Source of the DNA: Branchiostoma floridae
Taxonomy: Eukaryota > Chordata > Leptocardii > Amphioxiformes > Branchiostomatidae
Length of the DNA: 64,000 nt
Direction of reading: 5' to 3'
Assembly (NCBI RefSeq): GCF_000003815.2
Contig: NC_049997.1
Location: 9,387,060-9,451,059, forward strand
This document shows, piece by piece, positions 1-64,000 of this stretch (position 1 is the stretch's first letter; each line of letters opens with the position of its first letter). The translations under genes and the position numbers were made by a program. The notes below the pieces were generated by a model. That model was not told the DNA's origin and searched no databases. It was given only the letters and a program-made list of their open reading frames with translations.

Positions 1-680
1 ATTTTCCTTTGCTAAAAAGACATTAAAATCAACAAATGCACGCTTTGTGAAGACAGTTTTAAAAGTTGGGAGTCGCCGCAATTTCCTTTCCCCAAGCGTC
101 CTTGAACGTCCACTTTCTAACTACGTTGAACATAAGTTTGTTTATATCAGACCACCCCTGTCGTTGATTGGTATCAGACCAGTTTCTGCCACATTTCTGT
201 CAACGTCGTCTGATCTTGGACGGTTTCACTACACAGGTGGGGGAACGACGAATTGGTCACCAAAATTACGTCTACACAAAATGTTGGGAAATTGGATCAT
301 ATCCCCATAAATACTTTATCAATTACATAGCATTGTATGTAATTAGAAAACTTCTTTATTGCCTTTACTATGATATTCCGTTTGTTATGATCCTATAATC
401 ATGAGTTGGGCGCCAGGGCTACATATGTGAGTGGGTGGGTGGAAAGGAATAGTGCTTGAATGTCTGTTGATCTTTAATGATTAGCATTGTGTGTTATATC
501 ATACAAAAGCTTATACATTTTGTATATTTTTCCTTAAAATGATATACCTTTTGTTCACGCGTTCGTGCAACAAGCACTATTGTTGATCTCATGAGTATGC
601 CATGCAGTAAAAAGAAGCCAACGTTCCCCTTCTATGTCACACTATGCAATTGGTAAAAGTACACGTTAATGGATAGTCAA

Positions 681-1335
681 TTGATCAAATTTGAAGTTTC
701 CAAACGTTTTGTGCTGAGTGTCACATGTTGTAGCTGACTAGGCGTCATATAATATTATACAGTTGATAAAGATAGAACGGAGAAACAAATGATCAAATTT
801 AAGTTTCCAAACGTTTTGTGCTGAGTGACACATGCAGGTTGTAGCCCAGGACTAGGCGTCATATAATGCTATACAGTTGATGAAGATAGAACGGAGAAAC
901 AAATGATCAAATTTTAAGTTTCCAAACTTTGGTGCTGAGTGTCGCTGTTCTACCCAGTTTCCCTATATAAATATCGCTACTTGATAGATAGGCTATCCTA
1001 AGAAGACTCTGTACGGTCACAGGTTGTAGCTGATTAGACGCCATATAATACTACACAGTTGATAGAGATGGGACGGAGAAACACTTGATCAAATTTGAAG
1101 TTTCCTAACTTTTTGTCCTGAGTGCATTTGTTCTCAGTTTCCACCAAATTTCCTCACTTTAAGGATAAGCTACCCTAACAGAACTTTGTTCGGCCACAGG
1201 TTGTAGTTGATTTAAAGTTTCTGAACGTTTTCTGCTGAGTGTCGTTGTTCTACCCAGTTTCCCTTTATAAATATCCCTACTTGATAGATAGGCTATCCTA
1301 AGAAGTCACAGGTTGTAGCTGATTAGACGCCATGG
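681..1335. repeat. Degenerate tandem array
   Basis: Five starts of a unit beginning like TTGATCAAATTTGAAGTTTC (about 681, 789, 903, 1085 and a partial at 1209). Spacing varies from 108 to 182 bases. Units share AGGTTGTAGCTGA, GGCGTCATATAAT and AACGGAGAAACA. Copies 3 and 5 carry an extra block ending GATAGATAGGCTATCCTAAG, so the array has a higher-order structure. Confidence 0.8.
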
Positions 1336-3183
1336 CGCTGACGTGGCGTGCAGGTCCCGCCCTTACAACATCCATCCATGTACGGATCATGAACCAGAAA
1401 TTGGTTTTGATATCAGCGCGAGGCCAGCCCAGACCCGCCTGAATAGTCGCCCGATCTCGCCTCGCCTGTTAGCCCAATAACGCGGCGTGTATTGACACTT
1501 CAATCCGATATGATCCCCGCTAACCCCATTCCGTGACACCCGCTGAAATTGAATGATGGGATTTATAGAACTTAAGGTCATCAGGATCAGGGGGAAATGT
1601 CGGCCCTTCACAGAGAGACGACGACCGGTAATCCGAAAACGAAAACCGCTGATGCTTATTTGATATGATAGATGGTCCGTGAAACATTCGTGAGTTTCAT
1701 ATCAAACTTGTTGTGCTGGGCAGATCTTAGAGTTAGGAGGGAGGGAAGGCGTTTTTGTTACGTCCATAAAAAATGGAGGCATTGTTAACGTAGATTTTTG
1801 GAGATTTTAACAGCAACACTCTCGACAAGAGCGTTTTTCCACTAACGTCCATCTATATGCACATGAGATAAACGTATTTCTAGAAACTCAGCAATCAGTA
1901 TCATCACTATTGCTAGCATTAGGCTTCACTCATGGTAAGAAAGTAAACGATGATCTGCACATTCTTTTTTTCCTAACCTCCTTTGCAGACTGGATAGACG
2001 GCGTTTTCTTGGGCGGGGGGGTGGGGGGGTGGGGGGTCACAATTGCAAATTCCCATCACAAAAAGCTAACCGCACATTGAAATTTTAAATTACTTCCTTG
2101 ATGCCGCTACATGCCCCCGATTGTTCCCGTCAGCGAATTTTTACACTGTGAAAATACGGCCAATAATGACCCCTGAATGCGGGCATTATTATCCAATAAT
2201 TACCCTATTATTGAATCCTGCTGAGAACTACGCCCTACAGGTTAACAGACAACACGATGGCGACAAAACACAATGGGGGGCCTCAGTCTCCTATTCAGAT
2301 CTTTAAGTGGAGTTATAATTGCTTCTTCCAGTAGAGTAGGTCATACCTATAGAGTGGAAATAGAAGTGGAGAAAAAGACGATTTAAAGCATTGTGTTTGG
2401 GAAACAGGGCGGATTCAGATTTAGTGGTAAACGCGGTCTGTGTTGTTTAGTCATTGTTATCTTTTCAGCAGGATATCTAATTGTATCTGGACTTGCTGAC
2501 GACCCGCAGAGACAAGGAAATATGTAGAAATCCCAGTTCTGTGAAGTCAAGAGAACATTGTCCAACCACATCCGTTTTAGCTGTCTCGCTGTCCACTGTC
2601 GGCATATTTCTCACTGTATAACAACTATCAGACTTCTTTCACTTCCCCTCCCTCAATTGGAAGTTTAGTTTTAGTTTAGTCTCAGCTAACTACCATTCGG
2701 GTCTTTATAAAGGTTCTAATCATAGAAGAAGTTTTTTTTACACAGAACTTTGCGTTCTTGACTCTATTTGGTTGCAAACCATGGCAAAATAAACTCCGCA
2801 CAACTATGAAATTCCTTCGTGTTTAAACCAATGGCATATGTGCTATTCTCCTGGCAAATGTCTTATTCAAACATTTTCCGCTTGGGAAGGTATAATTTTA
2901 ACAATGTTTACAACTACATGTTTGAGCTCCGTAACTTATCATCAGATGTACGTCATGTACCAATTAAAGTAATCCCCGGATTAGGATTTTGAGATTAACT
3001 TTAATTGTGTTAAATGATTGACAGGATAATCAGACGATTAGTGGTGAGCGCCTGTCGCTGTTCTATGTTCCGTGCTCCTTGTTGTGCAAAAGTTGTAGTC
3101 CGCTAATTACTCTAAGATTTACACATATTTCCTTATCAATGAAAACTTATCTATTTTAAACAGACAATGATAATTTAAGTATG

Positions 3184-3351
3184 TAATGTGGGGTAACCTA
3201 GATTTCAGGGCAACGACGTGGGTTTCAATGTCAACATTTTGAAGACATTACAATGTGAAACTACCTTCCATCGACTTAACGATCCCCAAATACCCTATTT
3301 TTATGTACAACGGATATAGGTTACCATACGGATAAAGGTGAACTAACGTTA
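3184..3351. repeat. Family C MITE, eroded copy
   Basis: The right half keeps the family end (ACGGATATAGGTTACC, then GGATAAAGGTGAACTAACG). The left half keeps only GGGGTAACCTAGAT. Better copies lie at 25944, 33835 and 38763. Confidence 0.6.
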
Positions 3352-5273
3352 CTAGTATTCAAGGACTGGAAGAAGAGACAAAGATGGGCGGTAATTTCCT
3401 GTAATACGAAGAGGAAGATTTTTTATACATAGATATTGTTGGTATTATGGGGAGTATTTTTCATGAAAAAGGAACTATAGTCAACTGTATAATTTGATAT
3501 CTACATTTGCACATTCTGGGTATCAACTTTTCGTTGATGAGTCTTCAAAGTACACCCTTGCACATGGTACTGCCTTTCCTGCAGTGCCACGTTTGACCGC
3601 AGGGAGAAGGTTTCACAAAATGACCGTCAATACACACAACTTTAGCCTTTCCTGGTCTGCAGAAATCACGTGAGGATCGCGAAAGGGTAGAACATTATCT
3701 ACGTGTGATCAACAGGACGTACGTGTAAGCTATACTGACATATCTTCTTGGTTTTGTAGTGATTTGCTTCAAAAGTACAACACAAGGAGCGTCTTGTGTA
3801 GTTGCTAAAATAGAATAAGCAAGCATGCCGATAAAAAGTCACCTGTGCCACCAGTTATACACGTATTTCTTGTCCGTTCCACAGTGTCATTGATTGTGAC
3901 CTTGAATGTGCCGGAAAAACTAAGATCAAGGTCATATGAATAGGGAATTCTGATAGAAAGTCATCTTTTTGTAAAGGTTTCATTCGTTGGTATAGATTAT
4001 ATATGTTATATATATACTACAGAATGTCTATGCAAATATATCACAAATATATCGAATTGCATGAAGATCAGCAATGACTATGTAAAGAAAATTGCGTTCT
4101 AAATCCACACAAGTCCCAGGTCCGCCATCTTGTCTAGAAGCGGTGGTCTCGAATCGATCCCCGCCAAATCAAACGCCCCCCGGAGTATTCCACCCAACAA
4201 GAAACCGTTTAAACTCTGTTTTAGGGGCTTTGTTCTTGATTGACTTTGAATTTACCGTGCACACAAATCGCACCTCCATCAAGTGACCGTGGCTCTGAAT
4301 GGCCGTTTCCGCATGAAATCGATCCCAAGTATCGACAAAGCGAGGCTTTGGGAAATGTGCTCTTAGAGTCCATTTTATGTTCATGGTTCCGGTGACCATT
4401 TCGGGCCACACATCTGACAGAAAACACCCATTTTACCGCTCATAACAAGTGATCGAGTTAACTTTTACGGGAGCTCAGCATTAGAAGTGACACGAACAAA
4501 CGCAGATTGTTTGTAGTAAGAAATAAAGAACAAGACAGGAGATTACATAAGCTAGATTTATGATCAATGTGCCGATTTGTCAGGCTTTAACCGGAGAGCA
4601 ACGCTCATCGATCAAAACAGGGTCGTTTCTGACCTCACTCAGGATACGTTAACCGTTAAGAACGGTTTTAAACGGTCTAAAGCAGCGACACAAGTACCGT
4701 AGCATGACGCTAGTATTACAGTTTGACAAATTGTATACATGTTACCTTATATAGGCTCAACGAAGTTGAAATCGCGATGTCAGTAACATTTCTGTCCCTT
4801 GTGTTGTGGGCTTTGATGTTATAGGCCTTAGACAAAGATAAATTACTACATTACTGTCGTGCATTTCAAGGCAATATAAGATATATCATATAGGCAATTC
4901 ATATCCGTTAAAACCGCTGTGGGATTCTTCTGATGTTTTGTCAAACAGCTTTGAAGAATTCATTTCTCTTCCCATTGTTTTATTCACAGGAGTAGAAACG
5001 TTACCTCAAAGTGAATTTAAGATTCGGATTTCGATTTCAAAGAGGTGCATTGTGTATGGCGAATTGGGAATAAAGTGACTGTATTTCCAAATGTTCAAGT
5101 TATCCATGAGATCAAAAATAATAGTCCAGACTATTCATTATCATATAATTCTGTCATCAGTCTCGTATAGCTGAGGAAGACCACATTGAGTAGATGGTGG
5201 ATTTTAGGGATCAGTTTTCGTCAGTATTAGAAAAAAGAATGAAGATTGTGCCTGTTTGTTGCACCATCTTTTA

Positions 5274-5627
5274 CAGGGCTCGAAATACTTTTTCTGCATA
5301 CCTGCACTGGTGCAGCAGGTAACGTTGAAAATTACCTGCACCAGACAAATTGTACCCGCACCAATCCGAATTTAGGAATTTTAGATCATACTAAAATAGT
5401 TCAGGAACCATTGCTATTTTTTTTTCTTTTTATACTTTATAGGTAGTAACAGTCAATGCAGCTAATGACAATCTAAATTTGTATATACAGCTACATTAAA
5501 GGACATTTATGTATAAACTCAGCACATGGACCAGTGCAGGTTAGGTGTAGGTAGACACCAGAAATACCTGCACAGCTCCAATTTTACCTGCACTAACGTG
5601 CATATGCAGGTGGTATTTCGAGCCCTG
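5274..5627. mobile_element. 354-bp element with CAGGGCTCGAAATA terminal inverted repeats
   Basis: It starts CAGGGCTCGAAATAC and ends GTATTTCGAGCCCTG, perfectly inverted over 15 bases. Inside, T-ACCTGCAC motifs recur in both orientations. No coding capacity, so non-autonomous. CAGGG ends suggest the hAT group, but I see no clear target-site duplication. Confidence 0.75.
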
Positions 5628-5782
5628 TTCTAAAACGGAACACGATGACTAATTAAGATAGCTACTGAACTACAACTTCAGAAAACGTTTCTGTCCGCTT
5701 ATCACCAGATTTCTTTTCTTTTCTTTCAAAGCCTTTAACTAAACTGACGACGGTTTCCATTTCCGACAGGTCATTTGAAGTA

Positions 5783-5887
5783 CTCTCCAAGCAGAGGTTG
5801 GTTGACTTTATTATCACATGCCCTAAGACGGGGTATATAATACATTTGTACTAGTAAAATCTTCCCCAACAACCTCTGCATGGAGAG
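5783..5887. repeat. Foldback repeat with ~21-bp arms
   Basis: The arms CTCTCCAAGCAGAGGTTGG and its inverse (CAACCTCTGCATGGAGAG) are separated by about 60 bases. The CTCCAAGCAG end resembles the family A MITEs at 8408 and 13651. Confidence 0.6.
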
Positions 5888-6157
5888 CAGCTTGAGGCAC
5901 ACACTTCAGTCGAAACCATTTGATTTTACTGTACTGCATATGGGTCAAGAGCGCCCCAAGTAAATGGTCGTTGAACTACACCCACGAGGCAAAGTCAGTT
6001 CGCTAACCTGCAGTAATCTGAGATAACCGCATTGTGTCTCTACTGACAATACGTGTTGGATTGACATGTACTACTGAGTACAGCGTAATGTAACATACAC
6101 GTAAAACAAACAAACAAACACGCAAAGAAGACTCGTCAAAATCGAACAACGATAGCA

Positions 6158-6163
6158 TTTATT
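6158..6163 (-). terminator. Polyadenylation signal AATAAA
   Basis: The minus strand reads AATAAA at 6163-6158, about 60 bases downstream of the stop of the candidate terminal exon. It would mark the far 3' end of the nexilin-like locus if that exon is used. Confidence 0.35.
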
Positions 6164-6221
6164 GAGCCATTGACTTTCAGAGGAAAGCGTCAAGTAGGAA
6201 AGGACTCTTGCAAATTCTCTT

Positions 6222-6359
6222 TTAACAATTGCTTTTAACTGAACTAACATCATGCCTTTTATATCTTCCTTTGGCATATCTTCCAACGCTCGTCTTGCCA
6301 TGCAAGACTTCTTCATTGGAACCAAAATCCAAGCTCACCTTCCAAGTAATTTTGCAACA
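6222..6359 (-). CDS. Candidate alternative terminal exon of the nexilin-like gene
   Basis: After acceptor ATTAATAG the phase-0 frame, which matches the end of the 6978-7111 exon, is open for 45 residues. It includes KVSLDFGSNEEV and GKTSVGRYAKGRYKR and ends SVKSNC-stop. An AATAAA lies about 60 bases past the stop. The acceptor has an AT-rich rather than pyrimidine-rich tract. Function unknown; it could also be the last exon of an unrelated small gene. Confidence 0.3.
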   Translation of the reverse strand, partial: CCKITWKVSLDFGSNEEVLHGKTSVGRYAKGRYKRHDVSSVKSNC

Positions 6360-6977
6360 CTATTAATATTATAAATCAAATAAAGAACACACGATGAAAT
6401 AATGCATAATGGCAGTCTATAGTAATTCAAATACATGTCGATGGTTTTCTTACATACTTACTGCAACAAACAAAAAGTACTAATATTATGTAACAATAAT
6501 GTAGGTATGAAAAACATTGCATAACTGCCCAAGCAGTGGGTGGTTTCTATCCATTGATACTCTTAATTTCTTTGGAATACTACAATATAACAAATGTCTT
6601 TGAAAGCTATTCTCAGATATCGACAATGTGTAGAATAAAGTGAGTTGTGCAATGTATTCAAGATCATACTTTATAGTATATTCTATAAAACACGTTTATC
6701 ATCAAGTCTCAGTATCGTGACGGCTTCTTGGCTTCATGCCTCCTCGTAAACAAGAGCTCGCAGACTCATCGTCCGATCGAATCGCGCCTAATGTGAAGGG
6801 GGTATAAAGGATTGTTGTTGTTTTTACGTTGTAAAGAATCCATTCTGATTACAACCTACGATTGAACAACGTGACCACATCTAAACATTGTCAATAATTA
6901 TTGATGTGATTCTTGACATCATAAAAAAACTATTCACAAAGGCAATGCCCTTAGTTACCATTCTCAGCTGTTTTTAC

Positions 6978-7111
6978 CGGAGGTTTGTTTTCTTTCTCGT
7001 TGCTGTGAGCGGTCTGATTGTCGTCAGCTTTGTCTCCGTTGCAGGTCTTCTCTTCTTTGATTTTTGTGGCAACTGGTTCGGACGGCTTCGTAGTGTCATC
7101 GTCAGACCCAC
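6978..7111 (-). CDS. Candidate alternative 3' exon of the nexilin-like gene
   Basis: Acceptor ATCCATAG and donor GTAAAA enclose 134 bases. Read in phase 1, as required after the Ig exon or after the internal donor in E27, it gives 44 residues beginning GSDDDTTKPSEPVATKIKEE: polar, acidic and protein-like in codon use. A second frame is also open, so the reading frame rests on phase compatibility. I do not recognise the sequence. Confidence 0.35.
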
Positions 7112-7461
7112 CTATGGATAAAAATTAAGTCGGGAATAAGATAATATCAAAGCATGTTCAGAGGGGGGCATGGTCAATGTTTTCAGTACTACTTTTGATC
7201 CAATCATGCCCATTTTATTTTGTAGCAATATTCCACCGAGTTGCTGCGACTTTGTATGTAACTGATAACAGGTGCCCAGATGTGGCGTCATAAACGGCAC
7301 ATACGCAAGATATGGTAATTTCTAATTGCTCCAAACAAGAGCGGATTCATAGAAAATCACTTTCAAACTCAACAAGACTTCCCTGTTCTCGATATACATA
7401 ATGGACATATGACCATAGAAAGACATAATATCATACCATAAGGGAAATGTATAAGGTAAAA

Positions 7462-7587
7462 CGCGGTTTGAAGTGCTCATGCACAGTGTGATGCACTGTG
7501 GGTAATTCTGTATGTATTACCAGGGGTCTTCAACTTTGACATACTACCCACAGTGCATCGTACTGAGCATGCGCACTTCAACCCGCG
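7462..7587. mobile_element. Foldback MITE, ~43-bp imperfect arms
   Basis: The left arm, from CGCGGTTTGAAGTGCTCATG to GCACTGTGGGTA, pairs with the right arm (TACCCACAGTGCATC ... CACTTCAACCCGCG) around a 40-base loop. About 10% arm mismatch; no coding capacity. Confidence 0.7.
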
Positions 7588-8407
7588 AGCTAGCTTATTG
7601 GCAGGAGTCTGTAAACCTTCGACTTGGGAGAATAACCAGAATACAAACAGGGCCATGTAAGGGGGAAACGGAGTAAATAATCGAAGTTGCGTGCCAGGAA
7701 GATAATTGAAAGAAGAAGAGAGAAGAACAGGCTTACAGGATCGGAAAGGTCTAGTTGTGGAGTTTCAGGGATTTTTACCGAGCTGTGAAAATAAGGGAGA
7801 CAGTGAGATATACATGGCAAACAACTTATAAAGAAGATAAAGATAGGTACATTGTTGTGTCAATTGTGATATATGTATATCTGTCTATCACTAACATAAA
7901 GGAGGTTAATCTTTTTTAACCTCCTTGCTAACATTAACAGTAGTGTAAACTGCTCGTACTGTTCGTACATGTTACAGAAACGACCTACAAAATACAACGT
8001 GCTATTGGCTTTCCCCCAAAGAGGAAGAAATGAAAACATATATTGGAGTAGTTAACGTTGTGTAAACCAATCTCTTTATCAGATATGTTATTTTCTTGGC
8101 TTTTTTGTTAATTGAAAGTTTAACACACTTACAATGATGTATTTAAATATTCATAGACTACCGTGTATATACTGAAGTGTTACCGTGTATATACTGAACA
8201 ACTGAGGAAAACTAACTTTTCTTTAAGCATCTCATACCAAGAAAGGACTTCGTGAAAAGTTCAGTAGGATGACAACGGCGAAGGCTTTACCTACGAATGT
8301 TATGTTATGACTATCATGTTAAATTCTTGTGATAGTTAACTTTCTACCATTTTAGATAATTTCTTCTTTAGAGAAACAACGGTCATTACATATTGATTAG
8401 ATTTTTA

Positions 8408-8580
8408 TAATCTCCAAGCAGATCCTACGATGGCATAAGATAGTACCAAACTGGCCAAGGAGTGTAGTCAACCAAGAGGTGTATATTTGCCATGTAGGCA
8501 AACACACTCCGAGGCCAGCTTCACTCCTCTACCAGCTTTTGATACTATCGTATGCTACGGTAGGATCTTCTTGGAGATTA
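8408..8580. mobile_element. Family A MITE (TAATCTCCAAGCAGATCCTA ends) beside the nexilin stop codon
   Basis: The terminal inverted repeats TAATCTCCAAGCAGATCCTA and GGATCTTCTTGGAGATTA extend inward as a longer imperfect hairpin (GATAGTA, GGCCA). The element ends 24 bases from the nexilin-like TAA, so it must be in that transcript's 3' UTR if E27 is terminal. Same family as 13651-13805. Confidence 0.75.
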
Positions 8581-8604
8581 AGATATTTCATATGGTCTCC
8601 TATC

Positions 8605-9281
8605 TTACGGCTGAGGCTCACCCTTGGTCGGAGGTGGCCATTGTTTACGCGCTGCCCCGGGCTGAGGCTCGGTCGGTCGGTGCTCTCCCTGCGACTGGGG
8701 CGCCTTGGCCGGGCCGGTTGGGGCAGGAGCGGGCTTTCCACCCACGTAAAGCTTCTGAACGGGGACTTTAACTGTCGGGGAGGGCGGTTTTCCGTTTCCG
8801 GCCATCTTTTGGGCTAACTTCTGCTTGGCTAGCTGTTGAGCCGTCAGAGGCTTGCCGCCGTATTTCAACTCCCATGCACTGGCCGCGGCCGATTTCTCCG
8901 TCTTTGACGAAGTCACTTCAGAAGTAGTCTTGGTCACGACTTTCTCAGTTGTAGTAGAAGACGACTTCTTAATGAAATGACCACCGGAGGTGGTGGATGT
9001 TATTTTTTCTGACTTAGAAACGACTTGTTCTTTGACCACGGCCTCCGATTTACCTGGAGGAATCTCTGCTTGTTTTTGTTGGACATGGACTTGTTTTTGT
9101 TGAGCGATAGGTTGCTTAGGTTGGACAGTGACTGACTTTGTTTGGACAGTCTGCTTGACTTGGACATTTCCTGGTTGTTGTTTAACAATGGTGCTTTTCT
9201 TAGCAGACGCTTTAGGTTGGGCCGACCGGGGAGGCTCGACAGTTTGCTTGATGTACGAAGACTCTGCTCTGTGCCCCTTGC
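8605..9281 (-). CDS. NEXN: Nexilin-like E27: long C-terminal tail and stop
   Basis: The exon starts in phase 1 after the Ig exon and runs 224 residues to TAA (8605-8607). The first part is K/Q/V-rich with repeated VQ..Q motifs (SVTVQPKQPIAQQKQ). A serine/threonine-rich centre (KKSSSTTTEKVVTKTTSEV) follows. The end has two GGKP motifs (LKYGGKPLTAQQ and LYVGGKPAPA) and is P/Q-rich. It is low complexity and probably disordered; I recognise no domain. An internal GTAAAT after IPP is a plausible phase-1 donor for alternative ends. A MITE begins 24 bases past the stop. Confidence 0.85.
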
Positions 9282-12200
9282 CTACACACAGTTATAACAT
9301 GGTGGTAGTGTGAAGTAGTTTGGAGAGGCAGGCGTGATGTGACATGCCTGCAGTCTCAAACTGGGTGTCTCGTGGCGACGGGGGAGGGGGGGTACACATG
9401 CACACACATGACACAAGACAGGGAATAAAAACCATCAATAGAATATGTAACATACCGAGAGAATAATAACATCATCTCGAATAATTGAACGTTGACTGAA
9501 CAACGTGGTGTGGTGCATGCAAGACGTATATATCTTAAACAGATTTGAATGGGGGTGACAGGGTTAGTTTGCCCGTAAATAACGCTACGGATTGCTGATG
9601 ATATTTTCGCCAAAGCATGTTTGACAGTCAGCTGATTTTGAGGCCTATTTCAGTGTTTGAATGGAGGTAGTACGCAGGGGTATACTTACAGATCCTTCCT
9701 ATACAGCCAGCCGTGAGGTGTGAACGCAAACCGCCGTGCGTGTGGAAAAGGGCACAATGAACGACAGGATAAGCAAATAGCCAAATGAAATCGGTGATGA
9801 GTGGAAGGATGAATGATTGAGTGAAGAGAAGAAGGCGACAGAGAGAGTTGTAAGAGGAGCCGCAGAGAGAGCACAGACACGAGACGTGAGACTAGATACT
9901 AAGCCACAAGCTGGATGTGATTAGCCCGGACTAATGTTGTTACCGCCTGCTCCTTTTCTAGTCTAATTATTTGGTCAAAATGACCGAGGTTTTACACCGC
10001 AATCCGCGGTCAATTCGACATAAACCATAATGTAACGTGAAAGATAACAATGTGATAAAAATCAAACACGTCGAGTTTATAAGCTATAGTAAATATGGAT
10101 ATAAGACATAAATGGCAAAGAGGTTGCCCTTCGATTGATTGATGAGTTCGATCAATTTCTTCACTTGTATTGACGATATTAGAAGGCATATAAAGCGGTA
10201 TTGTACACTTGCATGAATACGGAATCGGTAGATGAAAAGTCTATCATACCTTCTGGATGTAATACACGATACCATTAGAGGAAGGACTCCTCAAGAAGAA
10301 GTTTCGAAAAATGGCCGGCGGAAACTACAAAGAGAACGTTACCTTCTATGATGAGCAGGGCGCTACAGAGCGCCATGCCGGAGGTGTTGACGGCCTTACA
10401 CATGTACTCCCCCTCGTCCTCCGGGAAGGTCTCCGGCAGCTCCAGCACCACGCCGTGGTCACCCTCAAACTTGTACCGGTAGTCCTGGTTGTTGGGCAGC
10501 CGCTTTCCGTTCAGGTACCACGTCACATCCGGTTTGGGTCGGCCGATCACCTTGGCCTCGAACCTAGGAAATAAGGACAAACCAAGACCTTTGGCATCAC
10601 AATTCTTACAAACAACTTAAGAGTAAGAGATGAATTGGCTTTGCGTAACTGTGCTATGAACATTTTATATATTCATCTTCTTCCACTCTCCGGGTAAAGT
10701 TGTCCATTTTTTACAAATGCCTGACCAATGAAAAATATCAAGATCGTTACTGTGACGTCAGCAATGGGTCAAAGGTTGGTGGAAGTCGATATCGCCCCCC
10801 GTCACGACTGGGAGGCTGGTGACGTCACGCGCGCATAAAACCACGTGTCCTGGGCGATTGGGTCAAACAGGTGGAAAAAAACTGGCCGAGTCAATCGAAA
10901 ATTCCGGTGAATCCATTTTAGTCGGAGAACAGTTCATTGTTCAGGTCATGCATTTGATAACTGCCATTGGGTCATACAGGTGAAGAAAACTGACCGACTC
11001 AGTCGAAAATAACAGTGAGCCCATTTTTTTTGCTTGTCGGATAACAGTTCTCGAATTTGAGAACTGCCTAGAATCATGAAGTTGATATCATACCTGACGG
11101 GGTCTCCATCGAAGATCGTCATGTTCTCGAAGTTCTTGACGAACTTGGGCGCCAGGTTTTCGCTGGTGGCGGACAGAGGCTCGTCCTCGTCGGAGTCTTC
11201 CACGTCGGACGCCTCCCCCCGGGCGAACCGCTCCATGTACTCCCGTTCACGAGCCTCCTCCTCCTGCTTCAACTCCTCCTACGGGCCGAGGGGGTAGGGT
11301 ACTCCTTGAGTTTGAGTTTATTCAGATCCACAGATAGCTTAGCAATATACAAGCACATTGTAGCTACTCTTCCTGTGGTCCTGATGATGGGGCTGTTTTT
11401 GACGGAGGTGTTCGAATTAGAGTACGGGGTTCCACCTTGTTCTATTTGTTCGATATACGTTCGATTGGGATCGGTCCATTGGACAAAACTACATGCACAG
11501 GAACATAACATAATATAGAATTGTAGTTAGCTATTAATATGATACCCTATATTCATTAAAGAATGATTCTCATAGGCCTCAACCGCGGGTAAATTTTTTA
11601 AAGCTCTACTTAGGCCAACGTCATCTGTGGAAACGAAAAATAGAAATGTATACGTAGAATATGCACAAATTATGCCCACGACTTTTCTCTTTACGTCTTG
11701 TGTCTTTTGGTGCCTTTTATATCATAATTTTCGTTCCCGAAAGCTGCCCGGCCGGGCCCCGGTTTGTTTTTTTGTTTGTTTGTTTGTTTGTTTGTTTGTT
11801 TGTTTGAACCTTTGTTTATTCATGAGAAGCTCAAATCGGCCAGCAGGCCGCTTTTCATTGAGGTCATGATGGAGGTCAGGGTCATATAAAATATAATACA
11901 GGTTTGACGTAGGCCTTAACTCTCGGCTGAGATGTTTGACAAGAATTAACTAAGCTTTAGATTATCATAATGCAAATGTATTGAATCACAATGCTGAACA
12001 GATATCAAACGGTCTAGAATCACACTCTCTTAGATTTGCGGACAGTTGTCACCAAACATCTAAAGTTATTACTGTGAAAGTTAAAGAAGCTTAAAGTTTG
12101 TTATGTACTCACAGCTCGGCGCTTGTGGGAATACAACAGAAAAAATACAATTAGAAAGAAGACATAAAAAAGTGTTGTTAAATACAGCGGTAGAGTGAGT

Positions 12201-15200
12201 GATGTCATATAGAAGAAAGTGTTGTTGGCACTCAATTTAGTAATCAGAAATTATTTTATCGTTGTTTTAAACAGTTCAGAAGAAAGAAGAGCAGGAATAT
12301 CACGTTATAAGAAACACGACACAGGCCAAATACAGGTTGTTTCTTTCGAGGTAGATAATTTCGTATGTGTTCTCCTTATTAATGATGTGAAATGTAAGTT
12401 TAACTCAAACTTTCTGATAGAGAAAATTAAGCAATGCTGTCTTTTCCGAGTTATGTTACCAGAAAGTGGTGTTTTGTGCCAGAAAAGGGTTGGACAACTT
12501 TCCTGTGTAAGCGGAAATGACATCACTCACCGTTCCTGTGACGTCACCCCCACCCACCTCCTTCCTGCGCGCCTCGTCAATCTCACGCTGTTCCAGCATC
12601 AGCCGCTTCCGCTTTTCCTCCTCAATGCGCCTGCGCCGCTCCTGCTCCTCATAGCTCTGTAAAACGTATTTAAGTTACCAAATAGCGATAATAACAATGG
12701 AAAGTTTTCGTGCTTGTGCTAGTGTGTGTCTATACCATCCAATTATGATTCAGAGATATGGCAATCAGCAGCACAATCTCTGAAAATAGTCAGAAGAACC
12801 AGAATCGATTCCAAAATACCCTTACATTGCATTACATGTCAACCGTAACTATGGCAATCTTTAACTCTTTCTCTAAGAGTGAGTTAACAAACCTCGAGAT
12901 TCTCGAACCGTGAGAACAGTGCCCGTGTTCTCTGTTTCCTGGCAACCTTGTCCTCCTCAGTCTCCGCCGCTTTGGGCTCCTCCTCCTCCTCCTGAGCCTC
13001 CTCGGCAGCCTCTTCCTCCATCTGGTAAAGATAAACAAGTTAAAACTCATGGCAAGTATCAGAATAAACACTTCGGATGACTTGCGATAGGGCAAGGAAA
13101 GAGAAGAGATGCAGCAATAGTGACAGAACAATGTGACAAACGTGAAACACACAAATAGAGCAAAACAACAATTAATGCAGTACAGTGAAAACAGATAGCC
13201 ATGAGTGGTTCGTTTCCGTCTCCAACTTGATATTCCTACACGTTTAGAATAGGGCGTTTTTTTAGGTTTGAAGATGATGCGATTTAAAATACATTTTACT
13301 TCGTGAGACCAAATTGGACTCTGTTGTTCTATTGATTATGGATAAGAATATTCTCTTTAATTTCTAAACAGGCACAAAAGAATCAAAATAGGACGGAAAC
13401 GATAGTGAGAATTTCTAAAAAGCCGCAAAAAGAATCTGAATAAGATTGAAACGGTAGTAAGTAGAAGAAAGGGACAGAGGAAAGTACAATAGCGGGTACA
13501 TGTAGAAATGTTAACGTGAACATATCACGAGATGTACGAAAATGATGGCGATAGTTATTGTATTAAGTATGGTATGAACAAATTCGGTTAGTGTTACAGA
13601 TGATGATGAGGTCTAGGAATGGAATGGAAACATGAAGCGTTTACTAGTAGTAATCTCCAAGCAGATCCTACGGTACCGTGAGATAGTATTAAAACCGGCC
13701 AAAGGGAGTCAGATGGACATACACATTCCTAGGCCGGCTTTACTCCTCCGTCAGCGTTTGATACAATCTTATGCGCATACTACCGTAGGATCTGCTTGGA
13801 GATTATACCAGTAGAAACATGGGCGCACGGCGCCACCTAGTGAGTTGAATTGTATCTACAGGAGGAGGATAGGAAGGGAGGGGAAACGAAAGAACACACC
13901 CCGACCATTTTCTCAGTTCTCTCCAGCTCCCTGGCGAGCATCTCCCGGTCCATCTCCAGGCGGCGAGCTCTCTCCTCTTCCACCTTACGGAGACGTTCCT
14001 CCTCTGCAACCTTCAAGAAACAAAACAATCTTTCTTAGAACCATGCTTCATAAACGGACTCTTTCAACGGGGAAATGAAAGGTAGCAGACTTTATTGTCT
14101 TATCCAAACTGCTACGCACCTATCGCTGTCCCACAGAAAGAAACAACAATACTGAGGACCGCTGCATTGTGAACTTGTGTATTGGAAATTACAAACACAC
14201 GTACACAGATAGACTGGCAATTAGACAATCCAAAAACAACATAGTAACTGCTCTCAAATGTTCTAACACACACTTAACTCCCATGTGAAATAACTTATAA
14301 TGGAAATTGACATTCCTGTTATCTATAAAGTCTTCTTTCTCTTTCTAAAACATGATCTACATACCTTGTCGATATTTTGGAATTTCTCGAAGAGCGCACT
14401 GGCACGCTTGTTCTTGCCAGCCTCCTTGACATCTGTGGCCTTCAGTCTGCGCTGTTCCTCCTCTTCTTCCTTCTTCTTCTGCATAAGGGCGAATCTGAAA
14501 TATGAAGGGTAACGGTGGAACATCGACGATTCAAATTGCGGAGCAACCACTACGAATCGTCTTTAAGTCATGTTAAGTTTAAGAAACTGCTCAACCTTGC
14601 AAAGACAACCGGTATAACTTGTTCTAAAAGTTTATAATGATAATTCGACCATGTTTCTTCTTTTGCAAGCTGAACCCTTCGGAGTGTTTTACGAACCTTT
14701 CTTTTACGCTGAGGCGAGGCCCAGATTCCTCGGGTGTAGATTCGACCGGCTCTTCTCCCTCCTGGTCTCCTCCCTCCTCCGCGGCAGCAGCCTCCTATCA
14801 AAACCACGCATGAAAAGAGCTCAAACAACAAGTTTATCACTATCTATATATCTGTTCTTTTTCGTTTGTTTTTCTGTAAGCAATTTTATGACTTGGGTTT
14901 TTTTTAAATGTTTCTTATATGTTGCTGACAAAAGGAGAAGATGATGAAAAGGAGAGAAGTTGCATTAAGAAGTTCATAGAATGAAGATCGAGTCAAGAAG
15001 AGTTTTAAGAGAGAAGAAGAGAAGACAGGGACGCCAGTTCACCTCTGCCTCAAGTCTGGCCCTTTCCTCCTCCAGACGTTGCCTATCCTCCTCCAGTTTT
15101 CTCTTTCTTTCTTCCTCCGCCTCCCGTCTGGCTTCTTCCTCCTTCTGTCTGGCCAGCTCCTCAAAACTGATCGTCAGTTTTCCTGGCTTCGGCGCCTTCT

Positions 15201-18200
15201 CAGCGCCTGCGTCGTTTTCTTGGTCCTCTGAACTCTTTTTCTGAAGTTCTTCAAACTTATTCTTAAGTTTCCCTGGTTTGACTTTCTCCCTTGGCGTGCC
15301 GTCGTCTTCGGAAACTCCGGATTCTTTCTTCTTTTGAAGTTCGGTGAATTTGTTCTTGAGCTTTCCAAGGGACACCTTGGGAGAGGTGGCGTCCTCTATG
15401 GATTCTTTGAGCGCCTCTGCCTCTTTTTCCTCGGCACGCTGCTCCGCTAGCTGCTCCTGCTCCTACGTCAACAGGGAGTCGAGGACGTCAAAATATGCCA
15501 ACTCAGTATAGAGGAATGTTTGTACACACATTACATATATATGACACATTTTCTGCATCATCATCCAACATCATCAAGCCTTAACACGCTCATGACGCAC
15601 TCGCATACTCATGGACTGATATTTTGTCATCGCTATGCGAATTACAGTTCATTCATCATTCATGCTGGTTTACGTTTTAATATCATACATCACACCTTAA
15701 GCTACTCAATTCCTTTTTGTGTTCCTTCAACATTGCCCATAAAATAAAAAAAGTCCTTGCACCACGTCGCATAACTTCAATGTACTTCTCATTGACATCA
15801 GAAGCCTGAACATCTGACAGGTCGATTCCACTTCATGCGTTCCTGCCGTTTCCACAAGTCGATCAACAAGGCTGTATTGAGCATCACGGCAGGCATGTGC
15901 ATCCATTCCAGAGAGATAAATGCATAGAAAATACATTGTTTCCTTTAACTATGGCAGATTTCTAGAATCTGGAATGTAAAACCTCTTGTAATCGTTCCTG
16001 CCGTTTCCACAAGTCAATCAACAAGGCTGTATTGAGCATCACGTCAGGCATGGGAATCCATTCCATAAATATTCATTACGAGAAAATTCCTTGTTGTGTT
16101 TAACTATGGCAGATTTCTAGAACTAGAATATAAAACCTCTCGTAATCTTTCCGCCTCTCTCTCAAGCTCCGCGCGGTCGAATTCTAATCTACTTTTTCGG
16201 AGCTCCTCTGCTTTTCTTCTGTCCTCCTCCTCTTTTCTCTGACGTAGCGTGACGTAGTCGGCCTTAAGTTTACCGGGCGCTCTTCTCTCTCGCTTAGTCT
16301 CGCGAGTTTCGGCGAGACTTTCCTCTGGGGATGCTTCCTGGTGTGGACAGGTTAGCTTCGTCACTTTGTGCGTTATGTCACGCGAAGGAAAAAGCGCCTT
16401 CGGTGGAACAGTTTTCCGTATTTTTACTACGTGTAATGTCTTGCTTCCAAACGACACATTTTTGCAGCTCGCCTATCAAAGAGAACAAGGATAAAAGCCA
16501 TATGCGACGGCTCTCATGTCATTAACATAATCTTTCACGTCAATAAATCTTACGCTTAAAGCAGAACCATTATCAACATATGTCAGAGTTCTTCCCCCCC
16601 TTGTTTCGAAGTTATTCTTTCTATAACTGATAGCTATATCATCAAGGCCAGAGCACATCTTATCTTTTCGTCAGTTCACTTTTATCCAAGCACCCTGTCC
16701 CTGTCTACGTATCTTGCCCCCACCCTTTCAAAAATACAAACATGCCATTGATTTAGTCATATTTGACCGTTTCCGGTTCAAAGACATCATAATCTGGCCG
16801 ACCTCATACTCAGCTTCTCTCTTGGCGGCTTCTTCTGCCAAGATCTTCTTCTCTTCCTCGAGTCTGCGCAGACGCTCTTCCTCTGCCTTTTTGCGAGCCT
16901 CTTCCTCCTTCTGACGCTGCATCACTTCGAATTTCCCGCGCAGACTCCCCCTTTTTGGTGGTGGTATGTCCTCCTTGACTTCCGGTTTATCCTCAGCCTC
17001 TTCCTCATTGGCCTGCTGAGAAATTAGTCAAGCCAATCAGAAAAGCTCTAGGTTATGACCTATGCCCTACTTGCTAATGTGTCGTGTATGTATGTGCAAA
17101 CACATGCATCTGTTTCATGAAGAAAGGCTGTATGTGATTCCATGTCAGAGAGCCAAGCTGCCAAGGCAAACGTCGTGATCATGAGATGCATAGCAGCAGA
17201 CAGATGACGATACGTTTTAACTTTCAGCAACAAGGAAAAAGAGAAATGGTCAGATGCAAAGCAAGCTTTGTCTTACTATATACTATTATGAATCTAACGG
17301 TACATACGCATCACACATTATAATGAAGGCGCCAAAACTTGACACAGGCGCAAACTTTGTAGTCTATAAGGTCTAGGACTATTCCCTCGTATGCAAACAA
17401 TTGCAAAGAGGTAGTAGGTGGCATGCTCAAAAGACGCGTATACGTAGCACAAGACCGTCCTCAAGTATAATTCACCGAAGCTGACTCTTGCTGTGCTTGA
17501 TTTTCAAGCTCGCGCTCTTGTGCCAATCTGTCGGCTTCCAGTCTCCGGAGCCTCTCCTCCTCAGCTTTCCGCCGACCCTCCTCCTCTCGCACCTTCCTGA
17601 GCTCTTCAAACCGACCTTTGACACTGCCCATGGGTTTTTCGGGCTCGCCACTCAAATCCTCTAACGAACCCGCGAGCTCGTCTTCTTCTTCCTACGTGTG
17701 AGATGAGTACAGGAAGAAAGATGCAAACATATGGTGGTGTTATGGTTGGTTATGGTTATGTGAACATATGCCAGGGGTTTGGGAAAAACATGAAACAAAT
17801 TCGTAGACAAATTTACGCAAACAATGGCATAAAAACATAAAAGGAGGGTGATATGAAAGGGGACCAGGATGATCAACAGTAAAAAGAAACAGCAAAACAA
17901 AAAGGGGGGTTATCAAGCAAAGACTCAAATTGAGGGGTAAATAAGATGAAAAATTTCTTGATTTTTTTCCAAATCCTCATAAATGCATGCAATTCCACAA
18001 CCTTAAGCCAAAGCCAAACTTAATAATATAACCAAAAAAACTTTCATGCTTTACATAAAAAAAGCAAAATAATTTCTGTGAAAAAGGACAGATGACGAAA
18101 ACCTCTTTTTTCCTATTCCTCTCTTTCTCTCGCTCCTGCATCATTTTGTCGAACTCAAGTCGACTCAACTGGAGTTCCTGTGCTTTTCTTTGTGTCTCCT

Positions 18201-21200
18201 CTGTGCTGTTTTTGATTTGGTGGAGTCTATCTTTGACACTTGGGACGGGTTCACTTATGTCAAGGGGGGTCCCTTCAGAGGGACTGTCATCATTGTCATC
18301 CTGATGATTGATGGGATGGGGGACAGGAAAAAGGAAGTACGCTATGTTAACTACAACGTTCAGAAAAACATAAAGAAGACATAACAAATGTAGTTATCTT
18401 AAAAATGCCAAGAAAAAGTGCACTGCAATATTATGAGCATGAATTAAGTTTAGTTATATCAGCTTAAGTTAAGTATTAAGCTGTAACCGCTACTGTTACT
18501 GCTCATAAAGCACTTTTGAGAGAAGACAAACAAACAAAAAGACTACACACTTCAAACATTACATTACTGGGATAGAGGAAGACAAACAGCATAGATCACA
18601 TCACACTCAAGTTTTGAAGGAACATGTGTCGAGACAAACACATCTTGGGAGAGGTTATTGTCTTAAGACTCTTACTTCATTATTTTAAGGTGGTTATGCA
18701 CAGTTAAAATTCTCAAATGATTAAACCAAAGAGTAGTTGTGTCAACATAACATCGTGGATCTTTTCAGGCTGCCTTCAAAACTTGAGGTTGTTCGGAAGA
18801 TGATGCGATCGCGAAATGTGGAGAAAAGAAGCAGATGTGATTACATCGCAAGGCACCTCATCCTTTTCTTTGCGTTCTTTCTCTCTCTCTTGCGCTATTT
18901 TGTCGAGTTCAAGTCGGCTGAGGCGGATTTCTTGTGTTTTTCTTCTTTCGGCCTCTTCTCTCTTTTTCCTCATCTCCTCGAATCGGTTCTTGACGTCGAG
19001 TTTTCGGGGTTTCGTCGTTTCGTTGGTCTCGTTTACTTCGTTTTCTTCCTCATTATCCTGCGCAGATGTGGGACAACGATGTAGTCATGTGATTATGTTT
19101 GGAATTTTCTGCGAGGAACTCTTGCATTGCTGCGCTAATATCAAGCCTAAGTTACTGTAAAAAAAGCTCGCAGCCACTGCTACGGATGGAACATCTAAAA
19201 AGGGAGAGCAGAGTTTTATGTTTAAGAACTGTGCTCACATGACATGAGAGGAAAGCATTATGAAACAAATTCGTATATGGATAATAATCTATCCATATTA
19301 CTTTATCAGATTTGTGAAATCATCTTCCCTTTCTTGCCATGTTTTGCACTATTGCGGAGGTATCTGCAACAAAAAAGCATTACATTACCATTAGGTTATG
19401 TCCTAAGCGCCAGATCCAGTAACTAATCTACAAGTTTTGAAGCGCTGTATGATATAAAATGAGCCACCTTCCCGGTATCACGTATGAACGTATCCAGCTT
19501 TTTTAGTCGCCTGGGTCGTGGTTCTGTCGTTCTGGGCTTCTCTTTTGCCTCCCTCAAAGCTTCGAACCGATTTTTCATACTGCCGCACGTGCCCGGCTGG
19601 GGCACACCAGATTCTCCATCAGCGTCACTGATAAACGATGACGTAAGGGATGACGTCACGGAAGCGCTATCACCATCTTCTTCCTCGTCCTGCAATATTT
19701 GATGATACACTTTGACTAAAATGGGGACTTTGAAAAAAAAAATCTGACCGTCCAAACTTTGCGGAGAAATGGGACTGAAATAATACAAAGGATAAACAAC
19801 GCACGGATTTCAAGATCACCTCTACTTGTGAGGTCTTTTCCTTCTCTCGCTGCTGCATCATCTTATCGAACTCGATACGGCTAATCCGTATCTCCTGCGT
19901 TTTGCGCCTCGCTTCTTCCTCTCGACGCTTTCTGAGGTCTTCGAATCGACCTTTCACGTCGCCCTTTGGCCTGTTTCTAAGCTTGATGGACTCGCTGGAC
20001 GTGTACGTTTTATCCTCCTCCTGCTGATGCGGAGAATGCCCGTTGATGCCATTGACCTGTAGGACATCCACACCATCAACGATAAACTACTCATTAGACC
20101 AACTGCAATACACAATGGGGTACTTCTAATTACTACAGAAAGGGAAGGGACAGAAAACGCTGGCTAAGAGAAGGGAATCTACAATGTGTGGAAAGGAGGG
20201 AAGCTTTAACCTGTTCAACGCTGACCGTCGACTCTGATTCGTTCTCTATTGCCTGTTTCTCGAGCTGTAGCCTGCTGAGTCTTTCCGTTTCCAACTGCCG
20301 ACGGTGCTCCTCGTCTCGAGCCTTTTGCATCTCTTCATAACGGCCCTTAACACTGCCGATCTTTTTCGTGAGTCTGGGAGACGTGTCAAGACCGTTGACT
20401 TCTGGTTCTTCAACATCTTCTTCTTCCTGAAGCAAGGGACAGAAAGGGACGGGTCATTTCTATGTTCGGAGAAGCAGTTCAAAAGCAACAGAGGGCACTG
20501 ACCATGGTCGTGAGCATGTCCAATACATTCCTTACTTGCTCACTCATCTGAAATATCTCAGCCACCAGGGGAAAACAAACAGTTGCTCAACTCACTATCA
20601 ATATCCAAAACACCAGTAAAGACCTGCTACTAGTGCTAGACAAGAGTCTAAAGCTACAAGGGGCCAGAAAGCTAACCTCGGCTTTTGTAAAGGCGGCCTC
20701 AATGGACAGGCGAAGGGACTCTGTTTCAGCCTGAATACGCTGTTGTCTCTCTTCTTCCATTTGCCGTAACCTCTCCTCCTCTTTGGCTTTTCTCATAGCT
20801 TCGAATTTTCCTTTCACACCACCACGCGTGACTCTTGGAATGTCGGTAACCGTTGGCTGGAAGCTAGCGCTGCTACTGGTGTCTCCATCCGATTCCTACA
20901 TGACATCGACACGGGAATCTTGTATTCAGACTTAACAACAGAGGTTGGTTGAAAAGACTGGTAACCAGTGGAATAGACAAGTCATTGGAATGATAACGAA
21001 GAGAGAAGTGGCCACCTTTTGGGAAAAGTTGGCATAGATCCGTTTGGTGAAGAGTTGAAGATGGGCGAAGTTGAAATTCTCCGAGGTTGTCTCTTGTAGT
21101 GCCACCAAAATAGGCACGCTTTTAAGATGCATGTATGGCTACATGGGTAGTATTACTCGGCAAATATAGTTTCTACAAATACCTTAGTGTTTATTAATCA

Positions 21201-24200
21201 CAAGGATAGAAAGAAAAGAAGTACGATGACTTTTTGTTCAGAGTACATGCGTTTATTCACACTGTGAATACTCTATACATTCTGAAAGTGCTTCTTAAAC
21301 TAGTGATACTCTACTGATTACTATGAATCCTTCAAATCTCTTTAAACGATGATGATTGCGACACAAACGGCAAGGGCAGCGACAGTACAGTTGACGTGCA
21401 GTTGCAAACAAGAGACAATCTCGGGAGGGAGACAGAGTGGAGAGGTCTAACGTCACAGGGATCAGACAGAGGCAACAGGCAACATTGTGACAATATGCAA
21501 CAATGTAACAAGGAAGCTACAACAACAGAACAACAATTGACGCTTGACCACCATATCATCAAAGACGTAAACTTCTACTGTACATATTTGCTTGACTAAG
21601 TATTCTTCTCATTTCATTAGGCCTTAAAATACAACACATCTCTCGCTTAAATGGAAGACATATGTCAGTTCTAAAGTATATCTAGAGAACGCAATGTCCA
21701 TGGTCTTCTATTTTGGTGGTTTACAAACTTTACGTCGACACCACATCAAAGTAAGACAAGAGAGCCCAAGATTGAAATGAAGGAGTAGCAAAGACAGGTG
21801 GAGCTCTGAAGCGAAAGTTTGAGTCAAGTGACAAACTTTGAGGTGAAAGCTATAGACTAAAGTATATATGCATTGTGTGTATTTGTGCATTGTCATGAAT
21901 TTTGTATCCGTCAAGGTACGAGTAAAGTAATTTTCGTAAACACAATGTTTTATAACTTACCTTGTCTCCTGCACCGGAAGCATGTTAATAGGTAGGCATA
22001 AACGGTCAAATCTTAAACTACATCAGAAAACCAGAAAACTGTAGAGAATATTAAATTTGCCTTCATAAGGGCATAAACAATGTTGTTAGATCAATGATAT
22101 TGAACTTTGCCATACTTAAATGGCTTTCCTCAAAATATTGTTAGTATGTACCAACGATTAAAATCTACAGTAAGCAGGTAAGACGGATATGAAATACGCA
22201 TATACGGATTATACTGATATTTTGGCGGATATGTATGTGGATATACGAGAGCCACTTTATAAAGAACTAAGCTCACCGATACCTCCTGCTCTTCCGCCTT
22301 GCGTGCAGCCTCCCTCTCCAGCTGCAGCTTGTCCATCTCGATCCTGCGCAGTCGCTCCTCCTCAGCGCGCATGCGCGCCTCCTCCTCTTTCTGTTTCTGG
22401 ATCTCCTCGAACTTGCCCTTGAGGTAACAGAATACAGCGTTTTATGGACTCCAAATTGAGGGGGTTCGACGCCTCAAAATTTATAACAGAGTGCAAAAGT
22501 AATTAAAAAGAATTGAATCTGTTGAAGTTAATGGTAGAATCTACAAAATATGTGGAAATGAGCTTTAGTTTGTCTGCTCGTTCTCCTATCACAGACACTT
22601 TATTTGACCCCAGCGGAGGTCACCATACTGCAGCCGCGGGAACAGGGCTCGTGCGCGGAATTCTACCAAACCAAACAAACATCGTAACCCAAGTCTTACA
22701 GTCTCAAAATTGAGTTTCCGACTCGCTAACGTGCGCAGAAATAATCTAATGGCTCTTTCAAGAATTAAGACGCACTATTTTGTGCCCGAACTACTTTTGT
22801 CGCGGATAAATACTTTGTTAAGCTACCTTGATGCTGCGTCTCTTTTCGGTCGGCAGGTCGGTGGGCGTGACGGGCGGGGCGGCGGACGGAGGGCCTGACG
22901 GGGTCTCCATCTTGTCAAACATTTCCTTTGGAAGGTAAGAGAGTAGTTAGCATTTCATTCCACTCTTGTTTGCGATGTTCGAAGAGTTAAGATTGGCCAG
23001 AATTCAAATTGATTAGTAAGGAATTAAATGATATTTCTAAACTGGGAAAGCATAAACATTTTTAGGTACAATATTATAAGTTTCTTTCGGATACAAATAT
23101 AAGATATCTTATGAAATAAAACTTAGCTGAAGTTCACTAATACAACTTTTGTTAATATATCCCTTTTGAAACATAACCTATATTGCTAACGACTCAAGAA
23201 ACACCATCAGACATTGTATACAAATATAGGGCCTATTCTTCCTATAAGATATCCTAACCCCAAAATAAGACACTCTGTAGCTACGAATACATGTACATGT
23301 TAGAGAAACGAAATCTGCATTGATACATGTCTTTCTATGAACACCCTGCAGTCTCACCCACCCCTTCTCCTGCAGCAGCACTTCCGTCCGACTGAAAAAA
23401 GGTAATCACACAAACTCGTTATCATGCACAGGGACATATTCACGTAATTTCAAGAAAGAATGATAAAGGGCTGATAATGGAAGATCATCCATTTTGGGCG
23501 CATTACATCAATGCCAATAAATCTGATACAAATAAACTGCACGTCTGTATGATGTTGGTATCCCGTAAAATGTTTGCCAGTACGGATTAGTTAGCTATAG
23601 GTGATTTGGAAGCTAGAATTTTAGGACAATGAAGAAGAATTTCAAGACGATGACGGAAAGCGACACAAAGGGCACACGAATCATCAGTGGCAAATTTTTA
23701 TTTATTTTAGTGTGAAATAGTTGAAAACATTTGACCTGACCAAAGAAGTGTGTTAGAATGTGTGAGAAAGATTCCTGTGAAAAGTAGGTTTTACTTGGCG
23801 TGGAGAGGATTTTTATGTATTGGGAAGCTGCAGAGGAGATCAAAGGCCTTTCCCATCATGCAATTTGACCTTTGACATCCAGAAAGGCGGGAGTCTGAGT
23901 AAGCTGGTGGATGAGACTGCAGTGTTAACGATAAATATTGAGAGATCTAGATCTGTGAAAGGTTAGGTAGGATTTTTCACGTGTTAAATGCACGAAGAAG
24001 TACCTCCTCCAACTGTTTTGAGATCAAGCTTTCCTGTTCCTGTTGCTGAATCTGTCGGTCCATCTCAATCCGCCTCTTTCTTTCCTCTTCCGCCCTCCTA
24101 CGCTCTTCTTCCTCCTATAAAGAGTCCGGAAGGGATGACGTTAATATTTCACGCCAAAAAGCAGTTACTCAAGCAACTGGATATGGTTTTGGAAACGGTC

Positions 24201-27200
24201 AGACCAGACGTTTCAGGCATCATAGATGAGTCTTTCGAAAGACATCGGATGGTGTCTGGGTGTCATAACCCTCATCGACGTATGTTAATATTTCATTGTT
24301 TATTTATTTACGAAACCGGAAATAGTCAAATTGTGTGTATTCAGCGAATCTAAGATATGAAACACTATTTATTATTGCCAGCAACACATAAGTTGATACG
24401 TTTATTGCTTCTTCTTGCTCGAGGGAAAATTGCAAGTTACAAAAATGACAGACATGATAGACAAGCAATAAAGCTAATTCTGAACGTACCTTTTGTTTCT
24501 GCATCTCTTCAAACTTCCCCCTCACGCTGCCTCGCATCTTCGGTACGTAACTTTTCGGAGTTTCCTTTGGCTTTTCTTTCACTTCTTCCTCCTCGTCGGA
24601 GTCCATCAACTCCTAAAGAATTCAATATTCAAATAAAAAGTCAGAAAGTATGCCGGGACATACGCAGTGTTTTTCAGCAAGATTTAGCACTGTAACGATA
24701 TCCGGAACCGGCCTACTGCATTCGCTACTCTAATCTATGGAGAAATATGTTTGTGAGAGAATGCAGGCAAACCAAAATATACCAAAGAGTAATCAAAGGT
24801 GTATATTAGCACAGAGAGCCCCGAACTGCAGTTCACTGTACTCTTTACAGACAGACTAATGAAAAATGATCTTAACATTCATACAAATATTGCTATGTAC
24901 GTCTGTGTACGTCTTACTCCAAGAGTGCACAACATGCGGAAAACAAATCAAGCAAACACAAAAACAAGACTACAAGAAAACATTGACAATACAGAAGAAA
25001 AGACATTTACCGTGGATGCTGTCAACCCGATAAACAAAGACAAAAGGAAGTTCAGAAAAGAGTGGCAAGCGACAGTCAACAATAGCAAATGCGACAAAAA
25101 CCTTCAGGAATTGTTTTCTAAGTGCTGAGTGTTTCTCCCGCTGGTCACGTGACTCCCTCTCCTTGCGAACTTCTTCGAATTTCTTAGCCTCCTTCTCCTC
25201 CTTCCTGACCCGCATCTGTTCAAACCGTTCCTTAACGTTCACATTGGCAAACTTAGGAACGTACGTGGCGGAGGTTTCGGGCTCCTAAACGTTTGAGATA
25301 ACGTTGGGAAAATGGTTACACAAAAAACGACAAGAAATATAAGAGAAAGGGAAGAGAACAACAACAAAACCAGACAAAGACTCGGGAAAGTTGGAGGAAA
25401 ACATATCGACACAGAAAGAAGAAACATGAATTGGTTCATGTCATGGCTGCATCAATACACCTGCAGAGCCACTTGGAAATACCCTTAAAATATACAGTAC
25501 TTTTATCATAACGTGGGTTTTATTTCACCACTAGTATCTTAGTCCTTTCGATGAGGCTATAGGAGAACTTGTAAATCCCTTGTATAACTTAGTTCTCTAT
25601 TCACAACAACATGTATCAATCATGTTTGGGACCACATCTTTAAGAAGTAACATAGTCTCTCATTTTTTGTTGTTTGACAACATATACGCAATGAGGCTAT
25701 CCTTTTTAACCTCCTTGATACGCGTAATTTACGTAAATGTGAAAATACTTTACGTTTGCATTGGGACCGCATTGTAACGATGCAGTAGCGACATCTAGCT
25801 GCAGTGCGAAAAGTACATCCTACTCTGAGGAAGGTGACAGACAGTCACCGGAACGTCGGTTCTTGTGCAACATGTGCATGTAGTCGTGAATAAAGAACCG
25901 TGTTATTCAGTACATAAAATATCTTCATCTTTATAGAAATGTATAACGCTAGGTCACCTTTATCCGCGGGGTAACCTCTATCCGTTGCATGTAGAATCGG
26001 AATATTAAGTGATATCAAGTCGACAGACGACTGTTTCAGACTGGAATGCGATGAAAACATTGCAATTTGAAACCAACGTCCGTCGACTAGATATCCCTCA
26101 ATACATCATTTTAAAAACAACGGATATAGGTTACCTTGTGGATTAAGGTGAACTACCGTTACATTAATGGCAGGTGGTAGACACAGCCATGACTAAGCTT
26201 GATGAAATCGGATGTGACAGACGACTACTCCCTCTACTCCACGGTACTGTAACCATGGTAACGTTACCTTCTTGGGCTGCAGAACAACCTTAGCAGCGGA
26301 ACGGGGCAACTGAACCTTGGCAAGACCTGGTACGATCGGGTCCTAGTAACATTTAGCAAAGACATCAACTTTACTATCTATTACCCATCCTACGCAGGGA
26401 CATCCAACAACCAAACTGCCTGTCTGGATGTGCCCTGCTCTCTCAACCGCCACCCTTAGTTCCTGACCGCCCTGCTTATAAATAGAGGGGGCGTCCACAG
26501 GAACTAAGAGTGACGGTTAAAAGAGCAGGGCACATCCAGACAGGCAGTTTGGCTGTTGGATGTTCCTGCGTAGGAGGATGTCTATTACCATACGTACTCC
26601 GATACTCGTCTTACAAGTCAGTACTTGCAAGTTGTATGTAACCGCGCTGTCGTTTGAATTGAGACTATTGTGATATATTCTATTGTTTATTGCCAATGAC
26701 ATTAGTCATCGTTAGAAAGTTCGAGTTTTCTAAAAGTATACATGCTTTAGCAAGCTGAGATATCTTAAGTATGTTAAACATGCCTTAGTCCCCATGCACT
26801 TATTGGTCAAATGAAAGAAGTAATGAATGAATAATGAATGAACGAACAAAAAATGAATGAAATAATGAAAATGAATAAACGAATAAATGAATTAATGGTT
26901 TAGTGATAATGACAACATTATTTCAACGTTGTAATGATAGTACAAACTAACTATTGCAGAACTGGGAATGGCAACAAGCGATGCAATGACGAAAACGGTA
27001 GCGAGCTACTCAAACAAATTTCCCCCGAACTGAATTGGGCTATGTTTACTTTCTTAACTGCCAAAACCGAATATATCCGGCACACATATACATGCCCTGT
27101 GTGCCGTGCCCGGTTATAACCGGGATAGCGTATTCCCCCGTGCGCGTGTAGCGCACGAACCCCGGAAGTTAACGTTTGGGACTTCGGCCTTGTTCGGGTG

Positions 27201-28643
27201 TCTCTTTTCCGGGGTCAGCGGCCAACCCTGGCACTAATAGCATTTTATAGGGCTGAAACTCTGGCAGTTTAAGGGTTAAACTTTTTGGGGGTACATTTAG
27301 CTGTCACATCATGACTCACACCAACGAGACATCTTCCTCATTGCTAAATCTATAAACGTTATGTGAACTTTAAAGAAAAACGCAAGATGGCGTTTCTTTC
27401 TGCCAGCTGCCTGAATCACAAGTTTGAGCTATTCTTCGATAACCTCCCTTTCCACGATGTACAAAATGAATAGGAAAGAGATACCATAACGTTTTACTTT
27501 GAAAACCCGAAAAAAAAACATTTCTTCTACGGTTTGAACACCATTCAAGAAGCTGCTCTATGACTAAGACCACAGACTCGGTGGCTTAAGATTTTAGGTA
27601 AACAACCCTAAAAGGAAAGGGGAATAAATAAGGGAGGCCTGCATTTGCCGTGACAACTTAAAGTACGTGAGCAAAGACAAGACTTGGCACTGGAACTTTC
27701 AACATCCCCAGACTTTTAGTCTTTCTGGCTTGACTTGTTGATGTTTGGTTTATGTCTGCCAGGACCGCGTCAAATGGATAACGGGTTCTCATCACAGAGA
27801 GCTAGAAATAAGTAAAATTCCTGATATACAGGTTATAGACTTAATGAACGAGAGTATTACAATGAACTGTTTGAAAAAAGGAATGTCTTCTCATATTTCA
27901 GTTGTAACGTAAGTTTCCCTCGAATGTACAAGTTTTTCACGAGAAAGCTGTCCGAATTACTCTGCGGTAATATATGTCAAGTCAGTTTCGCGTATAGATA
28001 ACAAAGGATGACATAACATAAAAATTGACTATTTTTGGTCGCATGCCCTATACGAGACCAATAGTTCCCGACCCAAGACCAACTCTACGTGAATCTAGAA
28101 TAACCGTTCCGTTTAAGGCCTCCAAGGTCATGCACGTCATCCGACCATGGGAAAGAAAAATCCAAACGACGAAAGCATGGTGACAGGACAAAACTAGATA
28201 CAAAAGAAACACAAAGGCAGACAAAAAACCAAACTTAAACCTATTTGTTCAGCCCCTGTTTGTTACTGTTTACAAAATTTTCAACATTGTTTATTGACGT
28301 CAGCGCCGTGATATCATATGTTAGATGGAAACAGTGTATCTTTAGGGTGCGTTAGGATCTTACAGTGTTGGAATGTGGAGTACTATAGTTTACAGACACA
28401 ATTTGTAAGAAAATCGTTACTGCGTCTTGTTTGTAGAACCACTGTGTTTCCGACGAGTGGTAAGCCGTGACAGGGAGTTCATTGTGCGTTAGTGTAACCC
28501 TTAGCTTGCCACACAAAACCGTCTAGTGTTTGTACAAGACACACGATCCGGCGACTCACTTTCTTGTTGTCGCCATTGACGGAGTTGGACGATGGTTCTG
28601 TGGCCGACTGCTGATCGGAGTCCCCCTCCCCTGTCTTGGCCAT
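8605..28643 (-). CDS. NEXN: Nexilin-like modular actin-associated protein, whole gene (about 27 exons)
   Basis: Vertebrate nexilin is an F-actin-binding protein of Z-discs and cell-matrix junctions; this homologue is inferred to do similar work. The exons E1-E27 listed below join with compatible phases to about 1,620 residues. Order: acidic and basic N-terminus; two YVPK-containing modules as in vertebrate nexilin; about 15 further head-plus-helix modules (head like GSVKGRFEEM, then E/K/R-rich helix); a PGKLK subgroup also seen in vertebrate nexilin; an EQREID segment; an I-set Ig domain with LPETFPEDEGEYMCKAVN; then a long K/Q/S/T-rich tail. Introns between modules are phase 0; the Ig exon has a phase 2 intron before it and phase 1 after it. 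The start chosen is the ATG at 28643 in context ACCATGG. An in-frame ATG at 29160 on a spliced upstream exon would add 12 residues. Identity is strong; E6 and E10 are uncertain, and isoforms are likely. Confidence 0.9.
10343..10563 (-). CDS. NEXN: Nexilin-like E26: I-set immunoglobulin domain
   Basis: The 73 residues have RPKPDVTWYLNGK (C-strand Trp) and LPETFPEDEGEYMCKAVN, the D-x-G-x-Y-x-C F-strand motif nearly as in vertebrate nexilin. The B-strand position normally occupied by Cys is Ala (RFEAKV), so the usual intradomain disulfide cannot form, which fits a cytosolic protein. Phase 2 in, phase 1 out (donor GTAACG). This domain is the strongest single evidence for the gene's identity. Confidence 0.96.
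10858..11069. repeat. ~105-bp tandem duplication in intron E25/E26
   Basis: The two copies (10858-10966, 10967-11069) both start ATTGGGTCA.ACAGGTG and share AACTG.CCGA.TCA, TCGAAAAT, CGGA.AACAGTTC and GAACTGCC or AACTGCC. Divergence is about 20%. Confidence 0.7.
11094..11278 (-). CDS. NEXN: Nexilin-like E25: pre-Ig acidic segment and first Ig strand
   Basis: The exon gives 61 residues plus two bases. A basic/acidic helix leads to SDVEDSDEDEPLSATSE and then APKFVKNFENMTIFDGDPV, the A-strand region of the Ig fold. It ends in phase 2 (AG|G, Arg). Donor GTATGA. Confidence 0.93.
11626..11762 (+). repeat. Interspersed repeat, copy 1 (GC-rich end)
   Basis: Runs from TGTGGAAACGAAAAAT to GGGCCCCGG. 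An inverted copy lies at 30250-30385. Shared blocks include ACGACT.TTCTCTT, GTCTTGTGT and CGTTCCC.AAAGCTGCCCGG. It is followed directly by a (TTTG)n tract, as a retroposed tail might be. Too short to classify. Confidence 0.65.
11763..11807. repeat. (TTTG)n microsatellite
   Basis: About nine TTTG/GTTT tetranucleotides in a row in the intron between E24 and E25, adjoining the interspersed repeat at 11626-11762. Confidence 0.9.
12558..12656 (-). CDS. NEXN: Nexilin-like E24: helix with conserved EQREID
   Basis: The 33 residues start SYEEQERRRRIEEEK and contain LMLEQREIDEARRKE. The EQREID core is a signature of vertebrate nexilin just before the Ig domain. Phase 0; acceptor TTTACAG, donor GTGGGT. 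Confidence 0.92.
12893..13021 (-). CDS. NEXN: Nexilin-like E23: acidic linker and RALFSRFENLE
   Basis: The 43 residues have an A/E-rich acidic run, then KVARKQRTRALFSRFENLE, which echoes RASALFEKFQNIDK of E21. Phase 0; acceptor TTACCAG. The donor GTTTGT is weak. Confidence 0.85.
13651..13805. mobile_element. Family A MITE in a nexilin intron
   Basis: Ends TAATCTCCAAGCAGATCCTA and its near-perfect inverse, with inner arms carrying CCGGCC and GATA(G/C)TAT. It lies in intron E22/E23, about 100 bases 3' of exon E22. Confidence 0.8.
13906..14010 (-). CDS. NEXN: Nexilin-like E22: charged helix
   Basis: The 35 residues begin VAEEERLRKVEEERARRLEM and form a pure charged helix, matching the EEERARR region of vertebrate nexilin. 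Phase 0; acceptor CTTGAAG. The donor GTCGGG is weak. Confidence 0.87.
14365..14494 (-). CDS. NEXN: Nexilin-like E21: module 16, K/E-rich
   Basis: The 43 residues continue the head (FALMQKKKEEEEEQRR), pass through DVKEAGKNKR and end in a second head-like segment, ASALFEKFQNIDK, comparable to the LKSKFEKI segment of nexilin. Acceptor ATTTCAG, donor GTATGT. Confidence 0.88.
14697..14794 (-). CDS. NEXN: Nexilin-like E20: acidic linker and start of module 16
   Basis: The 32 residues begin EAAAAEEGGDQEGEEP and end RLSVKE plus two bases of an Arg codon. This is the only phase-2 break in the module region: AG of E20 joins A of E21 to give SVKERFALM. The donor GTTCGT is weak but fixed by the phase and the module pattern. 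Confidence 0.85.
15043..15462 (-). CDS. NEXN: Nexilin-like E19: three PGKLK-type heads in one exon (modules 13-15)
   Basis: The largest module exon (140 residues). It holds LGKLKNKFTELQKKKE and PGKLKNKFEELQKKS as short modules without a full helix, then PGKLTISFEELARQKEEEAR with a full helix. The first two heads are near-identical, indicating internal duplication within the exon. Phase 0; donor GTGAAC. Confidence 0.92.
15838..16146. repeat. 155-bp tandem duplication spanning a nexilin splice donor
   Basis: Copies 15838-15992 and 15993-16146 both begin CGTTCCTGCCGTTTCCACAA (the second copy's spacing is 154) and end TAAAACCTCT.GTAAT. The right-hand end of copy 2 is the real E18 donor and the last 10 exon bases; copy 1 holds a near-identical decoy donor. 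Confidence 0.85.
16137..16337 (-). CDS. NEXN: Nexilin-like E18: module 12, first PGKLK head
   Basis: The 67 residues include RRAPGKLKADYVTLRQRK and a helix ending REAERLRE. The PGKLK head is the type found in the central repeats of vertebrate nexilin. The donor GTTTTA and the last 10 exon bases lie inside a 155-bp tandem duplication (15838-16146), so a near copy of this donor lies 155 bases further downstream in the transcript. Confidence 0.9.
16803..17015 (-). CDS. NEXN: Nexilin-like E17: module 11
   Basis: The 71 residues start QANEEEAEDK, with head RGSLRGKFEVM and a helix ending AAKREAEYE. The acceptor has a tandem CAGCAG, so the first Q can be included or dropped. The donor GTCGGC has a pyrimidine at +3. 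Confidence 0.9.
17476..17691 (-). CDS. NEXN: Nexilin-like E16: module 10
   Basis: The 72 residues start EEEDELAGSLEDL, with a canonical head MGSVKGRFEEL and the most consensus-like helix in the gene (RRKAEEERLRRLEADR). It ends QQESAS at donor GTGAAT. Phase 0. Confidence 0.92.
18103..18300 (-). CDS. NEXN: Nexilin-like E15: module 9 (TQEIR subgroup)
   Basis: The 66 residues have linker DDNDDSPSEG, a diverged head (PSVKDRLHQIK, lacking the usual FEE) and helix QELQLSRLEFDKMMQERE. Phase 0; acceptor CATCAG. The donor GTTTTC is weak. Confidence 0.88.
18857..19057 (-). CDS. NEXN: Nexilin-like E14: module 8 (TQEIR subgroup)
   Basis: The 67 residues have linker DNEEENEVNETNETTK, head KLDVKNRFEEM and helix RRKTQEIRLSRLELDKIA, ending in KEKDE. 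Closely parallel to E12. Phase 0; donor GTGCCT. Confidence 0.9.
19468..19689 (-). CDS. NEXN: Nexilin-like E13: degenerate module 7 lacking the helix
   Basis: The 74 residues have an acidic S/T-rich linker (DEEEDGDSAS) and head GSMKNRFEALREAKEK, but the usual E/R helix is replaced by a short basic stretch ending FIRDTGK. Phase 0; acceptor TTGCAG, donor GTGGCT. It sits between two TQEIR-type modules. Confidence 0.85.
19820..20056 (-). CDS. NEXN: Nexilin-like E12: module 6 (TQEIR subgroup)
   Basis: The 79 residues have head KGDVKGRFEDL and helix RRKTQEIRISRIEFDKMM. The helix is of a subtype shared only with E14 and E15, pointing to recent local exon duplication. The acceptor CCTACAG is chosen over an in-frame CAG 36 bases into the exon. 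The donor may be GTGATC (used) or GTAGAG six bases earlier. Confidence 0.88.
20211..20426 (-). CDS. NEXN: Nexilin-like E11: module 5
   Basis: The 72 residues run from an acidic start (EEEDVEEPEVNG) through head KIGSVKGRYEEM and a helix with ETERLSRLQLEK to the end SVEQ. Phase 0; acceptor TGCTTCAG. The donor GTTAAA is weak. Confidence 0.9.
20503..20547 (-). CDS. NEXN: Nexilin-like E10: putative 45-base exon
   Basis: Acceptor ATATTTCAG and donor GTCAGT enclose 15 in-frame codons, MSEQVRNVLDMLTTM. An internal GTAAGG could give an even shorter form (MSEQ). It has no module signature. Its only support is splice signals and a length divisible by three, so it may be an optional exon or a false call. 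Confidence 0.33.
20677..20895 (-). CDS. NEXN: Nexilin-like E9: module 4
   Basis: The 73 residues comprise an acidic/serine linker (ESDGDTSSSA), head RGGVKGKFEAM and a helix ending EAAFTKAE. One complete module in one phase-0 exon. The donor is GTTAGC, with a pyrimidine at +3. Confidence 0.88.
22277..22417 (-). CDS. NEXN: Nexilin-like E8: helix of module 3
   Basis: The 47 residues begin GKFEEIQKQKEEEARMRAEE and continue as a charged helix ending EEQEVS. The acceptor is CTCAAG. Two in-frame donors are possible: GTGAGC at 22271-22276 (used here) and GTATCG six bases earlier in the transcript. The choice removes or keeps only V-S. Confidence 0.88.
22827..22925 (-). CDS. NEXN: Nexilin-like E7: proline-rich linker and start of module 3 head
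   Basis: The 33 residues start EMFDKMETPSG, run through a P/T/A-rich stretch and end in EKRRSIK, which joins GKFEEI of E8 to complete a standard module head. Phase 0; acceptor CCAAAG, donor GTAGCT. The exon is GC-rich compared with its flanks. Confidence 0.8.
23362..23391 (-). CDS. NEXN: Nexilin-like E6: putative 30-base microexon
   Basis: Acceptor TTTTTTCAG and donor GTGGGT enclose 30 bases reading SDGSAAAGEG in phase 0. The small acidic/glycine sequence resembles the linkers between modules. Inclusion is a prediction from splice signals and phase only. Confidence 0.4.
24004..24114 (-). CDS. NEXN: Nexilin-like E5: helix of module 2
   Basis: The 37 residues include EEERKRRIEMDRQ, close to the vertebrate nexilin segment EEERKRRIEQDM. 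Heptad-like charged helix with Q-rich end. Phase 0 at both ends; acceptor TATAG, donor GTACTT. Confidence 0.9.
24151..24262. repeat. Family B MITE, truncated copy
   Basis: Begins ACGCCAAAAAGCAGTTACTC and continues AAGCAACTGGATATGG..TTTGGAAACGGTCAGAC, as in the full copy at 47637-47787 (inverted there). The distal arm is lost. It starts 36 bases upstream of the E5 acceptor. Confidence 0.7.
24490..24612 (-). CDS. NEXN: Nexilin-like E4: acidic linker and second YVPK head
   Basis: The 41 residues are acidic at the start (ELMDSDEEEE), then SYVPKMRGSVRGKFEEM. The exon is phase 0 at both ends, with acceptor TTTAG and donor GTACGT. It carries only the head of module 2; the helix is in E5. This head/helix split recurs at E7/E8, so the first modules keep a two-exon design while later ones are fused into single exons. 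Confidence 0.9.
25102..25284 (-). CDS. NEXN: Nexilin-like E3: first YVPK module
   Basis: The exon gives 61 residues starting EPETSATYVPKF, with head NVKERFEQM and a charged helix ending RKQFLK. The YVPK plus VK.RFE pattern is that of the nexilin N-terminus. The acceptor TTTAG is good. The donor GTTTTT is weak; I chose it because RKQFLK joined to ELMDSDEEEE of E4 aligns with the contiguous RKQEIK-EMLASDDEED segment I recall from human nexilin. Reading on past the donor loses coding character. Confidence 0.82.
25824..25857. repeat. Short hairpin motif CTGAGGAAGG...CCGGAACGTC
   Basis: CTGAGGAAGGTGAC, loop, then GTCACCGGAACGTC. The stem GGTGAC/GTCACC has compensated differences from the 52532 copy (GGTCG/CGACC), so the structure rather than the sequence is kept. 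The layout is common in retroelement-derived animal repeats (my recollection). Confidence 0.5.
25944..26161. mobile_element. Family C MITE in a nexilin intron
   Basis: The ends TAACGCTAGGTCACCTTTAT and AAGGTGAACTACCGTTA are inverted, followed inward by GGGGTAACCTCTATCCGTT and AACGGATATAGGTTACC, then a GTCGACAGACG.../CGTCCGTCGACT inner pair. Length 218 bp. It lies in intron E2/E3. Confidence 0.8.
26268..26342 (-). CDS. NEXN: Nexilin-like E2: short basic N-terminal exon
   Basis: A 75-base exon in phase 0 between acceptor CTAG and donor GTAACG. It gives 25 residues ending in KVVLQPKK. Basic and proline-containing, it sits just before the first YVPK module. A 195-bp foldback element begins 43 bases upstream of its acceptor, inside the branch-point region. 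Confidence 0.7.
26377..26589. mobile_element. 195-bp foldback element with 9-bp target duplication next to exon E2
   Basis: The element 26386-26580 is two ~90-bp arms (CATCCTACGCAGGGACATCC and its inverse, continuing through CTGCCTGTCTGGATGTGCCC) around a short A/T-rich loop. Only a handful of arm mismatches are visible. It is flanked on both sides by TCTATTACC (26377-26385 and 26581-26589), a 9-bp target-site duplication that fits the Mutator-like group. The clean duplication and high arm identity indicate a young insertion. Confidence 0.88.
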
Positions 28644-28667
28644 GGTTTTGGTTTTACTAGGCTGCAC
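28560..28667 (-). CDS. NEXN: Nexilin-like E1: N-terminus
   Basis: Acceptor TTTCTACAG lies before 28667 and donor GTGAGT at 28554-28559. The ATG at 28643-28641 has a strong context (ACCATGG) and begins MAKTGEGDSDQQ. The exon gives 28 residues, S/Q/D-rich and probably disordered, and ends in phase 0. The 24 bases 5' of the ATG are open in frame and may be coding if E0 is used. Confidence 0.65.
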
Positions 28668-29148
28668 CTGTAGAAATATGATAAACAAACAACTCTTGAA
28701 GTACCATTCTCTCATCACACGGACGCCATTTTGATGATGACAGAGTGCCTCCCTATTAATGACCTATCATTTTAGTGCAATTTTTGGGTTTTATTATGAC
28801 GTTAATAATCTCAAGTGGTGAAATCTAGCATCAACAAAATTATTCATATTATGGTGTTATGGCGTAGGCATTTTCTACTCCTTTTACTGCGTCACACGTA
28901 CCGCAACACAAGTTCCCACTTACAGTTACACCTGCACACCCTGGCAATTGTTCGCGCAAATCAATCGGATGGAGCCTTTGTAAGACGGGCAATACAAGTA
29001 CAATGGAGATGTCGGACCGGTGCATGGGGACACGCGGGACCTGGCCACAGCGGATAACATTACATACTGGTGCTCGGACCACTGGTACAGCTCTATCAAC
29101 ATAGGCTTGTTAAGAAAACATGCTCTCAGCACAAAACGGTGTACTTAC

Positions 29149-29160
29149 CTGCAAACTCAT
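29149..29160 (-). CDS. NEXN: Nexilin-like, possible upstream first exon (E0)
   Basis: A consensus donor GTAAGT (29143-29148) follows ATG AGT TTG CAG. Joined to the acceptor of E1 this reads in frame into E1, giving M-S-L-Q and then eight residues before the E1 ATG. An in-frame TAG lies about 20 bases upstream. The ATG context is weak, so this exon may be entirely 5' untranslated. Its 5' end is not visible. Confidence 0.4.
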
Positions 29161-30249
29161 GAATGAAAAAAGAAAACACTAAACACGCAAGTATAACAAA
29201 AGCAATACAGAAATCATACAAAGTATTGGCTATACCTACGTTATAATCTGATGGTGGTTCGTCCACTCTATGACTTTTAGGATTTCGTTCACTAGCATAA
29301 GAGGTACTTAATCACAGATTGACTCACACCCAAACAAACCAACCCTAGGAGTCATGGCGCTATAAACAGTAGAAACAGGAACGTGCTATAACGTTACGTG
29401 TTGTCATCACAAATGTTTACTAGATTATAATGATCGGTCAAAACGGAGCCTACACTAATTCTGGTACTCACCATGCCTCTCACTAGTCATTGTGTACCAA
29501 GTGCATACCAAGTACGGGGGATGATTCATTTCATCCTTAAGGGGGGGTGTGATTCATGCTCAAATTTAAGGTCGGTCTGTGTCCAAAAATAGGAAAATTA
29601 TTTTCATTGTAAAACTGATTTTCTCTTGGTAGTTAGGTTGATCAAGGTCAATTGGAAAGGATTGTACTTTAGACGCGCCCCACCCCCCAGAAATATTGCT
29701 CCTCCTCCCCCGGAACGCCAAGTGGTAAGGTCAAGGGTCAAAGAGGGGGTCGGGACTCTACATATCAGTCCTATGGAGTCATGGGATAATATTTCAAAAC
29801 CAGTAACTCCGTCAAAGCCCGGCGACCCACATCGGTTGACTACACGGGCGCACAACAAAGCGCGCGGTAAACTAAATATCTGGGGGAAAGTGAGCCCTCG
29901 GCGCGCTGAAAAGTGAACTGACCGTTCGCAAACAGAGACGGAAATTCTTGCAGCGATTGGGTTGTATATTCAAGTGTTGTGGGAGACTAGGGGAGCCGGG
30001 TTGTGTGCATTCCGACAGCGTCTCGTTTCAGGCTACGTTCCAAATATGTAGGAAGGGCTGTGGGACCGGGTAGGGCTATATTTGGGGCTGCATGCGAGCT
30101 GTGCGCGTCAAGAGGTGCTTCAGAGTTCGTCACTGGAAGGGTGCGGAGAGAAGTTTAACCTTCCAAGCAGAAAATGGGACGTTTTATCAATATTGTGTGG
30201 TTTTAGGATGTGCTATGACAGCTAGTTAGGCGAACGTCATATTTCAAAA

Positions 30250-30385
30250 CCGGGGCCCGACCGGGCAGCTTTTGGGAACGAAAGTATGATGTAAAAGACA
30301 CCAAAGTACACAAGACATGAAGAGAATAGTCGTAGGCATTATTTGTGTATATTTGGCGTATACATATCAATTTTTCGTTTCCACA
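30250..30385 (-). repeat. Interspersed repeat, copy 2 (inverted)
   Basis: Reverse complement of the 11626-11762 unit with roughly 85% identity by eye over the aligned blocks. It has no (TTTG)n tail. Confidence 0.65.
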
Positions 30386-31489
30386 AACAGCCCGGCAAGC
30401 GTGAAGGTATATTTTCTCTTGGGTTAATTACGTACAAGGGTGGGGTTGGGTGAGAGGAGGCACGGTCACATTTATTTAGGCCTACGGATCTAATTTTAGC
30501 ATCTTCAGTGTATCTTGGGTGCCGGCATTGCCATGGCCAAGTGACATAGTCCTGGCCCAAAGATTAATTTCAGCAAAGCAACAGCATTACTAACAACGTG
30601 TCCAATAAATACTACACTGTATACTAGTAATAGTATTAAAAGCAGGCAATTATATCTGTACAACTGTATAGAAATCGGAGATTTACTTTGGGACGTTTTG
30701 AGTGGCATTCATCACTCTTTTTCAGCATCACTTCATAGAGGTCTACTTTCATAAAATTAATATACACTTTACTAGTATATTTCTCACAATTGTTATAGCC
30801 TTTTATCACCAAATCCTGCGTTTCTTTCTTGTTGTTGTTTTTTTCTTAACTTTCACTTTTTAGCGACTTCCTATGTCAAGAACTCAAGTCAATGGTTTAA
30901 TTCCAGGAAAAGGCAATATATCTAGAGCGTAAAAACATTTAAACACATTTCTCATAACTTACCATGAGCAAAGGTGGGCCGGGAATCCCGGGTTGACTTA
31001 GGGGTCTGCAATGTTACTGGACGTCCTGTCAGGAAAAAGAAACATTGTCAAAGCATATCACAGCAATCATTTTGTCTGTTATGCATTATGCATTTGTCAT
31101 CGATATCATAACTATACCCTTTACAATGTTGAGAGTAAGACAGTGATACAGAACGAATTCGAAAGAGCAACGCTTTCAAGCCTTTCCAGTATAAATATCG
31201 CATTGTGACTAGTCAACGTACATGTACACATACACCCCTATCCCTTTCGGCTTCACCTTTGCTTGTTCATACAGGTCATTCGTAGGAAATAATTGTGTGT
31301 TTGGCTGCTCGGCACTATTGGATGTGCGACATGTGGCGAGGTGATGGGAGAGTGGACCTCTTAAGTCAACGGATATTCTTCAATTATCTGCAATTGGCAT
31401 AGCCCCATCTCAATGTCACTTTTGATCACTTCAGTATGATCGGTTCCTAGTTTCCTTCGCCAAGAAGGTTATGTTTTCGATAGCTTTTG

Positions 31490-31562
31490 TATGTGTGCGT
31501 GTGTGCGGGCACATGTGTGTGTGTGTGGGGGGGGGGGGCGTGTGTGTGCGTGTGCGCGTGTA
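31490..31562. repeat. GT-rich microsatellite with G10 run
   Basis: TGTGTGTGCG/TGTGTGTG tracts interrupted by a run of ten or so G. Simple low-complexity sequence. Confidence 0.9.
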
Positions 31563-32263
31563 AGTTCTCAGAAATCCTTACTGACAAGATTCCATCTGGA
31601 AACTTTAAGACCAATACCATGAAATTGGCAGGACCCTAAATCCTGTTCTATCGGGAGAAGTCTGGCTCAAGCAGTAAGAAAAGTGGCGCGAGTTCACGGT
31701 TTGCGCTAAACACTTCATTAATCTCAATCACACAACACGTGAACTTGGTCCCAAACATGCGGACTTAATTGTTAAAAGAGCAAAAGTCAAAAACGTGCAA
31801 CAACTGCCTGAGTACCGACCACGTGACCATGAGATATCACGTGACTTTTGTGACATTGTAAGCTTGGCCAGCGTCGAGTATTTTCAAGTTCATCAAAAAA
31901 AGTAACGCGTCAGCTGGACAATTCGGCCCCTTGCCGATCAGGACGATGTGGTACCAGGTCAAGGATGACTCGGGTTATGGATAGGGTTAGAATTAGGGTG
32001 TTGGTTTGAGTTAAGATAAGGACTAATGTTATAATATGAGTTTATTGGAATCGCAGCAAAAGCAATACAATGGAATCACTAGGCAGCTAACTAGCTATAG
32101 CTGATATTGTGACCACATATGCATACGAGCATACGTATTCAGTACAAAATGAACAAACATAGATACAACCGACTGCTGATAGCAGTAGGTAGCAAACATA
32201 CTAGGTGGAATAAAATAATGATACAGTTTAAAAGACAGTAGCTGGTAGAACATACATCAGAAG

Positions 32264-32297
32264 TAGTCTCCAAGCAGTGGGGTCTGCTTGGAGACTA
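32264..32297. repeat. Collapsed family A hairpin
   Basis: TAGTCTCCAAGCAG, a TGGGG loop, then CTGCTTGGAGACTA on a stem of about 14 bp. Only the two ends of the family A element are left, fused, so it may be an internal-deletion remnant. Confidence 0.6.
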
Positions 32298-33287
32298 CAT
32301 TAGAAGATAGTATTTTACAACTAGATGGACACAGTGGCACAGCTGGAAGTTATAATAAATTGTCCTCTTGACGACGAAACGTCTTGAAGCAGAAGGCATG
32401 TTTCAGGTGCCGAAACTTCCGACAGTCATATTTCAACTATCCTTCCCCACCCTCTTCTGTTTGCTTATATCTGTCACCTTGTTTGTTGAGAAAACATTGC
32501 TTTCCGCTCTGTAAGTTATTGCGAAGACGTAATAGAAGACTATGTGACACACTTTGGGGTCAAAGGTCGCCTTATTTCAAAATGTCACACTTTGCTTCAA
32601 ACTAGGACGATGACGTTCAGTCACGGTGAACGTCTGATCGTGACGTCATCGGGGGTGTCCAGACATTTCTTTCTAGTCACACACATCTAGATCTAGAAAC
32701 AGAGCCTTTGAGTCTACGGTCTGAAGTATGCAGAATTTCATGCGATCTTGCTTGGCTAGTTCTTTGTATTTTTTCCCTTGTGATACATTAAACAGTTTAT
32801 GTATAAGCAGGAGCTGCCAACCAACAATCATGACATACACATATAGCATGTCCAGAACAAAGAATATCAAAATCGGCAGCCATGCTGCAGTACCACGAAA
32901 AGCCACTAGAGGGCCCCAAATCTTATCATTTCTTCATTTTAATAACACCCAACAAAATACGAAATGTCATAAAGATCCAGCCACGATCGTCGAGTTATAC
33001 TGTTCACAAAATAACAGACCAACACACACACGAAAACAAGAAATTCTCGGCGAAGTTAACAAAGATGTTACAGGGATGACCAGTTCTGGTAATGTTGGTG
33101 GGATATGAAACAAAAAGTAAAGTGTAAAACAAAAAGGGAAGTGTAAAACAAAAAGTGAGACTATCTTCTTTAGACCGGATGTAAGTTTATTCTCTTGTTT
33201 CTCAATGTCTTCCATTCTGTTAAAGGAGAAGTTTAGAAATACCCCAATTTGACCTATTCTACTTACGGTCCCACTCGTCGAAAAAGG

Positions 33288-33440
33288 ACCTACTTGAAAC
33301 ACCCAGTCCATCCTCTTGTTTAGTATGTCAACAGATAGAATTCCTAAGTCATCTGTTAGGAGGGCACGGTCCACGGCAGAAAACACGGCTTCTGGTGTTC
33401 CTGACACAAGCTTACTGGGAACACACATATCTGAAGACTC
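33288..33440 (-). CDS. Unassigned exon-like open frame
   Basis: The minus-strand frame reads SSDMCVPSKLVSGTPEAVFS, then AVDRALLTDDLGILSVDILN, and ends MDWVFQ at a good donor, GTAGGT. Acceptor-like CGCAG or TTCAG lies upstream. No other exon of such a gene could be found nearby and no domain is recognised. Confidence 0.22.
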
Positions 33441-33834
33441 TGCGTTTAAGAGGGTCTATCTTAGCCTCATTAGAAGTCTATACAGTTTTAAAAAACAACT
33501 TGTGGTTTGTGTACTGTAGATAACATTATACTGTCTCTAAATCACTGCATTTGTTTTGAATGTAAAGATTTAATTGCCAGAATTCAAGACTTGATATTTT
33601 GATATAGGGTGGCGTACACGGATTCTATAAACTAGAGTACAGACTGTAGATCATTATTAGACTGATCAGACCACTTTGGACCAATGCTTGTAACCTTCAA
33701 ATTTATATCCTTTATTTTGTGAAAAAAACTTTTCTGTTTCAAAGTGCATTTGATTATCTTTACCTACATTTTCCTCAACAACACGTAACATGATATTTTG
33801 TCTACATTGTTCCTGAACAATACATAACTAGATG

Positions 33835-34042
33835 TAACGCTAGATCACATTTATCCGTGGTGTAGCCTATATCCGTTTTTATCAAAACAGGGCATTTAGG
33901 GATATCAAGTCAAAGGACGGTATCGATAGTATCTTGAATATTTTCCAATTCTCAAATATTGTAGCTTAAAACTATGGTCCGTCCACTTCATATTCCTAAA
34001 TACCTTGTTTTTTAAGCAACGGATAAAGGTAAACTAGCGTTA
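33835..34042. mobile_element. Family C MITE, intergenic
   Basis: Ends TAACGCTAGATCACATTTAT and AGGTAAACTAGCGTTA, with inner GGGATATCAAGTCAAAGGACGG and its diverged inverse. Length 208 bp. Confidence 0.78.
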
Positions 34043-36379
34043 CTGCACACTATGATAAAATGATAGTAGAACGCGTGTTGGCTCTCACAGCTGTTTGGGA
34101 AATCTCGCCATCTTTGTTTTCACAGAAACATTCCGACGTTCCTAGAAAGGGTTGGGAACCTCGTCACTCGGTACCGGCAGGATAAAACTAGGACCGAGGC
34201 ATCCAGACAAGGCTTACAGACTGACCCGTTTGTTTTTCCGTCGACATTAGCGGAGGTCGTGTACGTCACACGGTCATGGATCGATGATGAGAGCTTCAGG
34301 ATGAAATGAGCGTTTTACGACATTCTCCGCCATTTTGCGGCATTCTCACGCTACCATCCCATATTTGTACCCGGATGTAAAATTTGTGAACCAACAATTT
34401 TGTGATTATAAATCACTTGTATAGATATAAGTTTATGATAGTCCGTCAGAAATCGAGAGTCAAAGAGAGACGAACGATATCAAAGAAAAACGAAAACAAG
34501 AATTAGCCTAGTAGAGGTACAGCATTTAGATTCATCCTTAGGTTACTCAGCTCAATGGAATCTCTGCTGGAAAGCGTAATGCAATGTTGATTGAAAGTGT
34601 CTGAGTAAAAGTGTTGGCCGGAACATTCTTAAAGTAAACAATGCTCAAAGATACGAGGTCTAAGAAACACTGGCAAGGAAGTGGCATTAACTCTTCCCTT
34701 TCAACGTGTTAAGATGTCCATGCAAGAATTCCGAAGAACTGGAAACGGTCCAGACTGTCATGTTCCAGTCCGCCGGCGGTCACTTCTTACTGGTACCAGA
34801 TGATTTAGCCATGCAGTCACTTGTTGTTGTCTTAGAGCTACACCATACGTTTGGTGAACGGAGGTCATATTGTCAGAAGACTTTTATCCACCCTAGTCCG
34901 GCTTTAGTTCTCTCTTCTGGTCGCTAGCCTTGAGTTTGTGTGTTGATCTTAGAAGTTCAATGTAGGAATTTCTACCAAACAAAGCCTCATTGCTATAGTT
35001 CAGGCCGGGAATGTTCGAGTAAAACTGTCAGAAACAAATTTGGTGTATTGAAATTGGACAAGACGGAGGGAATTTCCACCTAGTACCTGTGGCTGCTAAT
35101 TAAAGATGATGTTCAGGACAGAACATGTCGTACAGTTTACCATACCAACATCTGTGTGTCTAATCCCATATCTGGCTGGCAAAGACATCATCCGGCCTCT
35201 TCAAAAGAAGGGGAACACACAGATATGATTCTCAGGGTAAACTTTTACATGGTATGCTTTTGGAATAATGGAACAGCCAAGAGAAACAAATGTTGGAAGT
35301 CTCGCGTGGTCGCGCGAGACTTGTCCGCTGTCAGATGATAAGGTGGTGGGCCACAGGGCTCGTCCGTGAAGATTAGATATGACACCAACGTCTGTCTGTG
35401 ATGAGGATATCTGACGTAAATTACTTGTAGCCGGAGGCATGTGGCAGCTGTACATCAAGGGATAGCTCATTATGTGTTCAAAGGGCTCGCCGGAAAAACA
35501 GTCATTACAAGAATTGGAATGTATTCTTACTTAGCTGAAATATGAGAATAGTATACTGAAGGAGTAAGCCTGGCAAATCTTGAAATGCTGTGACGGGTTA
35601 GTATAAATGAGTATGGAAATATGTATGCAGGCTAGATGGGAGATATATTATGACAATGAATAACTGAATTTGCCAAATTCATTTATTTGTTTACTTTTCC
35701 ATTTGATGTTCTGAACATGATATGTAGGGTTGGTTGACAGTAAGAAATTTCTTACTCTCTAAGACCCGTAACTGTATCTTCTGACTACTTAGAACGTAAA
35801 ATATACGTTATTTATCTGAATCTGAAACTTCCTTGCTACTTCAAAACTTGTTTGGTTGAGACTGTTACTGACTTAGAGAAGTATGGATATATATTACGCC
35901 TGATGTTGACAGCTTCTGATGGCTAACATAATGTTTATGTCCCCGTTCAGGGTGTGCCAGATGTTCTAGATGTATACTGTTATGAGAAAGGTATGAAAGT
36001 ATTCCAATATTGTGCTATGTTTAGTCTCGAGACAGATGTTGATCCGTGATATACATAGATATCATATCATAACGATGTTATGTCGGGAAGTGATTAGAAA
36101 TATATTTGTTATTCAGGCATAGCTAGCAAGCATAGAGGATGCTTTGAGTTTCGGGGTGTGCTACATTGGTACTTTACATATTACTAACTACTTTATCACA
36201 GTGGTTTCTACTAGAGACAGACGAATAAAGTACAGACCGAGAAAAATAAGGTATTGTGAAGATACATTGTATGAAACGTATGATAAAACATAAGTTCATG
36301 GGGGACCAACAGATCAAGTTTTAAAAACGGAAAAAAGTTGCACAAAATCTGAACAAACGAATTAGCGAGGGCTTAAATG

Positions 36380-36975
36380 GAAAAAGAACGCACAACAATA
36401 CATCTCCGTCACCACAGGACCTGCCATATCCACCATCCCAATCTTGTCTTCTAATAGATAAGTGATTGCTACAGAATAGGACGTCAGCTTGGTACTCAGG
36501 ACGTTATCGAACCTTTGCCTAAAACATCTTTCTCTTCCGAATATTTCAAGACAGCTGAAACCTGAGTGCTCTTTCATTACTTCTGACTTCTGTCCCTCCC
36601 CTCCGTCAACAACAAACACCAACAGTACGTCACCATTAGTTCTGGTGTTTACCAGTCAAGAGCTCAGCTAACGATTCACCCAGCTTGCGGAAACGACATA
36701 GTGACAAAACAGCCTAATACAGAACCGCTAGGTAGCGTGTTGAATAACAATTTTAACGATAATTGGTCGATCAAATTTGCTTGTAGTAAACAGTTTGAAG
36801 TCCCTATGTTATCAGATGGTACTAATTTACCAATTCTTATTTCTTTGTGACAATAACTTGTTGACAGTAACTTAAGTGAGGTTGTCTGAAATTCGTTTCT
36901 AAACGAAGGATGTTTTTGATTGAAAACTCCTTCAAGGAACCTTTGATTTAAGAATTCATCATAAAAGACATCCAT
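36380..36975 (-). pseudogene. Unassigned broken coding-like stretch
   Basis: An open frame of 99 codons beginning MDVFYDEFLNQRFLEGVF (36975 to 36676) ends at a TGA. In a shifted frame, RKLGESLAELLTGKHQN continues across the stop. A third frame then carries VFVVDGGEGQKSEV and FRQRFDNVLSTKLTSYSV down to about 36380. It looks like one protein interrupted by two frameshifts. I recognise no family. Confidence 0.22.
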
Positions 36976-38762
36976 CTCTTTCTTACTTTATCTGTAGGGA
37001 AGAGACGACAGGAGCAATTGCTGAACCGCGTCCCAATTTCCTTCTTAATGCCTATTTCCTCACACGTTACATAAGACTATATAACTATCTCTGTTATTTT
37101 CAAACATTCCTAAGGATGGCACCCCTGAACTTCTCAAATGGCGCAGTTCCAACATGTTGTCGCCAGATATCTTGACATGAAAGGAGAAGAAGATATGCGG
37201 TCATGAAAGTTTACAAACTTTCCGTCTTTCATAGCTATCAATCTCTAGTGTCTGTATTTTCCCGTCTAGTTTCGTATTCCTGTCCCTCTATGCAATGTAG
37301 TGTCGTATCGCACGACTCCTTGATCTTAATACAACATGATTGCCAAGTTGCGGCCACTTGACAAATGGATTATGCTTTTCCATGAAGAATGTATTTATTT
37401 TAGTTTTACCAGATGGATACCTCTCATACATATACACAAACATATTCTTTTTCTTAACACCTCTCCTTACTTCCTTTAAGTATCTGCCTACGCCTTCTTT
37501 ATTGTGACAACCTCACTGATGTTTGAACTCCCCCACGCAAAATTCGAAACTCAGCATTCCTCCATGCTCTTGTGGCTATTTGCATATTGGCTCAGCCTTG
37601 AAAAACACTACCCTTGAGATGTGATCTGTGTGTGTGTGACGTCAGCCGCCAAGACGGTGCGTCGTGTTTGAACTTGAAGGAGGCTGGCTGCTCCAGGGCA
37701 CGTGTCCAACATGTTCAATGTCAAGTCACAGTGTTTGCACGGGCTGCGGTGAGGGGCGACATTTGGCTCAGGTCTTGAGTGGAAAGAATGTGTAAGGTTC
37801 GGATTGAGAAAATCCTGAGGAAGGGCATTTGAATAGGGAATGGAGACCCAACATTTTGTACTTAAAGAGAGTTTTGAACCAAAACTGTAATGTTTCAGCT
37901 ATTATTTACAAAACTGCTGGTAGTTAACACGAATATATTTGCATTTTCTGGTATTAAGTTTTGAGCATTGAGGTACGTATTGGTCTGGGAAGAAGATGGA
38001 TTTAAGTACTGTAAATGAATATAATGTAAAATACGAGTAGGTATGCAATATTTTTAGGAAGAGAAGTTGTAGTGGGGGAGTGGTCTCGAGATTTTATTTT
38101 GCGGGTCGGCATTTCCACAAAGTGTTCTGAATGTCCTTCTAAATGTACACACCTTATGTCCATAAATATACTAGTACTATGAAACACTTTGGTGTAAAGG
38201 CCTAGTAGAGAGTAGAAAGTTCGCCTTGCATTCCATATGTCGTAACTTTGGCTGAGTCATAACAAAGGGTTTGAAAATAGTACATACTGCTTCCTCCTCT
38301 TAACACTCAGTATTTGGGAAAGAGTATGGTAGTTGAACACACACCACTACCAGTAGACTACCCCTGTTGAAGTAACTGTTCAGAGTTGTGTGGCCCAAGA
38401 GCTATTGTATCGAAGATGGGCGCCGCCCTATACACCATCCGTTGCGGGAGGGACTTCATCTAACTATCAATCATGTTAGGTTATGATAAAAACGCGTTAA
38501 ATCATCGTCCCTAAATGTGTTTTCTACCAGACTGCATTGCGTGTAACGTTAAACAATGTTAGGACGTGTGGGGGTCAAAAGGTCACCGGAAACGCAAACT
38601 CAAACAGGTGTAGCGTTTAAGGCATGTGCCCTGAGCGGGACCTACAGGAAATTGAAAGGGAAAGTGGGTTTCACTTGGTTTACAACATAACAACAACATA
38701 CCTGGCTAGACAATAACGGGGAGCTAATGATGCTGTTGTATATCTATTTTCAATTAACTGTT

Positions 38763-38983
38763 GGTTCACTTTTATCCGCTGGGTAACCTATGTCCGTTGT
38801 ATTTAAAATCAGCATAAGGGTATTTGGAGAAATGAAGTCGGTGGACGGTGGATTCTGACGGAAATACAGTTTTGAAAATATTGCAATTTGAAACCACTGT
38901 TTGTCGACTTGATATCCCTAAATACCCCGTTTTTAAAAGGAACGGATATAGGTTACCCCGCAGATCAAGGTGAACGAGCGTTA
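38763..38983. mobile_element. Family C MITE, intergenic
   Basis: Ends GGTTCACTTTTATCCGCTGG and CAGATCAAGGTGAAC; the inner ATGTCCGTTGTA pairs with ACGGATATAGGTTACC. Length about 221 bp. Confidence 0.75.
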
Positions 38984-39089
38984 CTTACAACAGATGTAAC
39001 GTTACACTTAATTAGATCTGGTTATTTAGATCCAATATCAATAAAAAAAATATCCAATTTCCGATAACCAGCGAACTATTGCCATCGTA

Positions 39090-39362
39090 TGTCGCCATCC
39101 ACATTTTCATCACATTTATCAAGTTTCCCAATTAAAGGTACTGATCTGTTCTTTCACTAGCGTCTACATCATTTCTGTTGGCTACTTCAGTTTCGTATTC
39201 TGAGTCCAATTTTAAATTTTATTCAGAAAGTATACAACACAGTAGTGTAATTTTACCATCAGATTTCACCATTCACATTTTCATCGCATTTATCAAGTTT
39301 CCCAATTAAAGGTGCTTATCTGTCCTTCCACATACGTTGACACCATTTCTGTTGTGTACTCC
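39090..39362. repeat. ~100-bp direct duplication
   Basis: Copies 39090-39186 and 39256-39362 share CCATC.....TC.CCAT.CACATTTTCATC and TTTATCAAGTTTCCCAATTA, with about 15% divergence and 70 bases of unrelated spacer. Confidence 0.7.
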
Positions 39363-41525
39363 GGTAGCGAGACCAACCACACTCTGACCCTGTTTACTTC
39401 TGTGGCGATTTACCCAACACAGGACACTCGTGCGTAACGTCCGACCTTTCTTCACGTTACAAAACCTCGTCGTTTTAAGGACCATTTGTTTTTCCCCTTG
39501 CTAGAGTCCTTTGTTACCCAAACAGTTGGTAATGACCCAAAATATCACAAAGGAATGTGTTTTTGTAGCTTCAGTGTGTTGTGTTCTACCCTTGTGTTGT
39601 TCCCTTTAGCGTCTATTGCAGCTACCCTTCTGGTTTCTGACATATATCACTGATAAGTGTAATACGCGCAATGATACCAGTTGATGCGCACAAGGGATCG
39701 TCCTGAAGCCATTGTTGATGGTATACCATAATTATTTTATTTGCAATAAATGAGCTATGTAGTTCACATTTTAAAGAGACTGAGCTACTCTTCCCAACTC
39801 ATGGTCATAAGACAATCCTCCCACTAAAAGTTAACGAAATTTCCCCTTGCTGACCACCAGCCCCATTCATGATGTTTTTGATTGGTCCCTTCTTTATTTC
39901 AGGCTCAAAGACATATCATAACAATAAAAATAGATTATGTGATTAATGGACGTGACATATAAACCCATAGCAGACAGCCATATGTTTTGAAAATATAAGA
40001 TTTTTCAACACAGAGTGTTTTCTGATATCTAAATGAGGTCCGTTTTTCCCCCGCACATATTTCCACAGCGCCTCACGTTTTGATAACCAAGTGCGAACAG
40101 CTGACCGTAGGACAGCTGCTCCTCTCATGACTGTCGCGCTGGAAATAGCCTGGAAACAAGAAGCTATTCCTGTCCGTTACATGCCCTCACCGTCATGCCA
40201 CGCGCCAAACCTAGACTACACAAATCTCAACTATATCACTCAAAATAATAACTTTCCTGATATACAATATGTGGAAATATGAAGCTTTAAACCCATGGTT
40301 TAACATGTGAGTCATGATCAGTAGCGCTGTGTAGCTGAGAATGGTTAGTGACAAGATAGGAGAAGGCGTGTTCTTATCTTACCCAATTTAGAAAGCCTAT
40401 CCCGCGCCGAACGATGCCGTGAAGCGTCCTGTCGTCTGCAAGAGCCGCGCACACTGCTGGCGGATATTCCTCAAACCTTGAAAACTGGACAAGGCAAATC
40501 CTAGACGGCTCCCCAAGAAGAATGACGCACAGTTTGGTATGTCAAAACTCTTCAAGCGTGGTGGACGTTCCAAGAAAAAAAAGCCCTCTAACTCCCTCCG
40601 TCCAGAAATAGTTCTTGAAACCAGTCGCGAACGAACGCACCAAACGGGAATAACGCGGATTTGGGGTGTGCCGTTGCGATGCGCTCTTCCCTACCCCCGG
40701 TCACCACTGCTGCATAGACAGCGCAAACAGATCAAGTTACCGTAGTTATATATACCTCCTGACCAAAAAAGTCCGTCTTCTCAAGCTTTCCCTATTAGTA
40801 CCTTCGAGACGGAGGTAACCTTGGTATCTGTTCAAAACCTTGGCGCATGACGCGACTTCACGGAGTATCCCGTCTCAATTTGGCAAGGAGTTAGCGAGGA
40901 TGATATATGGTCCGAAGTTGATTCGGAGAAGGGGGAGGGGGGCGGTACTTCAACCGCGTTTCTTCACGCCTTTTCTGTCAGCGCGCGAATGTTCTGTGTC
41001 TGTGCTGTAAGTGGTGTCCTATAAACACACGGCGGAACTACATTCCTCAGTCTTAGGACTGACTGCAACATCACGTGAGTTCGCAGACGGTTAAATGTTG
41101 TTACAAAAATGAAAACAAAATCACGGTTTATGGTTCATTTTTGACCCAGGGAAATAAATTTATCATTCTCCATTTTTGCATAATATTCGACGCGATGGCT
41201 CATAATAATAATGTGATTGCTTTCGTTTCTACAGTATCGTTCTAATTTGAGACGTAGTTACCAACGAAAGTATCGTTTTTACTAGTAATATAATGTTAAT
41301 AATATATCGGGTGTATTAACGTTTGCATACAACTCAAAGAATTGATGACCTTAATTATGTACGTAAACAACGTGAAGGATTTATCCCCACGCTAGGCTCC
41401 TCCCCTTGTCAAAATGGTCTGGTCTGGCCGAACTTGGGCTCGTCGCCAGCACGGAGGAATGTTCGGTATGAACAGCGTTTTCCAACCCCCCAGCCTTCCG
41501 GCGCTGCCAACAGACCTGCGTGATC

Positions 41526-41668
41526 TTACGTGCTAGGGCTGGGTACCGGTAAAACCGGTTTTTCTCATTGCACCGGTCCGGGAAAAACCGGACCTGGACC
41601 TGATCCTCTGGACCTGAACCTGACCTGGACCTGAATTTTCTGTACCGGTACCCACCCCTACTACGTGC
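41526..41668. mobile_element. hAT-like 127-bp MITE with 8-bp target duplication
   Basis: The element 41534-41660 starts TAGGGCTGGGTACCGGTA and ends TACCGGTACCCACCCCTA. Flanks TTACGTGC and CTACGTGC match at 7 of 8 bases, as expected for hAT. The interior is built of GGACCTG/ACCGG repeats. Confidence 0.8.
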
Positions 41669-42253
41669 CCGTCGGTATACTTGGCTCGCTTACGGGGTTA
41701 AAAGTATATATACAGATTCTACAAACTGACGGTTGTGGGGTTTTAGATATCATTTTTCTTCACAGAAAGAAAGAAGAGTGATTTTTTTAGTGACTGTAGC
41801 TTACTGGGTAATTTTCTGCTACCGTCACGGTACCCCCACCCCCTTCTGGGTGTGTATTGACAAGTTCACGTAGGGTAGGTTTCCCATGATCCTCTCTGGT
41901 ACCTCCCTTAACCGGAGAGAAACATGGGAGACTGAAAATAAGAGAAATCAGTACATTCAAAATGCACACTGGAAAGTATAAAATAATCGATTGAGTTTTT
42001 CTTCATTTTTGACGACGCCTCAGGGGAGTCGTCAAGTGGTATATTTTGCATTCAGTCTGCAAAAATTCTAGGAATTGCACAGGCATTTCCACAGGAATGC
42101 AGTATGCTGGGTATGCAAGCCCTCCCCCCGAAATCTGTTCCAGATGTATCTCTGGTATGCAATGGGGGAATGTAGGTCACACTTGCTCCCTGGAGGAATT
42201 TGTCCTTTGAAACTAGACAGGGAACTCTGCACAATGGATCACGTTGTCTTGGT

Positions 42254-42275
42254 TGTTATGTTATGTTATGTTATG
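42254..42275. repeat. (TTATG)n short tandem repeat
   Basis: Four consecutive GTTATG-type pentamer units. Confidence 0.85.
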
Positions 42276-43191
42276 AAGGATACATTTCCTTTTCTAGAGC
42301 TTGTTCAAGCCATACGCCACAGGCAGACAGGAAATACTTCTGTAGTGCTCAGCTGTAGGTTTAGGTCACTGGCAGACCATTGTGCTGTACCGGGGATAGT
42401 ACATTTCTGCTGGCTGTAGGTTTATGTTACAGGTGGGCTAGTATATTGTGCCAGGGATAGTGCGACAGGGAAGTTCCAGTCTATTTCTGATTTGAGCTGT
42501 ATTGTTGTACCCTCAATCGTCGTCATGGCAATAATACATTTTTATTGCCAGTCTTGTTTTGTAAGATTGTCTGTGCCTTTACACGTAATGCTGCAATGGA
42601 TAAGTTGCATATCCAGTGTGTGATTTTAGAAATAGTCTTGATGCCATCCCAGCTCCTTTTTTCCACATACTCCTACCTGTTGACACTTTGTATAATTATT
42701 CAATTGGTCACATTAAGCTGTTGGACGACGTCCTCTGCAAATAACCTCAACGTAATGATACTGTAGTTGCAACGATGTGTATGATTGCTAGACGGCGCTT
42801 TTCAAGTTCAACAAGATGGCATTGCTTGAACATTACTCTGTCTACCTAGTATGTAGCCGGTATATCCCCATTCGGTTTGACACACCAGCTTTGTGGGCAC
42901 GCGGTTCGGCAGCAACTTGCTATAAGTACACTGAATGGCATGTCACACCCAACCTTTGCACATCTAACTAAGTATTGCCATGCCGGCGTTGCATTGTCCC
43001 TCACTCACTCAACTCTGCTAGCTCACGGGAGGAGCGTGAGCATTGTCTGCAATTTCATTAAATCAAATCAAGCGGTGGCGATGTTCCACCACCGTCTGCG
43101 ATAGTTTTAGGAAACATCATCACCAGAAAACAAAAAAAGGATAAGAAGTAACACACGAGTGAAACGTGATGAAACACTTATTGACAAAAAC

Positions 43192-43197
43192 TTTATT
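43192..43197 (-). terminator. Candidate polyadenylation signal of the SLC1A2-like gene
   Basis: The minus strand reads AATAAA at 43197-43192, about 2.5 kb past the stop. An ATTAAA variant lies nearer, at 45358-45353. The intervening region has no recognised repeat or gene, which would fit a long 3' untranslated region. Confidence 0.3.
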
Positions 43198-45730
43198 TCC
43201 TCGGTGTTATAACGTACCACAACATTAGGGCTACACTCCGTGACACCAACCTATATACAAAGACTCTTCAGTTGATTTCTCGATGAGTGCTGAGGGTTGT
43301 CAAGGTTCCGTATTTCAAGAACATCCGAAACATTGAATCATAACGTTAGTTTTAAACTTTCATAATTTGGCATGCCCGAAAGGAACATTTTGTATGTTTG
43401 CTTGTTTCTTGATGATAACTAGGTTATCAGTAACCTAAGGCGTTGAATTTGATTTCCGGAATGTTACAACTATGTTCTCAAGACCCTTGGTCTTCTATTA
43501 AAAGAATTGCTCCATGAAGCGTATTCACAGGCGCAGTTAGATATTTCCTACTTGCCGCAACACTTAGAACCTTGTTCCCCCTACAACAAAACGTCGAGAA
43601 AACAACCATGTCAGCAAATGAACGACTCTGTTCCCATCAACACACTTCTTTTCACCAACATCTGATGTCTAATAAAGTCATTTTCGAGGCTTCGTACACA
43701 AATGGCGACGACATCGAAACGCGAAGAAATGCTCAGCTTCAAAGGTTGTCTTTCTTTCAGAAGTATGACAAGACACAAATAAGTCATCTATAAATCATCT
43801 CACGATAGACCAAATGGTACTGCTGTACAAGTTACTACAGCAATAAAATGCGCAGCTAAAACATGTTATGCATCTTTGTGAATAACAACAGATGCCAAAC
43901 GAATTTTCGCCGTCAACAGATGTTAAAAAATTAGATATTATGTTTCGATTGAGCATTCCTTCGTTTCACAAAGACACGAACTATCCCCACAAAATATTCA
44001 TCATAGATATGATGACTTGGTCCAACATTCACATGTACTTTTCTATAGCTAAACGTTATTGTCATACCCTTCCGTATTCACGTTAAAATCTATTCAGCGT
44101 AATACAATTTAGGCATACATACTATCCTCAGAAACATTCCACCTACTCGTAAACGACTGCACACTAATATCGTATGTCCTAGACGTATAACGTAGATTTA
44201 CAGGAGTGTTGTTGTGTCTACAATATATGACATTTTTTATGTTTAAATTAAACATATGATCTAAATCATACAAAAAGATCGTGTATTGTTTTCATACCTT
44301 CGAGTATATGGACTTTACGACAATTCAAATTTACGACGTTTTTCAATTTTGATGTCTATCTGGCATCGTTATATCATATTTTACCCGTTCTTTCTTCTGG
44401 GCACTGAAATATTGTTACCAGTCCTACCTCAACGTTCAAATATTGTGACATAGTAATCCACAAATGTAGACAATTTGAGGGTGTGGTTATGCTTTACATT
44501 CTATGACATAGAAAATAACCTGTTATGCTACTCTTGTACATTTTGCTAAAGTCGTTAAAACCGTTAAAAGTGTGACAATAGACCTTACTCACAAGCTATA
44601 AACACCGACTGCTTTCTTGAGAATACCACGATTCAACAGTACTTTTATACACTATTCGAAACCACCACATTCATTGTAAGTATCCCAGACACATCCGTAC
44701 CCTACATAACAAATATAACCCCTTCCACTGAAATGTTATTACAATCTAAAACCCTACCTGTGAATTTCTACATTGAAAATATTTTCAAAAATCTACAAGT
44801 ACAAAAGATCCTCCTACAAAATCAGACATATCTTACAAGAACGTTGTTAACTCTTGTAAATAATGTATGTACATTGAAGATGTTTTCAAGTGGACCCTGA
44901 CTTCGATAGGTCCAATGTTCTTTTTAGCGAGGCAATCAAGATGGCGGCCACTTCTATTACAGATGATGAGAGTCAAAGGTCAATGTGAAATGGGTTGACG
45001 GGAGATTTAATACCAACCACTTTCGCAAGACCTTGCCTCTTTTTCTCTACACTTTAAGAGTTGAAACTAGTGGCGTCTTGCATTGTTAGGTTGAACTGAT
45101 GATTCAGTTTGTTTTGTTCTGTAGAAAATAATGTTTCACCCAGTGTACTTCTATTGTCATCATGTTGGCAATATCTACATAGCTTGTTACACATAAGACT
45201 AAAATCACCAGTTTACGACAATTTGTACCAACCTAGATATCCGTATCTGAAGTATTTTGGACCGCAACCATTAGGCACTGTGACATTGTGGGTAATGTAG
45301 CTATAGGATCTTACTTTGGTGACGATTCCAATCCTCGATAGTGTAGATACGATTTAATTCTTGATATGGGAGCAAGAGAGCTCATCTGTATTGATGTATA
45401 ACGTTATAATCAAGTTAACCTTGTTCCAAGACTAACGACAATCACTCAGCCAGGGCGGGGGAAGGTACAGACTTCGGGGCACCTTTATCCCAAAACAATA
45501 GTCACATGTTCGCCAAGTCACGTGACTGAAGTAGTGGGTCAGTTAACCTGAGGAAGGTCGTAGCGGAGGTCGTATAGCAGGTTATTGGTAATTACGCCTC
45601 GTTTGTGTTGGAAGCATTGTTAATAAGATTATAAGTATGTTATGATGTCTCGTATTCATGTTATGTAATAACAAAAAACTGTCAAAAAGACGCAGTTGTA
45701 CTTTGCTTTCCAGAGGAAAGACATTGCTAA
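43198..45730 (-). other. Probable 3' untranslated region of the SLC1A2-like gene
   Basis: AT-rich sequence without convincing exons or recognised repeats between the stop at 45731 and the AATAAA at 43197. The small open frames on both strands lack domain similarity. Assignment as 3' UTR is by position only. Confidence 0.3.
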
Positions 45731-45922
45731 CTACGAGGAAGATCTTAGATACTCTTGAGCAATTGGCAAACTGCGTCCCAGTTGGCTCCTAGACATCCGC
45801 TTCAGATCACACGGTGCTCTCGGCCTGGAGTGAGCAGGGCTGGCTGGTGGGGGGTTTGCCTTCACATGGCCATTTCCGGACTTGTCTCCTCCAGGAGCGC
45901 CATCTATCGCCACCATATGGAG
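45731..45922 (-). CDS. SLC1A2: SLC1A2-like exon 10: predicted C-terminal tail
   Basis: After acceptor CCACTTCTGCAG the phase-0 frame is open for 63 residues to TAG (45731-45733). It starts [20 protein letters not shown], is P/S/R-rich and ends EYLRSSS. C-tails of EAATs are variable, so homology cannot confirm it. The acceptor and first nine codons come from a tandemly triplicated ~140-bp unit (45897-46300), which suggests the exon boundary was built from, or overrun by, a repeat. Confidence 0.55.
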   Translation of the reverse strand, partial: LHMVAIDGAPGGDKSGNGHVKANPPPASPAHSRPRAPCDLKRMSRSQLGRSLPIAQEYLRSSS

Positions 45923-48900
45923 CTGCAGAAGTGGAAAAGTTCCTGTCACATTGTTCTTAGTACATTGGTTTTTGAAAGACACTGTATATCTCTTCCTTAT
46001 TGCATGTTGTCAGCGCCGTCAGCGCTATCTCACCTCACCTCACCGGTCCACAGCGCTATCTACCGTCACCTTATTGAGATGCAGAAGTGGGAAAGTTTGT
46101 GTCACTTTGACCTTAGTACATTGGTTTTTCAAAGACTCTGTATATCTTTTCCTTATTGCATTTCGTCAGCACCGTCAGCGTCATCTATCGGCACCATATG
46201 GAATATGGAATTGGGGAATTTTGTGTCACATTGATCTTGGTACATTGTTTTTAATTAAGACATTGTGCATCTCTTCATTGTTGCATTCTTCAGCACCGTC
46301 AGCCAACATGCTCTCCTATAGTTGTAAACTAAGCATTTTACAATATGGCCTAATGTTATTTAGTTAAGCCGGCGTGTTACGCCAATGGGCGATTATACCG
46401 GCTATATAGATACAGTTACATAAGCCACACACACACTGCGAACTAGCACTGACCTGTTGTTCCCTGTCCGCGGCTTCGAGGTCCTCCCGGGACAGGTGGT
46501 ACACGATGCCGGCACCCACGGCGTCACCAAGCACGTTGATCGATGTTCGGAACCGATCCCTACAATGTACAAACGTTCAGTTAAGGCATTTTGATGTTGC
46601 ATGGATTTTAACATTGTAGAGTTTTCAAGCAGACCATGCTAGAACTACCCTGGGTGGCAGACTCTAGCGGGCAATCAAAGTAGGTTGTCCCGTCGACATA
46701 GGAATTGTTAACCAGGCAAGTTACAGGCTGGTAAAAGGATCTGATGCAGCCTTTTCCGCTGCAAGACAGCTAGTAATTTTTGCAGGACACATACATGACT
46801 GTTCATGAATACCCTAAGTTTGCAATCGGGCGACGTATGTGACCGGACCCTTGGAAACAAGTTAAAAAAGACGATCTGATATTCACGGAACAATTTTATG
46901 GAGCGAATCTACGTAGGAGTAAAAACAACAGCACAAAGAATAGACATGTGACTCACAGGAGCCAATCAACGGCCAGGATGAGAGTGACGTCTCTCGTGGG
47001 CAGCTGGAGGGCGGTCAGCACCAGGAGCATGGTAACGAGGCCGGCGCTGGGCACACTGGCGGCTCCGATACTGGCTGCCGTGGCCGTCAAGCTGTCAATC
47101 AACATGTCACGTGATTTAATGTACAGTTGATAAAGATATTGTACATCTTTTCGTAATTGCACTCATCAGCACCCTCAAGCCAAAATGCTCTACTATACCA
47201 TAGTTCCATACAATGTCTTGACAACTGTACAACTACACAACTATACAGAAGTACAATTTCATTTTGCTTGCATAATATCCTTAGTGATAAGTTTCTTTTA
47301 CCAAACCCACTCCGATTCCTTGTCCCCTCTATGTGTGAGAGTGTAGATAATTGAGCATTTAAGCAGAATGGCAACTATTTTGTACCAAATATGACAGTGG
47401 ACTGTACTTGCTCTTGACAAGGAATAAGACACACCTACTTCACCTTGTTTGATTTCACGTGGATATCCTTTTACCACTGCTATTCAAGTGGAAGGCATTT
47501 CAGTACCACAAACGGTAACAGCTGCCCACACAGGCAGACCAAGTCCAAAATACATCTAGTACATCTTAAGATTCTTTACTCATTTTATGTATGCCAGTTT
47601 CCTTTAAGATACGTACGTACAAATTCAAATTGTGTGTTACTCAAACAACTGGATATGTTTTTTTTAAACGGTCAGACGTTTTAGACAGTCATCCAATGTC
47701 ACTGACGAAAGACACCGGATGGCTGTCTGTAACGTCTGACCGTTTCCAAAATCATACCCAGTTGCTTGAGTAACTGCTTTTTGGCGTAAGGAAGAAGGCA
47801 AACTCTCATCTGCATGTGCTGATCTGGTCGATATCAAGCGACATGTCATACATCTTAGATTCTTTTACTTTATTTCTAAGACATGTACTCCAGTTTCCCT
47901 TTAAGACACCCTCAGTCAAATTGTGTGACTTAGCAAGTACAGTGTACACGTTAACATAAAGTTCACCTGCATGTGATGATCTGGCCGATATCAAGCTTCA
48001 TGTCGTTGAGCTGGGCGATGAAGATGGCGCCCACGGCCTCGTACAGGGCGGTGCCGTCCATGTTGATGGTGGCCCCCACCGGAAGTACAAACCGAGTCAC
48101 GCGAGAATCCACGTGGTTGTTCTCCTCCAGGCAGCGGAACGTGATGGGGAGTGTGGCGGCACTGGAAAGCACGTGGACAGGGTTTTGAGGAAGAAAAAAA
48201 CAAGAACAGTCTCAATTGGACAAGGCTACTTGCTGATCTGCAGATAGTTTTGTGAATTATCGATGAAGATGGCTTTTATCATGCATAATCTGTATAACCT
48301 AAGCCTAGATCAAGCCTTTCTGTCAATCGGAAACGGTAGGATGATATGTTGATTATTAGGATGAGGATTACAAGCTTGACTTCACTGACTCAATAGGCAA
48401 AGCAGGGGTTACGAGGCTGCTCGGGAAATTCCCAACCCCATTTTGGCCGGAATAGTTTGATCCGCTCACATCGCACCATCGCACATGTGGCCGGTTCTTT
48501 TATGTGCCGGGGTATGGCACTCCCCAGACCCGGGACCTCCATTTAACGTCCTATCTGAATATTGTAATGATAACTGACCTGGAGGCAGTGCCGAGAGCCG
48601 TGATCCAGGCCTGCAGCATACCGCCATAGAACCAGAGCGGGTTTTTACGGGTGATGATGAAGTAGAGCATAGGCAAGATGAAACAGCCGTGGACGATCAG
48701 GCCCAGCATCACCGTCAGCATGTACATCCCCAACATCCGGGCTACCAGGGCCAGGTTCTCGATCTCCAGGATCTTGCCGATGATGAGGCTGCCGATACCG
48801 ATGGGGGAGTACCTGGGAACGAGATGGGTGCAATGCATGACGGTCAACATCGCGCAAGATCTCGGACAATACCGTGGGATAAAAAGCGTGATTGGCGTAG

Positions 48901-51900
48901 AGCATGGCAGTCAACGACCCGGACTATAAACGAGTAATGACATATTGATAGATTCACAGATAGCATTGCTTATATACACATCATATTGGACGTTCGCTAT
49001 GCTTCACGTACTGCAATATCCCGTTCCATCGAGAAACCAAACTGTCTACCAGTAATGCATGATAATTCACTTCTGGTTCAACGGACAGTTCTTACGATAC
49101 ACCCCTCCCCCCTCCTTTACACTTGGTGGCAGCGGTGGGATTGTGCAGACTGTGCAAGTCACGGAGGGCAGCTTTTATTTCATGTTTAGTATGTCGGGAA
49201 TGTGTACTTACCACATGACTCCAAGAACGATCCTCATGGTGACGTCGTTCAGGTTACTGAAGAACTGCAACATGACGTTGCCTTCTTTGCCCATTCTACC
49301 CAGCACAATCCCAAACACGGCGCAGAAAGCGATGAGTCCTGACACAGTCAAATCAGGTGACAAATGAGACATCAACCGCTATTGGTTTCAAGACTGAAAA
49401 TCTCTCTCAATATGTGAAGTAGTATAAAAACCGATTTTTTTATACAATAGTCAACTGTGTAACGCGGTATATTTATATTGCACTGTAACTTATCCATAAC
49501 ATCTTTAAAGAAGTCCTAAATAGTATCCATATCTTTATCTGTCTTAACGTAATGTACACACCTATTTGATGTGTTGTTTCTTATATTTCTTAAACCTGAC
49601 AGTAGCGTGACATTTATCACGAAAAACAAAGTCATCTGCTCGCATATCGTGCAAAAGATAAAATGCAAGGGTAAAGAGAGTATGTCCCCACCTAGAACGT
49701 TGGTCCCATCAGTCTTATCCAGACTGCGGTAGACCTTGGTGTCCACCAGGACCTCGTACGGCTCTGACGTGGAGGTGATGTTCAGTCCGTCCGTGGTGTT
49801 GGTGGTCGTGTTGGTCACGTTGGCGTAGATGTAGTCTTCCTTGTACGCTGTTTGTTGCTGTGGTGGAAACGGTGGAATTATACATTATATGTAAGCGAAG
49901 AAAGTTTCCACATCAGTAACTAAACCACCTTTTCTTAAGTATTATCATAGATAAATCATATCCAGTTGTGTAGATGTAGTCTTCCTTGTACGCTGTTTGT
50001 TGCTGTGGTAAATCAAGGATTGGGATAGTTTACCAGCAGTGACAGTCAAGGCCGTCACAGTAGACACGTTTGTGTCTCGGGCCTCTGTTTCATAACAACC
50101 TATCTAGACAACTGACGGATTCAAGGGTATCGACCATGGACTGTTAATGGACTAACGAGTATTACGTCTACAAGTGCGAGCGTCACCACCCCCCAAACAT
50201 GCCAGTATAATCTTCATCAAGATTGTGGGCATCAACGGGAAGAAGAAGAAGAAACGGTGGAATTATGCATCATGGAAGCGAAGAAAATGTCCACATTACC
50301 ATCAGTAACTAAGGGTACGGTCACATACGTCGTGCGATCGTCGTACGATACTAGTAGCTCACTTAAGGATTTGGGGGGGGGGGGGCAGACACGGGTGTGT
50401 CCTTTCAAAGTTCAGCTATCTTGCTACACAAAATACTGTTTTAGATCCTTGTTGGGTGATTATTTCTCTCACAGCCTGCTTAAAAATTTTATGGGACAAT
50501 CGCGACCATGGTGTTAAGTATTTACCCATTCTAATTTTAGTAATAGACTTCACATTGCATTTTGATCATAATAAGTACTTGAATATACACCCTTTTGTAG
50601 ATGAGAGATTCAAACATATGTGAACAAAAGAGTAAGTCTATGTCTTGTCATAACATAAATATTGCAACATTTGTACTAAATCGAAACAAAAGTTCATTTT
50701 TATGATATCACTGCCTAAATGGAAATACTCACGCCGGAGATACAGGCCTCCACAAGGTTTTCCGGGAAGGCATTCCTGAAAAGTAAAGTAGAAACATTCA
50801 TATATATTTTTTCTCTATAAAGAAAAGTGACCATACTGCTATAGTATGCCTCTGCGTCTGTATGGTCACTATAGTCACTCTCTAGTGTGAGGCACCAGCT
50901 TAATCAGTATACATGGCCAGTAATATGCAGAGAATAAAGGAAAATTGTTCAACTATTTTGGTCTCTCCTGTGAATGACATAGGACACCACTGTAAACAAA
51001 AAATATATATTTTGCATCAAACAATTCAAGCTCACTACAACACGAACATGGGACGCAGTTCTCGGTAGTACTTGTGCAGTTCTCATGTCTTGTTAATGGA
51101 GCTGAAAAGAAAGAAGGTAAACCTTTGCAAGTTTAAGAAGCTCTTGACAAATGTGGTGGCCGCGGGATGCTTTGACATGGGCTCAGGGTTAACATACTAT
51201 CAGACGGCAATGATATGGTAGGTTTAGCTACAACCGGTTCCCATACAAGATCGTCTCAACCATGATGGAACGTCTCCTATACTAACAAAGGCATATCTTA
51301 CATATTTGTCTTCGATGTCGACTTGCCCTCTCAACCCCAATCTCTCCGTATCAAACAGTAGCTCCAATGTATAAAGATTCAAATATACTTATCAAGGATA
51401 GGATATACGATCTAGGAAGAGCCAACTTGGAGCCACATGCACGATCCATCTTTCAGGTAAGCATGACATTATAAGCTGAGATACTAAGCACTATGTTACG
51501 TGTGAACGATGGTAATATTACGACAAGAAGACAGGCGTGGCGTTTGGCGCCACGGCGTATCTCTAAAGTAAAGACGTGCTGAATGTTTCTTAGAATATTT
51601 CCAGACACAAAGTTCAGTTGTAGACTAAAACTTGTCAAAAGAACCCGGGGAAGAATTTGTACTTTAAGCAACTTGAAGTTTGATATGACTGCTTAATTTC
51701 AACGGCTCGACTAAGGTTTTTACGCAGTCTCCGCTTGCACGTAACGTATTTTGTCACTTGGTCATGTGTTCCCATATGGTAATTTCATGAAATGAAAAAC
51801 ATGAACAATTTTCTAAGCTATTACACTTTACAATTACGGTTGAAAAAGCACTGTTTTATCCAATTATCTTGTTAGCAATACCTAAAAATGTTCGAGGACA

Positions 51901-54900
51901 TCTTTGCATCCGTCCAACGTTAATGACCCAAGAGGAATTCATATGTCTGCATTTATTCATTTTCCATGTTTAACTCTTCTGAAAAAAGTCTACTGTTGTA
52001 TAAGTATTGATACATATCCGGAGGCAGTTTGCATCATATTGCCATGTTCATAGTGAACGTAGCCTGTTATTCCGACACCGCACATATGATCGTATCGTAG
52101 ATTGAAAGGAAGTCTATCAATCTTCGCTTTGTTGGCCTTTGCAAAATTACCTTCACCAAAGAGCAAAGCTGCATAGCGACCGGCCATTTGTAATATGACT
52201 CTATGGGCGTATCGGCACGTCCTTGTAGGGTGGAGAATAAAGATACACATTAACGTCCTAGAGGTACATCCTCCAGTAACCAGGGGACATCAACGAGCTG
52301 CAGAAGTCCAGAATATCGATTTCATATCTTTACGCTATCTTCGACCATTCTGTTGCTAATTTGTGTCGATAAAGCAATCCTTTTTTTCATTATCTTTTTT
52401 TTTTCACGCACAATATCTTAGGTGTCCGAATGAAAGCTCATCTGTGGTAGAAAATCCATAGTTGAAAAAGTTAAAAACTTTGTTCCAACGCAACCGACGA
52501 CTTCGGAATATCAGTGCAGCAAATCATCTATCTGAAGAAGGTCGGAGTACTCGACCGAAAATTTGTGGTGAGTCTTTCTTCTGTTGTGTTGGAACAAAGT
52601 TTTAACTTAACTTAACTATATAATATCTTAGGCATTTGAGTCATTCAAAGCATGTTTCTGGTAGCCCTTGTACTTTCCAAACGTTCCCGTCCCCACGTCC
52701 CATTTTACGAGACAGATGTTCTCATTCTCTGTTGCTACTTGGACTGTCGGTATATCTGATGACTCCGACTTTTCGAAGAACTCCTCTGACGCAAACAGGG
52801 ACTGAACAGTCGGTAATGGAATTTTTCGCCCGAGGCTTCGACCAAGCTCTCATTTGTTAGCTTCATCCTGCCTGGGTGGATTCAACCGCACGTAGTTGGT
52901 GTGCCCGCTGTCCTTCGAGAGTGCCAGTTGAATGTTCACGAATCAAAGGGGTCGTATAAAAAGATTTTATGACAACGGTTCCCGTTGTTGTTTCGTCTGT
53001 CACTCCTTATTTTCTCTATCACGTTTTTTTTCGCGTTTTCTTTCATTTTTGTCTGCTGTCACCGACGATTTTTTTCCTTTTCATGAGTAACAGTAACATT
53101 ATGAAAGACGTGATACTTTTCTGGAAACACTGAGCGGTGACATTGAAGAAACGACTTATCTTGATGATTTGATGACTGATTTATGATTGCTTGCAGCAAT
53201 TAAATTGATGATTTACGATGGGATTTGATATGTCTAAATATTTGAAATAGTCATTTCCTTCTTATGATTTAATGATTGTGTTCACTTATTTGGAAAATAA
53301 AACGCTTGAGCCTTCAAATGTAAGACGTCCCCAATGGAAAATCAAATAGAAGTGGAGCTTAGATGAAGATGAGGACAAGCAAAATTAATCACATAGATAA
53401 TATCATAGTCATAATCGTATTTTTCATATAGGTAATTGTTTACCCTTGCAATTAAATCCTACAATCCTAGATCCTAAAATCTAAGATGTCTAATTTCAGC
53501 AAGAAGAGCATTTCCTCGTCATAAATGAACTTGGAGTTTGCCTTACTTTATGTGAAAATTTTAATCTAATCATATGTAACCAAGTATTTAAGGAAAAGAA
53601 TAATGATTATATCTCATGTTATATCACTAATGATTCTGGCTCGAACAAGCCAAACCTACAAGACATATGCTTTTCCCTGCTTTATTAAGCGCGTTATGTA
53701 AGTCCGCTATAGGATCACCATTACAACTTGAATTGGTCGTCTACTGTGCAAGGGGCTGACCTGTCTTTCAGTGCGATTTTTTTACGAAAGATAATTCTTT
53801 AATATTCAAAACAAGGCGACGATTTACATTGACACTAAATCGTCAACTGGTTATGTAATACAATTGAATACGATTACTGAATTGAATACGTAACTGCTCA
53901 ATACCCTGGGCAAAGGCACGAAAGTTTTCACGTGCATAGTTTTTACGACCTTTGACGGGAAGCCTATTGCATGGCACGGGATTTATAGCACAGACTAAAG
54001 ATAAGATGGCCACTGGTCACGCACTGTTCACGTGAAACAGGCGTGATCTTTTATGGAACAGTATACCTTTCTATCAGGCCTGGTCGTGTGGACAGCCCTT
54101 CTTGTAATGGATGTACGAAACTGCCTAATGACCAGCAGCACTCCTTCGGGACCCTCCTCTTGTATCAGATTTTGTCAGGATGATGTATATTTACAACATG
54201 GTCACGCACTCAGGGCAATGCTATGATTGATGGTTGCTGTTTTCTCCTAGAAGGTGGACACTCTAGCAAACAGCAGTGAAGACAGCCATGGAACCGGTTG
54301 TCTAGAGACCTCTCCCTCGTTCAGATTATTAAGCATTTTGCATTTTTGTTACGATGGCTTTTGACAATACAAAGGGCATAAGAAGATCATTTTTTAAAGA
54401 TCTGAGTTTATGACCTATTAAATCATGCAGGCCGTAAAAATGTCAAATTAACATCAATCATGTGTTTGGTCACCCGAGAATGCTTTGAATGCAGTAGCTA
54501 CATCTGTCCAATGCGTTCAAACTCAAAGGATAACACGATTTTACATCTTGGACAGAGTAGTTACTCTCCTATCTCTACTAGATATGTCACGTTACACGCA
54601 ATTTGACGACTGCTGGCGAAATCAGTTTCGATTAAATCGTAACTACATCTGAAAAAGCCAATTGGTAGCCAATGAAGGTATCGAAAAACGTATTGTGTTT
54701 GGATGACTCAATCAATTAGATCGTCCTGTCTTATCGATCTTCTCATCCATCTTGTAACACATCATCGCGTGAGTCTAGGTGATTAACAAGGAACATTTGT
54801 CTTATCACATGTCTACAGGTCTCAGGAGCTGATTAGGCATCCTCACAGACAGCATGTGGACATTCTCTTCTAACTCGAGATAACCATATCCATTCCCAGG

Positions 54901-57900
54901 ACTACCGTTAAGAGCTTAGGATTCATTATTATTTTAAAGATGAGTTGCCTGACAGCTTGTTCAGCATCAGAGAAAAAATTCAAATCTAACTCTAGCTCTA
55001 GAGAACCATAACCATCCCAGGCCATTCTCCGGAACTTTTGTCACTATTAAAATAGAGTCCAAAAGTAGCTCAAGTGTCGCTGTCACTACCACAGCCGACC
55101 CCACTCATAACAAGGTAACAGACAGTTTTCATCCTGACAATGATTGGTTCGTGTCATCACATATGCATAGATTTATAAGAGGATTAGGATGCTGACCATT
55201 TTGATGACTTGGATATATTGGTCATCACGCTTCTAGGGGCCTTCTACATGGACGTGTATTATTAACCTTTTACATGAAACTCCTTGTTTTTTTACTTGAC
55301 ATTTCTGAACTTGAAATTGGTATATCTTATAAGGTAGATCGGTACATTGCTTTTTTGACATTGACGAATACGCCGAGCGCAAAACATTGGCAAGGGTATA
55401 CCCCTCCGCATTATCTGAAGTTCAAGCCCCCAACATTATCCTGCCAAGCTAATAACCTCACACAAGGTCAACGTTAGTTGCAAAGTAATTTATCATCTGG
55501 GTAATCAACGTGACAAGGCATGGAGAAGGGCCACTTAGCCAGGCGGCCATGATGTACAACCGGGCGGATTCTATGGACATTCCCACCCGCTCCATTGCTC
55601 ACTTCGCTTTAATACTCGCACTCTTGCGTCATACGATGAACTCGCTTTATGCTTAAGTGTGCTATGCCAGATGCTGCATTGTGGCAAATGCCCTGTGTGC
55701 CTTTTTTATCCAAAGGGCACCCGCCTTACTAATGGAAGATCAGTCCTCAATGTCCTGGGCGTCCTCTTTCGGATGATGCCTGGTACTGATTTAGCTTCTG
55801 AGCCTGTCTTTTATAGATGTATTATTTACGTCTGGCACTAAAATGTAATGGGCTTTCGAAAATACACTTCAGGAAGGGATCATAAAGATCTAGAGTGCTA
55901 CTTTTGTGGTGCGACACGCACTTTTTCAAGACTCTACACAACCCAGCACACCTTTTGAAAAAGAGTAGGAACATTCCCCAGAAGGTCCAAATCGTTCTGT
56001 CTGGAGATTTAGTACAACTCACCCACGTGCATATGTGGAGAACTGGCGAACATCAGTCGCTTATCAACCACACGCATGGTGATTTACACCATTCACCCGG
56101 GCGGGAGACCTGGCGCACCCTGTCTTATATTAGCCAACGAAAGGGTATGTTATAACTCGACGGTGTGTAAGCATGTCAACTGATGATGATGACTGGACAT
56201 CTAACATTTCTCTAAAACATTTTTGTAATCTAGAACCTGTGTGGTGCTAACTTTGTACCCTCGTGAAACCTCACTTTCTTTCCAACAAATGTGTGTAAAG
56301 GAGCTGTAATAGTTAATTACCTCACAAGACACCTTTTTGTACAAAAACAACTTCCCTTTGCATTTATCCTGTTCACACAAATGATAGCATTATGCGCAAG
56401 CGCAAGAGCGCAAAGCAATCTGAGAAAGAATATGCAACGAGCTAGGGATAATACGACTAGAAAATCAAAATTTACAAGAAATGAAAATGCAAAATGCAGT
56501 ATGAACATTCTTTCACGGTTGCTCTATGATGAAGGTACAATCTATTCGTCTGAACATAACGCCATATAGTCAGATAGCATCCTTTGCAGACTTGTAGCGG
56601 GTTTGGCTTTATTTCATGAAGGCGCTGGTGTGCGATTTTCAACGTTGATTAAGGTTTTCTAATGCCGGGAAAGGATGTTTGCCGTGGTAGGGAGTTTGCG
56701 AATCCCAACCCCGCTCGAAGCCTGTGAGGGAGGCTTACAGTCAGGTTGATTCTATAGAGAAGTCCGTACCTGATCAAATCCAAGATGGCGTCTAGTGTGG
56801 ACACCTGCTGCACGGGCAAGTCCCCTGCGATGTCCTGCGCGCCCCTCCCCTTCTTCAGCTCGGGGTCTCCGGGATGGATGCTGACCACCAGGATGATGCC
56901 GATGATGGCGGCGATGATGGTGGTGGAGAAGTAGTACAGCATGGCCTTGGAGCCCATCTTTCCACTGGCCTTGGCGTCCAGACCGGCTAGACCTGGTGGA
57001 GCACACTTGTAGAATTAGACATACCATCCTGCATTCTACGTTTATGAAGTACAGCAGGGCCTTGAAGGCCATCTTTCCTCAAGTCTTGGCGTCCAGACCG
57101 GCTAGACCTGGTGGAGCACACTTTTACAATTAGACATTTTTAAGGAAATGGCGTACTATCCTGCATTCTACATTTGTGAAGTACAGCAAGAACTTGGTGC
57201 CCATCTTTCGTCTTGCCTTGGCGTCCATACCCAGTCTGGCAACATTTAGAATGGGACATTAGACTTTCTAAAGGGAAAGGGACGTACTATTCCGTATGCT
57301 ACACAAAGAGAAGCAAGGGCCGGTACCTGCCTTGGCCATTGCAACAGGTAGGCAGGAGAGGAACATGGGGAGGTACAACGAAGTCTACTACGTTAACAGT
57401 GTATGGAACTATACTGGTCCAATGGTTTTGAAGATGACGGAAAGACGACTCACAGCAATCTTCTATTTGTTGTATGCTAACGAATTTTGGTAGACTTATC
57501 AGTTGTAGAAAGAAAGATCGTGAAAAGCAGTATCAAAAATATTACATTGTTTCCAGAGGAAATAGAGTGTCTTTGACCTGCTTCATTCTACTTTTGTAAG
57601 TCAGGCAACAAAGATTGAAAGTTCAACAAAAGTATACCATGTACAACAAAGAATGACAACTGTGTTGGTTGGTGTTATCCCACTCTTGCGTGACTGTACG
57701 TTCGCCATCTTGCCGTTGATGGCAATGTTATGGCGAAGTCAGTCACTTTGTCATTGACAGAAAATTACAATCTGATTACACCACTCCGAGCTGTGTGGAT
57801 CTTATCAGCCCCGTGACGAAATTACGTGCCAGCATTGATTTTCTCATCTACACTTTGAGCGTTGAGCCAAGCGCTGGGACTGCAGGCCGTTACACATGCA

Positions 57901-59611
57901 GCGAGATTGGTGCTGTCAATGAGAATGGCAGGTTGAAGGCAACAGCGTGCGGAACTAATCTCGGACCTTAATGTCTGTCTGCAGGAGCAGGAATCAAAGG
58001 GGCGGAAGCAGTGAAAGCTGTCGGGGATAACGGATAATGAATTAGTTCCAAGTCTGTGGCACTCTCGGCGCGTTTGATTGTTCGGCTATGAGGCTCTGTT
58101 GGTGAAAAAATGGATGGCGGAACCTTCTACATATTCACGGGTTTCAGTTTGTGCTCACGAGACCTGCCCTTTACTTGCATCGATGAAGGTTGGACATCCA
58201 GGCAAAAAAAGATAGTCCAGACAGCAGTTACTCAAGCAACTGGATATGAGTTTTAAACGGTCAAACGTTTTACACAGCCATGAATCTGATGTCTTTCGTC
58301 AGTTACACAGCATTATGGTGTAGTGTCACGGACGAAAGACACCGGATGGCTGCATGAAACGTCTGACCGCTTCAAAATCATATCCAGTTAACTACTGCAT
58401 TGGGTCTTTCCTTTTTTTAAGCCCCGTTACCATTTGGTTTTGAATTGTACCCAATCCTATGTCCTATTTAAGAAACCCCAATGTGAAAGGTGTCAACGAA
58501 GGCACAAGCTTAAAAAACGTCCTAGATGTTTGATGTGCTGTCACCTTTGAAACTCATCATTCAAAGAAACGTTAGTTCCTTTTGACAGCCCTCATGATGC
58601 ATACAAAATATGACGTACAGTTACGACGGCTTATGTCCCAGTACAACACACAATTTTTCTCATGCACTCTTGATGAGGTTCTGTGCAAACCATAAACATA
58701 TCAGACTTGATAAGCCTCATCGTTTATCTACAGATCCGTGTTTCACGCGTTATCTGTTTTTCATTGTTTTACATTGAGATCTGGGTCGCTGTATCTAGAC
58801 CATAACAACTCAATTGCTCCGAACCTATACGTGCTAGATGTTCTGTAATGAGCAAGCTACTATATTAGAACAAATTGATACTGGTCTCAAAGGATTTTCC
58901 AGCTATTTTCACTCATCTACTTGGCAGAATTTTGAAATTGCTTTTGGATACGACTTGGCGAATCAGCGGCGATGTGGGAATCACTCTTTTCCCGTCCAAA
59001 TTACAAATTTATCACTAGGGAGAAACAAACTACCTATGGCGAATTGAAGATATTTGTATGAGTCAGGGGTTAAAGTAAATCAATGTATACAAAGTAAGAT
59101 TGTTTCTTTTTTCTTTCCGACACTCACTTTTGCCTTTGTCTTATGCTGATTATTCTTATAACAGACGCATCCTTGAAAGAGGTTCGAGATGTCAGGCGTG
59201 AAAGTACATACATATGAAATATCATAAATGAATAGATATTGCCAATATCTATCAATAGAAACTAATTGATGTCTCACCGGTGATTAAACTAGAGATGATG
59301 AGTGGCAGGATCAGCATCTTCAAGCACCTCATGAGGATATCTCCGGGGAAGCCGATGAGCATTATCGTGGCGTCGCTGGGCTCGGCCAGCCGCAGCAGAA
59401 ACCCCAAGAGGACCCCCAGCACCACCCCGAGAATCGTCAGCACCAGGAGCAAGTTGTGCGGGTTCTTCACCCACGCCCAGACGGCCATGTACCACGGCCG
59501 GCTGGGGACGGCGCAGTCGGTCTCCATGTTCTCCACCTCCGTGTAGGGAGGGCACTCGGACTCCTTCGGGCTGGCGGCCTCGATCGCGTCCATGGCGTCC
59601 TTCTCCGTCAT
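45731..59611 (-). CDS. SLC1A2: Excitatory amino-acid transporter, EAAT2/SLC1A2-like, whole gene (10 coding exons)
   Basis: Predicted Na+/K+/H+-coupled plasma-membrane transporter of glutamate and aspartate. The ten exons join in phase to about 584 residues, slightly longer than typical EAATs (520-575). Visible signatures: [18 protein letters not shown] (TM2), a glycosylation-site-rich loop, [20 protein letters not shown] (hairpin 1), [16 protein letters not shown] (TM7 NMDGT and the coupling Glu), [15 protein letters not shown] (hairpin 2) and [20 protein letters not shown] (TM8). TM8 keeps the Asp and the Arg that bind the side-chain carboxylate of acidic substrates, so it is an EAAT and not a neutral ASCT transporter. 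Sequence features are closest to EAAT2. The start ATG at 59611 has an in-frame TGA ten codons upstream. The C-terminal exon is the least certain part. Confidence 0.94.
45897..46300. repeat. Tandem triplication over the last SLC1A2-like exon boundary
   Basis: Three units start near 45897, 46048 and 46171. Each has a (G/T)C(G/A)...ATCTA.CG.CACC start, then GAA.TTCCTGTCAC- or TTTGTGTCACATTGATCTTG-like text, TA.ATTG.TTTT, TATC/CATCTCTTCC and CGTCAGC. Copy 1 contributes the acceptor and first codons of exon 10. Part of a fourth unit appears at 47130-47190. Confidence 0.8.
46454..46559 (-). CDS. SLC1A2: SLC1A2-like exon 9: TM8
   Basis: The 35 residues are [20 protein letters not shown] plus [15 protein letters not shown]. 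The Asp and second Arg of DRFRT are the acidic-substrate selectivity residues. Acceptor TTGTAG, donor GTCAGT, phase 0 out. Confidence 0.96.
46957..47091 (-). CDS. SLC1A2: SLC1A2-like exon 8: hairpin 2
   Basis: The 44 residues begin [20 protein letters not shown] and end LILAVDWL. This is the extracellular gate (hairpin 2), with the ASVPSAG tip typical of EAAT2. Phase 2 in and out; acceptor TTGACAG, donor GTGAGT. Confidence 0.96.
47637..47787. mobile_element. Family B MITE in the SLC1A2-like gene
   Basis: The arms GTTACTCAAACAACTGGATA and TACCCAGTTGCTTGAGTAAC extend inward through AAACGGTCAGACGTTT and its inverse to a centre with GACGAAAGACACCGGATGGC. The hairpin is about 150 bp with no coding capacity, in intron 7. 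Confidence 0.8.
47967..48161 (-). CDS. SLC1A2: SLC1A2-like exon 7: hairpin 1 and TM7 (NMDGT)
   Basis: The 64 residues include [32 protein letters not shown] and [18 protein letters not shown] binds Na+ and substrate in SLC1 transporters; the Glu of YEAV is the residue tied to H+/K+ coupling. Phase 2 at both ends; donor GTGAAC. Confidence 0.97.
48579..48812 (-). CDS. SLC1A2: SLC1A2-like exon 6: TM5-TM6 and start of hairpin 1
   Basis: The 77 residues begin [20 protein letters not shown] and include [20 protein letters not shown] (TM6), [14 protein letters not shown] and [11 protein letters not shown]. The serine-rich hairpin-1 tip is split across the exon 6/7 junction (TCC AG|T). Donor GTCAGT. 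Confidence 0.96.
49212..49338 (-). CDS. SLC1A2: SLC1A2-like exon 5: TM4c-TM5
   Basis: Starts [20 protein letters not shown], continues through [19 protein letters not shown] and ends mid-codon in the W of M-W-Y-S-P. Phase 1 in, phase 2 out; acceptor TGTCAG, consensus donor GTAAGT. Confidence 0.95.
49692..49857 (-). CDS. SLC1A2: SLC1A2-like exon 4: glycosylated extracellular loop
   Basis: The 55 residues hold four N-x-S/T sequons in [18 protein letters not shown], corresponding to the variable N-glycosylated TM4b-4c loop. The exon ends [10 protein letters not shown], where TM4c starts (human EAAT2 has KDGMNVLG). Phase 0 in, phase 1 out; donor GTGGGG. Its 5' end with acceptor is duplicated at 49971-50009. 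Confidence 0.9.
49829..50316. repeat. Duplicated exon-4 acceptor region split by a 240-bp insertion
   Basis: The segment 49829-49926 (GTAGATGTAGTCTTCCTTGT through CAGTAACTAA) recurs in two pieces, 49971-50009 and 50252-50312. The ~240 bases between the pieces are absent from the first copy. Confidence 0.8.
50733..50775 (-). CDS. SLC1A2: SLC1A2-like exon 3: short FPENLVEAC exon
   Basis: A 43-base exon giving [14 protein letters not shown], which matches the conserved R-N-x-F-P-x-N-L-V-x-A-C segment of EAATs. Phase 2 in, phase 0 out; acceptor CTTTTCAG, donor GTGAGT. It follows a 6.0-kb intron. Confidence 0.93.
50776..56769 (-). other. SLC1A2-like intron 2 (6.0 kb)
   Basis: Long intron between exons 2 and 3. 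It holds the 52474-52603 foldback and weak internal duplications near 54.87-55.05 kb (CTCGAGATAACC/CTAGAGAACC blocks). No additional transporter exon is needed: exons 2 and 3 join to give the conserved D-L-I-R-N-x-F-P-x-N. Confidence 0.7.
52474..52603. repeat. Foldback repeat with an internal CTGAAGAAGG hairpin
   Basis: The arms AAAACTTTGTTCCAACGCAA and its inverse at 52583-52603 enclose CTGAAGAAGGTCGG.GTA.TCGACCGAAA (52532-52560). The inner stem-loop has the same layout as 25824-25857. Confidence 0.65.
56770..56992 (-). CDS. SLC1A2: SLC1A2-like exon 2: TM3 and following loop
   Basis: The exon begins [20 protein letters not shown], followed by TM3 ([20 protein letters not shown]) and a soluble loop ending [10 protein letters not shown]. 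Phase 1 in, phase 2 out; acceptor CCACCAG, donor GTACGG. Degenerate copies of its first ~65 bases, with the acceptor, lie in the upstream intron (57044-57245). Confidence 0.95.
56927..57245. pseudogene. Degenerate partial copies of SLC1A2-like exon 2
   Basis: The first ~65 bases of exon 2 plus acceptor and flanking intron recur at 57044-57107 and, more weakly, at about 57176-57240. The first copy keeps GTCTAGCCGGTCTGGACGCC but has an in-frame TGA three codons later. The second reads [13 protein letters not shown] but has lost a clean acceptor. These are broken exon duplicates, not extra exons. Confidence 0.8.
58223..58398. mobile_element. Family B MITE in SLC1A2-like intron 1
   Basis: Starts GCAGTTACTCAAGCAACTGG and ends TATCCAGTTAACTACTGC, with the internal ACGGACGAAAGACACCGGAT shared with the copy at 47637. 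Confidence 0.8.
59278..59611 (-). CDS. SLC1A2: SLC1A2-like exon 1: cytosolic N-terminus, TM1-TM2
   Basis: ATG at 59611-59609 in context GACGTGATGA. The 111 residues are an acidic N-tail ([14 protein letters not shown]), TM1 ([20 protein letters not shown]) and TM2 ([20 protein letters not shown]). The exon ends G|GT in phase 1 with donor GTGAGA. A splice acceptor just upstream (CCACCCCAG) suggests a further untranslated exon, which I could not locate. Confidence 0.93.
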
Positions 59612-59628
59612 CACGTCTGCCTCTTCGT

Positions 59629-60098
59629 CTCTTCTGGTTCAACCTGGGGTGGCGGGAAAGATCAGTGACAGTTTTAGTTCATTAATTTTACCGGTAGATC
59701 GTCTAGATCTCTTCTGATTCAACCTGGGGCGGCGGGAAAAATCAGTGACGCTTAATGTCATTCATCTTACAAGCAGATCCAAAACTATAACAAGTTACGC
59801 AGAAGTACAGTTGATTTGACAACAACAAAAATTTAATAGTCCAGATGACTTACACGTAATAACAGTCCCAGTATGGTCAATTTTCATAAATCAGTGACAT
59901 TTTACTTCATTTATTCTACCAATGTCAGGCGCGCCCGTGACCTGTTCTTCAGGCGTTCCTATGTACATACAGAAAGAGTTGACTCAAAAGCCTATCACAA
60001 GTTACGGGGAAGTCAAACACAATTTACAGAAAAAAATAATGGTCCAGATGACTAATACGTACACTGAACACCAGTCCTAATACTGTCTATTTTCAAAA
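59629..60098. repeat. Nested tandem duplications upstream of the SLC1A2-like start
   Basis: A ~75-bp unit (TCTTCTG.TTCAACCTGGGG, then AAATCAGTGAC) occurs at 59629 and 59707, with a partial at about 59887. A ~205-bp unit containing CAAGTTACG.G.AAGT, GTCCAGATGACT and CCAGTATGGTCAATTTTCA-like text occurs at about 59790 and 59995. The first unit includes the polypyrimidine and acceptor-like sequence just 5' of exon 1. Confidence 0.75.
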
Positions 60099-62286
60099 GC
60101 CATTCTGGTAGTATTTTGTCTTTGTTCTGTGGAGAGTTTATTCCATAGTGTTGTGTTTTGGCGATGCTAGTTTTGTTTTTAGAATGTTTAGCAAGTGACC
60201 ACACCCATCGTTTGATTGATTGACAGGAATGATTGGAATGCTTACATTCACAGGCATACAAAAGAATCGGTACACGCACAGTACTGATCGATAGATAAGA
60301 ATGAGGAATGCCATCGAGCATTTGTGAGTCGAGACTATGCAAATAGATCATTGTATACAGGTATTGATATATTAACTGATACAACATATTTGATGGCAAT
60401 ACTCGTGAATCATTTTCGATGTGTCATGATATTGCAAGATCAGTGCCATGGTGTCAGCCTTTTTACCTTTGGTTCGCTCGCTTTGTTCCCTTTTTAGCCC
60501 AGGAGTGACAGAGATAGCTAGCGTACTATTTAGCTTATGTTAGTGTTCTTTGACACAATGTCTTCAACTATAGGAATGTACAAATTATAGCCTTCAGAAT
60601 ATCATATGGTACATGGATTGCTGATTGAAATTGATCATCCATTTTTTGTCGTGACTATCTATCTGACGTATTCCTCTGACAGTAGTCTAGTATACTCGGC
60701 ATGAATAAAACCATGTTAAGGTTATTATAGCTGTATTTTATGCGGTGGGTACGCCTTTCTGCCTTCACAATCATCTCAGCCCTAACCACTGATGTTTGAT
60801 ACAGAGCCTGCCTACAGGCATGGTGAGAGAGCTTTAATAACCGGGTACCTGATAAGACCTGAATCCACTGCTCGTGACCCATTAAGCTTCTTACAACACC
60901 TTTCCCTTCTAATAATAGTTCCATCTTGGTGTATCATAGTTCACCATCTGACAGCGAAAAAAGCTAGGTCAGAACGGTAAGCATGGACAAGAACATCACC
61001 ATGCTGCTGACATTCTATTGAACACTATAAGTTATAGGGAAAATATGTTCTAATACTTCCCCTTCAAAAACCAAAATGTACGTATACTTTTGAGTACTCT
61101 TTTCGCAATCTAAGTAATATTTGACGACTGGATATTGAACATCTATCCTGAGGCGTTACCCGGGGTGATGAGAGAATGATTTAATTAAAAGAGAATTATG
61201 ATCAGTCTTGTGGGTGTAATTACGCGTGATGATCCTAGGCATCATTACACTTGGTTTTAGCAGTAATTCCTGTAGAAGCGATTTGATTGATGAAGTGTTT
61301 AGTTTTGCCCTTGAAATTGAAGCTCGATTACTCCGAAGGTATGATTTGATTTGCAGCGTCACAAAAATTAAACACATTCGAATTGACGCATGCAAAGATA
61401 CCACCTGAGTGAAATGGAAATGGGAGCATGCCTTCCTGCCATACAATCAAATGAACCTAGATATCATTCGTCCATGTCTACGTGTGTATATACTATATGA
61501 TACTTGCCCATTCATATGAACATACAAATATGTAGAATAAGCTTAAGGGTTGGGTGAAAAGGGCACCACTCAAAGTTAGAACCACAATTTCTGTTTAGAT
61601 TCATGATAGCAATTTATAGTCTTATGAGTCTCCAGGGTCAGATATACGTAGCGTAGTTTTGAGCGAACATAACACTTTCTCTCCTATCGACCTTCAACTG
61701 ACATTGAGAAATCAAGATGGAGGCCGTGACAAGGACGAATCGTGCCTGCCAATCTCAATTAAGATCTGATAGAATGGATCGTGGGGGAAGGTATCACAAC
61801 GGTATCTCCGGGATATAAAAATACCTGTTCCAGCAAAATGAACGAATAAGAAGATCGTAAAACGTAATGTTTGAAACTAAAATCGTGCAAATGCACAAAA
61901 TATTAAGACCTATTTGTGTATTTCCCGCCCAGAGAGTCAGCGTTATTTATCATTTTGCACTGAATTTCCCATTTTCACCAACCGTCAATTATTTGATTCG
62001 TAGCCTGTACCCGAAAGTTGTCAATAATCCGTGAAACCACTTTCCCCTGCCGCAGAATGTACCCAAGGTACGCTCGATAGGCTCATCGATTGGGAAATAA
62101 TGACTGAATTGATATCCAGTTTAGAGAGATGACCTAATTAGCCTCACTTCTTGTCAGCGATGATGATAATTACATGATGTATCGGCATCTAAACGACCCA
62201 TCCCCGGAGACCCGGATGTAAGTGGTGTAAGCTTGGCAAGTCGCCAGCTCCCCATCCCCACACGTCTCACTACATGCGGGTATCAC
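60099..62286. other. Region upstream of the SLC1A2-like gene
   Basis: AT-rich, with no coding exon supported on either strand. The promoter and first untranslated exon of the transporter probably lie here or further right, but I see no decisive signal. Confidence 0.4.
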
Positions 62287-62625
62287 TTAAGCTAAGGGCA
62301 CAACCCGCCGTACGTGCAATTTGTCCGTACGTTTATTTTGGGAGGCCACGTCCGCCACGTATTTCTGAAAACGTGGGGAACGATTGGCAAGAGCAGGGTG
62401 GGAGTACGTCAACGCACGTCACCCGCACGGTTGAGCAAGTTGCACACAAAGTTTTGCCTGCACATGAATTTCTACGGCGTGTCTGCGTGCTCCAAAATCC
62501 GTCGGATTCCCTACGAGTTCGTACGGAGACGGTACTTACCACTTACGGATCCCAAAAGATTACCCACGTTTTGGCACGCAGACAGCACGTATTTGCACGT
62601 ACGGCGGGTTGTGCCCTTAGCTTAA
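62287..62625. mobile_element. piggyBac-like MITE (TTAA-flanked, 331 bp)
   Basis: TTAA at 62287-62290 and 62622-62625 flanks GCTAAGGGCACAACCCGCCG at one end and its perfect inverse at the other; the inverted ends match over about 28 bases. The interior is unusually rich in CGTACG/ACGT. TTAA target duplication is characteristic of piggyBac transposons. Open frames through it are not gene-like. Confidence 0.82.
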
Positions 62626-64000
62626 CGCAGTGTACGAAACGACATATACGGTAACACGACTCAATTGATTTCCTGTAGGAGACTAAGGGGAACAAATGTC
62701 GACTGACGTTTTAAGTACAGCAGCTGACACAACTGTGTACCGTAAAGTTAGCATTTGATGTGTGAAAATTTTGGCGCCCCAACGTTCAGTATACAACTCC
62801 TGAGATATGACCGGAAGAAATTGCGTGCTTCTACAGAAATTGCGTGTCTAACGTACGGACAAGAGTTCTGCACATAAGTAAAGGGTGGTTAGATATAGTG
62901 TATAGGTATTCAGCACAGCTGACTAAAGCTAGAACGGGGATCTTTGAAGCATAAATGATTAAAACATTTGGGATTGCGACAATTTCATACCTGCTTATGG
63001 ACACTTAGCTCAATCGTTGCTGCTTCTAAGCTGAGCATCAATGCAAAACAGCGTTTTGTTCCTTTTTGCCGTTGTGGGTTTGTTTTTGAGATATTTTGTG
63101 ATAGTTTCCTGTCTTTGTCGTAACGTATTAACAGCTTGTAGTTACATTAAATCCATAGTGCACATATTTCTATTAATTACGTTTTTATTCTATTTTTAGG
63201 TATTTATCTGACTGTTGTTATCATATCTAGTAATAAAGAGTCCATCATTGCGTGCGGCAGATCATTCATTCTTTTTGGTATCTTTAAGCATCTTTTCTCA
63301 CAAATCTTCCACATGAGCCACAGGTACTCTGTCACAAAAATAAAGTGCAGTGAAATCACGAGTACAGCATCTGTGATTGCCTTGCTGTCAGTGATTCATT
63401 GATTGGATTAAAGGCACTTCCCCTGGATTTGGCCAGGACTTGTGAAAAAGGCCTGTCGAGGGTCTGGATTACGAGATTCGGGCGGAATTGCCTCTAGTCA
63501 GAAATTGATAAACTGTTTGGAACCACACGGGTGATTTTCAGCCTGTTGAATAACGTAATAAAAGCGAATGACCAATGGCGGGGGTATACTGATAGCGAAT
63601 GAAAATGTATTGAGGTTTCCGTTAGGGTTTTAATATTGCTTCCGCAGTCATTCATTTTGTACTGCTCCATACAAACATAGAAGTTGCCTAGTAGATGTAT
63701 TGCCTGAGAAGTATCTCTTATATAATCAGTTACTAGCCGGACCAGTTTGCAGAACACGAACAAGTGATGAGAATTAGACATTTAGACTATCACAACTAAT
63801 ACAAGAGTTCGAAGATTTCACGACTCTGTGAAATGTTTTAAGTTTCTCGTATATCTTTTTAATTACAGTTACTTTATCATGTAATGTAGGCTTTGATTGA
63901 TATACGTGTGCCCATTTGATCAATTCCTGACAGTCTACAGCAAAGGTGACTAACAAGTAACATGTGGAAGACATACAACTGCGAAAACATACGACAAACA
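62626..64000. other. Right-hand intergenic sequence
   Basis: No gene or element that I can support; small open frames only. Confidence 0.4.

Follow-up and report, generated by a model that had tools for sequence, protein, structure and literature searches.

Nexilin is an F-actin side-binding, cross-linking protein whose loss leads to dilated cardiomyopathy. The locus described here raises the question of whether a lancelet encodes a nexilin far larger than the human protein and, if so, what its additional repeats would do. We analyzed a 64,000-nt stretch of the Branchiostoma floridae genome (GCF_000003815.2, NC_049997.1, positions 9,387,060–9,451,059; hereafter the window, in whose positions all coordinates are given), for which an original prediction had proposed an expanded nexilin built of head motifs, each followed by a stiff charged helix. 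Our literature search found no account of lancelet nexilin; PMC9527923 and PMC11203038 each mention both nexilin (NEXN) and lancelets, and their available portions describe no lancelet nexilin.

Gene model and exon structure

The predicted gene model, read from the DNA alone, lies on the minus strand (nt. 28643 to 8605) and comprises 25 exons in one open frame of 1570 aa. Its introns are all GT-AG (24 of 24), with 21 in phase 0; 20 of the 25 exons are symmetric, and every exon after the first follows an acceptor and fits the frame in phase. The gene, strand, exons, and repeat positions of the original prediction were borne out by this model. Its gene end at nt. 10343 was wrong, as a further exon (nt. 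9281–8605) carries the frame on for 225 aa past the exon ending there. This tail, the phase-0 exons, and the presence of short modules go beyond what had been proposed.

The first coding exon (E1, nt. 28560–28643) carries the start codon (MAKTGEGD...NKK) and has an acceptor-like site just upstream. Module m01 (TYVPK...VKERFEQM), by position the counterpart of human module 1, is encoded by E2 (nt. 25102–25284), which has a weak donor (GTTTTT). The next two modules are each a phase-0 pair of exons: the head (SYVPK...VRGKFEEM; E3, nt. 24490–24612) and helix (E4, nt. 24004–24114) of m02, followed by a linker with the first part of the m03 head (E5, nt. 22827–22925) and the remainder of m03 (GKFEEI and helix; E6, nt. 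22283–22417, with a better donor, GTGAGC, 6 nt further on). A nine-module block begins at E5 and continues through m04 (E7, nt. 20677–20895), m05 (E8, nt. 20226–20426, 3′ end uncertain), m06 (E9, nt. 19820–20056), m07 (E10, nt. 19468–19689, head intact with prolines in the helix region), m08 (E11, nt. 18857–19057), m09 (E12, nt. 18103–18300, with one residue missing within the head or immediately behind it), and m10 (E13, nt. 17476–17691), ending with m11 (E14, nt. 16803–17012). Ten of the 18 modules (m01 and m04–m12) occupy a single exon flanked on either side by phase-0 introns.

The PGKLK-type modules follow, with m12 in E15 (nt. 16137–16337) and two short modules (m13, m14) and a full one (m15) together in E16 (nt. 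15043–15462). A linker and the start of m16 lie in E17 (nt. 14697–14794), and E18 (nt. 14365–14494) holds the remainder of this short module and the head of m17, the helix of which is in E19 (nt. 13906–14010). Module m18 comprises an acidic linker and head (E20, nt. 12893–13021) and a helix with EQREID (E21, nt. 12558–12656); m17 and m18 are the equivalents of human modules 7 and 8. A tentative 9-nt microexon (E22u, nt. 12113–12121, RRA), with a pyrimidine-rich acceptor and a full-consensus donor, precedes E23 (nt. 11094–11278; a linker and the start of the Ig domain) and E24 (nt. 10343–10563; remainder of the I-set Ig). The last exon (E25, nt. 8605–9281) encodes the tail and stop codon. The donors of E12 and E15 are weak (2 of 6 consensus bases each), and polyadenylation-like hexamers (AATAAA) are present inside introns.

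Module count and integrity

Using a head pattern written after the sequence had been read, we counted 16 head motifs, to which two degenerate ones (m17, m18), placed by their resemblance to human modules 7 and 8, add up to 18 in 1570 aa, in line with the roughly 17 originally proposed. Chance heads averaged 0.11–0.12 with a maximum of 2 (three shuffle schemes, 2000 shuffles each), and mean identity among the module cores was 27% in register, compared to 12% both out of register and shuffled. The proposal of a helix at every head held in part: by reading, a long helix follows in about 14 of the 18 modules, while that of m07 is interrupted by prolines and those of m13, m14, and m16 are short.

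A profile HMM was built from 12 of the 18 modules, and the six left out scored 7.4 (m07), 8.2 (m13), 11.7 (m14), 12.8 (m16), 31.6 (m17), and −1.4 bits (m18). Set against a noise level of 8.1 bits (the best among 900 shuffled human proteins), m07, m13, and m18 are recognized by head pattern or position and not by the HMM. Scanning the 2219 six-frame ORFs of the window with this HMM revealed no further module exons with E < 0.02, all hits under this value lying on the minus strand inside the nexilin gene; other short or degenerate exons could escape such a scan, because the known E10 (0.022), E18 (0.11), E21 (0.68), and E17 (4) exceed it. No Rfam family matched the window at the gathering threshold, no Pfam family matched any of three module exons or the N-terminal 245 aa at E 0.01, and no PDB sequence matched E2 at E 0.1.

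Across 45 pairs among 10 modules, codon position 3 was the most divergent (65% vs. 43% and 38%), and the same codon was used at identical residues no more often than expected (0.39 observed, 0.41 expected), which argues that the tested copies are old and held at the protein level.

Comparison with human nexilin

The human sequence used here agreed with published variant residues at 12 of 12 positions. By its Ig domain, YVPK pair, EQREID region, and their order, the lancelet gene is probably nexilin. The Ig is identical to human NEXN at 48 of 96 residues (50%), scores 91.6 bits against the human nexilin Ig (phmmer), and, when joined across its two exons, matches Pfam I-set at 6e-19. Among the PDB matches listed, chains with one passing stretch reached at most 85.9 bits (no lone titin Ig above 67.5) and multi-Ig chains summed higher (up to 176, titin with four stretches); no nexilin chain was among the best 60 listed for this query.

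Human nexilin has 8 modules in 675 aa, against 16–18 in 1570 aa in the lancelet, a protein 2.3 times as long and consistent with the proposed more than doubling. It can be described as a 699-aa nexilin, a 646-aa block, and a 225-aa tail, the block comprising nine VK-type modules (m03–m11) that follow the YVPK pair and precede the PGKLK group, and it differs from the short vertebrate type (~8 modules, ~675 aa, ending at the Ig). That the outer modules keep vertebrate order with the extras mid-protein was confirmed at both ends: the tandem YVPK modules m01-m02 scored 282 with human 1-2 as partner, other partners giving no more than 150, and m17-m18, the ABD2 region, reached 193–194 with human 7-8, where other partners stayed at or below 140 and the highest of 300 shuffles was 135. 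The additional modules m04-m05 resembled human 1-2 (182, at most 138 elsewhere), and m12–m15 weakly favored human 3–6 (160–162 vs. 139 for human 1-2). The 12-module HMM matched all eight human modules at 10.7–35.2 bits.

Like vertebrate NEXN, the lancelet gene has the YVPK pair, PGKLK-type heads, module 7 and 8 equivalents, EQREID, one C-terminal I-set Ig, and many modules encoded by separate in-frame exons; unlike it, it has the nine-module block, two PGKLK modules without a long helix, and a tail after the Ig that human nexilin lacks.

Origin of the middle modules

The middle modules may reflect either a lancelet gain or a vertebrate loss. Pairwise identity was 52% for m02 and human module 2, 57% for m15 and human module 6, and 32–68% among m03–m06, m08, m10, and m11, with lower values for m07 and m09; these identities tell that the copies are old and no more than that. 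A module tree (20 rows, 48 columns, built without m07, m13, m14, and m16–m18) was nearly unresolved, with 1 of 17 inner branches starred. It grouped m12 and m15 with human modules 3–6 (90/76) and m01 with human module 8 (80/90), not human 1. None of the clades m02 + human 2 (p-AU 0.215), m02–m11 (0.221), m03–m11 (0.434), m15 + human 6 (0.29), or m01 + human 1 (0.615) was rejected.

No second nexilin locus was found in the 513-Mb genome by searching with E13, E16, and E25 and scoring the best candidates; all eight E13 hits lay inside the nexilin gene, and E16 and E25 found only themselves. For synteny, we take the neighbors of human NEXN to be FUBP1, MIGA1, and PIGK; a FUBP_C search gave no match anywhere, and its controls were likewise without a match. 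A consensus gene-age list places NEXN in phylostratum 10 (tunicates and vertebrates), according to the part of PMC11203038 available, whose own curation kept only 25 of 84 listed genes, the NEXN age being a consensus list entry. With a lancelet ortholog, NEXN would be older than this.

Helix structure and proposed function

The AlphaFold model of E13 (m10) consists of a disordered acidic linker and one 48-residue helix (residues 24–71), with pLDDT ≥90 in 43 of 72 residues. The helix begins at the head, suggesting that head and helix form one unit in this module, the one folded with relatives. Module helices are 48–67% charged, and none of the 12 tested shows a hydrophobic heptad seam, the best a/d hydrophobic occupancy (0.25–0.42) being no higher than in shuffles. 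In 16 of 19 predicted helical runs, charge pairs at i,i+3 and at i,i+4 are favorable on balance. On sequence and prediction, these are the properties of a single alpha-helix (SAH), namely a charge-rich helix with favorable charge pairs and no coiled-coil seam, and each module helix is predicted to be a lone one. This resembles the helices of drebrin, INCENP, and CAF-1, as described in the parts of the literature available; unlike those proteins, the lancelet has helices of 40–50 residues parted by predicted disordered linkers.

Published work on mammalian nexilin, as far as the accessible text goes, shows F-actin bound along filament sides (PMC10650911). Actin binding is impaired when human exon 3, which carries module 1 by the printed peptide, or exon 11 is missing and is abolished when both are; the splice variants observed keep the frame (PMC11640418, in part). 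The same text reports no significant change in actin co-precipitation upon deletion of exons 6–9 or exon 10, so measurable actin binding is not a property of all modules; by its printed mouse primers, modules 1, 2, 5, and 6 map to exons 3, 5, 9, and 10, and exon 7 starts just before module 3. A review, seen in excerpt, notes that a human Gln131 variant abolishes F-actin binding of a fragment; Gln occurs at this position in none of 12 lancelet modules compared, and the variant's Glu in two.

We consider it about an even chance (~0.5) that the lancelet protein is a nexilin ortholog acting as a multivalent F-actin side binder through VK-type modules that can be skipped in frame, with PGKLK-type spacers and a C-terminal anchor. 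A typical module would comprise a ~23-residue acidic disordered linker and a ~40–50-residue charged helix, with the amphipathic helix start (VKGRFEEM or PGKLKNKFEEL) as the head. VK-type helices would lie on the actin filament, and the nine additional ones would make a two-site cross-linker multivalent, able to bind along, or bridge across, a longer stretch; with about twice as many modules as in human, the extra ones mid-protein, a longer grip or span on actin may follow. PGKLK-type modules would serve mainly as spacers, and the block conserved with human (m17, m18, Ig) as the anchoring part. Phase-0 introns around modules make in-frame skipping possible, by which reach may vary by tissue as in mammalian nexilin. 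We infer actin binding per module, exon skipping, reach, and cell location.

The original prediction of stiff single-helix spacers would fit the charge of the helices, their missing seam, and the AlphaFold model, although disordered linkers part the helices. A passive role, in which the additional modules are SAH struts with flexible linkers that lengthen the gap between the end actin-binding sites without touching actin, is possible and carries an appreciable minority of our belief. The charge, seam, and pairing data agree with it, as does the dispensability of human exons 6–9 and 10 (PMC11640418, in part). However, these dispensable exons hold PGKLK-type modules, the additional modules tested (m04-m05) resemble human 1-2, of which module 1 lies in the exon needed for ABD1, and helices interrupted by disordered linkers make a poor strut; actin binding by VK-type modules fits the exon 3 and exon 11 data at least equally well. 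Unlikely, in turn, is a longer dimeric rod of coiled-coil helices, suggested by the 'coiled-coil' label given to the middle of mammalian nexilin and by nexilin self-association in the literature seen in part, but opposed by the absence of a heptad seam in all 12 helices (the AlphaFold run, a monomer, says nothing on dimers). Finally, a model joining two genes or unused duplicated exons, with few modules in real transcripts, would accommodate the DNA-only model, weak donors, intronic AATAAA, and decayed look of m07, but is very improbable given the acceptor and compatible phase at each exon after E1, protein-level constraint in the 10 modules tested, and human order at both ends.

Similar systems and significance

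Multivalent actin binding would make lancelet nexilin work like nebulin and nebulette, in which repeated actin-binding units vary in number by splicing (PMC9140763, in part). This is an analogy: the SDxxYK motif typical of each nebulin repeat has no match in the lancelet protein, and nebulin repeats, which bind actin 1:1 along the filament, are ~35 aa long against ~70 aa here. Of 177,635 distinct PDB sequences, the only match to the module profile at E ≤ 0.01 was a cortactin helical segment (8p94 chain I, 337–394; 4e-5), followed by a calcium channel at E 0.064. The segment, presumably the cortactin helix after its repeats, scored 25.6 bits with the 12-module HMM (0 of 2000 shuffles as high). 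Cortactin, unlike nexilin, has one matched stretch only, and common ancestry is only a lead because of a large composition bias (14.1 bits).

A bolder extension, which we regard as doubtful, is a second, nebulin-independent modular actin ladder, in which ~11–12 VK-type units (m01–m11, perhaps m16) would run along the thin filament or across the Z-disc, with length set per muscle by in-frame skipping. The unit would be an unnamed actin-side element shared with the cortactin helix, and vertebrates would have kept just both ends and the PGKLK spacers.

The lancelet gene sets what is shared with the human protein (the N-terminal module pair, the ABD2 region, and the Ig) apart from a middle of varying module number, and offers a natural series (8 vs. 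16–18 modules; VK vs. PGKLK) for testing actin binding against module number. In mouse heart rescue, by the excerpts available, ABD2 and Ig are enough, and the N-terminal ABD and much before ABD2 are dispensable; the variable middle lies within this dispensable part, though the N-terminal ABD, no less dispensable, is conserved. On the ladder reading, retention of just the ends and PGKLK spacers in vertebrates would fit this dispensability of much of mouse nexilin before ABD2 in the heart.

Lancelet nexilin gene model

The minus-strand gene encodes a divergent nexilin with about twice as many helical modules as the human protein. The model comprises 25 exons (E1–E25, numbered in gene order) from a start codon at 28643 to a stop codon at 8605, forming a single open frame of 1570 aa (computed 182 kDa, pI 5.4). 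All 24 introns display GT-AG borders, with a median length of 463 bp, and 21 of the 24 are in phase 0 (the exceptions follow E17, E23, and E24). Exon ends were placed from genomic sequence alone, with weak or alternative donors noted at E6, E8, E12, and E15, and a tentative candidate microexon of 9 nt (E22u, encoding RRA; 12113-12121, minus strand) carries a full-consensus donor. A two-copy tandem duplication (15838-16152, period 155, 85% matches) begins within E15 and duplicates its final bases and donor. In the stretch 19689-19340, which takes in E10 (module m07), the helix is decayed and a possible acceptor downstream of the exon soon runs into a stop codon; this region could be the end of a short isoform or a module in decay. 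In-frame exon skipping is documented for mammalian nexilin (PMC11640418), and would be possible for 20 of the 25 predicted lancelet exons, counting the start-codon exon E1.

Across the genome (513,431,437 bases, 431 contigs), in which the window occupies C19:9387060-9451059, the E13 module query returned eight places, every one inside the nexilin gene, while the E16 and tail exon queries each matched themselves alone, with no second place. The search scores best candidates only and distant copies could escape; as far as these three queries reach, they point to a single nexilin locus.

Module count and human counterparts

The human yardstick was a 675-residue NEXN sequence. It agrees with 12 of 12 variant residues given in a review (PMC10017460) and contains both exon 3 peptides shown in PMC11640418. 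Nine mouse primers from the latter, placed on this sequence, map module 1 to exon 3, module 2 to exon 5, the stretch directly before module 3 to exon 7, module 5 to exon 9, and module 6 to exon 10.

A pattern for the module start motif (head), composed after the sequence had been read, matched 16 times in the lancelet protein and seven times in human nexilin, compared to a mean of 0.11–0.12 (maximum 2) in shuffled lancelet proteins. Alignment added m17 and m18 in lancelet and one human head, giving 18 vs. 8 modules (m01–m18 and h1–h8, N- to C-terminal); the original prediction of about 17 head-plus-helix modules was correct as an observation. Heads lie 58–83 residues apart, except for spacings of 30, 31, and 34 near short modules, and by our reading of the sequence and predictions, 14 lancelet modules have a long helix. 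Twelve of the 18 modules were used to build an HMM, against which the remaining six scored 7.4 (m07), 8.2 (m13), 11.7 (m14), 12.8 (m16), 31.6 (m17), and −1.4 bits (m18); given that the top shuffled human protein reached 8.1 bits, m07, m13, and m18 are counted through head pattern or position only. Codon comparison of 10 modules indicated that the copies are old and constrained at the protein level.

The Ig domain is identical to the human one at 48 of 96 residues. In frame after it lies the tail exon (9281-8605), encoding 225 aa in which K, Q, V, S, T, and P are abundant; human nexilin stops at the Ig domain, without such a tail. Retained in lancelet are Pro611, Gly650, and Tyr652 of the human Ig domain, which are sites of cardiomyopathy variants (PMC10017460). 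The N-terminal pair (m01-m02) and the C-terminal block (m17, m18, and Ig) clearly match their own human counterparts best, and modules with PGKLK-type heads (PGKLKNKFEEL-like) favour theirs weakly. What remains is E5-E14, 646 residues holding nine modules with VK-type heads (VKGRFEEM-like). Since 699 residues are left without this block and the tail, the sequence is consistent with either a normal-size nexilin that gained one inserted block or loss of the block in vertebrate nexilin, and the module tree is compatible with both. The tree places m01 beside h8, contrary to the positional match, without rejecting an m01+h1 grouping. Within human nexilin, the cores of h4 and h5 are 73% identical, suggesting a separate duplication on the vertebrate side.

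Predicted module structure

AlphaFold, run on E13 with 13 window sequences, predicted residues 24-71 as one helix, with a low-confidence linker. For E16, predicted alone without an alignment, helices were placed at 2-26, 32-48, 63-79, and 100-139, by which m13 and m14 would be 17-residue stubs. The 12 module helices tested were 48–67% charged with hydrophobic heptad occupancy no higher than in shuffles, which speaks for lone helices rather than coiled coils. A simple propensity count gave 664 helical residues in lancelet vs. 312 in human, or about 100 nm vs. 47 nm end to end, lengths that say little about actual reach given the flexible linkers. The original interpretation is partly right: it holds for a nexilin with extra modules mid-protein, and its stiff single-helix spacer would fit the charge and heptad data, with predicted disordered linkers separating the helices.

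Actin binding

To bind actin, human nexilin relies on exon 3, which holds module 1, and on exon 11; it can do without exons 6-9, without exon 10, or without exons 12-13 (PMC11640418). As exons 9 and 10 hold modules 5 and 6, module 7 most likely sits in exon 11, so VK-like modules close to both ends would bind actin and PGKLK modules not measurably. Because the lancelet nine-module block is of the VK type, like the human binding modules, lancelet nexilin may act as a multivalent actin-side binder through this block. The sufficiency of ABD2 (an actin-binding domain) plus Ig in mouse heart fits an essential C-terminal block with the middle free to vary; by the same result, the lancelet middle modules may contribute little. 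A human Gln131 variant abolishes actin binding of a nexilin fragment (PMC10017460), and a matching Gln occurs in none of the 12 lancelet modules compared.

Searched against 177,635 PDB sequences (E up to 0.01), the module profile matched cortactin as the sole protein (8p94 chain I, 337-394, E 4e-5); when this segment was scored with the 12-module HMM, 0 of 2000 shuffles came as high. Cortactin also binds the side of F-actin, and the resemblance of this segment to the lancelet module offers a lead.

Other features of the window

Upstream of nexilin, three minus-strand ORFs (48551-59638) match the sodium:dicarboxylate symporter family (SDF), indicating an SLC1A-like gene. Further tandem duplications lie at 45896-46180 (period 156) and 678-941 (period 114). 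The stretches 11576-11869 (E22u-E23 intron) and 30203-30427 (beyond the nexilin gene) are related (translated SRKLPGRAPV and SQKLPGRAPV) and perhaps represent a dispersed repeat.
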